This document shows positions 1 through 64,000 of a stretch of 64,000 nucleotides of DNA, in pieces. The position numbers and the translations under genes were made by a program. Numbering within the stretch: position 1 is the stretch's first letter; each line of letters starts with the position of its first letter. The notes under the pieces are model-generated. The model ran no database searches, was not told the origin of the DNA, and saw only the letters and a list, made by a program, of their open reading frames with translations. The DNA is from Favolaschia claudopus (lineage: Eukaryota > Basidiomycota > Agaricomycetes > Agaricales > Mycenaceae). The stretch covers positions 310,001-374,000 of the forward strand of contig JAWWNJ010000015.1 of the NCBI GenBank assembly GCA_037176885.1, written 5' to 3'.

Positions 1-1163
1 CATTTCTGAAATTCCGCAGGTGAGTTGGTGAAGCCGGTAGGCATTGATGCAATTCGAAGGAGCCCCAACGGAGTCATGAATGCAGTCATGTCTCTACTTT
101 CCGGATCCATTTGCCGTGCATCAAATCCCCAGTACAAATCGAAAACCGTGTAGCATTGACGGGCTGCAAAGCCTTCAACGAAATCATCAAGGATTGGGAG
201 CATTCCTGCGTCACGAATAGTTACTTTGTTCAATGGTTGTAAGTCATGCACAATGCGCAGTTTTCCGTTTTTCTTCAATACGCAAAACCATCGCGAGCGG
301 TAAGATGATTGACAGGGTTCATAGACTCCCGCTTCCATCTTTAGTTTGAGGACCTCAATGACTTTCGTTAATATGCCTGGGGGTATGGGAATATTTTTAT
401 ACTCCCATGGCACGTGCGGTACTGTTGAGATTTTATACGGGCTGAAATAGCTTTCTTTGAAGGTGCCCCTTTCGGAGTCTTCAAACGCGATAGCTTCTTC
501 ATTAGTTTTAAGGATGAATTCAAATAGACGAGTTTCAGATTCAGTAAGAAACCCCTTCGTATTCAGTTCTAATGAATCCATCCGTGATTGGGATAATCGT
601 TGGCCGGGTGTGAATGCGGGTGGGTTTATAGGCAGAGGTGGTAAGGAATTCAACGGATCCTCTGGAATCGTTCGCCGTACGGCGTAATCAGGAGAAAAGG
701 TGGTTGACACAGGACGCACCTTTTTATCAACTCGTTTGTACATTGTAAAGGCCTGAAAACTTTCTCCCTGTTCATTGCTCATATCTACTGGATAGAAGAT
801 GAATTCGTCATCTTCTTCAAGTTCATATTCATCCTCTGGCTGCTGGAGTTGGGCAGGATGTGGGTCTTTATAAAACATACTTGTTTGTATGTTTAATACG
901 TAAGGCCCCGCATTGCTGTCCGAATGAAGTGAAACCTTGGTCGGCTTATGTCGTTTGAGTTCCATAATATACGATCGAAGCTGTGTATTGATGTACTTGA
1001 GAATACAGGCCCAGACTCGTAAACAGATGAGGAGCAAGAGGAGACATTGGATGCGTAAAATTCGTTGAGTAATTTGTATCGTATTGTAGATGTCAAAATG
1101 AATCCACACCGCAACTCGGAAGAAGGCCACAACTAGAAAATTTCGTCGAGCTGACTGTAGCAT
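1..1163 (-). CDS. Element A pol, N-terminal part (reverse transcriptase), cut by window edge
   Basis: Translation of the minus strand gives the start of a Ty3/gypsy reverse transcriptase. The blocks seen are EDSERGTFKESYF, YRSRWFCVLKKNGKLRIVHD, LQPLNKVTIRDAG, FDLYWGFDARQMDPESRD (holding the first catalytic Asp) and PTGFTNSPAEFQK. They match the corresponding blocks of the complete pol at 27,924-32,012, so the family call is firm. The C-terminal RT, RNase H and integrase lie left of the window. The frame is open from an ATG at 1163; inner in-frame ATGs at 965 and 878 are equally possible starts. Residues between 1163 and 965 are hydrophobic in this frame, but a second frame is also open there (893-1132), so the true N-terminus is unsure. 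It follows gene X (1421-5129), which separates it from gag-protease. Confidence 0.8.
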   Translation of the reverse strand, partial: MLQSARRNFLVVAFFRVAVWIHFDIYNTIQITQRILRIQCLLLLLICLRVWACILKYINTQLRSYIMELKRHKPTKVSLHSDSNAGPYVLNIQTSMFYKDPHPAQLQQPEDEYELEEDDEFIFYPVDMSNEQGESFQAFTMYKRVDKKVRPVSTTFSPDYAVRRTIPEDPLNSLPPLPINPPAFTPGQRLSQSRMDSLELNTKGFLTESETRLFEFILKTNEEAIAFEDSERGTFKESYFSPYKISTVPHVPWEYKNIPIPPGILTKVIEVLKLKMEAGVYEPCQSSYRSRWFCVLKKNGKLRIVHDLQPLNKVTIRDAGMLPILDDFVEGFAARQCYTVFDLYWGFDARQMDPESRDMTAFMTPLGLLRIASMPTGFTNSPAEFQK

Positions 1164-1420
1164 ATCCCCGCCCGAAGGCGAAGCTGCGGCTCGGAAGGGA
1201 CTATAGCAAACGGCCGAGAAAAGAGAAAGGGGGAATAGCAAGGACGGAGTTTGTACGGAGTCGTTAGGTCGTAAGTAATTCGTTAAGCGTAACGGGTCGT
1301 AGCGTCGTAGGTGAAAGTGAAAGAGATGAAGAGAAAATACATTCCAAAATCTTGACGCACTGAAGACGTTCAGCGCAGCGGTTGTCCGAGTCGAGTTGCC
1401 ATGTCGTTGTTGCGAGTTGT

Positions 1421-4400
1421 TCAATCGTCGTCGTCCCAAATCGCCCAAAAATCCCAGCGCTCCACTATTGAATCGTGGTACACCCAGAAAGGGAACTCGG
1501 TATGATAGGGACGCTCGCCAGGTGCGTAGTCTGTCTCGCTTGAGCACGTCCGCGGGGAACGAAAAAGATGAGGACTTACCACGCTCATAGGGCCACCAAT
1601 CATTTACGAAGGCGTAGTACCACGTTCCGCCCTCCCCGGGAGGGTCCAGCAGACGGTGTATTTCCAGGACGAAATTGAGAAACAGAGGTACGCAGGGTAC
1701 CACGATCCATGGAAGGATTAGTGTGCCGATCCATAGGCGTTCGAGCTTTGCTATAAGAATGCACGCGACGACCCCGGGCGGCAGGTAGTCCCGTTCCTCG
1801 ACTCGCACCAGCCGGGCGAGAATGGGATTCTCCTGCTCTCTGTGGTGGAGTTCCGTAAGCTTGCGGACGAAAAAGAAAGGAAGGGCTGCTTACGTCCAAA
1901 TGGGCTCGAGCTCCTCCAGGACGACTAACAGCCCGTGGCGCGGGTACGACTTTTGCAGGGGTAGGTGTAGCGCTGATGCGGGTGGTACTAGGATTGGCGA
2001 CGTCTGGCGTGTGGTTGTTGAAATCGAGCATTCCCCCGTGGAGGAGGTTGAGAATCACCTGGTTGTCTCGGAAACGCAGGCTAAGCATGTCGTGAATGAC
2101 ATCGACTACGCGATGATGGCCGTGGCTCTGGTGGACCTCGCTGAGAAGGCGGAGGCGACTCTGTTCGTTGTTGAGGAGGAACGGAAGGGGGTAGGGTGCG
2201 GGTTCGTGCAGGGTAGCCATATTAAATGGCCAGTGTCGGCGTGCGGTGACGAGAGATGCGCGACGAACGAATTCAAGATAGAGAGCGCGAACCTCCGTGA
2301 AGAGATTAACGTCCCGCAGATTCTGGGTGACGAACAGCGCGAGCGCGTTACGGAAAGCGGGCCCTTTCGTCTGCGCATACGCGCTGAAACGACGGGGTTG
2401 AAAGCCTTCGGGGGTAAGCGGAAGCTCAGGGGTTGTGCTGATTTTTCGCGCGCCCGGCCCCGCAACAGTAGCGAAATATCTGAACACGTCGATGTCGATG
2501 GTTCGGACGGAGCCCTCTTGACGCAAATGCTCGACGTCCTCTAGCTCGCGCTCGATGCGCATCGCAAGTTCTTCGTGGTCAAATAGTTCGTGCCGCGCCA
2601 CCGCTTCCTGATCGACGTGATGAGCAAGCTTGCTTGAGATAATTTTGAGCGCCTCCAGAGCGGGCTGCAGGACCTCCTCATCTTCCCACAAGTCCACGCG
2701 AACCTGATAGTGATAGAGATCGTTACTCCAGCGCTGAGTTTGGACCCAATGAAGACCACGTACACATTCGTCGACGGCGGGCTTCGGAACGACGCAGTAG
2801 AGGTCCTGGAGGGCGGTGACCAGTTCTTTGGATTGTACAATGACGAACCCTTCTTCGTCCCCAGAGCCCTCGGTACCCATGTCGTATGTGCTGGAGCTTC
2901 CATTGGTAGCGGGTGTGGGCGGCGGGTTGCTGGAAGTGGAGTCGTTGTCGGCGGTGTGGTATACACTGGCTGCGGCGTCGTCTTCGCAGTCGGCGTCTGG
3001 TGCCAAGATAACCTCCCCGCGGTACGTCGGCAAGTCGGCTATGGGTAGCGTTGCGGCTTTGGGGGCATTCACCGCGTCTCCTGGTCGGGTTCCGTCCAAG
3101 TAAAGGAGCTCTGGCATTTCATCGTCAGAATCAGAATCCGCCCCATCCGCTACCGAGTTCTCAGGCGCGTAAGCGGGGGACAGCTCGAGGGGCGGCGGCG
3201 CAACACCTTCGCTGGCAGCACGGAGAACGGGCGACGGAGGTGGCTCAGTAAGAGGTGATTCCTCCCGCAGCACTATTCCGGTGCCGATGTGATTGGACTC
3301 GATTTCTATCCAAGTGCGGTCGCAATCGATAGGGTCGTTGCCGACAGCGTCCCGCTTCTCCACCACTTCCGCAGCTTCCGCAAGCATAAGGAGGTAGGAT
3401 GTGGGTTCTGTGCGGTGGGATTCGCGCGTCTGCTCGCTGCCGTCCGACGAGGTGGAGGCGATGGAGCAAGTGGGCGACATGAACGAGATGGTGGGAAGGT
3501 CGCAGATGGGGGCAGTCACGGCACTTGGAGTATTAGCCAGGTGAGCTTCCTCCGCGTTAACGCGTTTGTTGGCGGTATTGCGGGCGGTGGACGCGAAGGA
3601 GGCATGGGTTTTTACGGCGGCGTTGGCAGGGATGGCGCGTGCGGAGTCAACGCTTGGACTGACCGCCTCGCGAGTGCTAGACGTGGGAGGGGCGATAGAG
3701 GTCTTGTTGTCGTGGTGGCCAAGACCAGTGGACTCGCCACTGGGGGAGACAGCCAGACTAGCGGAATTTTTGCGCGTGAGAACCAGAGGAGGGGTGGCGT
3801 CGTAGGTAGTGCCGTCATCCTTGCGCAGGGGGAGGATGGCGGGCGGAGGGGAACATTGAGTTTGGCGATACGCTTCTGCGAGGCGACGATTGACTTCAAT
3901 GAGCTGGTGGTGGGGAAGACGAATCTGCGGCTCGCCGTCCCATTGATCCCTACCTGCCTGCGTTCCGGTTGATCGGACGGAAGGACCCGAGCTCGGTTGA
4001 TCGGAGCGGTTTTCCGTGATCGGTCGCACGGATCCATCCTCCGTGATCGGCGCGGCCTCAACCTCACGTTCCAAGGCGTCTATCATATCCTCCACTTCCA
4101 CGTCCATTTCTTGGTTTGCACTGGCGCCGTTTTCAATCGCAATCTCGTCAGATTCGAAATCAACGCACCACGACAACTCAAAGGATCTATTGCTCGATGG
4201 GCTTGGCGAGACTGGAGCGGCGTAGGGAATAGTTTCGGGGCGCTCGGTGAACAACGCGAAGGGTGGGTGAGGTGTACCGGGTCGGTTGAGCTTCCCTTGC
4301 AAGCGGGTCGCTTCGTCCGTGTCTACGCGGTAGACTATGTTCTGTTTGTCGAGCGTGAGTCCAATCCGCGTCATGCTGGTGGTATCGCAGGGAGGGGAGA

Positions 4401-5129
4401 TGTTTACAGGGTGCGTGATGTAGTGTGCGTCGTCAGCGGTGCGTTTGCTGATTTTGTTCTTAGTGAGTGCCTTCATTTTGCTAGCGACACGGTTCTTCAA
4501 TGCAGGCGTCTTGGATCTTAGCGGTGGAAGGACGGCGGTGCTTCCACTAGCGTCGCGTTTCTGATGAATTTCGGTAAGTCGTCGTTTCTTTTGTATGAAT
4601 TTTTGAGACGCAATTACCTGAACTTCGGCTTTAGCTTCTTTGAGGTAACGACGGACGCGTTGTTGGGAGGGGAAAGGCATGTGGATTTTCCATTTCTTTC
4701 TTTCGTGCGGATCGACGTAGAGGTGGCCGAATAGATGACCATTCTGGGTTCCGTATTCCCCCGTCGCGGGGTCAAGAACTTCGACGCGGGTATTCATGAA
4801 CGTGACGCGTTGGACCTCCTGTCCGTCACGATGCGCGTCCTGGCCGAGGTAGAACACTTGGTCAGATTCGATACGGCCAGGTCGCACATGAAGCTGGCGT
4901 CCTTCGCGGAATGCCGCTTCTTGTCCTCTTGCGATAGCCTGAACGGCGTGCAACGAGGAAGCGGTGGTGCGTTGGTCTACGACGCCAAATCCGGTGCTAG
5001 GGACGATAGGGCGGTGGTCGTATTGTTCGGCCTCAAGACGATTGATGGTACGCTGAATAGCGTCTAGATGTTCTTTGAATTTTTGGTGGTGGATATCGGG
5101 CACGACTGGGGGGTTGGGATCGTGTTCCA
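1421..5129 (-). CDS. Gene X: spliced ORF between gag-protease and pol of element A, C-terminal membrane segment
   Basis: I do not recognise this protein. Three exons fit: 5129-1894, 1832-1580 and 1530-1421, with introns of 61 nt (GTAAGC...GCAG) and 49 nt (GTAAGT...ACAG) that keep phase. The frame of exon 1 also runs back to an ATG at 5673, overlapping the end of gag-protease, but ATG 5129 follows a pyrimidine-rich leader and begins MEHDPNPP. The first roughly 1080 residues are Pro/Ser/Thr/Ala-rich with charged helical stretches. Exon 2 encodes strongly hydrophobic runs (VVACILIAKL, then LWIGTLILPWIVVPCVPLFL), consistent with one or two membrane passes. Exon 3 is short, Trp/Tyr-rich and ends WDDDD. 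Read without splicing, the frame would end at 1600 with an Arg/Ser-rich tail. The gene may be a captured host gene or an element-specific envelope-like gene; its place before the RT is unusual. Confidence 0.6.
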
Positions 5130-5530
5130 TGTTGTGAGAGTGTGAATTAGGGCAAGGAGAAAGGGTATGAGAGGGGAGATAGCAGGAATGTAGCAGTTTG
5201 GTGGGTGCTGCTCTTTCGTCTCCTTCTTCTTCTCTTTTATCTTTCCTGTGGCTCCGCTGATTCATTTGTCCTTTTTCAGTCTTCTTTGCTGTTTCTCCAG
5301 CCGGGGCGAGCGCAGCGACGTTGGAGGTCCTCGCAATTTCACACTGCGGGCTTCCTCGACGGGTCTGGGTCATAGTCGACGCGTCTCCGGTGCTCCGCAG
5401 CTGCGAGCTAGACGTCAAGTCAATGGCCGTAAGACTTCCACATCGACATCTCGAAATCTCGCGAGAAGCCGCGATCGACAATTCAGGTATGTCGGTTTCC
5501 ATTCTCTTATTTCGTCCGGTGCTAAAATTC
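5130..5530 (-). other. Leader region between gag-protease and gene X
   Basis: About 400 bases between the stop of gag-protease and the preferred start of gene X. On the minus strand the last 120 bases before the ATG are rich in C and T, as in many basidiomycete 5' UTRs. The gene X frame is open throughout, so it could also be coding. I see no TATA box that I would trust. Confidence 0.35.
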
Positions 5531-8500
5531 TCAGCCGCGCCAATATCTAACTTCAGCCGCGGAATTTTCTTTGCTCGAGGTTTGGTCAACAAGAATTGCA
5601 AGAGAGCGGGCCACGGGGTTTTTGATACACAAGACCTCGCTGGTAGCCTCATGAGGGACTGCCATGAGCTCATAGCGGGGCTGGCGCGTTTCCCGGTCCT
5701 TAAAAATCAAGTATGTGCCCTCGTCACGCTCGTCGATGGTGACCAAATTACTTCTTTGCCACGGCCGCCCAAGAAGCAGTTCGAAGGGGGCGGATTGGGA
5801 GACCCATAGGCTTGTCTTGGTGAGTACACCCCCACAGCTGAGTTCTACTTCCTGAATGAATCCCCGCAGCTGCCCGCGGCCGCCGTTGGCATCATTCATG
5901 CCAGTTGTTTTTGTCATATCTACGGGCCTGTGGAGCACCAATGCGGCCACATCTGCCCTTACCACATCCAGCTGGGACCCTGTATCGATAATGGCGACAA
6001 TTGACCGACCGCCGATTTCCATTTCGGCACGTATCAAGACTCCCTCAGAACGCGACCAAGTCCATGGCGCCGTTTGCGCCCCCGCCAAAACGTTCTTCAC
6101 ATTCTTGAGTTTAATTATTTCTTGTAGGTTGTTTCTTAGTTCTTTAGACGACACCAATACTTCGCGTACTGACATCGGAACTTCGAGGTCTAGAATCCGT
6201 TCCACAATTTTTGGGAGATTCACCGTTGATTGAATCTCAGATTGGCGTCCCGGGTGAGTACCCTTTTCCGCCGTCTCCGTGGTTTTCGCTGATGCTGTGT
6301 GTTTGTTCTTCTGGATAGCTTCGGTGGGGCCGTTCTCCTTGCGCTTTCTAATCGTCGTAGCAGGGATTTTTCCCGACATCTCCACACCCGGCATCTCGAC
6401 ATCCTGGATTTTAGGTTCACGTACAGGACGCGCGTCGTAGGGACGGACATCATTAAGGATGTCTCGCATCTTCCCTGCAGGAACTTTCGGCTTTGGGGCT
6501 GAAGTCCGCTCGTTATCTGGTTTTGGAATGGTCATTGGGGGAAATCCCTGTCCATTTTGGGCTGGTAATGTTTTTGATTCGTTATTTTTCGCTGCGTCTT
6601 TCCGGTGCGGCACATGTACTCCGTCGAAGGCCATTCGTCGGGCTGTTTTTGTGCTTGGGATAGTACGATCGGCGGCGTGTACTTGATACCTCCGTCGTGG
6701 TACTGTCAGGTAAACTTCTCCTTCTTCTTCTGTTTCTTCTTCATCTGAGTCCTCCCCAGTGCTTTCCTCGATTTCCTCAATCGGAGAGCTACCCTGCGGA
6801 CTCTCAAAATCTTCGTCTTCGCTTGAGTCGGTGTTATCACTGTACTCCTGGAAGGCTACGTGGGCAGAATGATTGAAGGAATAGGGAAGCTCATGCTCTT
6901 TGGCAGAATCCACTACACCAAACATCACGCGGGGGCCCGGACCTGCTTGGCGTCGTGCTGCTTGGGCTAATTGTTCCCCATACATCCGCCTAATAGGTGA
7001 GCCGTCCTTCATGCATAAACGCCCAGTTTGGTCGTCATTTTTAACGATTCCCTCATTAAAGAGCGACTGAATTTCTGTGCAGTCACGCATGCGATGGTCG
7101 TCTTTTCCACAACCGAAGCAATTAGGGACTACGCGAGCTGCACCTGCCCCTGTCCCAACGGGGATGTTGTTAGGGTAAGTAGCAGGTGAAATTATTGCGG
7201 GCGCTGACGTAGGAAGGGTAGATTTGCGTAGAGCAGGTCGAGGAATCTGAGGTCGGTTAGGGGTCCACTGCATAGTTGCCTGGACTTGTGGGGGTTTGAC
7301 GCATTTCGATGCTACTCCCGTAGTATCCAGTGCGAGAATAGAATAGTATGTTGGGGCATATTCTGCATCGTCTAGACTCATTTTGTTAATTTTTCGTATG
7401 AGGTCTGTAACCTCCGCAGCAGATCCTGTGGGTTTAATGATAGTGGTGCGCTCGTCACCTTTCGATTTGGAGGATAAATGGTCGGTGGATCTGCTCTTGC
7501 TTAATTCGCGGCGATGCTTTTTGATTTTATCTTTCTCCTTTCGTGCCTTCTTCTTTTCACGATGTTTTCGGCGATAACTATCATAGTCTGAATCATCAGA
7601 TTCTGAATCAGCATCTGAATCATCCGAAGAATCACTGTAGCCATCATCAAAGTTTATATCGTAATCTGCAGCATTCATAATCATGGCCTCTGCTCGGTTG
7701 CGACGGAAGTACCATTCGGCAGCTTGGTTGATTTCATACATGCTGTAATATCCTGAGTGGCCTGCTCCTCCATTAGGAGGTGTCATCTGAAGGATGCGGT
7801 TTTCAAGAACCTGTCGTAAGTCCTTGTGTATTCCTAACCAGAAATATGTATCAGCACTGGGACGAGTGATCTGGTTTTGTTGTATGAGTGTGCCTGACAT
7901 GGTTTTGTACCGTATATAGTACTTCTTCCACATTGATAGGTTATGAATAACCTTCTTATTAGTTTTCTGTGTGTAAGCAGTAATGTCTCCTGGGCGATAC
8001 TGCGCAGTGGCACGGTCCACGTCATAGCATCGTAGTATTTCACGACGCAATCGGGGCCAGTCTCTTTTCTGGAAGAATTCTGAGGCTTTTATAAAAGCCT
8101 GTACCTCGGTAGAGCAATAGTCCAAAATACAGTAACATTGGTCCTTTGGTTCGTCAACGTTGTATTTAAGGAGCAATCGGTCATAGTGTTGGATGAAGTA
8201 TTGGACCTCGCTCCACTTTCCTTTGAATGTGGGTGGTGCCTCTCGACCATGTCGAAGGGGCATGTCCATGACTGTTTTACCAGGAACACCGCTCGTCGTG
8301 GGAACCGAAGCGGGTGCTGCCTGCGGGGTAGGCCTATTTGGTGTCTGTGTAGAAGTGTGATAGTGTGAACGAGGTTGGGGAGAATGCGGGGAGCGAGGTG
8401 AGGAATCAGGGTCTTCAGAATCATACACATTACGGGCTCTATAATGGTTTTCATTCTCATTCTCAGTAGTGTACCGTGGCTGCTGCCTGTGCGAGGTACT

Positions 8501-8713
8501 GGCCTCACTAGGCGGAGCATCTGGGTCGCGGTAAGGGGGATTGGCAAAGATAGGGGGTGCACGAGGTCCAGTTGAGGTTTCACCGTCTTGTGGTTGATAC
8601 CTATAAGAATTGTCGGCTTCATTGAGCGGGACATGTGCGTCAGGATAAGGTGGATTTACAAAAGTGGGGTGTGGATGAGATCCAGATGATGTTGGGTCGT
8701 TAGGTAGATGCAT
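5531..8713 (-). CDS. gag-pro: Element A Gag-protease polyprotein
   Basis: A single 1060-residue ORF with a true ATG at 8713. The N-terminal third is Pro/Ser-rich. Then comes a capsid-like helical region (HYDRLLLKYNVDEPKDQCYC, residues about 175-330), an acidic Asp/Ser tract, and a CCHC zinc knuckle (CFGCGKDDHRMRDC, C-X2-C-X4-H-X4-C) near residue 530 for RNA binding. A retropepsin-like protease follows with the active-site motif VAIIDTGSQLD near residue 907 and the flap/ligand block ELLLGRPWQRSNLVTI. It assembles virus-like particles and processes the polyprotein. The stop at 5531 overlaps the open frame of gene X. No RT frame follows directly, so pol is separated from it by about 4.4 kb. It begins 71 nt inside the PBS, as expected for gag. 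Confidence 0.88.
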   Translation of the reverse strand: MHLPNDPTSSGSHPHPTFVNPPYPDAHVPLNEADNSYRYQPQDGETSTGPRAPPIFANPPYRDPDAPPSEASTSHRQQPRYTTENENENHYRARNVYDSEDPDSSPRSPHSPQPRSHYHTSTQTPNRPTPQAAPASVPTTSGVPGKTVMDMPLRHGREAPPTFKGKWSEVQYFIQHYDRLLLKYNVDEPKDQCYCILDYCSTEVQAFIKASEFFQKRDWPRLRREILRCYDVDRATAQYRPGDITAYTQKTNKKVIHNLSMWKKYYIRYKTMSGTLIQQNQITRPSADTYFWLGIHKDLRQVLENRILQMTPPNGGAGHSGYYSMYEINQAAEWYFRRNRAEAMIMNAADYDINFDDGYSDSSDDSDADSESDDSDYDSYRRKHREKKKARKEKDKIKKHRRELSKSRSTDHLSSKSKGDERTTIIKPTGSAAEVTDLIRKINKMSLDDAEYAPTYYSILALDTTGVASKCVKPPQVQATMQWTPNRPQIPRPALRKSTLPTSAPAIISPATYPNNIPVGTGAGAARVVPNCFGCGKDDHRMRDCTEIQSLFNEGIVKNDDQTGRLCMKDGSPIRRMYGEQLAQAARRQAGPGPRVMFGVVDSAKEHELPYSFNHSAHVAFQEYSDNTDSSEDEDFESPQGSSPIEEIEESTGEDSDEEETEEEGEVYLTVPRRRYQVHAADRTIPSTKTARRMAFDGVHVPHRKDAAKNNESKTLPAQNGQGFPPMTIPKPDNERTSAPKPKVPAGKMRDILNDVRPYDARPVREPKIQDVEMPGVEMSGKIPATTIRKRKENGPTEAIQKNKHTASAKTTETAEKGTHPGRQSEIQSTVNLPKIVERILDLEVPMSVREVLVSSKELRNNLQEIIKLKNVKNVLAGAQTAPWTWSRSEGVLIRAEMEIGGRSIVAIIDTGSQLDVVRADVAALVLHRPVDMTKTTGMNDANGGRGQLRGFIQEVELSCGGVLTKTSLWVSQSAPFELLLGRPWQRSNLVTIDERDEGTYLIFKDRETRQPRYELMAVPHEATSEVLCIKNPVARSLAILVDQTSSKENSAAEVRYWRG

Positions 8714-8784
8714 TGTATAGTTGGGCGTGAGTTTTCAAGGTTGTAATAAAATTTGGGAATAGAAGTATTTCTTCACTAAAATTG

Positions 8785-8802
8785 CCCTCGCGGTGGGCTC
8801 CA
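8785..8802 (-). promoter_or_regulatory. Primer-binding site of element A
   Basis: The plus strand reads CCCTCGCGGTGGGCTCCA, the 3' end of a tRNA including CCA. Its complement lies one base inside the LTR end on the minus strand. The same 18 bases occur at the matching place in element B (35,333-35,350). The implied tRNA has T-stem 3' strand CTCGC, acceptor 3' strand GGTGGGC and discriminator T. Confidence 0.85.
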
Positions 8803-9116
8803 ATGATGTCAAGTGTATAATGTGTTATACGTGAGGTCCTCTGGAAGTGACTTTATTCGAGAGTTTCTCAAAGTGCGAGTAAGGTTGATAGTGTTATGAA
8901 ATATAAAGAAAATCCCTATATGGTTAGTTAGAATCCCAAAGGGGAAGGTAGTGGTTTGTGAGTGTTACGTAAGTGGAAGAGTCTAAGAACGTGTTAGTAA
9001 AACAATAAGGAGCAAGCCTAGGGTTAAATCGGTTGACAGTGTTTCGGCAAACAAGTCTGTGCGTGGAATTGGTAGCAGCAATTAACAATGCGGCTTGTAA
9101 TTTGGTTCAGCAAAAT

Positions 9117-9320
9117 GCGCGGTACGGATACGGCCGGTGCGGTATAGATACGGTGCGGTGCGGATACGGTTCGGATACGGTGCGGATACGGTTCGGTGCG
9201 GTGCGGATACGGTTCGGTGCGGTGCGGATACGGTGCGGATACGGTGCGGATACGGTTCGGATACGGTTCGGATGCGGTTCGGTGCGGTGCGGATACGGTT
9301 CGGTGCGGATTCGGGTCAGA
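9117..9320. repeat. Minisatellite of GGTGCGGATAC / GGTTCGGATAC units
   Basis: About 200 bases built from alternating short units of the type GGTGCGGATAC, GGTTCGGATAC and GGTTCGGTGC. Units are of mixed 6-, 11- and 17-base spacing. The array lies just downstream of the LTR TATA box and so would be near the 5' end of the element A RNA. Plus-strand readings give repetitive RIRFGAVRI-type peptides that are not genes. Confidence 0.85.
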
Positions 9321-9371
9321 CGGAAAGTAGAGAGAAGTAAAGTGAATTAATTAATCTACGTACAATTGGGG

Positions 9372-9379
9372 CTTTTATA
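9372..9379 (-). promoter_or_regulatory. TATA box of element A LTR
   Basis: TATAAAAG on the minus strand, followed downstream by an AT-rich stretch and then the minisatellite. It sits where the U3/R border of an LTR would be expected, so transcription probably starts near 9340-9350. Confidence 0.6.
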
Positions 9380-9436
9380 CCTACTGGCGCATAGCCTTAG
9401 TTCTACTTAGTCGTTCGTATCTATAGGGATTTGTAA

Positions 9437-9600
9437 TTGCACAGTCGGGCACAGTCGCTGATTCGTCCGATTCGTAAGTTGCACAGTCCAAGCACAGTTG
9501 ATTTATAAGTGCACAGTCGAGCACAGCTGCTGACTCGTATGATTCGTAAGTGCACAGTTGCTGACTCCTTTCGTTGCTTGAGCACTGTTTTGCACAGTCC
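9437..9600. repeat. Short repeats with GCACAG core in U3 of element A
   Basis: At least eight GCACAG occurrences, most as GCACAGTC or GCACAGTT, together with repeated (A/C)TGATTCGTAAG-like and TGACTCGTATGATTCG-like blocks. They lie upstream of the TATA box on the minus strand, the usual place for U3 enhancer repeats. Confidence 0.6.
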
Positions 9601-9699
9601 GTAACCGTGGTAAGCACTGGCTGTGTGTTATGCCGATTTTCCCATGATTCCCACCTGATCCTTTCACATGACGTGTTGGCTATCTTATCTCCAAACACT

Positions 9700-10086
9700 T
9701 TTGGAGGATGACAACGTCCTGGTCACCAATCTCGTTCTACTGGATTGGGTGGGAGGACTCGGAACAGCAAGCTTCGTTGGTGTTCCCCTTCTGCCAATGA
9801 TCAGTGCCGTCGCTGCGGTACAACTGGCCACATCTCTGATCGCTGCATCCACGACATGCCAGAGAACATCAAGCAATGGGTTCTCGACGGTCCTCCACGT
9901 CCTGGTCGGGATCGCGAGCCATCTGCTCATAGTACAGAGGGTGCTCTTGCTGCAGATGATGATGGGGAAGGTTACTTCAGCGAGCACATTGACTTTGACA
10001 GCGCCGAAGGAAGCTCTGAAGACGATGAAGCTTTCAACGCTCGGCTTGCGCGCACTCAACAACACTATCGTCGTATGGAGGCTTAG
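9700..10086 (+). pseudogene. Gag C-terminal remnant with CCHC zinc knuckle
   Basis: Plus-strand reading shows an Arg/Ser/Gly-rich stretch, then QCRRCGTTGHISDRC, a perfect C-X2-C-X4-H-X4-C knuckle, followed by an acidic tail (FSEHIDFDSAEGSSEDDEAF) and a stop at 10,084-10,086. No start codon lies in frame; a TGA at the left edge, next to the element A LTR, cuts it. No protease, integrase or RT follows: 96 bases later comes a purine tract and an LTR. It is either a deletion derivative or the end of a gag-only element, truncated when element A inserted. Confidence 0.6.
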
Positions 10087-10182
10087 GAACATTGGATTGG
10101 GTGGGAGATATCAGATTCGGTGGGAGTTCATTATGCCTTTTGATTTTCCGTTTCTCTCCATCGGTCCTCGCAAAGGTGGGAG

Positions 10183-10403
10183 TGTCAGAACCTGTATATA
10201 TTCGCGTCGGTCCGAGAGTCCCGGTAGTAGTATCATACTTCTCACATCCTGTCGCGCGTAGATCGATATCGAACTATCTTGTCTTTTACCCCCACGTCCC
10301 TCGTCGTCTGCGTCCCCGCACCCGTCCTCCAGCTCGTCGTCCTCTGTGAGCTCTCCCGGCTTTCAGCCGCCTCGGTATATATTCTGATAGATAACTCGTT
10401 ACA
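10183..10403 (+). repeat. Small 3' LTR behind the gag remnant
   Basis: The tract AAAGGTGGGAG is followed at once by TGTCAGAACC, a typical polypurine tract/LTR junction. The LTR ends CTCGTTACA at 10,403, giving 221 bases with TGT...ACA ends. Two TATATATTC-like motifs lie near its ends. The partner LTR is not in the window. Confidence 0.6.
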
Positions 10404-10708
10404 GGGAGAAAAGACAAGTCCGAATGATCACGTGGGCGTGGGCGTGTGATGGTTCATTTTGATCGAAAGAACATCGTACGACTTTTCTTCGTTTTCCCCC
10501 ATCTCCTCCTCCTTCATGCACGTGCACCCCACGCCGCCACCGCACATCGCAGCCATCTTGCCTACTATCATAATTTACACTCTTCAAAGCCCTTCAACTC
10601 GTCTTTCCTCAAGTCATCCTCGTCCTGGACCACCCTTGAGCAGTGAACGGCGTCGCACACGTCCTCAAGACAGATCATAGTACCCTGGGGTCCATCCATC
10701 TCCGGTGT
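10404..10708 (+). pseudogene. Left flank of element C, possible broken Ser/Pro-rich gene
   Basis: Host-like sequence of ordinary base composition between the small LTR and element C. Plus-strand frames are Ser/Pro/His-rich with several stops. Removing element C and one TGT copy joins it to 37,633 onward, which is also Ser/Pro-rich. I see no recognisable domain, so a gene is only a possibility. Confidence 0.25.
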
Positions 10709-11600
10709 CACTGGGAGCAATGTACAATATAACCATGTGACCTATTGAAGATCTATGGTATTTATTTTTTAAATAAGCAATAAATATAATACACAATATG
10801 ACTACATGACCTATAGAGGTTATATTTGATATATAACTACAATATGCACACTATATAAACACAGTGTTTATGCTGAACATATTGGCTAATATGCCTACAA
10901 TATGATCACAATATACATAACCCCAATAAGGAAACTGTCAAGTCCATATATAGATGTGGTATATTGTAAATATATAGGGACCAAACAAAGTATATATATT
11001 AGCATCCTTTGTTAGCAGGTAGTAGAAGACGGTTAAAACCTAATTGGCAACACCACTATAACTGCAACCCACACACCGGACCCGTAATATGCAAAATGCC
11101 AAAAAAAAACCCACACTGGGATTAAACCCTCAACTGCCTGGAGGTGTTACGCCCATGCAGTTTCACCTGGTCGTCCGGCCATCCGTCCCCCGGCCTCCGG
11201 CCATCCGGCCTCCGGCCTACTTATACTTGTCCGTCCTTCTGTGCTCCGGTTCATCCGTCGAAGCATACACCCATCGGGTTTTCGCAATGAAGGTCTTCTG
11301 AGCGTTCCCGAAATCAATCCCATGATCTATGCCTGTATGCTTCTTTCTTATTGTCTCTATTGTCTTTATTGTTCTTTCGCTTACAACTCTTATTGTCTTT
11401 ACTTACTATTATTACCTTATATGGCCTTTCTCCGTAATACGTATATATATACCTATCTACTTCGTCTTGTAACTTCAGTTGAAAATTAACGTGCTTTGCC
11501 TCTGCATCGCTCCGTGGTCTGAATCCTCTATCTTCTTGGAAGTCTAGTTAGTAATGTACCCTTAGCCCCCTGTGGTATCGCTTCACCCGTCCTCCGTATC
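10709..11600 (+). repeat. Left inverted-repeat arm of element C
   Basis: An AT-rich outer part (10,709-11,030) is followed by a GC-rich part starting TGTTACGCCCATGCAG (11,147). That part has clustered CCGTCC/CCGGCC motifs at 11,170-11,230 and 11,580-11,670. The inner part (11,225-11,600) is almost identical, inverted, to 13,180-13,549. No gene is seen. Confidence 0.75.
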
Positions 11601-12029
11601 CGTCCTCCGTCCTCCGTCTCTTCCGTCATCTCCGTCCTCCGGCCTCCGGCCACCCGTCCTCCGTCCCTTTGTTCGACACGGATATAACAGGAGGCATATA
11701 CAATAATAAATGTTATTACATCCAAGTACACTACACAAGTCAAAGTTAGATGTCCGCATAAGACACAGTCGGTGGCGGCCGCTGGCGGTTTTTGTTGGCT
11801 GGCAGCAGCCAAGGGATATTGGCAATCACCGACATTAGGTAACAACTTTCGAGCCATAGCTGTAGGATATTGCCTTTTTGTAGTGGCTGTAGCCTGTGGT
11901 AAGGATGTAATTATACATGGCTGCAGCCTTCTGTGGCTAGAGCCATAGAAGAGAGGAATCCTAGCAGGATTTATCAGCATTGATTTATAAGCATAATGCT
12001 GTTAATATTAGCAAAATGCAAATGCTGCC

Positions 12030-12115
12030 AGCAGGAATTGAACCTGAGACCTCTTATAAAACATCACAATCACAATAATACACATTATAACCACTGTACT
12101 AAAGAGCTGTTACAC
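12030..12115 (-). ncRNA. tRNA-derived segment with box A- and box B-like motifs
   Basis: The minus strand has TAGTACAGTGGTTATAAT, similar to box A, and 45 bases later GGTTCAATTCC, a good box B. The acceptor arms do not pair, so it is not an intact tRNA. A similar degenerate segment lies on the plus strand at 12,508-12,592 (TGGTGTAATGGTTA and GAGTTCAATTC, followed by T6). They may be remains of a SINE or of tRNA genes. Confidence 0.3.
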
Positions 12116-12235
12116 AGATTGCTTAGCTCCCAGTTGGGGTAAGCACACCTTACCTTAACTGGGACTGTTAATTCCCAGACGGCAAGCTGCCCTAGCTCTT
12201 CGGCTATTGTTTGTCACTGCTTATTCCATATATGG

Positions 12236-12414
12236 CAAGTGTTCCTAACTCTAACTAACCTAACTTTAACCTGTCAACTGACCTAACTAGTTAACCAGCT
12301 AACCATCTAACCCTAACCAACGAGGCAAAAATGTCCCTGGGAACCCTAACCTTCCTAACCCTAAGCCCTAACTCTAACCACTAACCTTCCTAACCCTAAC
12401 CTAACCCTAACACG
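12236..12414 (+). repeat. Telomere-like CCCTAA/CTAACC repeats inside element C
   Basis: Degenerate to exact repeats of CCCTAAC and CTAACC, ending in three near-perfect CCTAACCCTAA units. They resemble the usual fungal telomere repeat TTAGGG read on the other strand. The array is interstitial, within a transposon. Confidence 0.75.
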
Positions 12415-12929
12415 GCCCTGCGGGCCGAGGGGGGATGGAATTGTCTTGTTGGATCCTTTGTTCATGGCATCATATACTCCTTGTATTTGAAACAGCTGTT
12501 AAGGCCTTTATGGTGTAATGGTTAATTATGTTGGCTTTACTATAATTAATGCCATCATGTAAGCCTTTTTGAGTTCAATTCCCCCGGTGGGCATTTTTTA
12601 TTTATTATGTAATAAATAGCCTTTACATATAATAAAGCTCTTAAAGGCTTCCTTACCTGGCTGCAGCCAGCTGAGGCTACAGCCATGGATAATTACATCC
12701 TTACCTCTGGCTGCAGCCTGTGGTGAAGGCTTTATGTTACAGCTAGGGGTGAACTTTCGGCACGTTCCGTCAGCTTTGTATGTGTGTCAAGCAGCTCCTA
12801 TCTCGAACCGTTGACTGCTGCCAGTTTCTGTTGGCTTTCGATGACCTTGATATAGGATTCAATTTCAAATTTTCAAAATAGCGTCCTCTGTCTCCTTGAC
12901 TCCCTCCATCGACTTCCAGCAATGTCCAG

Positions 12930-13160
12930 CACTTCCGCCGAAAGTTCGACGTCGACATCAATAAATATAAAGTCAATGAGCTCAAACAGCTGAGTGCTGC
13001 TCTTAGTCTCACTGTAACTGGAAGCAACGGCAAGAAAACACCTGTCAAAGACGAATTTCTTGCTGCAATCAAGGAACAAGTGTTCAAGTCCAGCAAAAAC
13101 GTTCTCGAAGTTGATCCTCGATTTGGTGGTCTCTACGAAGGAAAGAAAAGACACTATCAT
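12930..13160 (+). pseudogene. Truncated SAP-like reading frame in element C
   Basis: One plus-strand frame reads FDVDINKYKVNELKQLSAAL and then SLTVTGSNGKKTPVKDEFLA, with the Leu/Gly/Lys pattern of a SAP DNA-binding helix-extended-loop-helix. No upstream start is in frame (a TGA precedes it), and the frame runs into the inverted-repeat arm. It may be the remains of a transposase or a captured gene. Confidence 0.35.
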
Positions 13161-13549
13161 TGTTATTTTCAGGAAATCGGACGGATACGGAGGACGGTTG
13201 AAGCGATACCACAGGGGGCTAAGGGTACATTACTAACTAGACTTCCAAGAAGATAGAGGATTCAGACCACGGAGCGATGCAGAGGCAAAGCACGTGTATT
13301 TTCAACTGAAGTTACAAGACGAAGTAGATAGGTATATATACGTATTACGGAGAAAGGCCATATAAGGTAATAATAGTAAGTAAAGACAATAAGAGTTGTA
13401 AGCGAAAGAACAATAAAGACAATAGAGACAATAAGAAAGAAGCATACAGGCATAGATCATGGGATTGATTTCGGGAACGCTCAGAAGACCTTCATTGCGA
13501 AAACCCGATGGGTGTATGCTTCGACGGATGAACCGGAGCACAGAGGACG

Positions 13550-16500
13550 GTGAAACGGTGCGTGTAGGTGTAGGCGTGAAATATACCGAAATATAAATCA
13601 CAAAATCTAATCCAATACGACGTGTGTGTGTGTGTGTGTTCGGGGTGGCGGGAGCACGTATCGTCCCTCAGAATACTTGTGCAAGCTTCAATCAATCAAG
13701 GTCGCTACGTTTGAGCGGGACGAACTACTAGATTGTCTAGCGAGAACGTAGCGGGCAAAACGATTCGCAGCGGGAGAAGCGAAGAGTCACTCTTTCTGAG
13801 ACTTCGAAATGAGAAATTCTGAGTCTAGCGGGGAGGGTCTCCGTGCCAATAGAAAAGTGTCGCCCGGTAGTGGATCGTCAACCGGCAAGAAGCTTTCTGG
13901 ATGACAACCGGCGGGCAGAAGGCGCGGCTCAGCGGGACGGGGTTCTTATACGACTGGCGCGGCTCTGGCGAGGAGCGGGGCTCTTATGTCGATGGCGCGG
14001 ACACTAACAGTGACCCGGGCAGTTACACCACTACGCGGCGGCGAGCTCGAACGGGGGTCTTGGTTATACCGCGGAACGGCTGGCACACGGGGCGTCGAGG
14101 GCGCGGAATCAAGCACGAACGGGGGTCTTGGTTATACCGCGGAACGGCGAGAAACGGGGCTTCGTATTTCAGGAGGGCTCGGGCTCAAAGGCTGGCGGGG
14201 CTCTCAAAGTTCTGGCGGCTCGGTATGCCACAAGTCTTTCCGTATCACTCGAGTCTCTCTCAGATATCAAGTCTAGTCTCTTTCAAAGTTCAATTCAAAT
14301 TCTAGAGTCCGCTACAAACTGCCCTTGTCTACGGGTAGGTAATTGACTGAGTAATCAAAAGCACAGCGGGAGATTAAATACATCCAACGGGAGCAGAAAC
14401 AACCAAATAAAATCATGATGAGAGAGTGTCCAAGAGTGATGCCGCGCCCGCTGGGAACCAATGGTATATTCAGGATTGCGAGTCGTGAGTGAAAAGACTG
14501 CCTCCCGGAGAAAGTCCATGCGGGCGGGTGGGTATCGCGCCTTATTGCAGTGCAATGGCGTGCTGGTTGCCATGTCTCCAAGGAGAGACACGAAATATCT
14601 TCTTCATAATGGCTGCTTGCCGCTGGTCGAGCAAAGGTCAAGGTCACCCCCCGCCGTCCGCACTGGTGGCGGCTCGAGTGCGGTCAAGTTCTTCTAAGTT
14701 CTTCTGTCATCAGGAAAGAGGCTCCCGCTTGAAGCAGGGCAAGCCGATATAATCCAGAGGTTCGCCACTCGCCGAGAGACTCCCCGATATCAACGGTATT
14801 TGACACCGGCATCGTCGGTTGGTCTCCCCGCTGTAACGCTGACACTTGAATATATCAACTGAAGTGCTAAATATAGCGCAGCAGAGAATCTACCACCAAA
14901 ATATATATATAACACAATCAACCAACACACACAACACTACAACACAAATATCTCCACAAGATACACTCAAATGTCTCTCGAAGAGTTCGTGGGGTTCGAT
15001 CCGAAATCCAGATGTCTCAGTGACGAGGATATAAGTCGACTTGCAAGCAAGAACCTTGCACAAAACACGCTCTCACACACCGTAGATGGAAGTGATTCCG
15101 TCCGCGGACCTTTCCTAAAAATAGGAACTATAAACGGTAGGATACAAGATACCCAACGCAGTTGAATATCAGGGCGAGATTGAAACAGTGGCCACAGACA
15201 GTTTCCGCGGCAGAATGCACAATTCTTATAGCGCCAGTTACGCTATAGACCTGAACCTCCAAATTCCAGGAACCTTTGACACTCCTTTATATAGCACAAG
15301 CCTTTCAGACGAGGACTAATCAGATCTCTTCCGGTTATGCGCCAGCAGTCCCAACGCAATGCTTCAGCAGATGGACAGTTCCACTCTTCCTCAGACTCAG
15401 GGAGATACTAGTTCACTCTCGAGCACACGTATCTTCACAATGAGATAGGCAGTCCGCGGGCAGTAGAGGCAGGCAGTTCCTTACACACTAAGGCCACGAC
15501 AAAGCTACTCGAAAGCAAAGCCTCCGCGGGTGAACACTCTCGAAACGATGCTTAGATTCACACTTGAACTGAACTTCAACACAATTTCTATTAAGACAAA
15601 CGAGTAGACAATATCTTTATATATGCCTCTACGTTGCTGCCTGAGTTCACCAACGCTGTCCAATAGACTGAGCGCGATGTCCTCCAGCTCAACGAGAAAT
15701 ACAGGTCCTTTTATACTAATGCCAAGAAATACATCACATAAATAGTACAGAGTAAGCAATGTCGATCCAATTGAGTAGAGAGATGGTATATTGGTATTTG
15801 GGTGTCCCGGCGGACCTTCGGCAGCCTCTTGGCTTGTCGATCCAACGGTAGAAAGTCAGCAATTATGACTCCCACGGTTGAATCACTGAATTGCGGAAGC
15901 CCGCGGAACGCCATCCTTGGTGATCCCGTCAATCCGTCACTGGCGGCAACCCTTCCGGCGGTGCCATCAACGCCTCTAATAACTCCTAAGACTATTCTTG
16001 GGACATTCCAATTCACTCGCAATATCACAGGCTCGTCTGTTGTCCAATTTATCAAGCCACCAAGTCATCCGCGCTGACTCCAATATAGAAATAGATTTCT
16101 AATGAAGTTGCCGCACTTGTTCGGCTTCAGCATCACACCATCATTACTCCTGTCAAAGACCTCATGTCTTGCCATAATTCTGCCTTCTGATCCCAGCACC
16201 GGCATCTCCTGTATGAGATCCCTTTCCGCTGTTCCAGCCGTCTATTTATAGTCGGCAGCCCGCGGCATCTGTCCTTTGACTGATGTTGACTCTGATAGCC
16301 CCCGCGGCGCCTCCTACATCCTTGTAGACCTTCGTCTAAGTCCGTAGTACACAAGTACTTGACTCTTCGTCACTCTTCTGAGGGTTCTGTTATGGAACAG
16401 ATCCATAGTACTGCAGCAGGCTATTATTATAATGCCTTTCTCCTGTAATGGGTTTTACGGTCAACAGCTCGGAGCTCACTTTGACCCTCCTTAGTGTCAC

Positions 16501-17184
16501 CAACAGAGGTACTGACTTCCTATTGATAGTCGAGTAAGACTATAGTCGTGGCGGGTAGTTGGGTTGTTTAGGGCCGCACTTGACTTAAAATAGCCAGATA
16601 TAACGCGCAAAAATGGCCAGTCGTTACACCGCTAGTGAACCCGAGGCAGCCGATGCTCCCCGGTTGATCCAGTCCACTCGCCGGCCCTAGTCGGGTCCTC
16701 GGCGATAAGCCCGCTGCTCGCGTAGGATCAAGTCTTCCTTGATCTGGCCCTCCTGTGAGGTCTTGTTCGACCCGCCGAAGGTGATGTTCCCGGCGGCATG
16801 TCCCCGCCAGTACTAATGAGTTCCTCTGTCCTTCAGCCTGATTCGTCTATGGTGGTTCGGCGGGTTAGCGCCTAACATCGGGGTTTTGGTAATTCCTCTT
16901 GGTGGCCTCCGGCACCTCGAGGCAACGGTTTCCCGCTACGCTCTTGGCCCAACAGTAGTAGTAGTTGAAGTCAGAGTCCCGTTCCCATGTTTAGGGAGAC
17001 GTCGCTAAGCTCCCGCTACCAGATGATGATGTCCCGCTGGCTTATCGGCCATCCTAAGCAATAAGATACTACCCTCGAGGTAGAGTATATCTTCTGTGAT
17101 CCTAGCCTCACTTCCTCCCGCTGATAGGTACAGAAATCGATAAATTTCTGTGGTTTCACGCGTAGCCGCTGAGCGGCCCTATCA
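13550..17184 (-). repeat. 3' LTR of element B, interrupted by D1
   Basis: Identical to the right LTR except for a few substitutions that I could find by eye (for example near 14,099 and 14,303). It is split at 14,832-16,628 by insertion D1 with a 4-bp CCGC duplication. It contains a (GT)n run near 13,620 and a direct repeat of about 36 bases at 14,046 and 14,116. The frames at 13,901-14,752 recur in the other LTR and are not genes. Confidence 0.92.
14832..16628 (-). mobile_element. D1: 1.8-kb solo-LTR-like insertion in B's 3' LTR
   Basis: Ends TGTAACG...CGTTACA, flanked by CCGC on both sides. It is absent from the other B LTR, so the boundaries are exact. The minus strand has TATAAAAGG near 15,705 and a second TATATAAAGG-type box near 15,290, which sets the LTR direction. 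It holds no convincing ORF. It is related to D2 (24,927-26,763) in the opposite orientation. It has seven CCGCGG sites. Confidence 0.75.
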
Positions 17185-17220
17185 TCTCCCCCTTTCTAGA
17201 TTTCAACTCTCCCGAGTTGA
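17185..17220 (-). promoter_or_regulatory. Polypurine tract and hairpin before B's 3' LTR
   Basis: The minus strand reads AGAAAGGGGGAGA directly before the LTR start TGATAGG, the expected plus-strand primer. Just upstream is an inverted repeat, CAACTC...GAGTTG. A near copy lies at 24,331-24,369. Confidence 0.8.
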
Positions 17221-17889
17221 CGGTGGGTGTACCGCCCGCTGAGCGACTTGTCATCTTTCAGAGGAAGGGGACTTCAAGACAATCTAGTCTTGGAACGATT
17301 TTTGATAAACGCTGGCGGCCCGCCAGCGAGGCCCGACGATCCCGCCAGTTCCCTTCTGTATTCCATTCCAGAATCAGCCCTCAGGCTTTCCCGAAACTCT
17401 CTTTCGACCTATTTTTAGGTCGACCCTGCAAGGCCATTCAATTCGAACCTTATCCTTCGCCGCGGCGCTCGGACTTCGTCAATCGTCATCGGGAATGTAT
17501 TGACTTCCCGATTGGGAAGTACATCAGCTTCTTTTCATTATATCCAAACTTTATCGTTGTAGGTCCCTGCTTCCACCTTTCTAGGCCCGCAGCCGCAGTC
17601 TGACTCAGATTTTTCGCTCTCACGGCGGCGCTTCTTCATTCAAATGTTTTTCTCTGAGGTTTTCAGAGAATCCCATCAAGAATTTCGAGCTCCGCCGCTC
17701 GACGTATAAAAGAGCCTGAGGTTTCGTCGAGGTTCCCATCAAATTTTCCCTCTTTTCATCCTGTTTTCGTCTATCTTTAGCTTCTTCTACCCCAAGCCCG
17801 CCACCGCGTTAACGTGAGTCGTTCCCGCCTGGTATCTTTGGGACTTTTTACTGAGTTTAGGACTCATGTTGGATGTTTCACACCCAGCA
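17221..17889 (+). other. Leader and promoter region of cargo gene G1
   Basis: About 670 bases of non-coding sequence. CGTATAAAAGAGCC at about 17,701 contains a TATAAAAG box. It is followed by a C/T-rich stretch (17,740-17,800) and a possible 5' UTR intron beginning GTGAGTCG at 17,813. This fits a separate plus-strand promoter for the cargo. Confidence 0.5.
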
Positions 17890-20800
17890 TGACCTCCGCT
17901 GCCGCTCCTGCTCCCGCCAAGGACTGGTATCGAGCCCTTCGTCGCCTTTCGAGTGACGAGTTCCGCGACCTCAAGCAAATCGCCATCCCCGCTGTGGCCA
18001 AGCAGCAAGACTCCGCCAACCTCTTCAGGTTCCTTAACAACATTCGAGCTATTATGGTAGGTCCCGCCGCTGCTAGTCGGCGGCGGCTCCCTCTGATCGT
18101 CCATTTTCTTTAGACAGACTCGCGGGCCAGGCTGGGCGATCTTCGCGGCTGCCCGCCGTGGCTGATCGCCCTTCACTACTCCCTTCGGACCGCTGTGAAC
18201 CTCGCCGACCCGGGCCAAGACTACCCTCAGCTCAGGGAGATGTTGTTGACAAAATCGGAGATTCTCCACTTCGGCTGCCCGGTGAGTAACTTTTCTCTCT
18301 TTCTTTCTAGTTCTTGGCTAACCCGTCTGCTCGTCGCTGTAGGACACATATTTGCGTGACTTTACAGACGTCAACGCGTCGAAACAGCTGCCGGCAGAAC
18401 CTTCAGTCGCCCCGCCCGTCACAGCGCCTCCTCAAACGCCCAAGGTCACCCCCGTGTCGGACCACCCAGCGGGCTCTAAGTCGCGCAAGTCAGGCCCCGC
18501 TAAGGTAACTTCGTCTTCTTCGCTGCAGGGGCCTGCTCAATCCCGCTCCTCCGCGTCCGCGAAGTCCACCAGGGTAGGCCGATATGCTGGCTCCTCCACC
18601 GCGCTCGACTGACTTAGTCCGAATTTTTCAGGGCGGCGGTGGGCCTCGTTACGGTCCCGTCCCCAAGGAAGTCCCTCAGGTCTTCATCATCAAGTCGACG
18701 CCCGCTGGCGGCTCAAAGCGCAAGGAACCCGATACTCCCACCGAGGACGAGGAGCCTAAAGGCAAAAAGACCAAGGTGAGTCCCGCTACCAGAAGACTCC
18801 TTCGTTTCCTGACTTAGGCCTTTTTGTAGCCCGCCAAGGCACCGGCATCGGAAGGTATCTTCAACATCTATCAGTTCCTCTGCGATCATAACAAACGCGC
18901 CCGCTCAGGGAACGACTCCGACATCGAGGTGATCGAGACCAAAGACGCTCCCAAAGCCCCGGTAGCCGGCCCTAGCCGCAAAGGTACTGCCTCCTTCTTT
19001 CTGTTTCCTTCAAATTTCTTATCTTCTGGTAACAGTCGTTCCCGCTACTAAAGTCGCCAAGGCCGGCGCGAAGACGCCGCTCCCCGTCTCTGCTTCTGTG
19101 GCGGTCAAGGATGTGTCGGAGGCCATGCTTATCCAGAGCATCCTTCGTTCAGAAGACATCATCCCCGTTACGACTAAGATAAGTCCTCTTTTTAAAACTT
19201 CTTGCGGCGGCCGCTCTGACTCCCTGGCTTACAGCGGGATCGCGCACAGCCAAACTCTGAACGCTCGCTCGCACCCCCGCCGCAACCGTTCTTCAGAAGA
19301 AGTCGGTTTCCTTCAGCCCAACAAGGGCGTACTTCACCAATTCCTGAGTATGCTCCCGGCGACGGTCCGCGAGGACCTCCCTTTCGACGAGGAGACCAAC
19401 CGCTACATCATCTCGGACCATTGGATCCGCCAGATGCTGAACTTGTCGCGCCCGCAGGTAAGTCCTTCCTAGCCGCTCCTTGATTTACCCAACTCATGAG
19501 TTCCTCAAGGTCGGCCCCCGGTGCACCAACTGCCTTAGTTTCGGCAGTTCGTGTGTCATCGAGGGCACCCCCGCTATGTGTCGCGGTTGCCGCCAGAAGA
19601 AGACCACCAACAGCTGCTCCTTGCTCATGAGTGGTGAGGTCTTGGGCGCTTTAGGTCCCGAAGTCCTGCGCTACGCTGATATGTCCAATGCCGGTGGGTT
19701 TACTCAAATTTCTTGGTTCCCGCCGGACTTCTTTCTAATTTTCATTCAACTTCTAGGCTGGAAGGAGAAAATGGAGAACACTATGGCCCTCGGTCGTGTC
19801 GCCGCCGACGCTAACACCGCCGCCGTCCGCGCCAACTCGGAGTACCAGTACGGTCTCCTCCAACTTCTTCTGGTGATCCTCAAGACCCGCCGCTCGCTGA
19901 CTTACGAAGAGTTCCTGGACCGATTCGCCGGGGAGGACGAGGCTGAGTGCGACTTCCTCATGGAAGTCACACTCAAGTTGGCGATGGCTCAATCGCTGAC
20001 CGCCGAGTCCAACCTTCATCGTGGTTGGGTTTGGCATGCCGTCGCCTATGATGACCTTCGCTCCCCGCTGCCAACTCCTTTCAAGTCCGCCTGGGATTTC
20101 TACAAGGCTGTCGACAACCGCGAGCTCGACGACCACTATGGGTTTTTCCTCATCCCCGCTATCGCCAACAAAGAGGGCAAGGCTCAATGGGTCGAAGTCA
20201 AGGTGAGTTTCAACATTCCCAATTCTTTCTATTTCCTAAGTCGCTAATACCCGCCAGGCCGACGACTGCCTCGACGTCCTTTTGGACGACAAGAAGTTGC
20301 CAGCGGGCGTGTCGGACGTCAAACTGCGCAACCGCCTTGCTCGCGAATTTCAGCGGTTCGAGTGAGAAGACAGCCGACGGGCGGCCTCATCCTTTCAAAG
20401 TCCTTCGCGACACCCCCGGGTTTTTGGGCAAGCTCAAGAAGCTCGGCAAGGTGACTGATATCCCCGACGTCGCCGAGCCAAAGCCCGCTCCCGCCAAGAA
20501 GAATTCGAAGGGTCGCAAGGGCAAGAAGGCCCCAACCAGCAAGCCCAACGTCGAGTCCGACGGGGAGTACGAGCCGCCAGCTGAGGCTCCCGCTCCCAAG
20601 ACTCCCACTGCCGCTTCCGACGCCGAGGAGGAGGACGAAGACTCCGAAGAGTCAACCGACCGTAAGTGGCTTTATCATTCATCTTTCTTTCAGTTACTTA
20701 TTTCCTTCTTAGCCGAAGACCGCCTCCCGCAAGCGCCTGTAATGTCGGCCAAGCGGGCGGGCAAGCAGCGTGCCGCGACTCCAGTTGACAGCGCGGGGGA

Positions 20801-20897
20801 GGAGGAGGCGGACGTGGATGCGGCCGGCAAGGACGACGACATGGCCCCTAGCACCTGGGGAATGCCGCCGCCCCCGTTCGATGGCGCGGCGTCTTGA
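17890..20897 (+). CDS. Cargo gene G1: large nuclear-type protein with C6 zinc-cluster motif
   Basis: Exons that keep phase are 17890-18056, 18114-18281, 18343-18504, 18529-18573, 18632-18775, 18830-18983, 19036-19457, 19510-19693, 19757-20202 and from 20258; a last intron lies near 20,673-20,712. The N-terminus is helical and the middle is Pro/Ala/Lys-rich. Exon 19510-19693 carries six cysteines spaced C-X2-C-X6-C-X8-C-X2-C-X8-C, the spacing of GAL4-type Zn2Cys6 clusters, though the usual basic residues are mostly missing. A helical domain follows (YGLLQLLLVILKTRRS), then a Lys/Ala-rich and acidic tail. At about 20,364 exon 10 meets TGA after FQRFE, while a frame one base away continues sensibly (HPFKVLRDTPGF) to the stop at 20,897. 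This is either a frameshift or an unseen splice. Its role is unknown; DNA binding is an inference. Confidence 0.65.
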
Positions 20898-21700
20898 AGG
20901 TATGTCCTTACCTGATCTCCCTTGCCCACCTTGCTGACTACTTCACAGCTTGTCGGCGGCCACTGTCTTCGGCCGGGCGGGGAGGCAAGTCTCCCCCTTT
21001 CTTAATTCTTTCTCTTTCAATATTCTGACCAAGTCTTTCGCCCGCCAGGAGATTGTTTCATCGCGGGGGCCGAGCGGCCCCCAAATATTTTATCGCTATA
21101 CGTATCGCAGGGTCCGGGTCCCTTCAACCCGATTTGCAAACAGTCCGCGTGGTGCAGCCTGGCAGAACATTCGGTTCTGCCCGCTGCACCTTCCAAAATA
21201 AAAATTTTCTTTCCATAGTAGTACAGCAGCTTGTGCCGGCCAAAGAGCCGATGAATAAAAGCTTTTGAATACCGCTGCTCCCTTTTTTGTGTGAAATCTT
21301 AAGTTCTTTTAAGTTCCTAAGTCAAGTTCCCGCCACGAGCTCCCTTAAGTATTGAGTTAAGAGTTCAAGTTGAGGAATCTCGACCAAGTACCACGCCCGT
21401 CGGCTGAATACGACTTAGAGAGCGGGTTGAACACTGAACGTCAAGTTTTTCAACATGCCGAGCGGCATCAACGCTTATCACCGTGCTCATCAGTTAGCGG
21501 GGATTGCCCGCGGCTTCTCTTCTAGCTGTCAGCGGCTGTCCTCGGACTCCACCGGGTGGCTAGTTCCTCATTTCTCCCGCTGCTCTCGTAACAGCGATAA
21601 CGTAGAGTAGAACTGGCCCGGTGGACCGAGCCGCCTGCTACCGTACTTGTAGTCGATAGGGGTAGATAGCCAATCAAACCATCTTTTTCTTTCCATTGTC
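20898..21700 (+). other. Spacer between G1 and G2
   Basis: Probably the 3' UTR of G1, with an AATAAAAG poly(A)-like signal near 21,254, then about 400 bases with no convincing frame before the G2 start. CCCGC-type motifs continue through it. Confidence 0.45.
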
Positions 21701-22443
21701 ATGCCTCAGCCCGTAGGTGAAGTCTTAATCGACTACCATTTCTTCCCGGTGGCCAGTCAAGACTTTGTGCGCAAGATCTATACTGTGGTAGGCTGTCCTC
21801 AACACATTTCTGCGTCAAGTCAAACCAGCCGCTAGCCGAATCTCGTCTGCACGCCTTGTAGTGACGCCGGCAAAGACTGTGAATTTCTTCACTGGGGCTC
21901 AAAGTGCACTCGGTGCCGGGAGGCGAAGGTCCCCAAATGCTTGTTCGCCGGGGTGGATTGGTTCAAATATACCTATCCGTCTTCAACCTTTCCGACACTT
22001 TTCATCTATCGCAGCGGTAAGTCCTGCCGCTCTTCGAATTCTCATCTTTCTTATTCTATTCAGGCGGCACTTTGTACGACCTTGCATTCCTCGAACTCTG
22101 GTACCACTTGCGCCTCGGCGGCTTAAGCCCCGATATGTTTATAGGCTCGGTGGACGGTGAGCCCGCTGACTTCTTGCGTCGGCGGGAGGAATTTGCTGGC
22201 GACCTTCGTGACTGGGACATTGCTCACGACCTAAACCACGCCGCCCACTCCAGCCGGCGGCTGTATTTCTACAACATCCTGTCTCGAGTTTTACGCGAGT
22301 GGCGCACCCAGGATCGCTCGATCCATGCCCAGTGCGACGTCGACGCAGCTATCTCGCTCCATGATATCAGGCGACGGGACTCTAACGTTCCGACCGTCGT
22401 GCCCTTGGCCCAAGGCACGCGCCGCCAGACCTTCGAGCGGTAA
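21701..22443 (+). CDS. Cargo gene G2: small C6 zinc-cluster-like protein
   Basis: Exons 21701-21787, 21836-22016 and 22064-22443, with introns of 48 and 47 nt. The 215-residue product starts MPQPVGEVLIDYHFF. Exon 2 opens with PNLVCTPC and holds six cysteines spaced C-X2-C-X6-C-X8-C-X2-C-X7-C. Exon 3 is Trp/Arg-rich and helical (FLELWYHLRLGG; DWDIAHDLNHAAHSSRRLYF). The intron before the cluster is phase 0 and the one after is phase 1, as in G1, G3 and G4, which shows common descent. Likely nuclear and perhaps DNA-binding by the cysteine spacing; the cluster lacks the RKxK core of typical GAL4 proteins. Confidence 0.7.
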
Positions 22444-22615
22444 CCCAGGCTAGTAGCTTTTCCCCGTTAGGGTCAAATAAATCTCTTTGCCCGGTCGCAA
22501 GCCGTTATCGTGATGCCTGATTCCACCTGAACTTTTGGTCCGGCAGCCGGTGGTACTCACCCGTCGGCTATAGGTTTTACTTATAGCGGCCGGTGCCCAG
22601 TGAGTCCTTCGAGCG

Positions 22616-23287
22616 ATGCCCGCCTTTTCTTTGGCAGCGACTTTTTACTCAGAACGCTTTAGGAGCTTCACCGGCCCCTCAGAGTACCAGCTCGTACTTC
22701 AAGCTCAGTTTGTGGGTTTTTCGTTCTTTCTCAGTGTTCCCCCGCTGACGGGTGCCTCTTCTTAGCCGGAGTATGAATGCCAGTGCTGCCTCAAGAACTA
22801 CCGCCACTGCATCTGGATTCAGTGGGGTGAAGCCTGCCTCAGCTGCATGTTCATAGGTCGCGCCGCCTTGTGCTGCTACACTAAGAAGTCCGTCTGGCAG
22901 GCCGAGAACAGCCGTCGTCGCGACACTCTTCTAGCCTCTCGGCCAGGTAAGTCTGCTTTCTATCTTTCTACCTCTCAGCGGGGGTCTTAGTGAATTTTAG
23001 TTCCCTCCGCCGGGCGGATCGCTCAGTTTGACTGGTACGCCAGGGCTGCCGGCGCCCGACTCGACGAGAAGAGGTACATTGACGTGTGTACTTGCACCAT
23101 CCTCGCCGCCAGGTCCATGCTCGGCACCCTTGGGTTTGGCCAGCTACGCTTCTTGTACGGACTGTGGTTTGACGCGAAGGGGGCGGGCGTACGAAAGGAA
23201 ATTGTAGATCTCCTCCGGGATAGGTTAGATGCTGTAGCCCTCCAGTCCGGCGCAAGGCTCCCGCCCGTTATGTTCATCGGGCCGTAA
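22616..23287 (+). CDS. Cargo gene G3: small C6 zinc-cluster-like protein
   Basis: Exons 22616-22710, 22766-22946 and 23001-23287, with introns of 55 and 54 nt (donors GTGGGT and GTAAGT). It starts MPAFSLAATFYSERF. Exon 2 opens PEYECQCC and has cysteines at C-X2-C-X6-C-X8-C-X2-C-X8-C, exactly the GAL4-type spacing. Exon 3 holds a helical domain (FDWYARAAGARLDEKRYIDV). The layout and intron phases match G2 and G4. The three genes lie head to tail within 2.5 kb. Function is inferred only from the cysteine pattern. Confidence 0.7.
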
Positions 23288-23570
23288 GCGTAGTAGGAAA
23301 TATATTCCCACTGTCAAACGAACTTGCATCTTTAAAACTCTGTTTCAAGCTGCCCGATTAGGAAAGCGTCTTAGAAACCAAAGCTTCCTCGTGTTTTTGC
23401 CCAGCGGGAGCTCAGCACCTCGTTGGATATTCCACATGTATTGCGGATCTTCCGGGAGCATCGGGTGCAATGAGTCCCGCTGTCGATCTTTCTGTTTCTG
23501 GGTCTCCCGCCAGGTCTCAGAGAGATATTTAAGCTGGCGGGAAGGTCCCATTTGCTTCAGTCGTCTACTC

Positions 23571-24199
23571 ATGTCTTTGCTGGAACATCCACTCTTCCCG
23601 AATGACCCCGTCGGCCCGCTCAGGGAGTACTATGTACGTTCCTGAACATTTTGCCTCGGGTAATTCCTCATCATTCGGCAGCCTGGCCGGGTATGCTCTG
23701 CGTGCCTCAACGCCCGTTCTCATTGCGAGTTTACTGAGTGGGGAGCGCCGTGCACCCGCTGTTACTTGCTGAAGCACAACTGCTCGTACACCCAGACCGC
23801 TGAGCTGGCCGATGAAATTGCTGCCTGCCGGCACCGTTTCAAAGAGGGTCCCAATCGTAAGTGACGACTTCTTTCTTATCTGTTGCGCCACAACTGATTC
23901 CCCGCTCGCTTCTAGCGGCTACGAAGGAACAGCTAGCTGCTTGGGACGTCCTTCATGAGGGGACCCTGGCGCAGTTCCCATTCTGGCAACAATACCATTC
24001 TGTGATCGTCGGGCGGAATGTCGCAGAGGCAGCCCAACGGCTGTCTTTTTACTTCGAGGCCCGCTTGGTTTTCCATCTTCTTCAGGAGGCCAAAACGGCT
24101 AATCTCCCGGCTGCGTATGTTGCTGTTATCCGCGAGCGGTTAGACGTTCTCGCCAATAATCTTTTCCTGGATCTTCCGGCTAGGATGCGGGCAGTGTAG
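23571..24199 (+). CDS. Cargo gene G4: small C6 zinc-cluster-like protein
   Basis: Exons 23571-23633, 23682-23856 and 23916-24199, with introns of 48 and 59 nt. It starts MSLLEHPLFPNDPVG. Exon 2 opens PGRVCSAC and has six cysteines spaced C-X2-C-X6-C-X8-C-X2-C-X6-C, again within the Zn2Cys6 range. Exon 3 is helical (LAQFPFWQQYHSVIVGRNVA) and ends at TAG 24,197-24,199. Upstream, GATATTTAAG near 23,524 may serve as a TATA element. It is the third member of the tandem family. Confidence 0.7.
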
Positions 24200-24330
24200 A
24201 TACAGGCACATGTACTTTCGGATAGTTCGTTCCGATAATACACGCTCCCGCCCCATGTGAGGCCTTGGAAACATTTATTTCTTGGTAAAGATGTGCCCGC
24301 TGCCCTCAAATGACGTGCTAGGTGACCCAC

Positions 24331-24369
24331 CTCTCCCCCTTTCAGAAATCTCAACTGTCCCCAGTTGAT
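24331..24369 (-). promoter_or_regulatory. Internal copy of the PPT-hairpin
   Basis: The minus strand reads TGAAAGGGGGAGA preceded by TCAACT...AGTTGA, matching the PPT and hairpin at 17,185-17,220 in about 30 of 36 positions. The stem is kept although its bases differ. It could be a second plus-strand primer, or mark an older 3' end before genes G1-G4 were added. Confidence 0.5.
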
Positions 24370-24619
24370 CGATCAGAGGAAATTCAGGTTCCCCGGCAGC
24401 AAATTTTCGTGCCACGGAACGATCGGGTGCGTTTGAAATAATTTTCTGCGCCACCGGCGGGTGCATCTACCATAAATGGTAATCCAAGTTCGGCCGTTGA
24501 CCAAATTTCGTCCAAATTATCCTTACGGTGTTATTTACGGCCGCTCGAGTATAAGAAGCAGCGGGCGAACGGGTATACTCCCCAGCCTCGTCTACTGTCT
24601 TTACTCTGCTTCCTCAAAA

Positions 24620-27600
24620 ATGTCTCAAAACGATTACAACACCGTCAAAACCGATTTCCTCAAGGCTATGGACGTTGCCGCCAACCTCGTCAAGTATTCG
24701 CCGCCCGAGTCTCGTAAAAACCAGCACAAGGACGTCGCCGAGATTCTCGTGAGAGCCGCCGGCTACATTGACCAGTCTCGTTTTGTTAACATTATTCTTT
24801 CGTTCGTAGGCGCGCCTTCCCCCGCTCATGCCTTTCATTTTGGAAGACAAGAGCGCGGTTCTTCGTGAGGCAATCTTCACCTCGCGTGAATATTACCACT
24901 CCTTGTGCGACCCGGATGGTAAACGGTGATACGCGTGGTCAATTTTGCGCGTATTTATCTAGCTTTTGTAGTGACTTGTGGCACAAATACCCATATTAGC
25001 TGCATGGCACTAAGGGCTTTACTCGACTATCAATAGGAAGTCAGTACTCCTGTTCATGGTGACTTGAAGGAGGATCAGAGTGAGCTCCGAGCTGCTGGTC
25101 GTAACGTTACTGGAGATAATCATAGAGGCCCGCGGCACACGGAGTAACCCAAGGTTTTGGGTGTTGCAAGAGTAACAGATGAAGACTGAGTTGAAGTGCA
25201 GTCTGGACTTGTAGTAACGCAAGACGGAACGTCGGAGGAAGGCCCGCGGAGTATCCAAACGAAAGGTCTATGAGATACATAGACGCCGCGGACCTGCCGA
25301 AGACTTACAGACAAGTTGCCGCACCAATGTACCTTGAACATAAGGGTGCCGGACGTTGGATCAACGGCAGGGTGATGCCTCAGATCTGGAACAGTGATTG
25401 CGGACATCCATCATGTCACGGAGAATACTCCGCGGACTCGGCATGTACATCACGGAAGCACTTTCCTGTATGCCGCTGATGAGATAGTTTGACACTGAAG
25501 CATAGGAATGTCTTAGACGGTGATCTGATGGTCTGGAAACAGAACTAGAGATCTAGAAAGGTCTAGACAGAGTGGAGCAACCATATGATTTAGAGGATCT
25601 ACATGGATGCCGGGGAGACACGTCGGAGCGGAACAGTGATACACATCCGCGGATGACCAAGATAGTGATTCAACCGTGAGATGGTCAGAATAGATGACTT
25701 TTCATGGACGGATCGTGACGATTCAGAGCGGCAGACGGCTGCTAGACCTACGTATACCCAATCCCAACTCAATTGTTTCTGTATCTTGACTCAGATTTGT
25801 TTACATCATGTATTTTCTTGGCATTAGTATAAAAGGCCATGTATTTCTCGTCGTTTGTCTAGTTCATCGCGCGCAGGTCATTGACGGCGTTGGTGTACTC
25901 AGGCAGGGACGTAGAGGCATTTAAATTGGAGTTATCTGCTTGCTAGTTTTTGTCTTCATTAGGAACGATTTGTTGAAGTTCAGACAAGTGTGAATTAAGA
26001 CTTAAGTTTCTAGAAGCGTTCACCCGCGGAAACTTTGGACTGTGGAGTTTTGTCGTGGCATAGCCAACCCAGTAACCTTCCAAGGACTTGGCCCGTTTGA
26101 GCATTGCTCGCCCCCATTTACCAGGGTTGTGTTTGACTGGTCCACTTAACCCGCGGACTACTCAGAATCAGTTGAAGTGAAAGTGTGCTTAAGAGTGAAC
26201 TAGTATCTCCCCAAGTTGAAGAGAGTAGACGATCTATCCGCGGACGCATCGTGTTCAGACTTGCCTGCACGTAACCTGACGGGATACGATTAGTGCCTTG
26301 GAGCTTGTGCTATATAAAGGAGTGTCAAACGTACCTGAGAGCTTGGAAGTTCAGGTCTACAGTCGCAGTGGCACTGTAAGAAGTGTGTGTACGAGGCATT
26401 TCTAGCAATTGGCTGGTGTCTACTATATTCAATTCGCCCTGACTGTTGGAGTTCCTCCCAGTCTTGTATCCTAAAAACCGATATACCTTGTTCATTGGAA
26501 AGTCCGCGGACGGATTTCCTCTAAACTATAGTCAGTAAAGAACTTGTTTTGCGTCAGTTCAGACCAGTAGACGAAGTTGAACTACATCTGGATTTCGGAT
26601 TGGACCCCACGAACTCAATAGGAAGCACTTGGTGTATCTTGTTGAGACATATATAAGTGTTGGAGTGTTGTGTGTGTTGGTTGAGTTGTTTGTGTGTTTT
26701 GTAGTGGATTCGTCCATTGCGCACTTTGCATCTCATATCGATATATTCAAGTGCAGCGTTTCAACGGGACGTGACCTTCCCCGCTGGGTACGATGCCCTG
26801 CGGCGGATCACCAAGGCCATTCACGAAGACCGTTCCAAGAAGGCGATCCCGCCCGTCTCCACCGTCTCTTCTTCCAAGGGGACCCGGGTCGGTTTCACTA
26901 ACTTTTATTGCCGTGCTCACCATTGACTCACAACCATCCCCCGCTAGAAGAGTACTCGCGGGCGGTCTCAGGGTGAACCCGAGTCTGAGGACGAGGACGA
27001 AGGCACCGTTCGTGCTCCATCGCCCGCTCTCACCACCATCGGTGCTGACGAGGTCCGTTCTTTCGTTTAACAGCTGGCCTGTGTAGAGCTGACGATTGAC
27101 ACTTCTATCATCGCCGTTGGGTGTTTGTTCACCCAGATGCTCGTTGACGATGAGCATGTCCCCGCTCCCAAGGCTCCCCCTACCGGTCCCAAGGCTAAAT
27201 CAGCCATGGCGGGCAAGAAGGGTGCGCGCGCTGTAAGTCGCCCGTTATTTCTGCTTTAGCTTCTGTTATTTATTTCAATCTTTCAGCATAGCCCGGCCCC
27301 CGCTAAGAAGGGCAAAGGCAACAAGCGCGCTCGCATCGACAACGTCCCGTTCCACGAGGACTCCTTCCTCACCAACGGTGAGTTTCCCGTCCATTGTTAG
27401 TGGTTTCCCGCTGAATGTTATTACAGCAACGGCTGAGTTTTACGCTTCGGCACCCGCTTCAGGTGCTGTTGTCGACGAGGCCGCTAGCGTCGTTGAGATG
27501 GGTACCGAGTTCATGAGCAACCACCTTGCCTTGCGCAAGCGGATGTATTTCATCATGGTCGAGCTGGCGGTCATCCACGAGAACCTTCGTAGCTCTCTGG

Positions 27601-27701
27601 CCCGGCGCGAGCAGCTCCTCGACGAAGGAGAGAAGATCTCGGCTCGCCTTCGCGACTTCCCCGAGTCCTCCTCTGCCGGCGTCGATGCTCATGTTCCCTG
27701 A
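24620..27701 (+). pseudogene. Cargo gene G5, split by insertion D2
   Basis: Exon 1 (24620-24748) starts MSQNDYNTVKTDFL. After a 61-nt intron, exon 2 runs from 24,810 to 24,926, where D2 begins. The frame resumes at 26,768 after one ACGG copy: the codons around the join give DPDGKR then DVTFPAGYDALRRI without a shift. Further exons near 26,947-27,055, 27,150-27,234, 27,288-27,376 and 27,427-27,701 encode acidic and Lys/Pro-rich linkers and a C-terminal coiled-coil-like region (YFIMVELAVIHENLRSSL). I see no C6 cluster and no known domain. It was probably intact until D2 inserted and is now presumably inactive. Confidence 0.6.
24927..26763 (+). mobile_element. D2: 1.8-kb solo-LTR-like insertion in G5
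   Basis: Starts TGATACGCG and ends ACGTTTCA-like (GCGTTTCA), flanked by ACGG at 24,923-24,926 and 26,764-26,767. It is related over its whole length to D1 in reverse orientation. It has TATAAAAGG near 25,831 and TATATAAAGG near 26,311 on the plus strand, and nine CCGCGG sites. There is no long ORF. It is most simply a solo LTR of another retroelement family. Confidence 0.75.
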
Positions 27702-27923
27702 CTCGTTCCTAAAGAGTTCCCCCAGCGGGTCCCCCTTTCTTCAGAATCCTCGGTACTGGCTCAATCGTTTCGGACACCTCACGGCTCATCCTTCTGCTGG
27801 CCGCCACACACTCCCCGGGTGCGCAACCTGTTCGCAGCGCACTGGCGGGAGATGAAGGAAATTCAATTACTTAAGGACTTCGAATCTCGTTTCAGACTGT
27901 AACGTAGATCTCGTAGCAGTAAT

Positions 27924-30900
27924 TCATTTCCGCGCAGCGGCTTTCGTAGCAGAACGAGTCTTTCGTTTGAAAGGCAGCGGCTCATCCGTGTCAGGTTCCT
28001 CTTCCTCTTCTTCTTCCTCGGGCAAGGCCTCCTGCAGAGCCGGCTCTTCGTCAGCCGTCCCGCTGGGGGTTAACCTTACATTCCCGAATTGGAAGTCATC
28101 TCCAGAATAACCGTCTTCCTCCTGGACCATCTTTTCTAACGTCTCGGCCGAGAGGTCAATTAAGTCGTGAATGTCAGCGGGCAGCTTGATAGAGCGCCGC
28201 TGCTCGAAGGGGACTACCCTGAACTGAGCAATCTTTGATTGAAAGACAGAGCCGTCCATCTCCGCTACGATATAACTTCCACCTTTCGTACGCCGGATGA
28301 TAATTACTGGTCCCAGGTATCTGGCGGCCATCTTCGTATTCAGCGATTTCTCAACGGTCGTATTCCTGATGAGCACCAAGTCTCCCGGCTCGAAATGGTA
28401 ATCTTCGATAGTATGTTTATGTGCTATCTCATACCGGCGCAAATTCGCTCGTTTCTCGTCGGTGACCCGCTCCCTCATCTGCTCGACGTGAGTGGCGTGC
28501 TTAGCCAGAGCCTGGGCTCGATAGCCGATTAACTCAGCGGTCGTTAGAGTCCTGCCGGGTAGATGCACTAGCCAAGTCGCTTCTTCTATATCCAGCGGGA
28601 GGATTGGATGTGCGCCCGTTACCATAAAGTAGGGTGAACAACCCGTTCCTCGTCGAATAGTGACCCGGTCAGCCCACAACATCTGCGGGAAGAACCAGTA
28701 CCACTTGCTGGGATTCCCGCCAGTGGCTTTCCATAAGGATTGCCTCATCGAGAAGTGCCCATTTTCGACTTTCCCGTTGGCTTGAGAATTATACGGCGAA
28801 ACTCTGATATTTCTTATGCCGTATTTAGACTCAAGGTAGGCTACGGCCGCTAGGAAGGCCGGCGCATTATCTGTCACCAGTTCCTCCGGGCAACCCCACC
28901 TACAAATCACATCTTCAAGTAAGAACAAGGCCAGCGTTCTGGCATTCTCGTTCTTTATCGGCCGCGCTTCTATGTAGCTGCTGAGAGAGCAGCGGGCGTC
29001 GACAATTTTATTGAAGCCGTTGGAAGGAGTACCAACGACCATCACGTCGACGTGTACCACTTGGAAGAGCGAAGGTGTATGAGTGACAACGGGCGGGATC
29101 TTTAATAAAGTCCTTTGCCTCAATTGACACAATTCGCAAGTCTTAATGTACCAAGTGACATCCCGCTCCATCTCAGGCCACCAGAAGCGCATTTCTATCA
29201 AGGATTTGGTAGCAAAGACGCCGCGATGCGCTAGGCTATCATGAGCCGCTCGCATCATATACATTCGGTGTTCTTTGTCTACCACCAACTGATGTGCGCT
29301 CCCCGTTGTGGATTTATGATAGAGTTTTCCATCTGCATCCTCGAAGAAGCCGGTGGCGAATCGCAAGAAAGCTTTGTATTCTTTGTTGTTCATGCCATCC
29401 GGGCGAGCCAGGGTGTTTCGCCGCCATTCCTTCATGAGGAGCAGCCGCTCGTCCGCTAGCTTCGCCGCTACAGATCGTTGGTCTTCAGAATACGGTTCCC
29501 GCTTCGTCGGGTCGTATTTCAATTCGAGGTCAGGGATCAGCGGCTCGCCTGCTGGCTTGTCGTCACCCTTTGACTGAGAGAAGACTTCGAAAACATATTC
29601 TCTACTAAGGCGGGTGTAAGCCCATGCCTGTTCGGCGTCGTTTTCGAAGTCAGCGGCTGACCGAGCCTCATCTCCCGCCAATTCAGCTACCATATATCCA
29701 CCTCGGGTGTCAATATCGTGCTTGAAATCCTCGAAATTCTTGAGAGGCGGCCAAGCGCTACTTTCAGGATGAAGACCCGGCGGCTCGTTATTATCGAACT
29801 CGTCTTCTGGATGATCATACTCTGGATCCCCCGGCTGAATACGCCGGCGGGAGAGTCCATCTGGCCCGAAAGTCTTGCCCGGTACATGTTTCAGAGTGAA
29901 ATGAAACATTAAGATTTCCTCGATCCAGCGGTTGATCGTAGCGTTGGGTCCCATTCCCGGGTGATCCAACATGCCTTTGAGGTACTGAGCGTCGGTCTCG
30001 ACGACCAGCTTGCGGCAGCCCAACAGCCAGTATTGCATGTGGTCTAGCGCCCTCTTCAAGCCAAACAATTCCCGCTTGGGCTGAGAATACCTCGACTCCC
30101 GTTCGTTCAAAGGTATGGAGCTGAAGCGGGCATAGTACCGCTTATTTAGGTCCAAAGGATCCCGCTGGTACACATGCACCCCAACTCCAAGGTACGACGT
30201 ATCAACCGCCAGCACCACTTCGGTGTCCCATTCATATCTTATAGGTCTAAGCGCGGGACATTCTCGCAAAGCCTTCTTCAAAACTTTCATGCAGGCGTCT
30301 TGGGCCGGGCCCCACTCGAATATGACTTCCTTCCGGGTGAGCTTCTGGATCGGCTCAGCCTTGACTGTATAGTCTTGAATGAACATCCTCATCACGCCCA
30401 CAGTTCCCAGAAAGGCTTTCACGTCGTGGAAATCCTTCAGCGGGCCCCAACGCTCAATGACGCCGATTCTATCTTCATCCGGGCGCATGCCCTCGTATGA
30501 GCAGACATGGCCGACCACCTTAAAGGTTCCCCGGCAAATCTGCAACTTCTTCCCGCTTACAGTCGCCCCAGAATAGGCTAGCCGGGTAAGTACCCGGTTG
30601 CAGTCTACCAAGTGTAACCACACAAAGACCCTTATCAGCGGGTTCTCTGGGATGGTCTCGTACGTCCCGTCAGGCTTCTCATACCGAGTGAAGCCGCCGG
30701 CGACAGGCACGTCATCTATATACGGCCGGGTAACCGCAGGAATTTCATCTCGCAGGATGTAGGTTACGTCCTCGTGGAAGATCGGCACCGAGTTGGTCCA
30801 ACCCTGCGGCAATCTTACCAATCGAAGCGCCCCAAACGGAGTTTGGAAGGTCGTGTAATCTCGAGATTCCGGGTCAATCAGCCGGTGGTTGTACCCAGAA

Positions 30901-32012
30901 TAAAGATCAAACGTGGACCCACAAGCCCTTCCTGCGAAATGTTCGGCTAGATCCGCAGCGCCGGGAGGCACCCCAGAGTGCGCAATGGTTACCGCGTTCA
31001 GCGGCTCCAACGAATGCACTAACCGAATTGACTTCTTATCACTCTTCAGAACTCCAAAGTACTTTGTGCGGTACGAGCCGTTGGATGGTTCGTAGATATT
31101 GGCGTCGATACTCGCCCTAAGCACCTTGCAGACTTCTTCCAGCTGTCCCGGCGGGATGGGAATATTTCTTTCCACCCAGACCTTATGGTCCGCTTTCACC
31201 GGGAACTTGACTGGCGGGAAGAAATCCGTCCTGAAAGTTCCTCGTTCGCTGTCATCCCATGCTACCGTATTTTCGTGTATAGATAACATGTGATGAACCA
31301 GCTTCATCTCTTCATCGTTTAGGAACCCATCATTATGCAGTTCGTCTACAACCACTTTCCTTTCCGCTGTGTACCTCCCAATGGGGACGAAGTCTGGCGG
31401 GTGAGGGTCTAGCGGGACGAGATTCTGCAACGGATCCCCAATGATATTTCTTTCTATCCTGAACTCGGGAGGGAGCGGCTCGAGGACCGGTTTTACTTTC
31501 AGCGCTACCGGCTTATATTTCTTCGAGAACTCCTCCTTCACCTCGACTTCAGGCGGGTGATCCTCGGGAACGATTTCCTCCATCAATACCACTTTCGTTT
31601 CGTTGTGTTCGAACCCGGGCACCACCCAGTCGGCGTAGTCACAGCACTGACAGCGCTCCCCTGCTGAATGCCGAGACCGCTCCTGTTTGAGCGACTCAAC
31701 ATCGGCACCGGCTGTCATGAACACAGCGGCCGGGTCCTTCAGTTTCTCTCTGACTTTATCCGTTATATTAGCTACTATGGCTACATAGGATTCGCCGACA
31801 TCCTTTCCTTCTGTCAGCTGCTCATTATATTCTTGGAATAGCTGAGCAGCGGGTTTGTCATCGACTTCTGGCATGGCAGCCGCTAGGTAGGCCATTTTCG
31901 TCTCGGCCATCGAAAACCCCTCTTCTCCAGATTTCATCAAAGCGCAAATTCTAGGAACATTATTCTCGTCCAGTTCTATCTGAACCACTAACTCTCCTTG
32001 ATGGTTAATCAA
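27924..32012 (-). CDS. pol: Element B Pol: reverse transcriptase, RNase H, integrase
   Basis: A 1362-codon open frame. The RT (about residues 270-480) shows RLVHSLEPLNAVTI, FDLYSGYNHRLIDPESRD, LPQGWTNSVPIFHED and the catalytic box PYIDDVPVAGG near residue 430. The RNase H (about 600-720) shows AVDTSYLG, KRELFGLKRALD, VVETDAQ and GPDGLSRR. The integrase has the HHCC finger (HDSLAHRG ... CELCQL) and the D,D-35-E residues in VVHVDVMVVG, VTDNAPAF and KVENGHFS, then a GPY/F-like LGPVIIIRRTKGGSYIV. No chromodomain is seen. The frame opens with TTG, not ATG, and overlaps the protease frame, with a -1 slippery heptamer at 32,027-32,033; it is likely made as a fusion by frameshifting. All catalytic residues are present, so it may be active. 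Confidence 0.93.
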   Translation of the reverse strand: MINHQGELVVQIELDENNVPRICALMKSGEEGFSMAETKMAYLAAAMPEVDDKPAAQLFQEYNEQLTEGKDVGESYVAIVANITDKVREKLKDPAAVFMTAGADVESLKQERSRHSAGERCQCCDYADWVVPGFEHNETKVVLMEEIVPEDHPPEVEVKEEFSKKYKPVALKVKPVLEPLPPEFRIERNIIGDPLQNLVPLDPHPPDFVPIGRYTAERKVVVDELHNDGFLNDEEMKLVHHMLSIHENTVAWDDSERGTFRTDFFPPVKFPVKADHKVWVERNIPIPPGQLEEVCKVLRASIDANIYEPSNGSYRTKYFGVLKSDKKSIRLVHSLEPLNAVTIAHSGVPPGAADLAEHFAGRACGSTFDLYSGYNHRLIDPESRDYTTFQTPFGALRLVRLPQGWTNSVPIFHEDVTYILRDEIPAVTRPYIDDVPVAGGFTRYEKPDGTYETIPENPLIRVFVWLHLVDCNRVLTRLAYSGATVSGKKLQICRGTFKVVGHVCSYEGMRPDEDRIGVIERWGPLKDFHDVKAFLGTVGVMRMFIQDYTVKAEPIQKLTRKEVIFEWGPAQDACMKVLKKALRECPALRPIRYEWDTEVVLAVDTSYLGVGVHVYQRDPLDLNKRYYARFSSIPLNERESRYSQPKRELFGLKRALDHMQYWLLGCRKLVVETDAQYLKGMLDHPGMGPNATINRWIEEILMFHFTLKHVPGKTFGPDGLSRRRIQPGDPEYDHPEDEFDNNEPPGLHPESSAWPPLKNFEDFKHDIDTRGGYMVAELAGDEARSAADFENDAEQAWAYTRLSREYVFEVFSQSKGDDKPAGEPLIPDLELKYDPTKREPYSEDQRSVAAKLADERLLLMKEWRRNTLARPDGMNNKEYKAFLRFATGFFEDADGKLYHKSTTGSAHQLVVDKEHRMYMMRAAHDSLAHRGVFATKSLIEMRFWWPEMERDVTWYIKTCELCQLRQRTLLKIPPVVTHTPSLFQVVHVDVMVVGTPSNGFNKIVDARCSLSSYIEARPIKNENARTLALFLLEDVICRWGCPEELVTDNAPAFLAAVAYLESKYGIRNIRVSPYNSQANGKVENGHFSMRQSLWKATGGNPSKWYWFFPQMLWADRVTIRRGTGCSPYFMVTGAHPILPLDIEEATWLVHLPGRTLTTAELIGYRAQALAKHATHVEQMRERVTDEKRANLRRYEIAHKHTIEDYHFEPGDLVLIRNTTVEKSLNTKMAARYLGPVIIIRRTKGGSYIVAEMDGSVFQSKIAQFRVVPFEQRRSIKLPADIHDLIDLSAETLEKMVQEEDGYSGDDFQFGNVRLTPSGTADEEPALQEALPEEEEEEEEPDTDEPLPFKRKTRSATKAAARK

Positions 32013-33172
32013 CTCCTCGAATTCTGAAAATTTTGTTCCTCTTCGCCGCTCGCCGGTGCAGCCGGTGGCGCATCATTTTGAACGCGCCGTACCTGCCGCC
32101 GCTGACCTCTAGGGAAGGTAGGGACGACCACCCGCTTCGAAGTGGAGGGGTCGGTCAGAGTCAGGAACTGGTTCCCGTCAGAAGTATTTTTGATACCGCT
32201 GGCGGTCAGAATTTCGAAGGGCCGCCCCAGCAGCACTTTGTATGCCGGGTTCCGTATAACATGCACTTGTAGGTACACAGTCATATCGCCAAACCTGAAG
32301 GGGACGTTCCTTGCTAACCCGATTGACTTTTCGGTTTGCCCGTTGGCGCTCATCATGTGGATACAGTTATCCGGGTCCCAACTGACTCCTAGCTCGGTGG
32401 CTACCGACAGGGCCATGGACACGATCTGTGATCCACCATCCAGAATGCATTCGACTTCGGCGGCTCCATGAATGAGCGGGAAGACCACTCTCAGGGCCGC
32501 TGATTCTCCAGCAGAAGCTTCGGAGATCGCGACGAAGATTTCTCTCACCGGCTCACCGTCGGCTACCGACTGCCAATATTGCACTGCCGGGTCGACAGTG
32601 ATGAGAGCTCCCGCTGGCATGAGTCCATCGGCCACAGTTGAGACCTGGACTAACGCTTCGTAAGGGAGGTCCTCCAAGGCGACGCTGGAGGACTCGTCAT
32701 CTTCGTCGGCTTCTTTCTCTGCGTGGCTAATCAATTGCTCGAGGGTGACTCGAACAGCGGGCGAGACTCTCTTCTTCGAGAGCAACGCCTTAGCCTGACG
32801 CAGCAACTTCGGGCTGAGGGCGAACAGCCTCCCCAGCGGGAGCGCTATTTCCAGGCTTCCAAAGATCTCCTTTATCAAGGATTCGACCTCCTCATCTTCC
32901 TGGTCCTCTACTGGCGCCTTCAACTCGTAGTTCTTTTCGTTGGCCGCCGCCTGCGGATTTCCCGCCGGCCGAACTCTAGGTTCGTTGGGCCTTTTGGCTG
33001 GCTTGACCGGGGGAACGTTCCTATACGGAAGTTCCGGCGGCTGAGTGCCATTTTGTTCTTCTGTCTCCTCCCGCTCCCTTTCCTTGGTCTCCACGATCGC
33101 CGGCTGTGCTTCGACAGCGGGCTTTCGTATCGTCCTCGGTTTATAGGGCAACTTCGGCATCACAACTTCCAT
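32009..33172 (-). CDS. pro: Element B protease ORF
   Basis: 387 codons from ATG 33172. The first half is Lys/Pro/Glu-rich. The retropepsin-like domain has VECILDGGSQIVSM near residue 242 and the downstream block AYKVLLGRPFEILTASGI. The catalytic triad reads D-G-G where D-S/T-G is usual; element A has D-T-G at the same place. The loss of the Thr/Ser hydroxyl may alter activity, or it may be a family trait. The frame ends TGA at 32,011-32,009, overlapping pol. Upstream it is open to just beyond the gag stop, so it too may be reached by slippage from gag. Confidence 0.82.
   Translation of the reverse strand: MEVVMPKLPYKPRTIRKPAVEAQPAIVETKEREREETEEQNGTQPPELPYRNVPPVKPAKRPNEPRVRPAGNPQAAANEKNYELKAPVEDQEDEEVESLIKEIFGSLEIALPLGRLFALSPKLLRQAKALLSKKRVSPAVRVTLEQLISHAEKEADEDDESSSVALEDLPYEALVQVSTVADGLMPAGALITVDPAVQYWQSVADGEPVREIFVAISEASAGESAALRVVFPLIHGAAEVECILDGGSQIVSMALSVATELGVSWDPDNCIHMMSANGQTEKSIGLARNVPFRFGDMTVYLQVHVIRNPAYKVLLGRPFEILTASGIKNTSDGNQFLTLTDPSTSKRVVVPTFPRGQRRQVRRVQNDAPPAAPASGEEEQNFQNSRS
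32027..32033 (-). promoter_or_regulatory. Candidate -1 frameshift heptamer A AAT TTT (pro/pol)
   Basis: In the protease frame the minus strand reads CAA AAT TTT CAG. The heptamer A-AAT-TTT fits X-XXY-YYZ, and slipping back one base gives exactly the pol frame (AAA TTT TCA). It lies 16 bases before the protease stop. I did not find an obvious strong downstream hairpin by eye. Confidence 0.55.
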
Positions 33173-33258
33173 TTTCTTTCCTGCGGGCGGGCGTGCTTGT
33201 CGGTTCTCCGGGGGCTTATCCGCAGTGGGTTTCCCCTTGGCCCCCTTCCTCGAACTCT

Positions 33259-34812
33259 CTAAAAATGCTCACCTTCGATGCTGTTCCCCGTTCGGGAAGG
33301 ACCAGCCCCGTTGGAAGAGCGAGAGTTCGCTGAGACAGCCGCCAGCAGAATCGCAACAGCGTTGGCGTCGAATTGCGGCGGGGGAGATTGGCTTTGATGA
33401 GCCACAAGGGGTGGTTGAACACCCCCTGAACCATGCGACTGGAGTTGCGTCACTTGCCGCTGGAGGTTTACTTGCTCAGCTCGCAAGGAAACCAATTCTT
33501 CTTCTCTCGGGTCATAGTAGAATTCCTCGTTCTGGCTGAACGCGGCTTGCGCGGCTTCCAGCTCCTGCTCGTCCATGTCAAGAACGGAGAGCTGAGCGAA
33601 GACAGACTGGTAGTTTTGCGCAGCGGCCGTGGGTTGGGCGGCCGGGCGGTACTCCTCTACCTGCTGCTTCTTGGACTTGTGCCCGTCTTTCGGGATTGGT
33701 ATCCCATCGGGGAAACAGTCTCTGAACCCTACGACCTTCATCTTTCCACTCCCTATGTGGGCTTGCCGAATGAGACACTTATCTCTAAAATGCCCAAACT
33801 TGTCGCAATAAAGACACCCCTGATCCGCCAGGTTCCCTTTGAATTGCACGGTTGGCATTCGCGGGAAAGACTGGGAGTCAGCGGCGCCTGGGACTCTGCC
33901 CGGTAGGGACTTATAGAAGGACTCCAACTCGGCCATCCTCTTCTTGGTCGCGGCGTCAATCTCTTTTAATTGGGAGGTCTGGTTATCCAGCCGCTCCATC
34001 ATAGTGACGACCGACACCTTAATCGTCTCAAGAAGGGACTTGTTAGGGTCCTCTTCTTCTTTCTTTACCGTCACGTTTGGGTGAGGTAGTATGGATCGCC
34101 CGCTCGACGCCTTTCCAGACCCGCTGGCGTTCTTGGACTTGCTCGAGTAACCCCGGTCAGAGGCGCCAAAGAACTCAGAGTTAGCGGTCGAGCGTTTTGC
34201 GATCCTTTTGGCTTCAGTCATGACCTCGGCCAGCGTCCATGTGCGGACCTCTGGCTCGTCAGCATCATCCCCGGCAGCGGGAGGTTTCCGCTCGAGGTTC
34301 TCCAGAATCCGTTCCTTGAACTCAGGACTCAATTTGGAGAAGAACATCGGGAGAGCCTCCCGGTGCGAAATTAATTTCGAATCGAGAAGCTTGTTTGCCT
34401 CGACGTTCATGACGCGCATTAGGCGCATGAGTTCGTCTTCATCGTCCCGGTCGATCCCCTCTTCCGTGAACTTACGAAGCTGCCGGTGCAATTTCTGCAC
34501 AGAGCCCTTCTTTTGGTCGACTACGGACGGGTAATTTTCCAGGATTTCTTTCTTAAAGTCGTCGAACTTCTTAGAATACGAGGCGAATTGCCGCCACTCC
34601 TCGGCGGTTGCCTGAGCAGTATAGCGGCAGACAAACTCGTTCTTCTTATCATCCGGCGTCTCATCTAATTCCATCATACGCTCCACATGGTCCAGGAAAC
34701 GAACAAGTTCCTCCGGCTCTTCCTCTTTGAAGAGCGGGGCGTTCCTGTCCCATGGTTCCGGCGCGCGCTTCTTTCCTCGAACGACAGGGTTGTTGTTGCC
34801 GTCGTCAGCCAT
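33259..34812 (-). CDS. gag: Element B Gag
   Basis: From the first ATG (34812; MADDGNNNPVVRGKKR) the product is 517 residues. The frame is open back to 35,190, but only with TTG and after a stop, so the extension is doubtful. The capsid-like region contains FLDHVERMMELDETPDDKKN and helical blocks to about residue 200. A CCHC knuckle, CLYCDKFGHFRDKC (C-X2-C-X4-H-X4-C), lies near residue 330, followed by a Gln-rich tail and coiled-coil stretch. It forms the particle and binds RNA. The stop is preceded by a T5 run (CAT TTT TAG), where a -1 slip would enter the protease frame. Confidence 0.85.
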   Translation of the reverse strand: MADDGNNNPVVRGKKRAPEPWDRNAPLFKEEEPEELVRFLDHVERMMELDETPDDKKNEFVCRYTAQATAEEWRQFASYSKKFDDFKKEILENYPSVVDQKKGSVQKLHRQLRKFTEEGIDRDDEDELMRLMRVMNVEANKLLDSKLISHREALPMFFSKLSPEFKERILENLERKPPAAGDDADEPEVRTWTLAEVMTEAKRIAKRSTANSEFFGASDRGYSSKSKNASGSGKASSGRSILPHPNVTVKKEEEDPNKSLLETIKVSVVTMMERLDNQTSQLKEIDAATKKRMAELESFYKSLPGRVPGAADSQSFPRMPTVQFKGNLADQGCLYCDKFGHFRDKCLIRQAHIGSGKMKVVGFRDCFPDGIPIPKDGHKSKKQQVEEYRPAAQPTAAAQNYQSVFAQLSVLDMDEQELEAAQAAFSQNEEFYYDPREEELVSLRAEQVNLQRQVTQLQSHGSGGVQPPLVAHQSQSPPPQFDANAVAILLAAVSANSRSSNGAGPSRTGNSIEGEHF

Positions 34813-35332
34813 CGGATTATTTGAAGGGGTTGGTGAAGTGTTGAGTAGTGGTGAAGAGACAGACGAAAGAGTCGTTGACGACTGGGTAGCTGCACCGTCG
34901 GGCGTAACAGGTCTTGTGCCGGGCGGTTGAGTTGAGGTTTGTTGTTCCAGCGGAGCAGAGGGGCTCAACGACTGGGTTGGGCGGGTACGATAAGCGTGAG
35001 CTTGGGTTCGTCCGCGCAGAGAATAGAGTTCTCGGGCAAGAGCAACAGGCGGGCGGGAAGGATCGTCAGTCTCGAGATCGAGAGCAGCGGCAGCGGCACG
35101 TAGGCTAGTGTTGGTCGACCGAGGTTTTGGTGGTGGTGCTCTAGCGGATCGTCCTTCTGAAGCCACGTCTCTTCCGAAACTAAATGGCAAAATCTTCTAT
35201 AGCGGGCCTGGAGCTATCGGCTCAACGGGCGGGTGTATATTCTATTCTCGAGTCAACCGGCGGATGGTTCGTGCTAGTTTAGAGCAGCGTCCACAAGTGA
35301 TTTCTTTCGACTTGACACAAATAATCTGTCAC

Positions 35333-35350
35333 CCCTCGCGGTGGGCTCCA
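35333..35350 (-). promoter_or_regulatory. Primer-binding site of element B
   Basis: The plus strand is CCCTCGCGGTGGGCTCCA, identical to the PBS of element A, two bases from the LTR end. The discriminator-equivalent base before CCA is T, which is typical of tRNA-Cys and some tRNA-Gln; the tRNA itself is not in the window. Confidence 0.88.
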
Positions 35351-35352
35351 GA

Positions 35353-37185
35353 TGAAACGGTGCGTGTAGGTGTAGGCGTGAAATATACCGAAATATAAAT
35401 CACAAAATCTAATCCAATACGACGTGTGTGTGTGTGTGTGTTCGGGGTGGCGGGAGCACGTATCGTCCCTCAGAATACTTGTGCAAGCTTCAATCAATCA
35501 AGGTCGCTACGTTTGAGCGGGACGAACTACTAGATTGTCTAGCGAGAACGTAGCGGGCAAAACGATTCGCAGCGGGAGAAGCGAAGAGTCACTCTTTCTG
35601 AGACTTCGAAATGAGAAATTCTGAGTCTAGCGGGGAGGGTCTCCGTGCCAATAGAAAAGTGTCGCCCGGTAGTGGATCGTCAACCGGCAAGAAGCTTTCT
35701 GGATGACAACCGGCGGGCAGAAGGCGCGGCTCAGCGGGACGGGGTTCTTATACGACTGGCGCGGCTCTGGCGAGGAGCGGGGCTCTTATGTCGATGGCGC
35801 GGACACTAACAGTGACCCGGGCAGTTACACCACTACGCGGCGGCGAGCTCGAACGGGGGTCTTGGTTATACCGCGGAACGGCTGGCACACGGGGCGTCGA
35901 CGGCGCGGAATCAAGCACGAACGGGGGTCTTGGTTATACCGCGGAACGGCGAGAAACGGGGCTTCGTATTTCAGGAGGGCTCGGGCTCAAAGGCTGGCGG
36001 GGCTCTCAAAGTTCTGGCGGCTCGGTATGCCACAAGTCTTTCCGTATCACTCGAGTCTCTCTCAGATATCAAGTCTAGTCTCTTTCAAAGTTCAATTCAA
36101 ATCCTAGAGTCCGCTACAAACTGCCCTTGTCTACGGGTAGGTAATTGACTGAGTAATCAAAAGCACAGCGGGAGATTAAATACATCCAACGGGAGCAGAA
36201 ACAACCAAATAAAATCATGATGAGAGAGTGTCCAAGAGTGATGCCGCGCCCGCTGGGAACCAATGGTATATTCAGGATTGCGAGTCGTGAGTGAAAAGAC
36301 TGCCTCCCGGAGAAAGTCCATGCGGGCGGGTGGGTATCGCGCCTTATTGCAGTGCAATGGCGTGCTGGTTGCCATGTCTCCAAGGAGAGACACGAAATAT
36401 CTTCTTCATAATGGCTGCTTGCCGCTGGTCGAGCAAAGGTCAAGGTCACCCCCCGCCGTCCGCACTGGTGGCGGCTCGAGTGCGGTCAAGTTCTTCTAAG
36501 TTCTTCTGTCATCAGGAAAGAGGCTCCCGCTTGAAGCAGGGCAAGCCGATATAATCCAGAGGTTCGCCACTCGCCGAGAGACTCCCCGATATCAACGGTA
36601 TTTGACACCGGCATCGTCGGTTGGTCTCCCCGCTAGTGAACCCGAGGCAGCCGATGCTCCCCGGTTGATCCAGTCCACTCGCCGGCCCTAGTCGGGTCCT
36701 CGGCGATAAGCCCGCTGCTCGCGTAGGATCAAGTCTTCCTTGATCTGGCCCTCCTGTGAGGTCTTGTTCGACCCGCCGAAGGTGATGTTCCCGGCGGCAT
36801 GTCCCCGCCAGTACTAATGAGTTCCTCTGTCCTTCAGCCTGATTCGTCTATGGTGGTTCGGCGGGTTAGCGCCTAACATCGGGGTTTTGGTAATTCCTCT
36901 TGGTGGCCTCCGGCACCTCGAGGCAACGGTTTCCCGCTACGCTCTTGGCCCAACAGTAGTAGTAGTTGAAGTCAGAGTCCCGTTCCCATGTTTAGGGAGA
37001 CGTCGCTAAGCTCCCGCTACCAGATGATGATGTCCCGCTGGCTTATCGGCCATCCTAAGCAATAAGATACTACCCTCGAGGTAGAGTATATCTTCTGTGA
37101 TCCTAGCCTCACTTCCTCCCGCTGATAGGTACAGAAATCGATAAATTTCTGTGGTTTCACGCGTAGCCGCTGAGCGGCCCTATCA
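35353..37185 (-). repeat. 5' LTR of element B, intact
   Basis: On the minus strand it starts TGATAGGGCCGCTC and ends GCACCGTTTCA. It has no nested insertion. I counted seven AGCGGG, all before 36,170, and eight CCCGCT, all after 36,250, on the plus strand. No gene is present. Confidence 0.92.
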
Positions 37186-37632
37186 ACGGACAAATAGAAG
37201 TTGGCCGGAGGCCGGGGGACGGATGGCCGGATGACCGGATGACCGGGTGAAACTGCATGGGCGTAACAGCAATGACCATTACATTACACACTGAAAACAC
37301 TTTCACTTAACAGTTTTTCATAGCCATTAGCAAAGAATGCTACCATACATAGTTTGTTTGGTCCCCATATGCTTACAATATACCACATCCATATATGGGC
37401 TTGACAGTTTCCTTATTAGGGTTGTGTATATTGTGAACATATTGTGAGCATATTGGCCAATATGTTCAGCATAGACACTATGCTTATATTATGTGCATAT
37501 TGTGGTCATATATCAACTATAACCTCTATATCCCATGTAGTTATATTGGTATAATATTGATTGTCTATTTCAAAAATAATTACAATAAATTCTCAAAAGA
37601 TCACATGGTTATATTATACATTGTTCCCAGTG
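37186..37632 (-). repeat. Right inverted-repeat arm of element C, outer half
   Basis: Inverted copy of 10,709-11,245, including the TGTTACGCCCATGCAG block. The arm continues at 13,549-13,180 on the other side of element B. This shows that B inserted into C after C was formed. Confidence 0.75.
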
Positions 37633-37635
37633 TGT

Positions 37636-38880
37636 GTATTTTCCTCGTCCCAAGGCTATCGTAGTAGCTAAATTGACGAGCGTTCAGCGTTCCGTCACGC
37701 CCGTATATTCTCCGCCATTCCGCACTTCTCTTTCACGGCCTTGAACTGGTTCCCCGTGCCACTGTCATTTGGCGCCCACTCCGCAAAACCTCAAGCCTTC
37801 CCTCCAGTGCCCGAACACTCCTCGCCTTCAAGATCCGCTGCGTGTTTTACTGCCGCCCCGCACCTCACGGTCATGGCACAAGTCTCTCGCTACGTCTACC
37901 ATCTCCGGCACTCGCATCTCGCGGGCGTCTAGCACTCCACCGGGCAGTACCGCGCGCGCCGTCGTACAACGCATTATTTGGGCGGCAACTTGTTCCGCGC
38001 TGCCGCCGTCACCTGCGCATCACTCCGCCGGCAAGTTTGGGCCGACGCAGACACTCAGCTCTGCCTCATCAACTCCAAGAACTGTTACCCGGTCTTTCAC
38101 GGACGCTGTGATGTTGCTACAAGTGCTTTCCCAAAGCGTCAAGTACTCCTTCGATCTCAGTGTTCATCGTGTATTAGGGGGAGTCAGAGTGGACGATTCT
38201 CCGTCGATTCTCAGCCGATTCTGACATCGATTCTGATCCGATTCTGGGTCCAGAATCGACGCAGAATCGCAGAATCGAGAATCGAGCGAGAATCGTTGTT
38301 CCTCCTCGGGAGGAGGAACACGCCAGAATCGAGAATCGACCTCAAAATCGATTCTGGGGCACTCACTGACGAGAATCGACCCAGAATCGACTCGGAATCG
38401 ATGCCAGAATCGAAGTCAGAATCGACGTAGAATCGACAACTCTGACTCCCCCTATTGGCGCACCCCTCGCGGTACTCAGCCTTTCTCGCTTGAATCAACG
38501 CTCCATCGACCTCAGCAACTTGTTTCGGCGCCGCTTTACCTCTTCTCCCTCGTTTTCTCAGGCGTATCAGATGCCTCCATCCTCCCGGCCGGAGGCACCA
38601 CGACGCTCAGTACACCCCTCAAACTTCTCGATTTGTCTGTGGCCAGCAACGCTTCTTTAACCTCTGCAATGTCTTTGAACCAAGCACTGCGGAGCCCCTC
38701 GCCTTATCACCAATCCACTCTCCCGCCCTTTTGCTTCCGTCTCCTGCTCTTCCTATCCGCTGAATTCACACTCTCCCGTAGTTTGTTCTGGTGTCGGACA
38801 GCTGTTTATACATGTGTTGCCGCTCGGCACATGCCGGCCGGATTTTTTATCTTAACTCGGGGTCAACCGTGATGTCAGTC
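37636..38880 (+). pseudogene. Right flank of element C, Ser/Pro/Thr-rich broken frames with a MITE
   Basis: Plus-strand frames around 37,769-38,170 and 38,490-38,870 are Ser/Pro/Arg-rich and lack a common long frame. It is probably the continuation of 10,404-10,708 and may be a decayed host gene. No domain is recognised. Confidence 0.25.
38177..38452. mobile_element. 276-bp foldback MITE with TCGATTCTG repeats
   Basis: Perfect 14-bp terminal inverted repeats GGGGGAGTCAGAGT...ACTCTGACTCCCCC with TA on both sides (38,175-38,176 and 38,453-38,454). The left half is rich in CGATTCT and the right half in AGAATCG, with a mirror centre at TTCCTCCTCGGGAGGAGGAA. The whole would fold into a long hairpin. 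Confidence 0.8.
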
Positions 38881-39031
38881 CACCAGTACAGTGAGTAGAT
38901 TAGATTGATGGGGTTTACTGCAACAATCCACCCGGTGACCCCAGGAAAATAGACTGAAGAGGTGATGCTTAACTACTTGAGTAAGTACTCGACTACGAGA
39001 GATACGAAGCAGAGACACCTGCATTATGTGA

Positions 39032-41511
39032 TTAGCGATGCTGCCAAGCCCGATACAATGCCTGGGTCATTCCATCTGTATGCGATTTAGCAGCATCTGC
39101 CATGTTGATCTCACGCTTCAAAACCAGAGTACGTGAACCTTTACTCGCTTGCGCCCTGTCGTCCTTCACCTTTGAAGCCATATAGTACCTATATCCCTTT
39201 TCCAAATTTTCTTTCTGTTGCAATGTAAGGCCAGAAAGCTCATGAATAGGGATATATCTGGTAGACTCGTGGTCTGGACAGAATACCGGCTCCGTCTCCA
39301 AAGCATGCCTCCACTTTTCATACTTCTCCGCCCATAGACTGGAAGCAATCTCGGGACAGAAGTTTCGTTCCAGGAAGTTTGTGAGGTCGGAAGCGACGGC
39401 CGCACCTCCATCGCGAAAAACCATGATGCTTTGTTTTTTGCCACTCGTAGAATCAACAGCAATTCGTATGGTTCCACCCATAATTACTTGTGTGATCACA
39501 TGGGTTCCATAATTGAAAAAGAATTGCGAGTACTTGGATTGCTCTTCCCGAGACCAAGGCGTCGGAAGGCGTGAAACCAACTGCTGCATCGTGCGGGACA
39601 GCTGCGGAGACTGAACAGCAATCTGCCCCGATACACAGTGGAGAATATAACAATGCAGATTCTTGTATGCGGAAACGGCCGCGCGAAACGCCCAATCACT
39701 GGAGTAGTGGGTACGGAGGCGGGCATGATCGAGTCCTGCATGACTCCCACCGCCGGTCATAGGTACAAAATCTGTGGTACCTTCTCCAGGTTTCACAATC
39801 ACCTCTGTCGATTCAAGGACATTGGTACAGCCGAACAGTCCACGAGCATTATCGAATGTCGTGCCAAGATGAATGGTCGCGAGATGGCGGATCACACCAT
39901 TTTGAGGAGGCGGAATTGGGTTGCGCGTATTCACGGGAAAGTTCTGGAGAGCAACATTAGATAGTCTGTCATGGGAGTGAAACCATAGCTTGGTATTGCC
40001 TTATGCGACGAGCTGATCAAAGTCATCGTCTCAACTGAGGCATCAGATGGAGCGGCCCCAGTGAGCACTTGAAGAGCTTGTATGCCGACGAGATCGAGGC
40101 TCCCGTCTGAGCTGGGACGTTTGATGGTATTGCTGATAGCGTCGTATAGATTTTGGTGGCTCAAAAGACCATCTGGTAATACGGGATACCTGCTGGACAT
40201 GTCTCTTGAGCTTCCACCATTCTCTATAAACACGATCTCCCACGGAGAGGATTTCGGAAACATCTTTCGTTGAATATCCGTAATGATCCCCCTCCGTCTT
40301 CCTTCTTCAATGCGCCACTGTGCAGATTTTTCTTTCTCGGTCTTGTAGTCATCGAATTGATGAAGTGACGAAAGGACCTTCGTGACAACAACAACAATGT
40401 TCGCGCGCTGTTCGTCCACCAAGTCCGAGGTATAGAGAGAATAAATCGTATCACCGATGGCGGATGTGAAATGAGAAGGGTCATTATGGGCATCGGGCGA
40501 CACAGATTCCCAGTTGGCGACTAGAAGAATCACGTTCGGGTAAATTTCAGGGAAGTGTTCCCGTTTATATTGGCTGAGAAGCGAGGCGTTCCATTCGCGG
40601 TCCTCGTAAGTCGTGTCGTTAAGAGGCGGCGTATCATCGAAAGCTACCGTGATTTCCACGGCCAACTCTGCACTAGTATTCGTGACTCTAGCCCGTTGTA
40701 TGATCTGTCGAAGTTGTTTACCTGATTCAACAATTTCAAGCGCCACAACACACCTTCGTTGCACTCCCCAATGGGGTTCTCCCCAATGTAAAAAGATTTT
40801 TGCCGAGGAGCCTGTTAATTGTTTTGGTCTTCCCGTGCCCAGTATGCCCAACTACCAAAATCACAGCCTGTTTCGCGTTCCTTCGCACAGCTTGGGCAGC
40901 CTTTTCATACGTTTCCTGGATCTGATTCCGGCGCTCTTCCTCCGTTTTGCCAGCTTGTGCCAGGATTTGCGAAAGGACCAAAGTTGGTGTGGTGAAATCA
41001 AGAATGTGCATTCCCTGCGCTGGACCCCGCTCCAAACGCTGCTTTGCAGCCGCATCAGTCACCACGACGGTAAGTTTCTTAATCAGATCGTCCCAGGATA
41101 ATCCGAGGAAGGTGGATTTGTTGTTGAAAAGGAAGACGCCGGGGGTCAGAGATTTTTCGTCGCACATATAAATAATAGCGCTAGCGTCGGGAATGATACC
41201 ACCACTACAATGAATGTCACAAACGAACAATATTGATCAAGGGACAAGAACTGACTGCTTCCCCATCTCTTCGAGAACCTTCTGCTCTGCTTCCTCTAGC
41301 GAAGTGTTTGAATCGACGGCGAAGAATAGAAAACGGCGCTTTCGCGATCCGTATCCAGGGACCAGTTGAGCTGTGGATTGAGCCGCTCGCGCTCCTTGAA
41401 ACAGAGTCCCTCCCTCCGTCAACTCGAGAGCAGTATTGTGAGATGATAAAAGCTTTCAAAGAGTGAGCCACGGAAAAGAATATATCAATCCAGTCTCACC
41501 TGTTCTCCCAT
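39032..41511 (-). CDS. P-loop GTPase-MACPF domain fusion protein
   Basis: Exon 1 (41511-41500, MGEQ) is followed by an intron with GTGAGA. Exon 2 ends at 41256, exon 3 is 41204-40754, and exon 4 starts at 40704; the introns 41255-41205 (51 nt) and 40753-40705 (49 nt) keep phase. The G domain has VVGHTGHGKTKTINRL (P-loop) and VAFDDTPPLNDTTYEDR (switch/DxxG region), then VVVVTKV. At the C-terminus (39,032-39,930) FFFNYGTHVITQVIMGG fits the MACPF signature YGTH-X-x6-GG, in a stonustoxin-like context (LGTTFDNARGLFG). The join between the two parts near 39,930-40,060 needs one more intron or is a frameshift; I could not place it. MACPF proteins form pores; a GTPase fused to one suggests a regulated defence or self/non-self protein. 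This role is an inference. Confidence 0.7.
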
Positions 41512-41538
41512 TTTTCGCGAGCCAAGTACACCTTAGTA

Positions 41539-44500
41539 TGGGGGTATGATATATCCACCACCTACCGGTGAGAGTAAATTTTGATATATCCTGGCCCATG
41601 GTTGAAAGCCAATTTTGATATATCCAAACAACCTCGGTCCACAGCCCATATTAGTAGTGTCAGCGATGGGCCAACAATTGCTTCTGATGGTTGCTGGGAG
41701 GGCGGGGCATCCGTTTCGAGATGGTGTCGATCAAAAGCCCAGGACATCGCCATCAAAGACGATCAAATGTTCTCGACGTCGTCGCCGACGACGACGCGGA
41801 AAGGAATTGAGAAAAATAGCTAGAAATCCCAGAAAAATTGAGCGTATGGGGATCTATGAACGGGTATGATTTCTGAAGATATTCGTTGTATGTGAGGCGA
41901 AATTGAAGTAAAAACAGCGTTACAATACGAAATTTCCAAATGCGCAGATTTTTGCCAGAATCGCCGGTATTCAGCATATTTCTAGCCAGATTTGAGATGA
42001 GATCATCATGTGCATCACCAGAAATGCTGCATAAGCAGAAATTCCCTGCATCTGCGTACGGCGACACATAATTGGCGCCTGCACTTTGATCGACACATCC
42101 CGCAGCACGGCGGTGAGCTAAGAACGACAATAGATAGCCAGGCTACGGAAGAGGGAGAAGCAAGCATAGCAGTCGAGAGATCTGGGAGTCGACGGGTCGG
42201 GAGTGATGATAAGAAAAACGAGAAATTGAAAAGAAAGGTGGCGGTCTACGTACGCGCCGCGCAGCGCCAATTCCCACTAGCGGTCCCCGGAGCAGAGAGT
42301 ACGAGTAACGGAGAAATGTATAAGACATTTATTTCCGATTGGTCGTGGCAGAAAGCTGACCCCGCAGCTACGCAGCGGCAAAATAGTAATCAATCGATGT
42401 AGGTCGTACCAGTAGCGAAACGCACCTGTAGCCGCAGACAAATGCCCAGCTTGGTTGGATATAAAAAGGTGCAGCGTCATGGTATTGGGGAAAGTGATGG
42501 TCTTGCCAGTCATAGCTCGGGATCCGTCATTCTATGACAAATGAGGGAAAAGATGTCCTTGCTGTAGATCGGAGTACGTGGCTCGAAAGCCTTGAAACGC
42601 TGAAGGCGGGGTAGAATTAAATCTCATGAATATAGAGACAGAAAAATCGCCCCGGAAACCAAGACATGGACGAGGAAACCGAGCGAAGACGAAGACTCTT
42701 GGTATCAAGGTAAAGCGCCGATAGACGGATGTTGATCTAGTGGAATGGGTCCAAAGTATACAGTATCAAGCCTTAGGCCACATAGAGAACCCAGATGTTG
42801 TGAATTCCAGCGAAGGAAGGCGAGGAAGGGACATCGACGCGGACGATGGTGGTGGTTGAAGGGAGAGCGGTCACTGATGTCACGCCGGGTCACGTCGCCG
42901 AAACTGCCGGTTTGGCGTCACTGTCAGCGAAATGTCCTCCGGGTGAGCCAGCGATAGCACGGATAAGAGTTCTGGGTAGGCAGAATTTAGGAACGTACCT
43001 AGCCAGATGTATCTACCGTGTTCCGGTTCAAAATTCGTTCAAATGCGACGGAAAATAGCCGGAAACCCTGTTGACGGGCGCCTATCGGGCGCTAAATGGC
43101 GTCACTGTCAGAAAAAACGACGTTGAGAAGAAGCATTCGGTGAGTTTTCTGGAGTTGTGAGGTTTTGAATGAATTCTACACGCCGAACCAAATGTTAATC
43201 TGTCTCTATCTTCGAGTGCCCAAGATTTTGTGGCACAAAAACTGTGTTAAGTCAACGCCGGGTTCAACTTACACTAAGAACTGCTCCACTTTCTGTGTAC
43301 TTCGGTGCAATTTCTCTAAACTGTTTATCTATTGTGGTTTTTGTATAGATTGCTATTCTATGTCAACTGATCGCCTTGTCAGAGTATATTCCGCCCAAAA
43401 GATTCGCCTTATTCCTTTCAGGGCATGTAAACGACCATTTTCTTTCTGCGAAGGTGAACAAGCGCCCATTAAGCGCCCACCCGGACTCCTCGGCGTTGCT
43501 CGGGATTTTCGTGCCGCGCGGTCTAGAGCGATCGAGACCGCTCACCAGCCAATCGGGAACCTGCCGAAGGGGTCCCTGACTCCCTTCCTCTGCGCCTGCC
43601 GTTTTCGTGGAATACATGTATTGCAGGCGATACACAAACATAAAACATAGAGGATAGATGAGAAGTGACCCTGACTGAGATGTAAAGGAATGCAGACAAT
43701 ATGATGAAGTAGAATTAGAGATATCACACCCACTACAAGGATTCGGCGGCTGAAAATGGTCGTCGCGAGGGAGAGTGAAATGTTCACGGCTCGTGTAAGG
43801 TGGAGGTGAAATTCGGGTGACTGTATACATACAACTGATGCATTTACAGGCACGAAATGGGGAAATAGGGAGGGAGGAAGGTGGAAAGGAGTGGGGACGG
43901 CCGACACGGAATCTGAGCCGAATAGCGACAATTCGGCGTTGAAGGTGGGAGGGCAATGGGGGAAAGCTTGAAGAGTGTCATCCATCTAAAAAAGCCGCTT
44001 CACATGGCATGGGGGGCGAAAGGAGCACCTAAATTCATTGACGCGATGGTGGATTGACGAAGCGGAGCAGCGGAATGGGGTGGTATCAGTGTCGCAGAGA
44101 GCACCGGAAAGGCGAGGATGACGGGATGAATGATATGATGAGGGAAGCATGGGTAGCGGGGGGCCGCAGGGCGCGGGGAAGCAGCGGGTGGCGGGGTGGC
44201 GGTGAACCCGGGAAAGCAGGCAAACGATAAGAATTTGAAGAGCATGAGACGACGAAGACGCACGAGGAGTATATGAGCAAACGGTGCTGCGGTGCTGAAG
44301 CTCTCAAGGCAATTGCAAGCCCGTACCGCGCCAGATGGGGCCAGAAATAGGGAAGGAATTACGAGGTTTTGCGGGAGATTGAGGCCAGTTGGAGAGCGGT
44401 AGGTACTGACGAGAGGTATATTTCATGTCTAGACAAAGAATCGGGCGGCTGGAGGGCAGGGGCGAGGCGGGGCCGGGGAGGGAGCGGATGCGCAGAAGGC

Positions 44501-44757
44501 AGGAAGGTGATTGATGGGAAAGTGATGGGGAAGGGCAATCATAATACCCGTCAACAAATCAGAAGCGCCACCCGCCCTCATGCACGGACCCATGAGCGGC
44601 GGCGATTCGCGCCCGCGGTGGGCGCCCTAGCGTGCGTAACCGTGCCTGCCAAATGCTTTGATGGGAACTGATGGCGTGGTTGTGGGCAGCTTCCGAGCGG
44701 CCCAGATATATCAAAATTCACTCTCGTCGACAAACCATATGATATATCAAAACCCCA
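41539..44757. mobile_element. 3.2-kb non-autonomous DNA element with GATATATC termini
   Basis: Left end TGGGGGTATGATATATCC and right end (reversed) TGGGGTTTTGATATATCA, flanked by TA (41,537-41,538 and 44,758-44,759). The inverted similarity extends about 60 bases and includes a second TTTGATATATC and GAGAGT(A/G)AA block. Inside I see no transposase and no convincing gene; frames at 41,753-42,130 (-) and 43,165-43,650 (+) lack known motifs. TGGCGTCACTGTCAG occurs twice (near 42,912 and 43,096). Confidence 0.55.
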
Positions 44758-44759
44758 TA

Positions 44760-45687
44760 TACGCCTGCCAAGTATGCTGACGCGACAGAAACAAAAATTC
44801 AGAAAAGATATTTATTTGAAGGAGAAGCACAGACATTATACTGCCAACACTTGCCATCACGTCTAGTCTGAGTTCGAGATGCTTGAGATGTGCCGACACA
44901 AGAGTACTCACTTCACGTTGAGAGTTTTTAAGCCGCAATGCACCGAGAGGGATCGAGCATACCGGCAGGCATGCATCGATGCTCAAATGGGGAATCCTTC
45001 GAACGACAGTCATGCTGGGTATAATTACAAAGTTCCCAGCGATCTACCTGGTAAAATGGACGTGTTGAGAGATGAAACGATCGTTCACACGGAAAACACG
45101 GGCCATAGCTGAGGCGCACGTTGGAAAGGCTACGTCTGTGTGTGAGTTTCCGGGAAATCATCGAGGCGAAAACGGGGAATCGGGATGCAAGAGAGAAACT
45201 TTAAAAGAGCGAATTCCAAGCAGGCTGCAGCTTCAAACCGGGATTTCGGCTACGGAATCCAGACTCTGCGACTCAGTTGGGACCCTATTTGCTTCCGACG
45301 GTTTAGAAATTGTGCTGGAATTGAAAGGGTTGATCGGAAAGCACTCACCATAGTTGCGGCGTATGCTAGACAAATGCTAGAGACGAGTGACGAGTCTTGG
45401 ACGAGACAAAGCAAGCGCTACTTATAGTCCGGGTATGGCAGGTGCGATTCAGGGATCGGCTTCAAGCAAGTTGCGTTCCAACTTCCGCCCGTTCGTCGTG
45501 ATTTCTTAGTGGACTGACAATGCTTGTGCTGGCCGGAGTGGTGATGGCAGGGATGATGAGGTAGGGTCAAACTCGGAGGCCGAACTTGAAGGCCTGCGTT
45601 GTAAACAAGGCAGCTTCTCACATTCCCACGGAGCCAAATAGAACCAAGCTTCACGTGCTTCTTTGTACTTCTCTTCCTGCCACTCCG
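44760..45687. other. Intergenic sequence before the MYND gene
   Basis: About 930 bases with only short, unconvincing frames. It probably holds the promoter of the gene starting at 45,688. I saw no clear TATA box. Confidence 0.4.
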
Positions 45688-47572
45688 ATGCCCACTTCCG
45701 TTTCCTCTATAAGCTCTTCGTCTGCGCAAATCGCCGACGCAATCACAATTCTAGCTCAGCCGCTTATCACAAAGCAAGGCCTGGAACCCCTTGTTCTCCC
45801 CCACCCTCGCAATCTGAAGCACGGGTCGCCACTCATCTGGAATCTGCCTTACGAAGTCTCTTTATCCCAGAAGTATGGCGAAAAGTCCAATATAGAGGAA
45901 TGGAAGCGCAGCTACGCTGCTCTTGATAGCCTGGAACATTACTTCGCAGGGGATTTGCGCGCTTATAATCAAGAAATTATGCGCCTTCTCAAGAAACTCA
46001 TTCATCTCGAAGGCTTTCTTGTGCAATTTGCCATGGAAAGTCTGAATGACAAAGGGTTTGAGAATGAATGGCGCGAATATTCGGTGGAAAAGACAAAGGA
46101 GATGGTCCTCAATGGGCTTGTTCGTGCGGCCTTTCAGGCGCCTCGCGAACAAAGCCGATGCGATTGCCCCGAATTGACGACCAGTAATTTAGAGGGGAGG
46201 GGATTGATTGATCTCGTCAGTCTCATTGTTCTTCTGCATACAACTCTTACTAACAATGTAATGAAAAAAAGTACAGAGCCATCATCGCACACGACGATAC
46301 AGGCGACCGATGCCTCAAGACTCTATTCTTATTTCAGCACCCCGCGATCGACATCGAATACCCCGACGATCCATCAGCCTCGGACCTAGAAAAAGCTACT
46401 CGCTATCTTCGGCTCGTTCTACGCACTTTCTTCATCGTAGAAACCCTACTTGGAATCCTGGAAGAATTCGTACGTCGTTCCATAATTACCTTACTTTATT
46501 TCAATCAAGTCGAATACCTATACAGAATGGCTTCCCCCCAAACGATATCTCTCTGGAGCAAGAGGAAGAAAAAGAACGAGAGGGCCTCGGAGAGTGTTTG
46601 GTCTGTTGTACGAACGATGAAGGAGTCATGAATCGGTGCGCTGGATGCAGACTGGCGTTATATTGCTCAACGTTCGTCATCCCAATCTTTCCTCTTCTTT
46701 GATTGAAGCCCATTAGCATCTGTCAATCGCGCGAATGGCCCGACCACAAGAGAATCTGCCGACTTCGCAAACCAACTTGTTTCGACCCTGCGATCCTGAT
46801 GCCGACGCCTCGAAAACCGCCTATCTTTGTAGGCTGTCCTGACCCAGAACCGGGATTTGTTCGCAGCCCTGCATTGTGGCGACAAATCTATTGTCTTGCT
46901 AGAGAAGAGTCTTTCGAGGCGGATTATCAAGTCCGTTCAACCTCTTTGTATCTCAGTCCGAACCATCTAACCACTGCCTCGTTGACTCAGCTCGAATACC
47001 GGCCTACAGAAACAGTCTGGATTCATATCACCAACCTCCAGGGTACTTCTCATCTAATAGTCTTGATTTTTCTTTCACCGACTGTTTAAATCATATGTAT
47101 AGACCGCATGTCATTCTGTATCGCCCGCCGCCGCGCCATGGCCTCCGGAGACCCCCTCGCCGTTTCCCGAATGCGCTGCTCCCTTACACACTACATCCAA
47201 GGCACAGACTTCCGCAACAACATCACCTCCGAACACATCCGCTCGCAACTCCAGCGCGAATACCCGGGCGTCGACCTACCGATCGAGCATGCGTGCGGGG
47301 AGCATTGGCCGCTGGGGCAGAGGCCGAGCAACGAGGAGTCGTTGGACGAGATGAAGTACGCGAAGTGGAGGGATGATTTGGCGGAGAGGAAGAGGGCGGA
47401 GGGGGGTGCGAGGTTGGGGGTGGATAATCGGGAGGAGGGGAGGATGGCGAGGGGGATGAATGTGAGGGAGTTGTTGCCTTGGTTTCAGAGGGAGATGGGG
47501 ATGGGGATGGGGGATGATGGCGAAGTGGTGGGGGTGCCGTGGATGACGTTCTTGGATTTTATTCCGCAATGA
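45688..47572 (+). CDS. MYND-type zinc finger protein
   Basis: Five exons fit: 45688-46215, 46272-46469, 46526-46671, 46717-47042 and 47103-47572, with introns of 45-60 nt. The first shows a CTTACTAAC branch point. The N-terminal half is helical. The MYND finger spans exons 3-4: CLVCCTNDEGVMNRCAGC, then YCS and ICQSREWPDHKRICR, giving the C-x2-C...C-x2-C...C-x3-C...H-x3-C pattern. MYND fingers bind proline-rich partners and many fungal ones are of unknown role. The C-terminal part contains CGEHWPLGQRPSNEE and ends VPWMTFLDFIPQ. The start is the first ATG; the frame is open upstream only without ATG. Confidence 0.85.
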
Positions 47573-47767
47573 GGGCGTTGCGGGACGGATGGATAAAAGT
47601 GGTCGGTGTACGACATCTTTTGAATGTATCATTTCTGTAATCACTGAACTTCTTGATAACACCAACTCGAAACGATAGCGTGTGTCGTCGCGGGATGGAA
47701 TCCCAGGATACCAGACTGGCTAAAGCTCGAGGTGGTACATTTATCTATGTAATTATATATATTCTTC

Positions 47768-49759
47768 TCACTTCCACCGATTTACAACCTCTAGACCCTT
47801 GAAATTGAACGTCTTCTGCCCCTCATCCTCGTACGCCAACGCATACGACTTCTTATTGTGCACGTTCTAAAAGAATGGTAAGGTCGTGAATTCTTTATTT
47901 CCGCGAAACAATCACGCACCTCAACGCGCGCGCGAGTCCAATCTGGAATTCAAATTAGATCAAGTAGATTTGGTATGATTTTGGAGCGGTCGAAATCGAC
48001 CCATACTAACCATATCCGCGAACAGCCGTCTTCGGATCCGCTTTTCTATCTTCTTCAGTCAAGAGGCCCTCACGATCGAGGAGAGGACTTGGGACGGGGA
48101 TGATGGGTGTGTCGTCGGCTGGACGTACGAAGTAGAGCTGTTTCCCGCGCGCCAATTCATTCAATGTCTTGAGAGAAATTCAAACAGATACGCAACGCAC
48201 GAGACCGAGTCGATGGAGGTGCGCCTGATCGGGTTGGGGGCCCACGACGCGATCTAAGTATGTATGTTCGATGAGTTCAGAAGGCGAGTTGTTCATCACA
48301 GAGGTTAGGTTGAACTCGGATTTACGGATTGTGGATTTGACGTATCCCTTGGTCAGGAATTGTAGGACGTCCGCGCTGGTCACGAAAAGGTAAGTAGATA
48401 TGGTAAGTATATCTGCCGCCCGAGATAAGTAGAATAACAGACCTGTTGACGGTGATGCCCCCAGCGACGGGTTTGACATACTTCCACTCTTCTTGCGGGG
48501 TGCGGATTTGGAGGCCGGCGACGTTTTGAGAGAAGAGCAATGTGAGGGATCTATTTCAGAATATTATGATCGTAAGTATCATCAGAGCAGAGCAGAGCAG
48601 AGCACGAGATGGATGGAAGTAAGTAAGTACCCGAAATCGGTATGCCCTCCACCTTCGCCGTCTCGGATGAGTTTCCGTTCTTCGAGAGTACGGGGATGAT
48701 AGACCATCTGTCGAGGGAAATGAGGGAGCAGCAACAGAGAACTTGAATTGATGGTGGCGTACGTAGCGAAGATGGTCCTCTGAACGTTGATCGTAAGCGT
48801 GTCTCTGAAGTCGAAATGAGTGCTTGGATCGGAGAAAAAAACGAGAGGTAATGAATGAAACACGTACGTCCAACAGATAATTCTCCGGCAACTCCAAAAT
48901 GATAGCCAATAAAATGAACAATTTGCGGGCTACGTTGTCGAAGAGTTTGCGGTGGAATGCGGCGATTTCTGCCTCATGTGCCTGAGAACGCATTACAAAT
49001 AAATCTTGTATCCAATGATGGCGGAAAGATGCAGGACTCACGAGAATGAGATCATGCTTGGGAACGTCTTTGTAGTCGTTGTTGGCGGTGTATTTCGGGA
49101 TGTTGAGCATTTCGATGTTCTCTTTCACTGAATAGTACCAAGGGAATGAGTTGAATACGGAACGCAATTGGAGTAATTAGTAACTAACCTCCTGTTGAAC
49201 CAATGACGCGCTTTGGCTCGCGGTATCCGAAGTAGCTAAGATAACGGGGATGTGGGTACGGGGAACATAAATGAAACGCAGGGAGAGACGCACTCTCCGA
49301 TTTCGAAGTTGCAGGGATATTTCTGTTTTTCTTCGAGAGGCTGTACAAGGAATGTAGGCAAATATCCCGGAGAGTGGGTGAATGAAGACGTACAAGATTG
49401 AAGAAAGCGTTTCCTGTGAATTGTTCATTGAGTATTCGAGGAACGTGCGGGGAATGAGACGTGCATACTCACCAATGGAAAATTGCCTCAGCACCTCTTC
49501 GTCTGGAATGCCGTGTCCCGTCACGACCCAAAAGCCGACTGGAATGAGGGTAAAATTATGGAAGTTCCATTCGCAAAGCGAGTGCCTGACCATTCTTGAC
49601 CGCATCGTGAAGCTCTGCTGCAAGTTTCTGCTTGCCACCGGGAGTGTCGAACACGCTGAGGTCGATCTCTTTGAGCGGTGCCCAGTCGAGTGGTTCCTTA
49701 GTCTCGGCGGGACGAGTCCAGGCGGGGATGTTGTCGTATGGGGAGGTGGCGACGGGCAT
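47768..49759 (-). CDS. 2-oxoglutarate/Fe(II)-dependent oxygenase (isopenicillin N synthase-like)
   Basis: Begins MPVATSPYDNIPAWTRPAE at 49759. The DIOX_N-type region has FWVVTGHGIPDEEVLRQFSI and PLEEKQKYPCNFEIGE. The metal-binding core has HTDFG near 48,635 and, after splicing across 48,330-48,250, STIHRVVGPQ followed by HRLGLV. Together these give the H-x-D...H triad and the co-substrate-binding region. At least ten short introns are needed. The last exons read ELARGKQLYFVRPADDTPII and end FKGLEVVNRWK with TGA at 47,770-47,768. It would oxidise a small molecule; the substrate is unknown. It is divergent from the transporter at 50,774, with about 1 kb between the starts. Confidence 0.82.
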
Positions 49760-50773
49760 GATGTCTTGAAGTATGCTTGAGAATTATGATGGTCCGTCTT
49801 CTCACAGAGTTTTAAATATTGTGGTGAAATCCCATCCGAATTGAAGGCGTGATAATTTAGCGTGATTTGTGTGATCATGAGGTGCGGATCCTTGGAAAGT
49901 TCGCATGAAATTTATTCCGGGGAGACTGATAAGCAAACCTTTCTTTGCCGCAGAGAAAATCACAGTTCTAGGGCACCGTATTCTTAAGTACCGATCAGGA
50001 CCTGTACTACGCACACATGATTAGCCATTTTTTAGGCAGTAGTACGTTCTGACGCACCAAGCTGCGTCCAGGGAACGAAAAGAATGAGCGGTGGAGAGGC
50101 GGACCAAAAACTGTGAAGACATATTGCGCCTTTCGAAGCAGATATGGTACAAGGCTCTCGGCCTTCCAAAAAAGTAGTAGTCAAAGATAGAGATATCGGC
50201 TCGATTCCGTTCGGCGCTTCAAGACTGTGGGATCATTGAGAATCTGAAATGACGCCTTCAACAGCAGAATGACGGCGGGGGCGAACAAGGCTTCAACAAG
50301 CTTGAAATTGCAAATTAGTAGGATAGCGTTAGCGTGCAAGAGATAGAGCACGCAGGCTGCAGGGTAGCTTCCTGGTGGTGGACGCGGAACGTGAGGAGTT
50401 CATGTTTCCTACATGAGAGTCGAAGGCAAGTTGAATTGAAACAGGTGATCGTGAGAAGGCTGACACGTGAATATTTATTTTCTGCCACCGCACCCACCAC
50501 AACCCTCGGCGGAACGTTATACCCTATCCCACTTCGAATGTGAAGAGGCGAATACGCTAATTCCATTCGCGCCCATTCCTCAGGCACACAACTCCATCCA
50601 AAATCTGACTAGGAGTCGACAGTCGCGTTCGGATGACGCGATTTTCTCCAGATATTTCCTCAACTTCTTCCGCGCTTACGACTACCGGGTCCCGTGTTCC
50701 CTCAGCGAACTGTTTTTGAAGTCGCAGATGCGGATACTCGATCCCTCGGACGCTTGTCCGAGTCCAACCCGCC
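49760..50773. other. Shared promoter region of oxygenase and transporter
   Basis: About 1 kb between two divergent gene starts. There are no convincing genes. It could allow co-regulation, but I recognise no specific operator. A C/A-rich stretch precedes the transporter start. Confidence 0.4.
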
Positions 50774-53340
50774 ATGTCCTCGAATATTCCTACTCCCGAC
50801 GAGAAACGGTCCACTAGCTCTTCCGACGACGAAATTATCGGACAATTGGATGCTAAGCTTGCTGGTCTGGGCAGTTCTGACGACGAAGAGGCTTATCGGA
50901 AAGTCCTGCGTCGAGTGGATATACGTATAATGCCTCTAGTCTTGATTCAGTGAGCTTGCGCCTCGCATCCTCAGTGACCAAACTGCTGACATGAATAAAG
51001 GTATCTCTTCATGAGAGTCGATGTTACAAATATCTCAAACGCTGCGGTAATTTTTCATCATTCTTTCCCTCATTTTGCTCCACTCAAACTTGAACTTAGA
51101 TCATGAACCTCGAGCAAAAAACCGACATCAAAACTCAGCTGCATTTGTCGCCCCAGCAATGGGTTTGGGTGATTGCCTGCTTTTATTATCCCTGTAAGCG
51201 AACCTGCCGGAGGTGGCCAGCGGGCGTCTGTCTAAACTCGTTCACAGACATGTTTCTCGAGCCAATATCCACCATCCTGTTGAAGAGGACTTCGGCTCCG
51301 ATATGGCTTTCTCGAATCAGTCAGTCGCATCGTTTTCAATAAAATCCGGTTGTATCTCACCAGCTTCTCGCAGTGGTCACTTGGGGAATCGTCACTTGCT
51401 GCATTGCTGCTACAACCACATACGGCAGCTTGATTACTACTCGAGTGCTTGTGTAAGTCAACGCAGCTGATCATAAGCGCGCAATCTCAAATGAGACTTG
51501 GTTGTAGGGGTGCTTTTGAAGCGGGCTACTTTCCTTGCATTGTGAGTCGTCTTCCTCACGATTTCAAACCGTAAACTAATGGTGAGCAGATCGTATGCTA
51601 AATCAATTGTCTTGACTCTGTTGAGCGTACTAAACTTCGTCAGTATTTCTGGACATTCTGGTACACGCCGGCGGAGCTCGCCATACGAGTGGCCGCTCTT
51701 TATTCGAGTCAGCCATCCACCCGTGATCGGGCACATTCTTATTCCTAATCTTAGTGTCGTCATTATCCGGATTCATTGGCGGCTTCCTTGCGTACGCGAT
51801 ATCGTTTGCGAACGGTGTTCTGGCAGGATGGTGCGTGTTGGGTTTCTGGCAGTTACTACCACTGAATTCCTCCGTATAGGCAATGGCTCTTTATCTGTCA
51901 GTAATAATAATCGCATTTCGTTCAATAGCAATACTGATCCGAATTCTTCTTTTCAGTAGAAGGCATACCTCCAATCATACTCGGCATCGTCACGTACTTC
52001 GCTTTGCCCTCGTATCCAGAGCAATCGAACTGGTTATCAGCCGCGGAGAAAGACCTCATACTCAAGCATCTGCATAAAGACGCGCCAACCATCCATGGCA
52101 AGACTTTCAGCTGGAACGCTGCTCGGTTGTTGTTCACCGACCCTACGTATTACTCTTTCACGTATGTCGGTCCCACTATTTTCCCCGCATCAACTTACCT
52201 CACATTTCGTTGCTCAGTGCCGCCTGGATTTGTTCCGGCGTCGGTGGAAATGGAATTAGCTTTTCGTTGCCCACCGTCATCAAAGATCTCGGTTTGTCCC
52301 TCCCATCCAATCCATTCACGATTGATTCCCTTCCCGATATTAATTCACCCCTTTCAAAGGCTTCACCGATTCCCGCATGGCCAACGTCCTAACAATGCCC
52401 CCCTCCTTCACCGCCTTCGCCCTCGTCCTCATCCTCGGCCGCCTCGTCCAAACAGGCCGGCTCAACCCCTTCCCCGTATGCATATTCCTAGACGTTGTCA
52501 TCATTGCGTGTTACATAGTCCTGCTGTACGTCGATACAGTGGGAGTGAGGTATTTCGTGTTGGTGGTGTCGACTGCGGCGTCGGGGTCGCTTTATCCGAT
52601 GCTGTCAGTCACTCCTTTTAATTCCTCGAGGAAATGTATTGTCTCTGATTTAGAGTTTCGATAGGTGGCCGAAACGAGTTCAGGCGCTGCGCGGGACGGC
52701 TATGGCGGGCCTTGGCATTGGTGGGTTTCATCCTCAATCAACTACTCAGAAAATCTCTTGCTGAATATCCCACGATGGCAGGTTTACACAACGCCTCGGC
52801 CCAATTTAGCGGTATTTTAGGTCCACAGATTTTCAGTCGTACGTGATCAGCAGTCCATTCAAACAGATTAACTTCATTCTCTGTATTTTAGCTGCATACG
52901 GCCGTGAGTCCTTGCAAATTGTGCTTCTTTTTTGAGGTTTAATTCTCTCCACTGCAGCGGCCTACCAGGTACGTTGCTCCCATTCATTAAGATTCCCAAT
53001 CAAGACAGACTGATGCCACCTCAGGTCTCTTTCAAAGTGTCAATTGCTCTGCTATCCGGTGCTGTTGTCTCTCACTCTCTTTGTTTGTGACATTCGTCAA
53101 TCCTGCTATGTCGGAGGTGCTGATCACTTTTTGTAGCCTGGTTCTTCATGCATGTGAGTAATCTTCGACAGCATGCAGTGTGAGCTCCGTATCGAAGTTG
53201 AACCCTATACGTATACGCAGGGACCTATCCAAACGTACGCTCCGAGATTGGCTCAACGGATCCAAGCTCAAACGCAGCTGCGCAAGAGCGATCTGCGAGA
53301 AGAGGAAGAATTGAAGCAACACAGTGGCTCTGTGGTGTGA
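50774..53340 (+). CDS. MFS transporter, Dal5/anion:cation symporter type
   Basis: ATG 50774 starts MSSNIPTPDEKRSTSSSDDE, an acidic cytosolic tail. The first exons are 50774-50949, 51001-51046 and from 51100. Joined, they give IMPLVLIQ-YLFMRVDVTNISNAA-IMNLEQ, then WVWVIACFYYP-YMFLEPIST and GAFEAGYFP, the order typical of the Dal5/Tna1 family of carboxylate and vitamin permeases. Later blocks are EGIPPIILGIVTYFALPSYP (with SAAEKDLI and a central loop), LLSAAWICSGVGGNGISFSL and VLLYVDTVGVRYFVLVVSTA. The C-terminal tail (APRLAQRIQAQTQLRKSDLR) ends at TGA 53,338-53,340. A dozen or more short exons are needed. It is a plasma-membrane importer; the substrate is unknown but may relate to the neighbouring oxygenase. 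Confidence 0.8.
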
Positions 53341-53860
53341 CGGGCCGTAAGCCATCGTGATTGTGTTCAGGCCCTTGGTAGAATATCTTGTTTCGGTAAT
53401 GAAATACACACGTTGTATCCTGGAATTCCGAGTTTGGGCGAAAGCCGACGCGTCGGTGGCGCGTGACTTGTGCGTGACCGCGTTCACCTTGTACGTCACG
53501 GTCACCACACCGAAGGAGCCCTAAATACTTATTCGCAATGCAACGATTCCTGACTGCTACCCAAAACAACATTTGAACTCATAATATGGCTCGATACTAC
53601 CGATACAAGTAGCGAGTCCCCATACACATTATTGTACCTTACATAAGAGATTCCAATTTCCAACATCCAGTCCAAATTACCGGCTTCAATCATGCCACTG
53701 TATGGTCGTGATATGCCAGCAGATACACTACAAAGAGCAATTACATGTGAAGAACTTTTATCTACTAGTGACAGTCCGTGAATTGAATTAATATTACAAT
53801 GCTAATCTCAAAATTACCAAAGCTTTTAGTTCATGCCATAGGTTTGCCCCCCATTGTTAT
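53341..53860. other. Intergenic between convergent genes
   Basis: About 520 bases, AT-rich toward the right end. I see no gene, only frames antisense to the transporter tail. It probably holds both 3' UTRs. Confidence 0.4.
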
Positions 53861-55348
53861 TCAGGGCCATTTCGGATAAGGCGGAGGCAGCTCTGCGAGG
53901 TCTGGATGGGGCGAGGCAAAGACCATAGTCCCACCTGTAATCGAAGAACTGGATTCCGGAACCGTGGAAGAACGGCTACTAGGCGCTATCTTCGAAGTCG
54001 CCCGAGATGCATAGAGGCTCGATTCCAAAGGGTAAGCAACTATGTTGCCGCCAACAGGGTTTGACTCGCGCGAAAACGGAGTAATCTCTGACGTTTCAAG
54101 GCTCTCTTTTCGACGGCGCCGTAGAATGAACACCGCGAAAATAGCTCCAAATATCAAAACGGCGCCCAAAGCGGCACCTACGATGATCCCGATTTTCGTT
54201 CGGTGTGAGAGGGAATGGTCTTTTTCGCCAGGGGAAGTTTCGTTCTCAAAACCATGCGTAGTTGTGTCCCAGCCAAAGCAGTCCATATCTTGAGAGCCTT
54301 TAGTGCGGACAAAGGGATTACCGTTTGCCCACCGCCCATTTCTGGTCAATCAAAACAAAATTAACAGGCATCGAACACTGGACGAAAGGGGAGACCTCAC
54401 ACATCACTGGCCATGGCTATGATAAGTGCCTGTCAGACGGCGGCTCTTCTAAACATGGAAGTGTAAACTGCGTACCGATCATTTGGTTTCCCGGAGGTGT
54501 TCGATTTATATACGTGAGCACAGAATCCATGGTACCTTAAATTTAAATTATCAGCATCAAAGTTCCAACAGGATTGTCGGATGCGTACCAAACGTTACAT
54601 TCGTTATATTTCCAGAATTCATTTGCGCGATCGTAACATGGTAGGGTGGCGTCCCGCCTTCCACGGTGAGACCCCAAGGCTGGCAAGTATCCAGAACGTC
54701 GGTGACATTAGCGGTAATCTTGAAGGATGTATCCGATGGAGGCGAGGGCAGACAGTCCGACGTTTCACCGGCTGGGACGGGATTTCTTAAGCACTGACTC
54801 TTCCGATGATGCGATGATACGAAGGCGTACCGGACACCGTGTACAAGGTAGGACCGATTCCTCCGGACGTCCCGCGGGAATCGACGACCCCCAAGACCAA
54901 TTTGGTTCCTGTACAGTCTCACTGAGTTCAAGCAAGCCAGACGCAACAATTCCAAATCACCAACTGGATATTTCACAGTCCAACTTAGATCGCTCTCATT
55001 TGTTCCAATGAGAGAGACACTGGGAATTCCAACGACAGGGAAGGCTGTCATGTAGAATGGAGGTATCCCATCCGCGAGAAGTGTTCCGTTCGCCGCTTTT
55101 CTCGGATTCGCCTCGATTGCTAAAATGGCGCAGGAGGGGAGGGACATCGAGACGGTTTGCTGCACGCCGCATATCAGCTAGTTGTTAAGAAGAGATGGGC
55201 AGTGGGCACTAACGGTGAGCCCCCATTCCCACGTCTGAGGCTTGGGTCCGTCAATCTGCGCTTGGACAGAGAGAACGATGGCCAGCAAAAGCGTCCAGAG
55301 AACGAGCCTGAGGTGGAACCGGGTCATAGACTGTCGTAGTGCGGGCAT
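53861..55348 (-). CDS. Secreted-type single-pass membrane glycoprotein
   Basis: Starts MPALRQSMTRFHLRLVLWTL at 55348 and continues LLAIVLSVQAQ, a signal peptide ending near VQA-Q. The ectodomain has several NxS/T sites (ANGTLLADG, TNESDLSW, SGNITNVTF) and a repeat-like pattern of PFYMTAFPVVG and PPYHVTIAQMNS. One 52-nt intron (GTGATT...GTACAG) joins WTVKYPVG to TKLVLGVVDSRGTSGGIG in frame. The last exon (54349-53861) holds one membrane span (KIGIIVGAALGAVLIFGAIF) followed by RRRR and a Ser/Pro-rich cytosolic tail ending PPPYPKWP. The layout resembles fungal Mid2/Wsc-like surface sensors, but without a known ectodomain. Function is not assigned. Confidence 0.75.
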
Positions 55349-55961
55349 GAAAAGGCTACCAGAGAATTCCTGGCGGCCATAGTTTAAATATGCAGCACCG
55401 CCCGGCTAATTGCCTGATATGCGGATCAAGAAGCTGTACAGAATTCGAAATTCGAGTACGTACAGCGGGGTGCAATGCGCTCCATACGCTTCAATGAAGC
55501 CATTGTGGATGGGGCCCGGGTCGTATAGGGAATCGGCGGATAGAGTGATGTGCACAAGGATGAACGTGGTTGGAACGGATTCTTCAATACCATGAGCGAA
55601 TCGATATCAAAGAGTGCTTGCAAGTTTTTGCGCCACACAGTGCATTGCGGGGATTGTCGGCGGCTGATTATCACTACCATAGATTATTGTTTCCGGGCTG
55701 TTGCTGGGTGCGCTACAGAAACCAAATATCAGTATGAATACGAAAATACACGGAGTGGAGGAGAAGATTGACGCCGACTCGGAGTCAATCTACATTGTGA
55801 GGTTTTGTTAGACACAGCTGAAATTTTGGCCGTGCCTTTTCACAAGTATCCTCAGCGGCCGCTTAAGCCCCGGCCCCCAAGTCGCTTCCATCGTAATTTG
55901 AGCAAGCCAAAGGTCCGATGCCACCAAGATGCCACTTGTGATGTCGCGATGTCGTCGCATA
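55349..55961. other. Intergenic, no gene seen
   Basis: About 610 bases upstream of the membrane protein gene. Short frames only. It probably holds its promoter. Confidence 0.4.
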
Positions 55962-56215
55962 CTGTATCATTTCGACCGGTTGTTCACGTAACGGGTAACG
56001 GCCACCTGTGAACTGAACAATTTTGCACCTCGTAACGCATAACGGGCGATTTTCTGTCCTAAAGAGGCAAGAAAATGTCAAAATTTCCGGGCCGGCTATC
56101 GCCGGACTACCATATCGGGTAATTTTTCTTTGATTACCGGCCGGTGAACAATTGTTCCAGTGAACAAAAGGTGTAACGCGTAACGGCCAGTGAACAACCG
56201 GTCGAAATGATACAG
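55962..56215. mobile_element. 254-bp MITE with 27-bp terminal inverted repeats
   Basis: Left CTGTATCATTTCGACCGGTT continues GTTCAC; the right end is its exact reverse complement, and both are flanked by TA (55,960-55,961 and 56,216-56,217). GTAACG(G/C)GTAACGGCCA occurs inside both ends in direct orientation. It fits a Tc1/mariner-type non-autonomous element. Confidence 0.8.
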
Positions 56216-56217
56216 TA

Positions 56218-57113
56218 CTCAGGCGCGCCGCGCGCACGAGGCGCTGGCTAAAACGGGCTGCTGAACGCTTTGGCAAAGTGGGTATGTGAGTGGACCGTCA
56301 CTATAAAACGTCAGGACGTCGATGGTGAACAAGGAATTTGAAGCTAGATGGCGAAAAGAAAGAGCCTTGCACAAGCCTGATTGTGACCCTGTGACAATCA
56401 AGTCTAATTGATCGTCACAGTTGAACGTGACGGGGCGGAAAAGTCAAAAATATTTTGGAGAATGCGGTTGGAATGATGTAGACGGGGGAGAAAGCGGGAA
56501 AAAAAACCAACAGACTCAATATATTGATTGCCTTGAATATTGAAGCGTGTCGAGGAATAGGAATCTCGAGAACAAAAAGACCGTAATTTGAGCCTGAGAG
56601 TCGGTCAACTCAGAAACGTCAAAGCGCAAAGGGAAAAGAGACGGAGAACTTGAAAGCACTTCAATTCGACCAACTTAGAGTTAAAATTATGTAACTTTGT
56701 TAACGTCTTTCAATCATCACGACACATAGGTTTCGAAGGTAAAAACCATAACTCAATCGGGATTCGGCTATGAATGAATCCGAAGGAAAGAGGAGGAGGA
56801 GCATATTTATGAATGAGCAACGAGAGCATATGACTGAAGCGCGAGCGCTGCAATATAGCAGATATAGACTCGAGAGATAGTGAGTCATGGAACAGTGATT
56901 AGTTTGCCGGGGGGAAGGATGGGATCGAAGTTGAGTCGTGGTTACTGGAACGAGAGGTTTAGATTCTAGATGTCTTCTGACGAAGAAGAAACGACGCACG
57001 AAAAAAAGAAGGGTCTAAGTGGCAAGGTTGGTTGTGAACGGAACGAAATAGGCTGTCCTATAGTAGATTGAAGCATGAATAAAGTGTTCACTGCCGACAG
57101 CAAAATATTCAAC
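56218..57113. other. Intergenic, no gene seen
   Basis: About 900 bases with purine-rich stretches on the plus strand near 56,450-56,700. No frame looks coding. It contains the 3' UTR of the F-box gene. Confidence 0.4.
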
Positions 57114-59120
57114 TCACTGATCAATCGACTCTTGGCCCCTCCTAAACTCCTCTGTACGTATCGCCCGCAACTCCGGTAAATACCTCTCCACGTCCTTCCA
57201 CACCAAATGACACTCAACCTGCTCCGTAAACTCCGGATCCTCGCCCGCCTGAATTTCATTTGGAATAGGCTGGATTTCCATCGCCGTGGTGAGTTGATCC
57301 AGATTAACAAACGTGGCGGACAGGAAGCGCGCGACGGTGAACGCATCACCAATACGTGAGTAGCTGACGTTCAGTTTCGTGAGATTGGCGTGGAGAAGGG
57401 GTGGGTGGTAGATTGCGAGAGGATCTGGGGGGGGGACGGTGGTAGCGTCTAAGCAAAGGCATAGAGCGCGGAGTTTGGTGCAGTGGCGCGCAAGCACGGA
57501 TAACGCGGATAGTGTCGTGCTTGAAGGCCCGGCATCACGGCTACTAATGGAGAATTCCTCGATTTGCGGCCAGGATGCGGCCAACTCTGCGATAGCGGCG
57601 TCGTCGAGGGCGAAGTTATTCGTCATGTAGATGACCACGGTCCGCAGTTGGGTGAAGCAACACAAAGGCCGGAATGCGTCCCCGAGGATGAGGTTCGCTT
57701 CCGTGGTATCGGAGTCAGAGGTGAATTCGATCTTGATCGACGTAAGGTGCGTATGAGAACAGTGCTCCGATAGCTCGCGAAAGAAAGCCTCGGCCGTCGA
57801 CGTCGTCAGGAATGGGAAAATATCAGAATCGAATGTCATCTCGAACGAGTGTAGCGGTGATTCGTCCCAAGACTTTATGAGAGCGCGTGTATAGTCAATC
57901 GCCTTTTCCTCGTCACTCTTGATCTCGAACGACTGCAAATGGTGAAACAATGCCATGTGTGGCAGGTTCAGGGTCATGCACCCAGCGAAAACAGTAAGAA
58001 ACAGGTTGCGTAGCGTAGGCAGCCCTCCGAGATGGAGTATGGCATCATTGTGAATGCCAGCGTCGAGATGTAGAGTTCGAACACGGGGTAATCCGCAAAT
58101 GAACGTAGACAGGTTGTCAGCGACATTAATGCCCTCGGGATTGCTGTGCCGATGATAAAAATGCCCAGTGATACCGACTTCAGTGAGATTGGGAAGGTCG
58201 AAACCTTGAAGAACGGCAACGTCTTCGGGGTATAGATTAGCGAAGTGAATTGCGGTAATTTGGGGACCGAGGAACAGGTCGATGTTCTCGAGAGACCCTA
58301 TCCCCCATTCAAGCCTTTCAAGGTTTGGCATGAAGACGTTTTCAAAGCTTCGTGAGCGCAGCATGCGAGCGAGACATATCATGGTCTCCGTCACAGAATC
58401 CTCGGTTATAAAATGCCGAACCCGGACAGAATATTGCAATACTCTCTCCCAGTCTGCGACCTGAGGAGCTCGAGCAAGCCGCTGTTCAGAAAATATGAGT
58501 GATCTATAATCTCTACTCCAGTTCGTCCAGCGATACGCACCATTGACTGATTGGACAACCGCCACAGATCCGCCGGAAAGCACCCCATGAGATTGCGCAA
58601 GGTCCTTTGGGTCTTCCAGAGAGCGTCGAGCGCATGATGGTGGAATATTTTAGATCGCGCAAGAGCAGCCAGCTCCCTTCTACCATCCGCAGAATGAGAA
58701 TCCAACTGCGACACAATCATCCACACAATGTCGGATACCAACAAGCCTCGATGCATTGCTACTGGTGGGGTCTCCGGGCAGAGCGCTGGAGCGTTTGAAG
58801 AGGACGTGACGCTCTCAGGGGTCAAAGAAACACCGAGTTCTTGGAGCATATCTCGCATGCTGGTTTGTATGACCTGAAAATCCGCAGGAGCAAGTAGTCC
58901 TTGACGCTGGAGCATATCTTCAATGAACACTTGGACCAAATAGATGTTTTCTCTTTACCTGACTTGCTTCAGCGCAGAATTGGACTACCTCCGCTATTTG
59001 ATGATTCATGTCGTCCGGCCCAAGAGTAGAATCCGCGCGACGACGCAGAGTACGGGTGACATTGCGCAGAAGAATGTTGTATGCAACGTGCAGATTATTC
59101 AAAATCAGCGCATCAGCCAT
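57114..59120 (-). CDS. F-box/LRR-like protein 1
   Basis: ATG 59120 starts MADALILNNLHVAYNILLRN. An intron with GTAAAG and acceptor GCTCCAG near 58,910 joins AEASQ to RQGLLAPADFQV. The F-box-like helix is GLLVSDIVWMIVSQLDSHSA with RRELAALARSKIFHHHALDA. A second short intron near 58,560-58,500 leads to SLIFSEQRLARAPQVADWER and one long exon of leucine-rich repeats (LPNLTEVGITGHF, LRNLFLTVFAG, LRALCLCLDATT). Such proteins present substrates to SCF ubiquitin ligases and are greatly expanded in mushroom genomes. It ends EEFRRGQESIDQ at 57,114. The pa-ralogue at 59,498-61,167 has the same layout. Confidence 0.78.
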
Positions 59121-59497
59121 GTACAGCGGCGTCGGCGTGGGCGATGAAGGTAAGAGGCAAAGAGCAAAAAATGACGAGTCACAAATGTAACGCCACGTGG
59201 ATTTTACGTGACCGGGTTCGCCGAGTCAAAGCCGAAGGAGATGGTGTCATCCGGTATTGGTAATGCAGAGTTGCCGTTCAACGTTCAACTCTGTACTCTT
59301 CTGTACCACTGACGGCTCAGATTTGCCTTGGTCGAGCCTCGTATTGCAATCGTGCATCAAGAGTTCCGAGTCATTTGACAGTGATTTATCGGCTATGAGT
59401 AAATATTTCAGTGTCCGCGATACAATAAGTACTTATGAAAGGCTTCATGAGTTGGATTGTCGAACGCTATACTGTGGGCAGTTTTATAAAACCCTAT

Positions 59498-61167
59498 CTA
59501 ACTAGATATGGTTCTTCCCTCGTCCTCAGAGGCGAGCTCGATAGCCTGAAAGTCTCGGAGTCGCTCTTCAACCGCCTTCCAAACCTTATGACAGACAAGT
59601 CGCTCCGCAAATTCCGGGCCACGATCTTCCAAATCGTCTGGATCATCGTTTTCCAATGACGTTTTCAGCTCCGAGATGCTGGGAAACAGGGTGTAAATGA
59701 AACCCGCGACTCCTTGAGCATCAGCGATCAAGGAATCACCGACATTGAAAGTTGTCAAAGGAGGATACAGAAGTTGTTCGTGAGGAGGGAGCGGTGGGAT
59801 GCATGTGGCGTCAAAGGTGAGTTCCAAGATGTTGAGATCGCGACAATGCTTTGCCAACGAAATCAATGCCTGCAAGGTGGCGTCACAGGATTGGCGGTCG
59901 GCGTTGCCCATAAAGCGGAGCCTCCTGAGCATCGGCCACGCCATAGCCATCATGAGAATGTCATGGTCGTCGACCCGATATCCACCGCTAAGGTGAAAGC
60001 TGACGTCGGTGAAGGAGAAACAGGGCAATAAATGTCCCAGTGCTCTGCCCGTGAGAGCGTATTGCTCGTCGTTTCGGCCTTGGTCGGCTGCGACATGGAT
60101 GCCGAGGTGAATTCTCTCCAGTGCATCATGAGAGCAATGCTCCGATACAGCGCGTAGGAGTTCGTCGATGGATGCGGACGTGGGATGAGACTTGCATTGA
60201 AGTACAATGCGGAAGGACTCCAATGGCGGGTTGGCCCACGACCGCACCAAGGTCGTGAGATAGACAATTCCTTCATCCTTTCCTGTGAACGAGAAAATCT
60301 CGAGGTCCGGGAATAGATTTGCGGGGAGTGTGCTCGGAGACACGAATGAACTGGCATGCGCGGGAGGTCCGAGAACGAGCCGTTTCAAATGCGGAACCTT
60401 GCCGAGATGCAGAATTGCTTCTGTGTCGACACAAACATCCAGCGATAGGGAAGTGAGGTTGGGCAGTGAACAAGCGAAGGATGAGAATCTAGACTGGAGG
60501 GCAAGCTGTTCGGAGACCGTTTTGCCCCGGAGTATGTCGTAAATTTGCACAGTGCTGATACTGGGACATGTACGCACAATGGTGTCGAGCACTGATGTTG
60601 ACGCGGATAGCCAAAAGATTGAGATCGAAGAAACCATTGGACCCAGAAAAAGATCGATATCCGTGTAGCTTTCGATGCAGTACACGGGGCGCCATTGTAG
60701 TTCGACGAGATTCGGCAAGAGGTAATCACCAGAGGCTCTTGTCCGAAGCACCTGGAAAACCTTTTTCACTCCACCGTTCAGTGTGTAATCTATCCCACAC
60801 ATCCTGACCCGACGACCGTAATAGAGGACCCTCGCCCAGTCAGATGGATGGGGAGTTCGATGAAATATCTGGGAAAGGGGAGGAAAAGAATAAGATTCAT
60901 AGTGTTTACCCCCTGAATACAGCGCGGCATTACACTCACCAATTCAAAACTATTTCCCTGATTCTTGACAGTCACAACATCATCGGGCAAGCAGCGGATG
61001 AGATTCAGAATGGTGAGTTGATCCTTCCACAACAAATTCACCGCTTCCTGGTGGAAGGTCCGACATCTAGCTAGTGCTGTGAGCCTCCCATGTGACCCCC
61101 ACTGTTCCGAATGGCATGCGGAAACGATTGAAGAGACAATCTCCGTAACTTCGAGCGCGCGATGCAT
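59498..61167 (-). CDS. F-box/LRR-like protein 2
   Basis: Two exons, 61167-60940 and 60868-59498, with a 71-nt phase-0 intron (GTGAGT...TCCCAG). The N-terminal F-box-like part is ALEVTEIVSSIVSACHSEQW with RLTALARCRTFHQEAVNLLW. After the intron comes HPSDWARVLYYGRRVRMCGI and an LRR-like domain (LPNLVELQWRP, LPNLTSLSLDV, CRDLNILELTFDATCIPPLP). It shares the DATxxPP and W-K-D/AVEERL-type C-terminal features with its neighbour, so the two arose by tandem duplication followed by strong divergence. It probably acts as an SCF substrate adaptor. Confidence 0.8.
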
Positions 61168-61900
61168 GACGGATATGGTGAGAAAGAAAAAACTTCCAAG
61201 TCACTTTTGAGTCACTTGAAGTCAGTGAATTACAGCTTCCAAGCAGTGGAAGATCAATGATTTGAAGCCGCCTTGTCAGGGGGACAGCCGCTTACCAGCC
61301 TAAACACCCGAGCTGGCCTAGGGACATCAGTGTTTTACGAAACTGGTTGTGGCGTTGTACAACACCGAAAAACACCGAAAAACGCCGAAAAACGCACCAA
61401 AATGCCACAACGCACGGTGACCACAACGCCAAGCCTTTTTTTTGACAACGCCTGATCTCTTTTCGTTTGCGCGCAACAACGGCTGCGCAGAAAATTTTGT
61501 TTAAAGTGCACAATGTGAGCTATAGATAAAGTACATATTCCCTCTAAGATTCAAATGGGTATGACCCTCCTATCGAGCCCAGTTCTCAGCAGATTTTGGC
61601 AGAACAACGACAAAATGCCGGAAAACGCCGACAACACGGCAACCAGTTTGATGATTTGCTGATGGAACAAATCCTCACCGATGAGGATGGAGGAAGAGAC
61701 GGTCTTTGCTGATGGGCGGAGTCTGAAATCGCTGATCTCAGTGATGTTCGCACGCTCACGCGCCGCTAACGTTTGAACTTAAGAAAAGAAAGAGTTATTG
61801 TGTCTTCTTTTGAGGCGTGACTAGGTATTTGACAAATCTCAGCTTCGACCATAGGTTTTTAGACAACATCCAATTTCCGAGTCAGTCAGCGCGTGCTGAA
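61168..61900. other. Intergenic with ACACCGAAAA-type short repeats
   Basis: About 730 bases with no convincing gene. Near 61,360-61,400 there are tandem units of AACACCGAAAA and AACGCCGAAAA; a related AAAACGCCG unit recurs near 61,622. Confidence 0.45.
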
Positions 61901-63695
61901 TCATTCTTCAAACGCCGCATATAACGCCACCTCAAGCTCATCCCTTATCATATCATACGCGGGGTCCCCCGTGGGCAATATCTGCGTACCCAATACCGCA
62001 GCTATCCCTGTTGTGGGGTCGATAAAGAAACTCGTTCCCGCCCAGCCGCACCCTGCGTCAAAATCAGCGACCGTCAGAAATCTATCGTAGAAAAAAACAG
62101 CTTACATGCTCCTGTCCCCTTCCTCCTCCGTCCCGGAACATCCTCCGTATTCAAAAACAGTCCGTTCCCGAATTGCCCTTCAGCGGGAGGAACAGCGAGA
62201 TGCGGCAGGAAAACCTTGAACTTCTTGCAAGCTTCGATTGCGCCGGTAGGTGTGAGTGATGGAGAGAACATGCTCTCGACGGAGGCTTGGGAGAGGAGTG
62301 GGGTTGTTGTCATCACGGTTCCAGCTATATGTTTGAAAATTGTTAACACCGAGGAAGATGCTCCATGACAAACAATACTGTGCCTTTAATCTGGAGTAAA
62401 TGCCTCAATATTGTCAAATACTCTTTTAGAGAGCCGTATAAGCCTCCCCCGCCGAACGCCGCTGCAATATTCAATCCACTTAGCCCGGGGAATCGATTAT
62501 GCAGCATAGACTCACGTTGAGTAAGATCCCTATCGAAAGAAGGTCCAGTCCATGGCTCCAACTTCCCGCTCTTCGTCCGATAGGTGAGCGGGAGCAATTG
62601 TTTCTTCATTTCTGGGGTGGGGAAGAAGGAGAGGGTCGTGACACCTAGTGGCAAATAAATGTGATCTTGACTAATTCAGATTGTTAGGTTTATATCGATG
62701 GACTTGACACGAAGGGCGAGCAAGCACAACGTACCAATACTGCTCTAACGATTTGCCGGAGAGTCTTTCTACGATGAAGCCGACACAATCTGTTGACCAG
62801 GCGTAGGCGACTGAACATGAGAAAAGTTAGAATCAGAGTGTTGTTTGACGAGGCGAATTTGAACTCCGATGCGTACAGGATGTACCTGGCTCGAAGAGCA
62901 ATGGGACCCCAGGGAGTGAGCCCTTTCCGCAGTCATTTTCAGTACAATATCAGAAAAGACATGAATGCAACCCACCTTGAGGATCTCCAAAAACTTATCC
63001 CCTCCCTCCCCTTCTTCATATTTATGCCAAATAATCGGGTGCGTCGCTTCAAGATTCATCAATGTCAAGGACAATGAATCAATTCAGCCTGAACTTAACA
63101 AAGCAAGCGACTCATTGACTTACGCGAGAGCGGACCACTAGCAAAAACCTTCCCATCTACCCCCATATCCAACCCGCTCGAATGGTTCAGCAGCTGGCCA
63201 AACAGAATCTTGCCTTTCGCAGGCGTCGTTGTGGCGGGGTATCCGCGGTCATCGTGCGAGGTGACTATGACGGGGTTCGCGAGCCCGGGGAGGATGGAGT
63301 CGACGGGCGTATCGAGGGTGATCAGGTTTTGCTCGATGAGTTGGAAGGCGGCGATCTGAAATTTAAATTCAAGATGAATTGCCACAGGATAGGATCAAGT
63401 TGAGGCACTGAGACGAACTGTGGTGATCAACTTCGCCATACTGCACAACCAAAATAACGTATCTTCGTTGACCTGTGCGCTTCCTGGGTCACCGACGAGG
63501 TGATTGCCCACTGGTCGCATATAAATCGGGCCTTCACTATTAGTGACGCCAAAGAATAGTGCAGGAGTCGCTTTCCTCGACCCCGCGTCGATCTTTGTTG
63601 ATCGTGAGTCAGAAACAGAAGGACAGAATATTGTCTCGTACCAGAATTCGATCGAGGTTGCTTTTGTGAGCCTCGGAAATTACTGGCTGAGACAT
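61901..63695 (-). CDS. Serine hydrolase of the beta-lactamase/transesterase family
   Basis: Starts MSQPVISEAHKSNLDRIL at 63695. After an intron, DAGSRKATPALFFGVTNSEG leads to DTLFWLCSMAKLITT, where S-M-A-K is the S-x-x-K catalytic motif. Next come LLNHSSGLDMGVDGK, the helix IAAFQLIEQNLITLDTPVDS, and VAYAWSTDCVGFIVERLSGK, with the Tyr motif. The C-terminal block is GCGWAGTSFFIDPTTGIAAV, ending at TGA 61,903-61,901. About seven short introns are needed. The family includes class C beta-lactamases and fungal esterases such as LovD-like acyltransferases; the substrate is unknown. No signal peptide is seen, so it is likely cytosolic. Confidence 0.82.
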
Positions 63696-63796
63696 CGAGA
63701 AGTTGGGTCGGGGGTTGGCAAGTATCTGGCAGACGTTCTCCTGCCGCTCTTTATACTCACGATGTCATGGGGAATTTGAGCAGCTGGCCATTGTAA

Positions 63797-64000
63797 GCAG
63801 TCCAATTATCGCAGAGTTCTTGATTCTTGATGCACCAGAAGGTGACGGCCCGGTTACAAATCCCCTTTGTCAGGGACAAGTTACAACTGCCATTTAGGAC
63901 CTCATATTCCGCACCCTGACAGTGGGCCATTTGCGGCGCCAGTCCAATTATCGCAGAGTTCTTGATTCTCGATGCACCAGAAGGTGACTGTGAGGTTACA
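63797..64000. repeat. Direct repeat of about 60 bases, 144-base period, at right edge
   Basis: AGTCCAATTATCGCAGAGTT and the following 40 bases occur at 63,798-63,857 and again at 63,941-64,000 with a few changes. The repeat may continue beyond the window. It is not clearly coding. Confidence 0.8.

Follow-up and report, generated by a model that had tools for sequence, protein, structure and literature searches.

The locus examined here raises the question of how a retrotransposon comes to carry a set of intron-bearing genes on the strand opposite its own, and whether these genes are working parts of the element or host DNA caught up in it. The window analysed comprises 64,000 nt of the forward strand of contig JAWWNJ010000015.1 (positions 310,001–374,000; assembly GCA_037176885.1) from Favolaschia claudopus, a wood-decay mushroom (Basidiomycota; Mycenaceae) whose assembly was accompanied by RNA-seq (PMC10905254). 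The initial annotation had recognized in it a single Ty3-like element of about 20–24 kb, with LTRs, primer-binding site (PBS), polypurine tract (PPT), gag, pro and pol, and had proposed that a cluster of spliced genes lying between pol and the 3' LTR moves together with the element and is of use to it.

The identity of the element was borne out. The 5' LTR (35353–37185, minus strand, 1,833 bp), which occurs in pairs at many loci, and the 3' LTR (13551–17184, minus strand) differ at two positions across the 1,833 bp of the right LTR, start with TGATAG and end with GTTTCA in the element sense, and are flanked by a 4 bp target-site duplication, ACGG (13547–13550 on the left and 37186–37189 on the right). 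An equivalent of the empty site is provided by a paralogous inverted-repeat arm in the window, which aligns through the joined flanks with 82% identity over 897 columns (one alignment). The PBS (35333–35350, minus strand) is the complement of the tRNA-Arg(UCU) 3' terminus and matches the 3' end of the tRNA gene plus CCA, and the PPT AAAGGGGGAGA (17185–17195, minus strand) abuts the 3' LTR. On the same strand, gag (33259–35196; 645 residues from stop to stop) is open in 7/7 copies, while pro (32009–33268), encoding an aspartic protease, and pol (27924–32072), encoding reverse transcriptase, RNase H and integrase, are each open in six of seven. Protease, RNase H and integrase H2C2 domains scored above the Pfam cut-offs, and RVT_1 slightly under its own (27.9 versus 29.6 bits); within pol, RVT_1 (1.7 bits under the cut-off) spans residues 365–522, RNase H 587–721 and integrase H2C2 931–987. 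The TG...CA LTRs, target duplication, PBS and PPT are thus accompanied by the PR-RT-RH-INT order of Ty3/Gypsy elements, with integrase after RNase H, and the LTRs, PBS and pol suffice to account for the element.

The estimated size range also holds, with the refinement that the native element measures 20,003 bp and that the copy in the window reaches 23,635 bp owing to the insertion of two solo LTRs from a different family. One of these, from a second Ty3 family, interrupts the 3' LTR (14833–16628; 1,796 bp); the other (24927–26762; 1,836 bp) lies inverted within an exon of the cargo gene G5 and resembles the first in pieces, at a similarity of about 77%. Both are absent from six other full-length copies.

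Five intron-bearing genes, G1–G5, occupy the plus strand between pol and the 3' LTR, opposite gag-pol, with two to nine introns each. G1 (17889–20897) has ten exons, which encode an N-terminal domain, a linker, a Zn2Cys6-like exon (19510–19693) and a C-terminal part, and it forms an exchanged, highly divergent cassette. G2 (21701–22443; exons 21701–21787, 21836–22016 and 22064–22443; 215 residues), G3 (22616–23287; exons 22616–22711, 22766–22946 and 23001–23287; 187 residues) and G4 (23571–24199; exons 23571–23633, 23682–23856 and 23916–24199; 173 residues) each have three exons, the second being Zn2Cys6-like. G5 (24620–27701) has six exons in other copies and encodes a protein of 310 residues that looks basic and coiled-coil-like by eye. 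The copy in the window has a disrupted G1 frame, and the second solo LTR splits its G5; other copies have both genes open. The spliced frames of G2, G3 and G4 are each open in nine of ten copies, that of G1 in 5/9 and that of G5 in 8/11, and the database protein P0003 is identical over 823/823 residues to the ten-exon reading of G1 in copy L029, an agreement of annotation rather than of expression. These observations confirm the plus-strand cluster of predicted spliced genes. Between the present G1 reading of copy L027 and its database protein there are three gaps and one mismatch, and a possible AT-AG intron in G1 was kept as exon, in line with the database protein.

Each of G1–G4 contains one exon with the cysteine spacing of GAL4-type (Zn2Cys6) domains, whose consensus is CX2CX6CX5-12CX2CX6-9C. 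A scan of the window in all six reading frames finds this spacing four times, one occurrence per gene, and 200 shuffled versions of the cargo's plus strand contain none; across the four exons only the six cysteines are invariant. Upon a Foldseek search of the PDB with a model of the G4 exon, 21/21 matches were Zn2Cys6 DNA-binding domains, each weak on its own, and a sequence search of the PDB with the Zn exons gave eight chance-level rows, among them two Zn2Cys6 proteins (LAC9 and CYP1). None of the cargo genes reached the curated Pfam cut-off for Zn_clus, G4 alone scoring (14.3 versus 21 bits); for this reason, the exons are named Zn2Cys6-like and not classed as members of the family. No common descent could be demonstrated for the third exons of G1–G4 (best pair G3–G4, probability 28%), so we limit the claim of a shared module to the Zn exon and its flanking intron phases.

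The cargo was found in place in all six other full-length copies fetched, against the first refuting outcome named in the initial annotation, full-length copies that lack it. Among the 40 best-scoring of 356 first-look pol candidates it is retained in 39, two of them in part: in 32, hit lists put G2–G4 or G1 where they were expected, and the remaining eight were probed with 1.5 kb each, five matching across the whole probe, two in part and one (C144) having an LTR there instead. A short derivative, C227, retains gag-pro and gave no cargo match; C57, suspected from its LTR spacing to be another, was rejected as such, its coordinates being consistent with an LTR inserted within pol and a G1 located farther outward. 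Six insertions carry six different target duplications and are therefore separate events; this count leaves out C224, with no matching duplication and an unparsed right flank, and C13, represented by one flank. The cargo does, then, travel with the element. Its introns are kept across the aligned copies, which fits the earlier suggestion that antisense orientation preserves them through retrotransposition. Pooled dN/dS values of 0.10–0.27 reveal purifying selection on all five cargo genes, comparable to that on the core genes (gag 0.089, pro 0.063 and pol 0.037; range 0.04–0.09), and lend support to the proposal that the cargo may serve the element.

On balance, we lean towards a reading in which the cluster is inherited with the element, maintained by selection and encodes spliced DNA-binding accessory regulators, with G1 as a type-specific and swapped member. 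Promoters belonging to G1–G5 themselves would drive transcription in the orientation opposite to the genomic RNA, which would therefore retain the introns unspliced and carry them through retrotransposition. Once spliced, the mRNAs of these genes would yield nuclear DNA-binding accessory proteins that regulate the expression or chromatin of the element itself, as activator, repressor or anti-silencing factor, a role that we infer from the sequence. G1, adjoining the 3' U3, would be exchanged between elements as a block, probably through template switching between co-packaged genomes.

A candidate site for such regulators is the palindrome TCAACT-N6-AGTTGA, which lies beside the PPT (17203–17220) and again, upstream of G5, together with a second PPT-like tract (24332–24368 for the two combined; palindrome at 24351–24368). 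Both copies are present in 9/9 fetched element copies whose stretches span the two sites; the stretch of L030 includes the second site, where the palindrome was not found at up to one mismatch. Since the palindrome is duplicated together with the PPT-like tract, it may as well belong to a second, central PPT as be a regulator-binding site.

The exchange of G1 is seen most clearly in one pair of copies, in which silent divergence is 1.27 in G1 versus 0.07–0.32 in G2–G5. G1 types A and B have U3-A in common, as linkage would predict, and no part of G1 is better conserved between the two than the Zn exon; in another type the change reaches into U3. The ends of type-B introns 3 and 5 are odd in the transferred alignment (GT-CG or GT-GG; AG-AG or GG-AG), which makes those boundaries uncertain. 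G1 type matches U3 type in 25 of the 26 typable elements, a count that excludes five secondary partial rows and one from a second match list. A second Ty3 family, with a pol 57.5% identical, has a related antisense cluster with Zn exons, and in both families the gene adjoining the 3' LTR is the divergent, exchanged block. Such a pattern might reflect history only, old subfamilies having been homogenized by recombination except at G1, without selection on its type. Recombination is evident, as R-U5 of the window element (U3-A, G1-A) is 100% identical (rounded) to those of C73 and C188, both U3-C and the former also with a type-C G1, and the sharing of U3 by types A and B is what linkage predicts. 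However, the edges of the A–B divergent block fall near the G1 unit (approximately 17830–20980), with 92–100% identity in most windows of 17079–17680, and the corresponding position is also the divergent one in the second family; we regard this account as possible but doubtful.

Two functional variants appear improbable to a similar degree. The cluster could be a phage-like immunity or self-recognition region, in which the U3-proximal G1 would act on type-specific sites of the element itself and control resident and incoming copies, while a divergent G1 gained by template switching would escape, keeping old G1 lineages circulating in at least two Ty3 families. The antisense genes could instead act on the host, as decoys or regulators blunting genome defence, with G1 diversifying because it is itself targeted by the host. 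Fast turnover of G1 in two families would fit such an arms race, and Zn2Cys6-like proteins could act at host promoters, but most of the divergence that separates types A and B is silent (dS 1.2, dN 0.22), as expected of old constrained lineages and not of fast protein change, and the change extends into U3 in one type.

It is still less probable that a host gene cluster was captured once by an ancestral element and passively amplified with no role. The genes do look like normal intron-containing genes of a fungus, Zn2Cys6-like exons included, and several copies contain broken ones. Against this stand the purifying selection on all five, their near-universal retention among the best pol copies and the related cluster in the second family. 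Protein searches with G4 and with type-C G1 (residues 440–740 scored) returned no relatives elsewhere, a G1 profile search matched only six F. claudopus proteins (7,995 candidates scored), a PDB sequence search gave none for G1, and neither G5 nor two G1 proteins had a match in NCBIfam. The single-copy host source that the initial annotation had named as a refuting outcome was not found in the first three of these searches, which were limited in scope, and one-off transduction of host genes was set aside with it. Host capture is disfavoured by the presence of the cargo in nearly all examined copies, by the selection acting on it and by the related cluster of the second family. That the antisense transcripts matter, and not the proteins, through pairing with genomic RNA and regulation by dsRNA, is very unlikely, since antisense transcription is discussed as a regulator for such elements (PMC7264820) but would leave the conserved spliced frames and their dN/dS values unexplained.

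Under the preferred reading of the cluster as accessory regulators, the element is a large, recent and well preserved case of antisense genes, several of them spliced and with a plausible DNA-binding exon, and it illustrates how introns can persist inside a retrotransposon. Its many nearly identical copies lend themselves to evolutionary tests, and the swapping of one gene against an otherwise constant background amounts to a natural experiment. Should G1 act on U3, the element would be a fungal retrotransposon equipped with swappable transcription factors of its own, and the function of an antisense accessory gene would become directly testable.

HBZ of HTLV-1, an antisense spliced bZIP gene near the 3' LTR, encodes a nuclear regulator; G1 would work alike without being homologous, HBZ being one bZIP gene and the present cluster five genes with Zn2Cys6-like exons. 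The HTLV antisense promoter is mentioned in a review of antisense genes in LTR elements, which have long been known without a known function (PMC7264820). Ogre of plants and Burro of planarians are likewise giant Ty3/Gypsy-like elements (16–30 kb) with extra coding capacity, but the extra domains of Burro are in frame with gag-pol, and the portion of the source consulted mentions no antisense spliced cluster for either (PMC6431247). LTR elements of bdelloid rotifers with a captured ORF3 also have family-specific accessory genes downstream of pol that are swapped between element types; these are enzymes and env-like proteins from spliced messages, for which antisense orientation is not described in the part of the source consulted (PMC5408684). 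Boty of Botrytis cinerea, an LTR element that is likewise fungal, has an antisense ORF at the corresponding position and is set apart by its description among single-aORF schemes, versus five genes here (PMC7264820). The expectation that antisense ORFs are known and multi-gene, multi-intron cargo is rare was right as to the site (PMC7264820), and no such multi-gene spliced cluster was found described in the portions of these sources consulted. Close counterparts are the plant aORF-3R elements, with an antisense ORF between pol and the 3' LTR, namely maize Grande (gene23, which is driven by a promoter of its own and yields a nuclear product), rice RIRE2, Silene Retand and bean PvRetro13 (PMC7264820). 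Place and orientation are the same, and the genes occur in most copies of each; however, the plant elements, as far as this source describes them, carry additional ORFs without Zn2Cys6 exons, whereas the F. claudopus element carries five genes with two to nine introns each, four with a Zn2Cys6-like exon and one swapped between copies (PMC7264820).

The intron-bearing genes G1–G5, which lie on the plus strand between pol and the 3′ LTR of the minus-strand Ty3 element (13551–37185), were found in the same place in all six of the other full-length copies compared (C12, C167, C60, C104, C185 and C13), bearing out the proposal of the initial annotation that this cargo travels with the element. These copies are 95–99% identical to the window in G2–G5 and gag-pol and ~94–96% identical in U3, but only ~80% in the U3 of C13. 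Cargo is also present in five further stretches of other elements (L027–L029, L030 and L031), with ~91% identity over G2–G4 in L030 and L031. Among the best 40 of 356 pol candidates, 32 have G2–G4 or G1 at the expected position; for the remaining eight, a 1.5 kb probe revealed a full match in five, a partial match in two and an LTR instead in one. A short derivative, L040 (G000:C227:173197–180153), combines gag-pro with U3-C-type LTRs and ~1.4 kb of other sequence.

The assembly holding the window (G000:C15:310001–374000) comprises 264.6 Mb in 460 contigs, and first-look searches, in each of which only the best ~40 matches were scored, returned unconfirmed candidates for R-U5 (395), pol (356), G2–G4 (150), type C G1 (184) and type A/B G1 (40). 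In the published F. claudopus genome, which is 265 Mbp in size and was annotated with the JGI pipeline and RNA-seq, 86.8% of BUSCO genes occur in duplicate (PMC10905254); some single insertions may therefore be counted as two copies, one per allele, and the copy numbers may be inflated accordingly. The 4 bp target duplications parsed for six insertions (ACGG, ACGA, CCGG, CCGC, GCGT and ACGC), including that of the window (13547–13550 and 37186–37189), mark six distinct sites. All six are of the form NCGN, which places these integrations at CG steps; CpG accounts for 6.8% of the window dinucleotides. In the window, the element splits one of the two ~0.8–0.9 kb arms of a long inverted repeat; the other arm (10709–11605) can be aligned across the joined flanks (13179–13550 and 37186–37632).

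The anatomy of the element is established with near certainty. The gag, pro and pol reading frames are all open on the minus strand, which identifies the right LTR (35353–37185) as the 5′ LTR. The primer-binding site matches the 3′ end of a tRNA-Arg(UCU) gene plus CCA, the polypurine tract (PPT) directly adjoins the 3′ LTR (13551–17184), and Pfam matches to the aspartic protease, RNase H and integrase H2C2 exceed the cut-off, with RVT_1 slightly below it. Leaving aside an insertion in the left LTR (14833–16628), the two LTRs differ at two positions over 1833 bp, and both contain a tandem repeat (14034–14148 and 35836–35950; 68 bp step, 47 bp units, 89% alike). A second insertion (24927–26762) is piecewise ~77% similar to the first; neither is present in the other full copies compared, and together they explain the extra length of the window copy, which measures 20 003 bp without them. 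A PPT-like tract with the perfect palindrome TCAACT-N6-AGTTGA occurs both beside the 3′ LTR (17185–17220) and upstream of G5 (24332–24368), and this duplicated module may act as a promoter or as a second (central) PPT.

The first insertion is a ~97% match to the LTR of a second Ty3 family that this genome contains, ~18 kb in length, with LTR pairs ~16.25 kb apart and a pol 57.5% identical over 979 columns (L049; G000:C101:215900–225899). This family has its own antisense Zn2Cys6-like cluster (L049, L051 and L052). A block adjoining its 3′ LTR (~401–3400) is 48–82% identical between L049 and L051, compared with 90–92% before and 93–100% after it; ~1.4 kb of the block is missing from L052. Mismatches in its Zn exon region concentrate at codon position 3 (positions 1:2:3, 17:12:84 in L051 and 20:14:69 in L052), and hence the region reads as coding and constrained. 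At its left edge (1–8800; L050) the window also contains an element of a third family, with the same primer-binding motif (at 8786) and a pol 35–44% identical in parts; for this family no Zn2Cys6 motif was found either in the window outside G1–G4 or in the adjacent 10 kb.

Exon chains were drawn by eye on the window and transferred onto the aligned copies. Nine of ten copies have an open frame for each of G2, G3 and G4 (exceptions C60, L027 and C167), eight of 11 for G5 (broken in C167 and L030, cut off by the end of the stretch in L027) and five of nine for G1 (exceptions the window, C167, C104 and L028). The introns retain GT-AG or GC-AG ends and vary in length with the exons still in frame, except for introns 3 and 5 of type B G1, where the transferred boundaries look wrong, and the G3 intron of L027, which was hit by an LTR; here a solo LTR from the element's own family occupies 6032–7864, in the G3 intron–exon region. 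The G1 reading of L029 is identical to a database protein (P0003) over 823/823 residues, and all six database relatives of G1 are from F. claudopus. Pooled dN/dS values from open copies, in which pairs are non-independent, are 0.27 (G1), 0.11 (G2), 0.12 (G3), 0.16 (G4) and 0.10 (G5); those similarly pooled for gag, pro and pol are 0.09, 0.06 and 0.04.

G1 exists in divergent versions. Compared with the window, type A copies are 83–90% and type B copies 70–73% identical, while type C (C13) retains 27–38% protein identity over matched stretches only, and its divergence extends to the U3 half of the LTR (~80% where alignable). The A–B divergent block extends from near 17830 to near 20980; outside it, at 17079–17680, most windows are 91–100% identical in copies of both types. 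For one pair (C185, type B, versus L029, type A), dS amounts to 1.27 in G1 (dN 0.22), 0.32 in G2, 0.09 in G3, 0.13 in G4 and 0.07 in G5. Between types A and B, G1 is most strongly conserved in its Zn exon (90–92%, against 51–72% in its other parts). Among elements from the best 40 of each list, typed by coordinates, type A/B G1 accompanies U3-A in 16 and U3-C in one (C58, with a partial G1), and type C accompanies U3-C in nine and U3-A in none (Fisher p = 3.2 × 10−6), a count that leaves out 21 and 31 places that could not be typed. Since the 3′ U3 and G1 are neighbours, this association could arise by linkage without function.

By established logic, splicing does not take the introns of the cargo genes out of the genomic RNA, to which these genes run antisense. 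Each gene probably has a promoter of its own that drives its transcription; the start of G1 lies 705 bp from the 3′ U3. The Zn2Cys6-like exons suggest sequence-specific DNA binding in the nucleus, and G1 is suggested to be the specificity-bearing regulator by its exchange, which in one type involves U3 as well. Taken together, we infer that own promoters, nuclear DNA binding and G1 specificity are slightly favoured. Among the papers listed by searches of the open-licence PMC library, both for such cargo in fungal LTR elements and for elements described from Mycena or Favolaschia, none reports a multi-gene spliced antisense cluster, as judged by title and abstract start. Of comparable genes, gene23 of Grande has the closest reported role; it encodes a nuclear protein and has its own promoter (PMC7264820).
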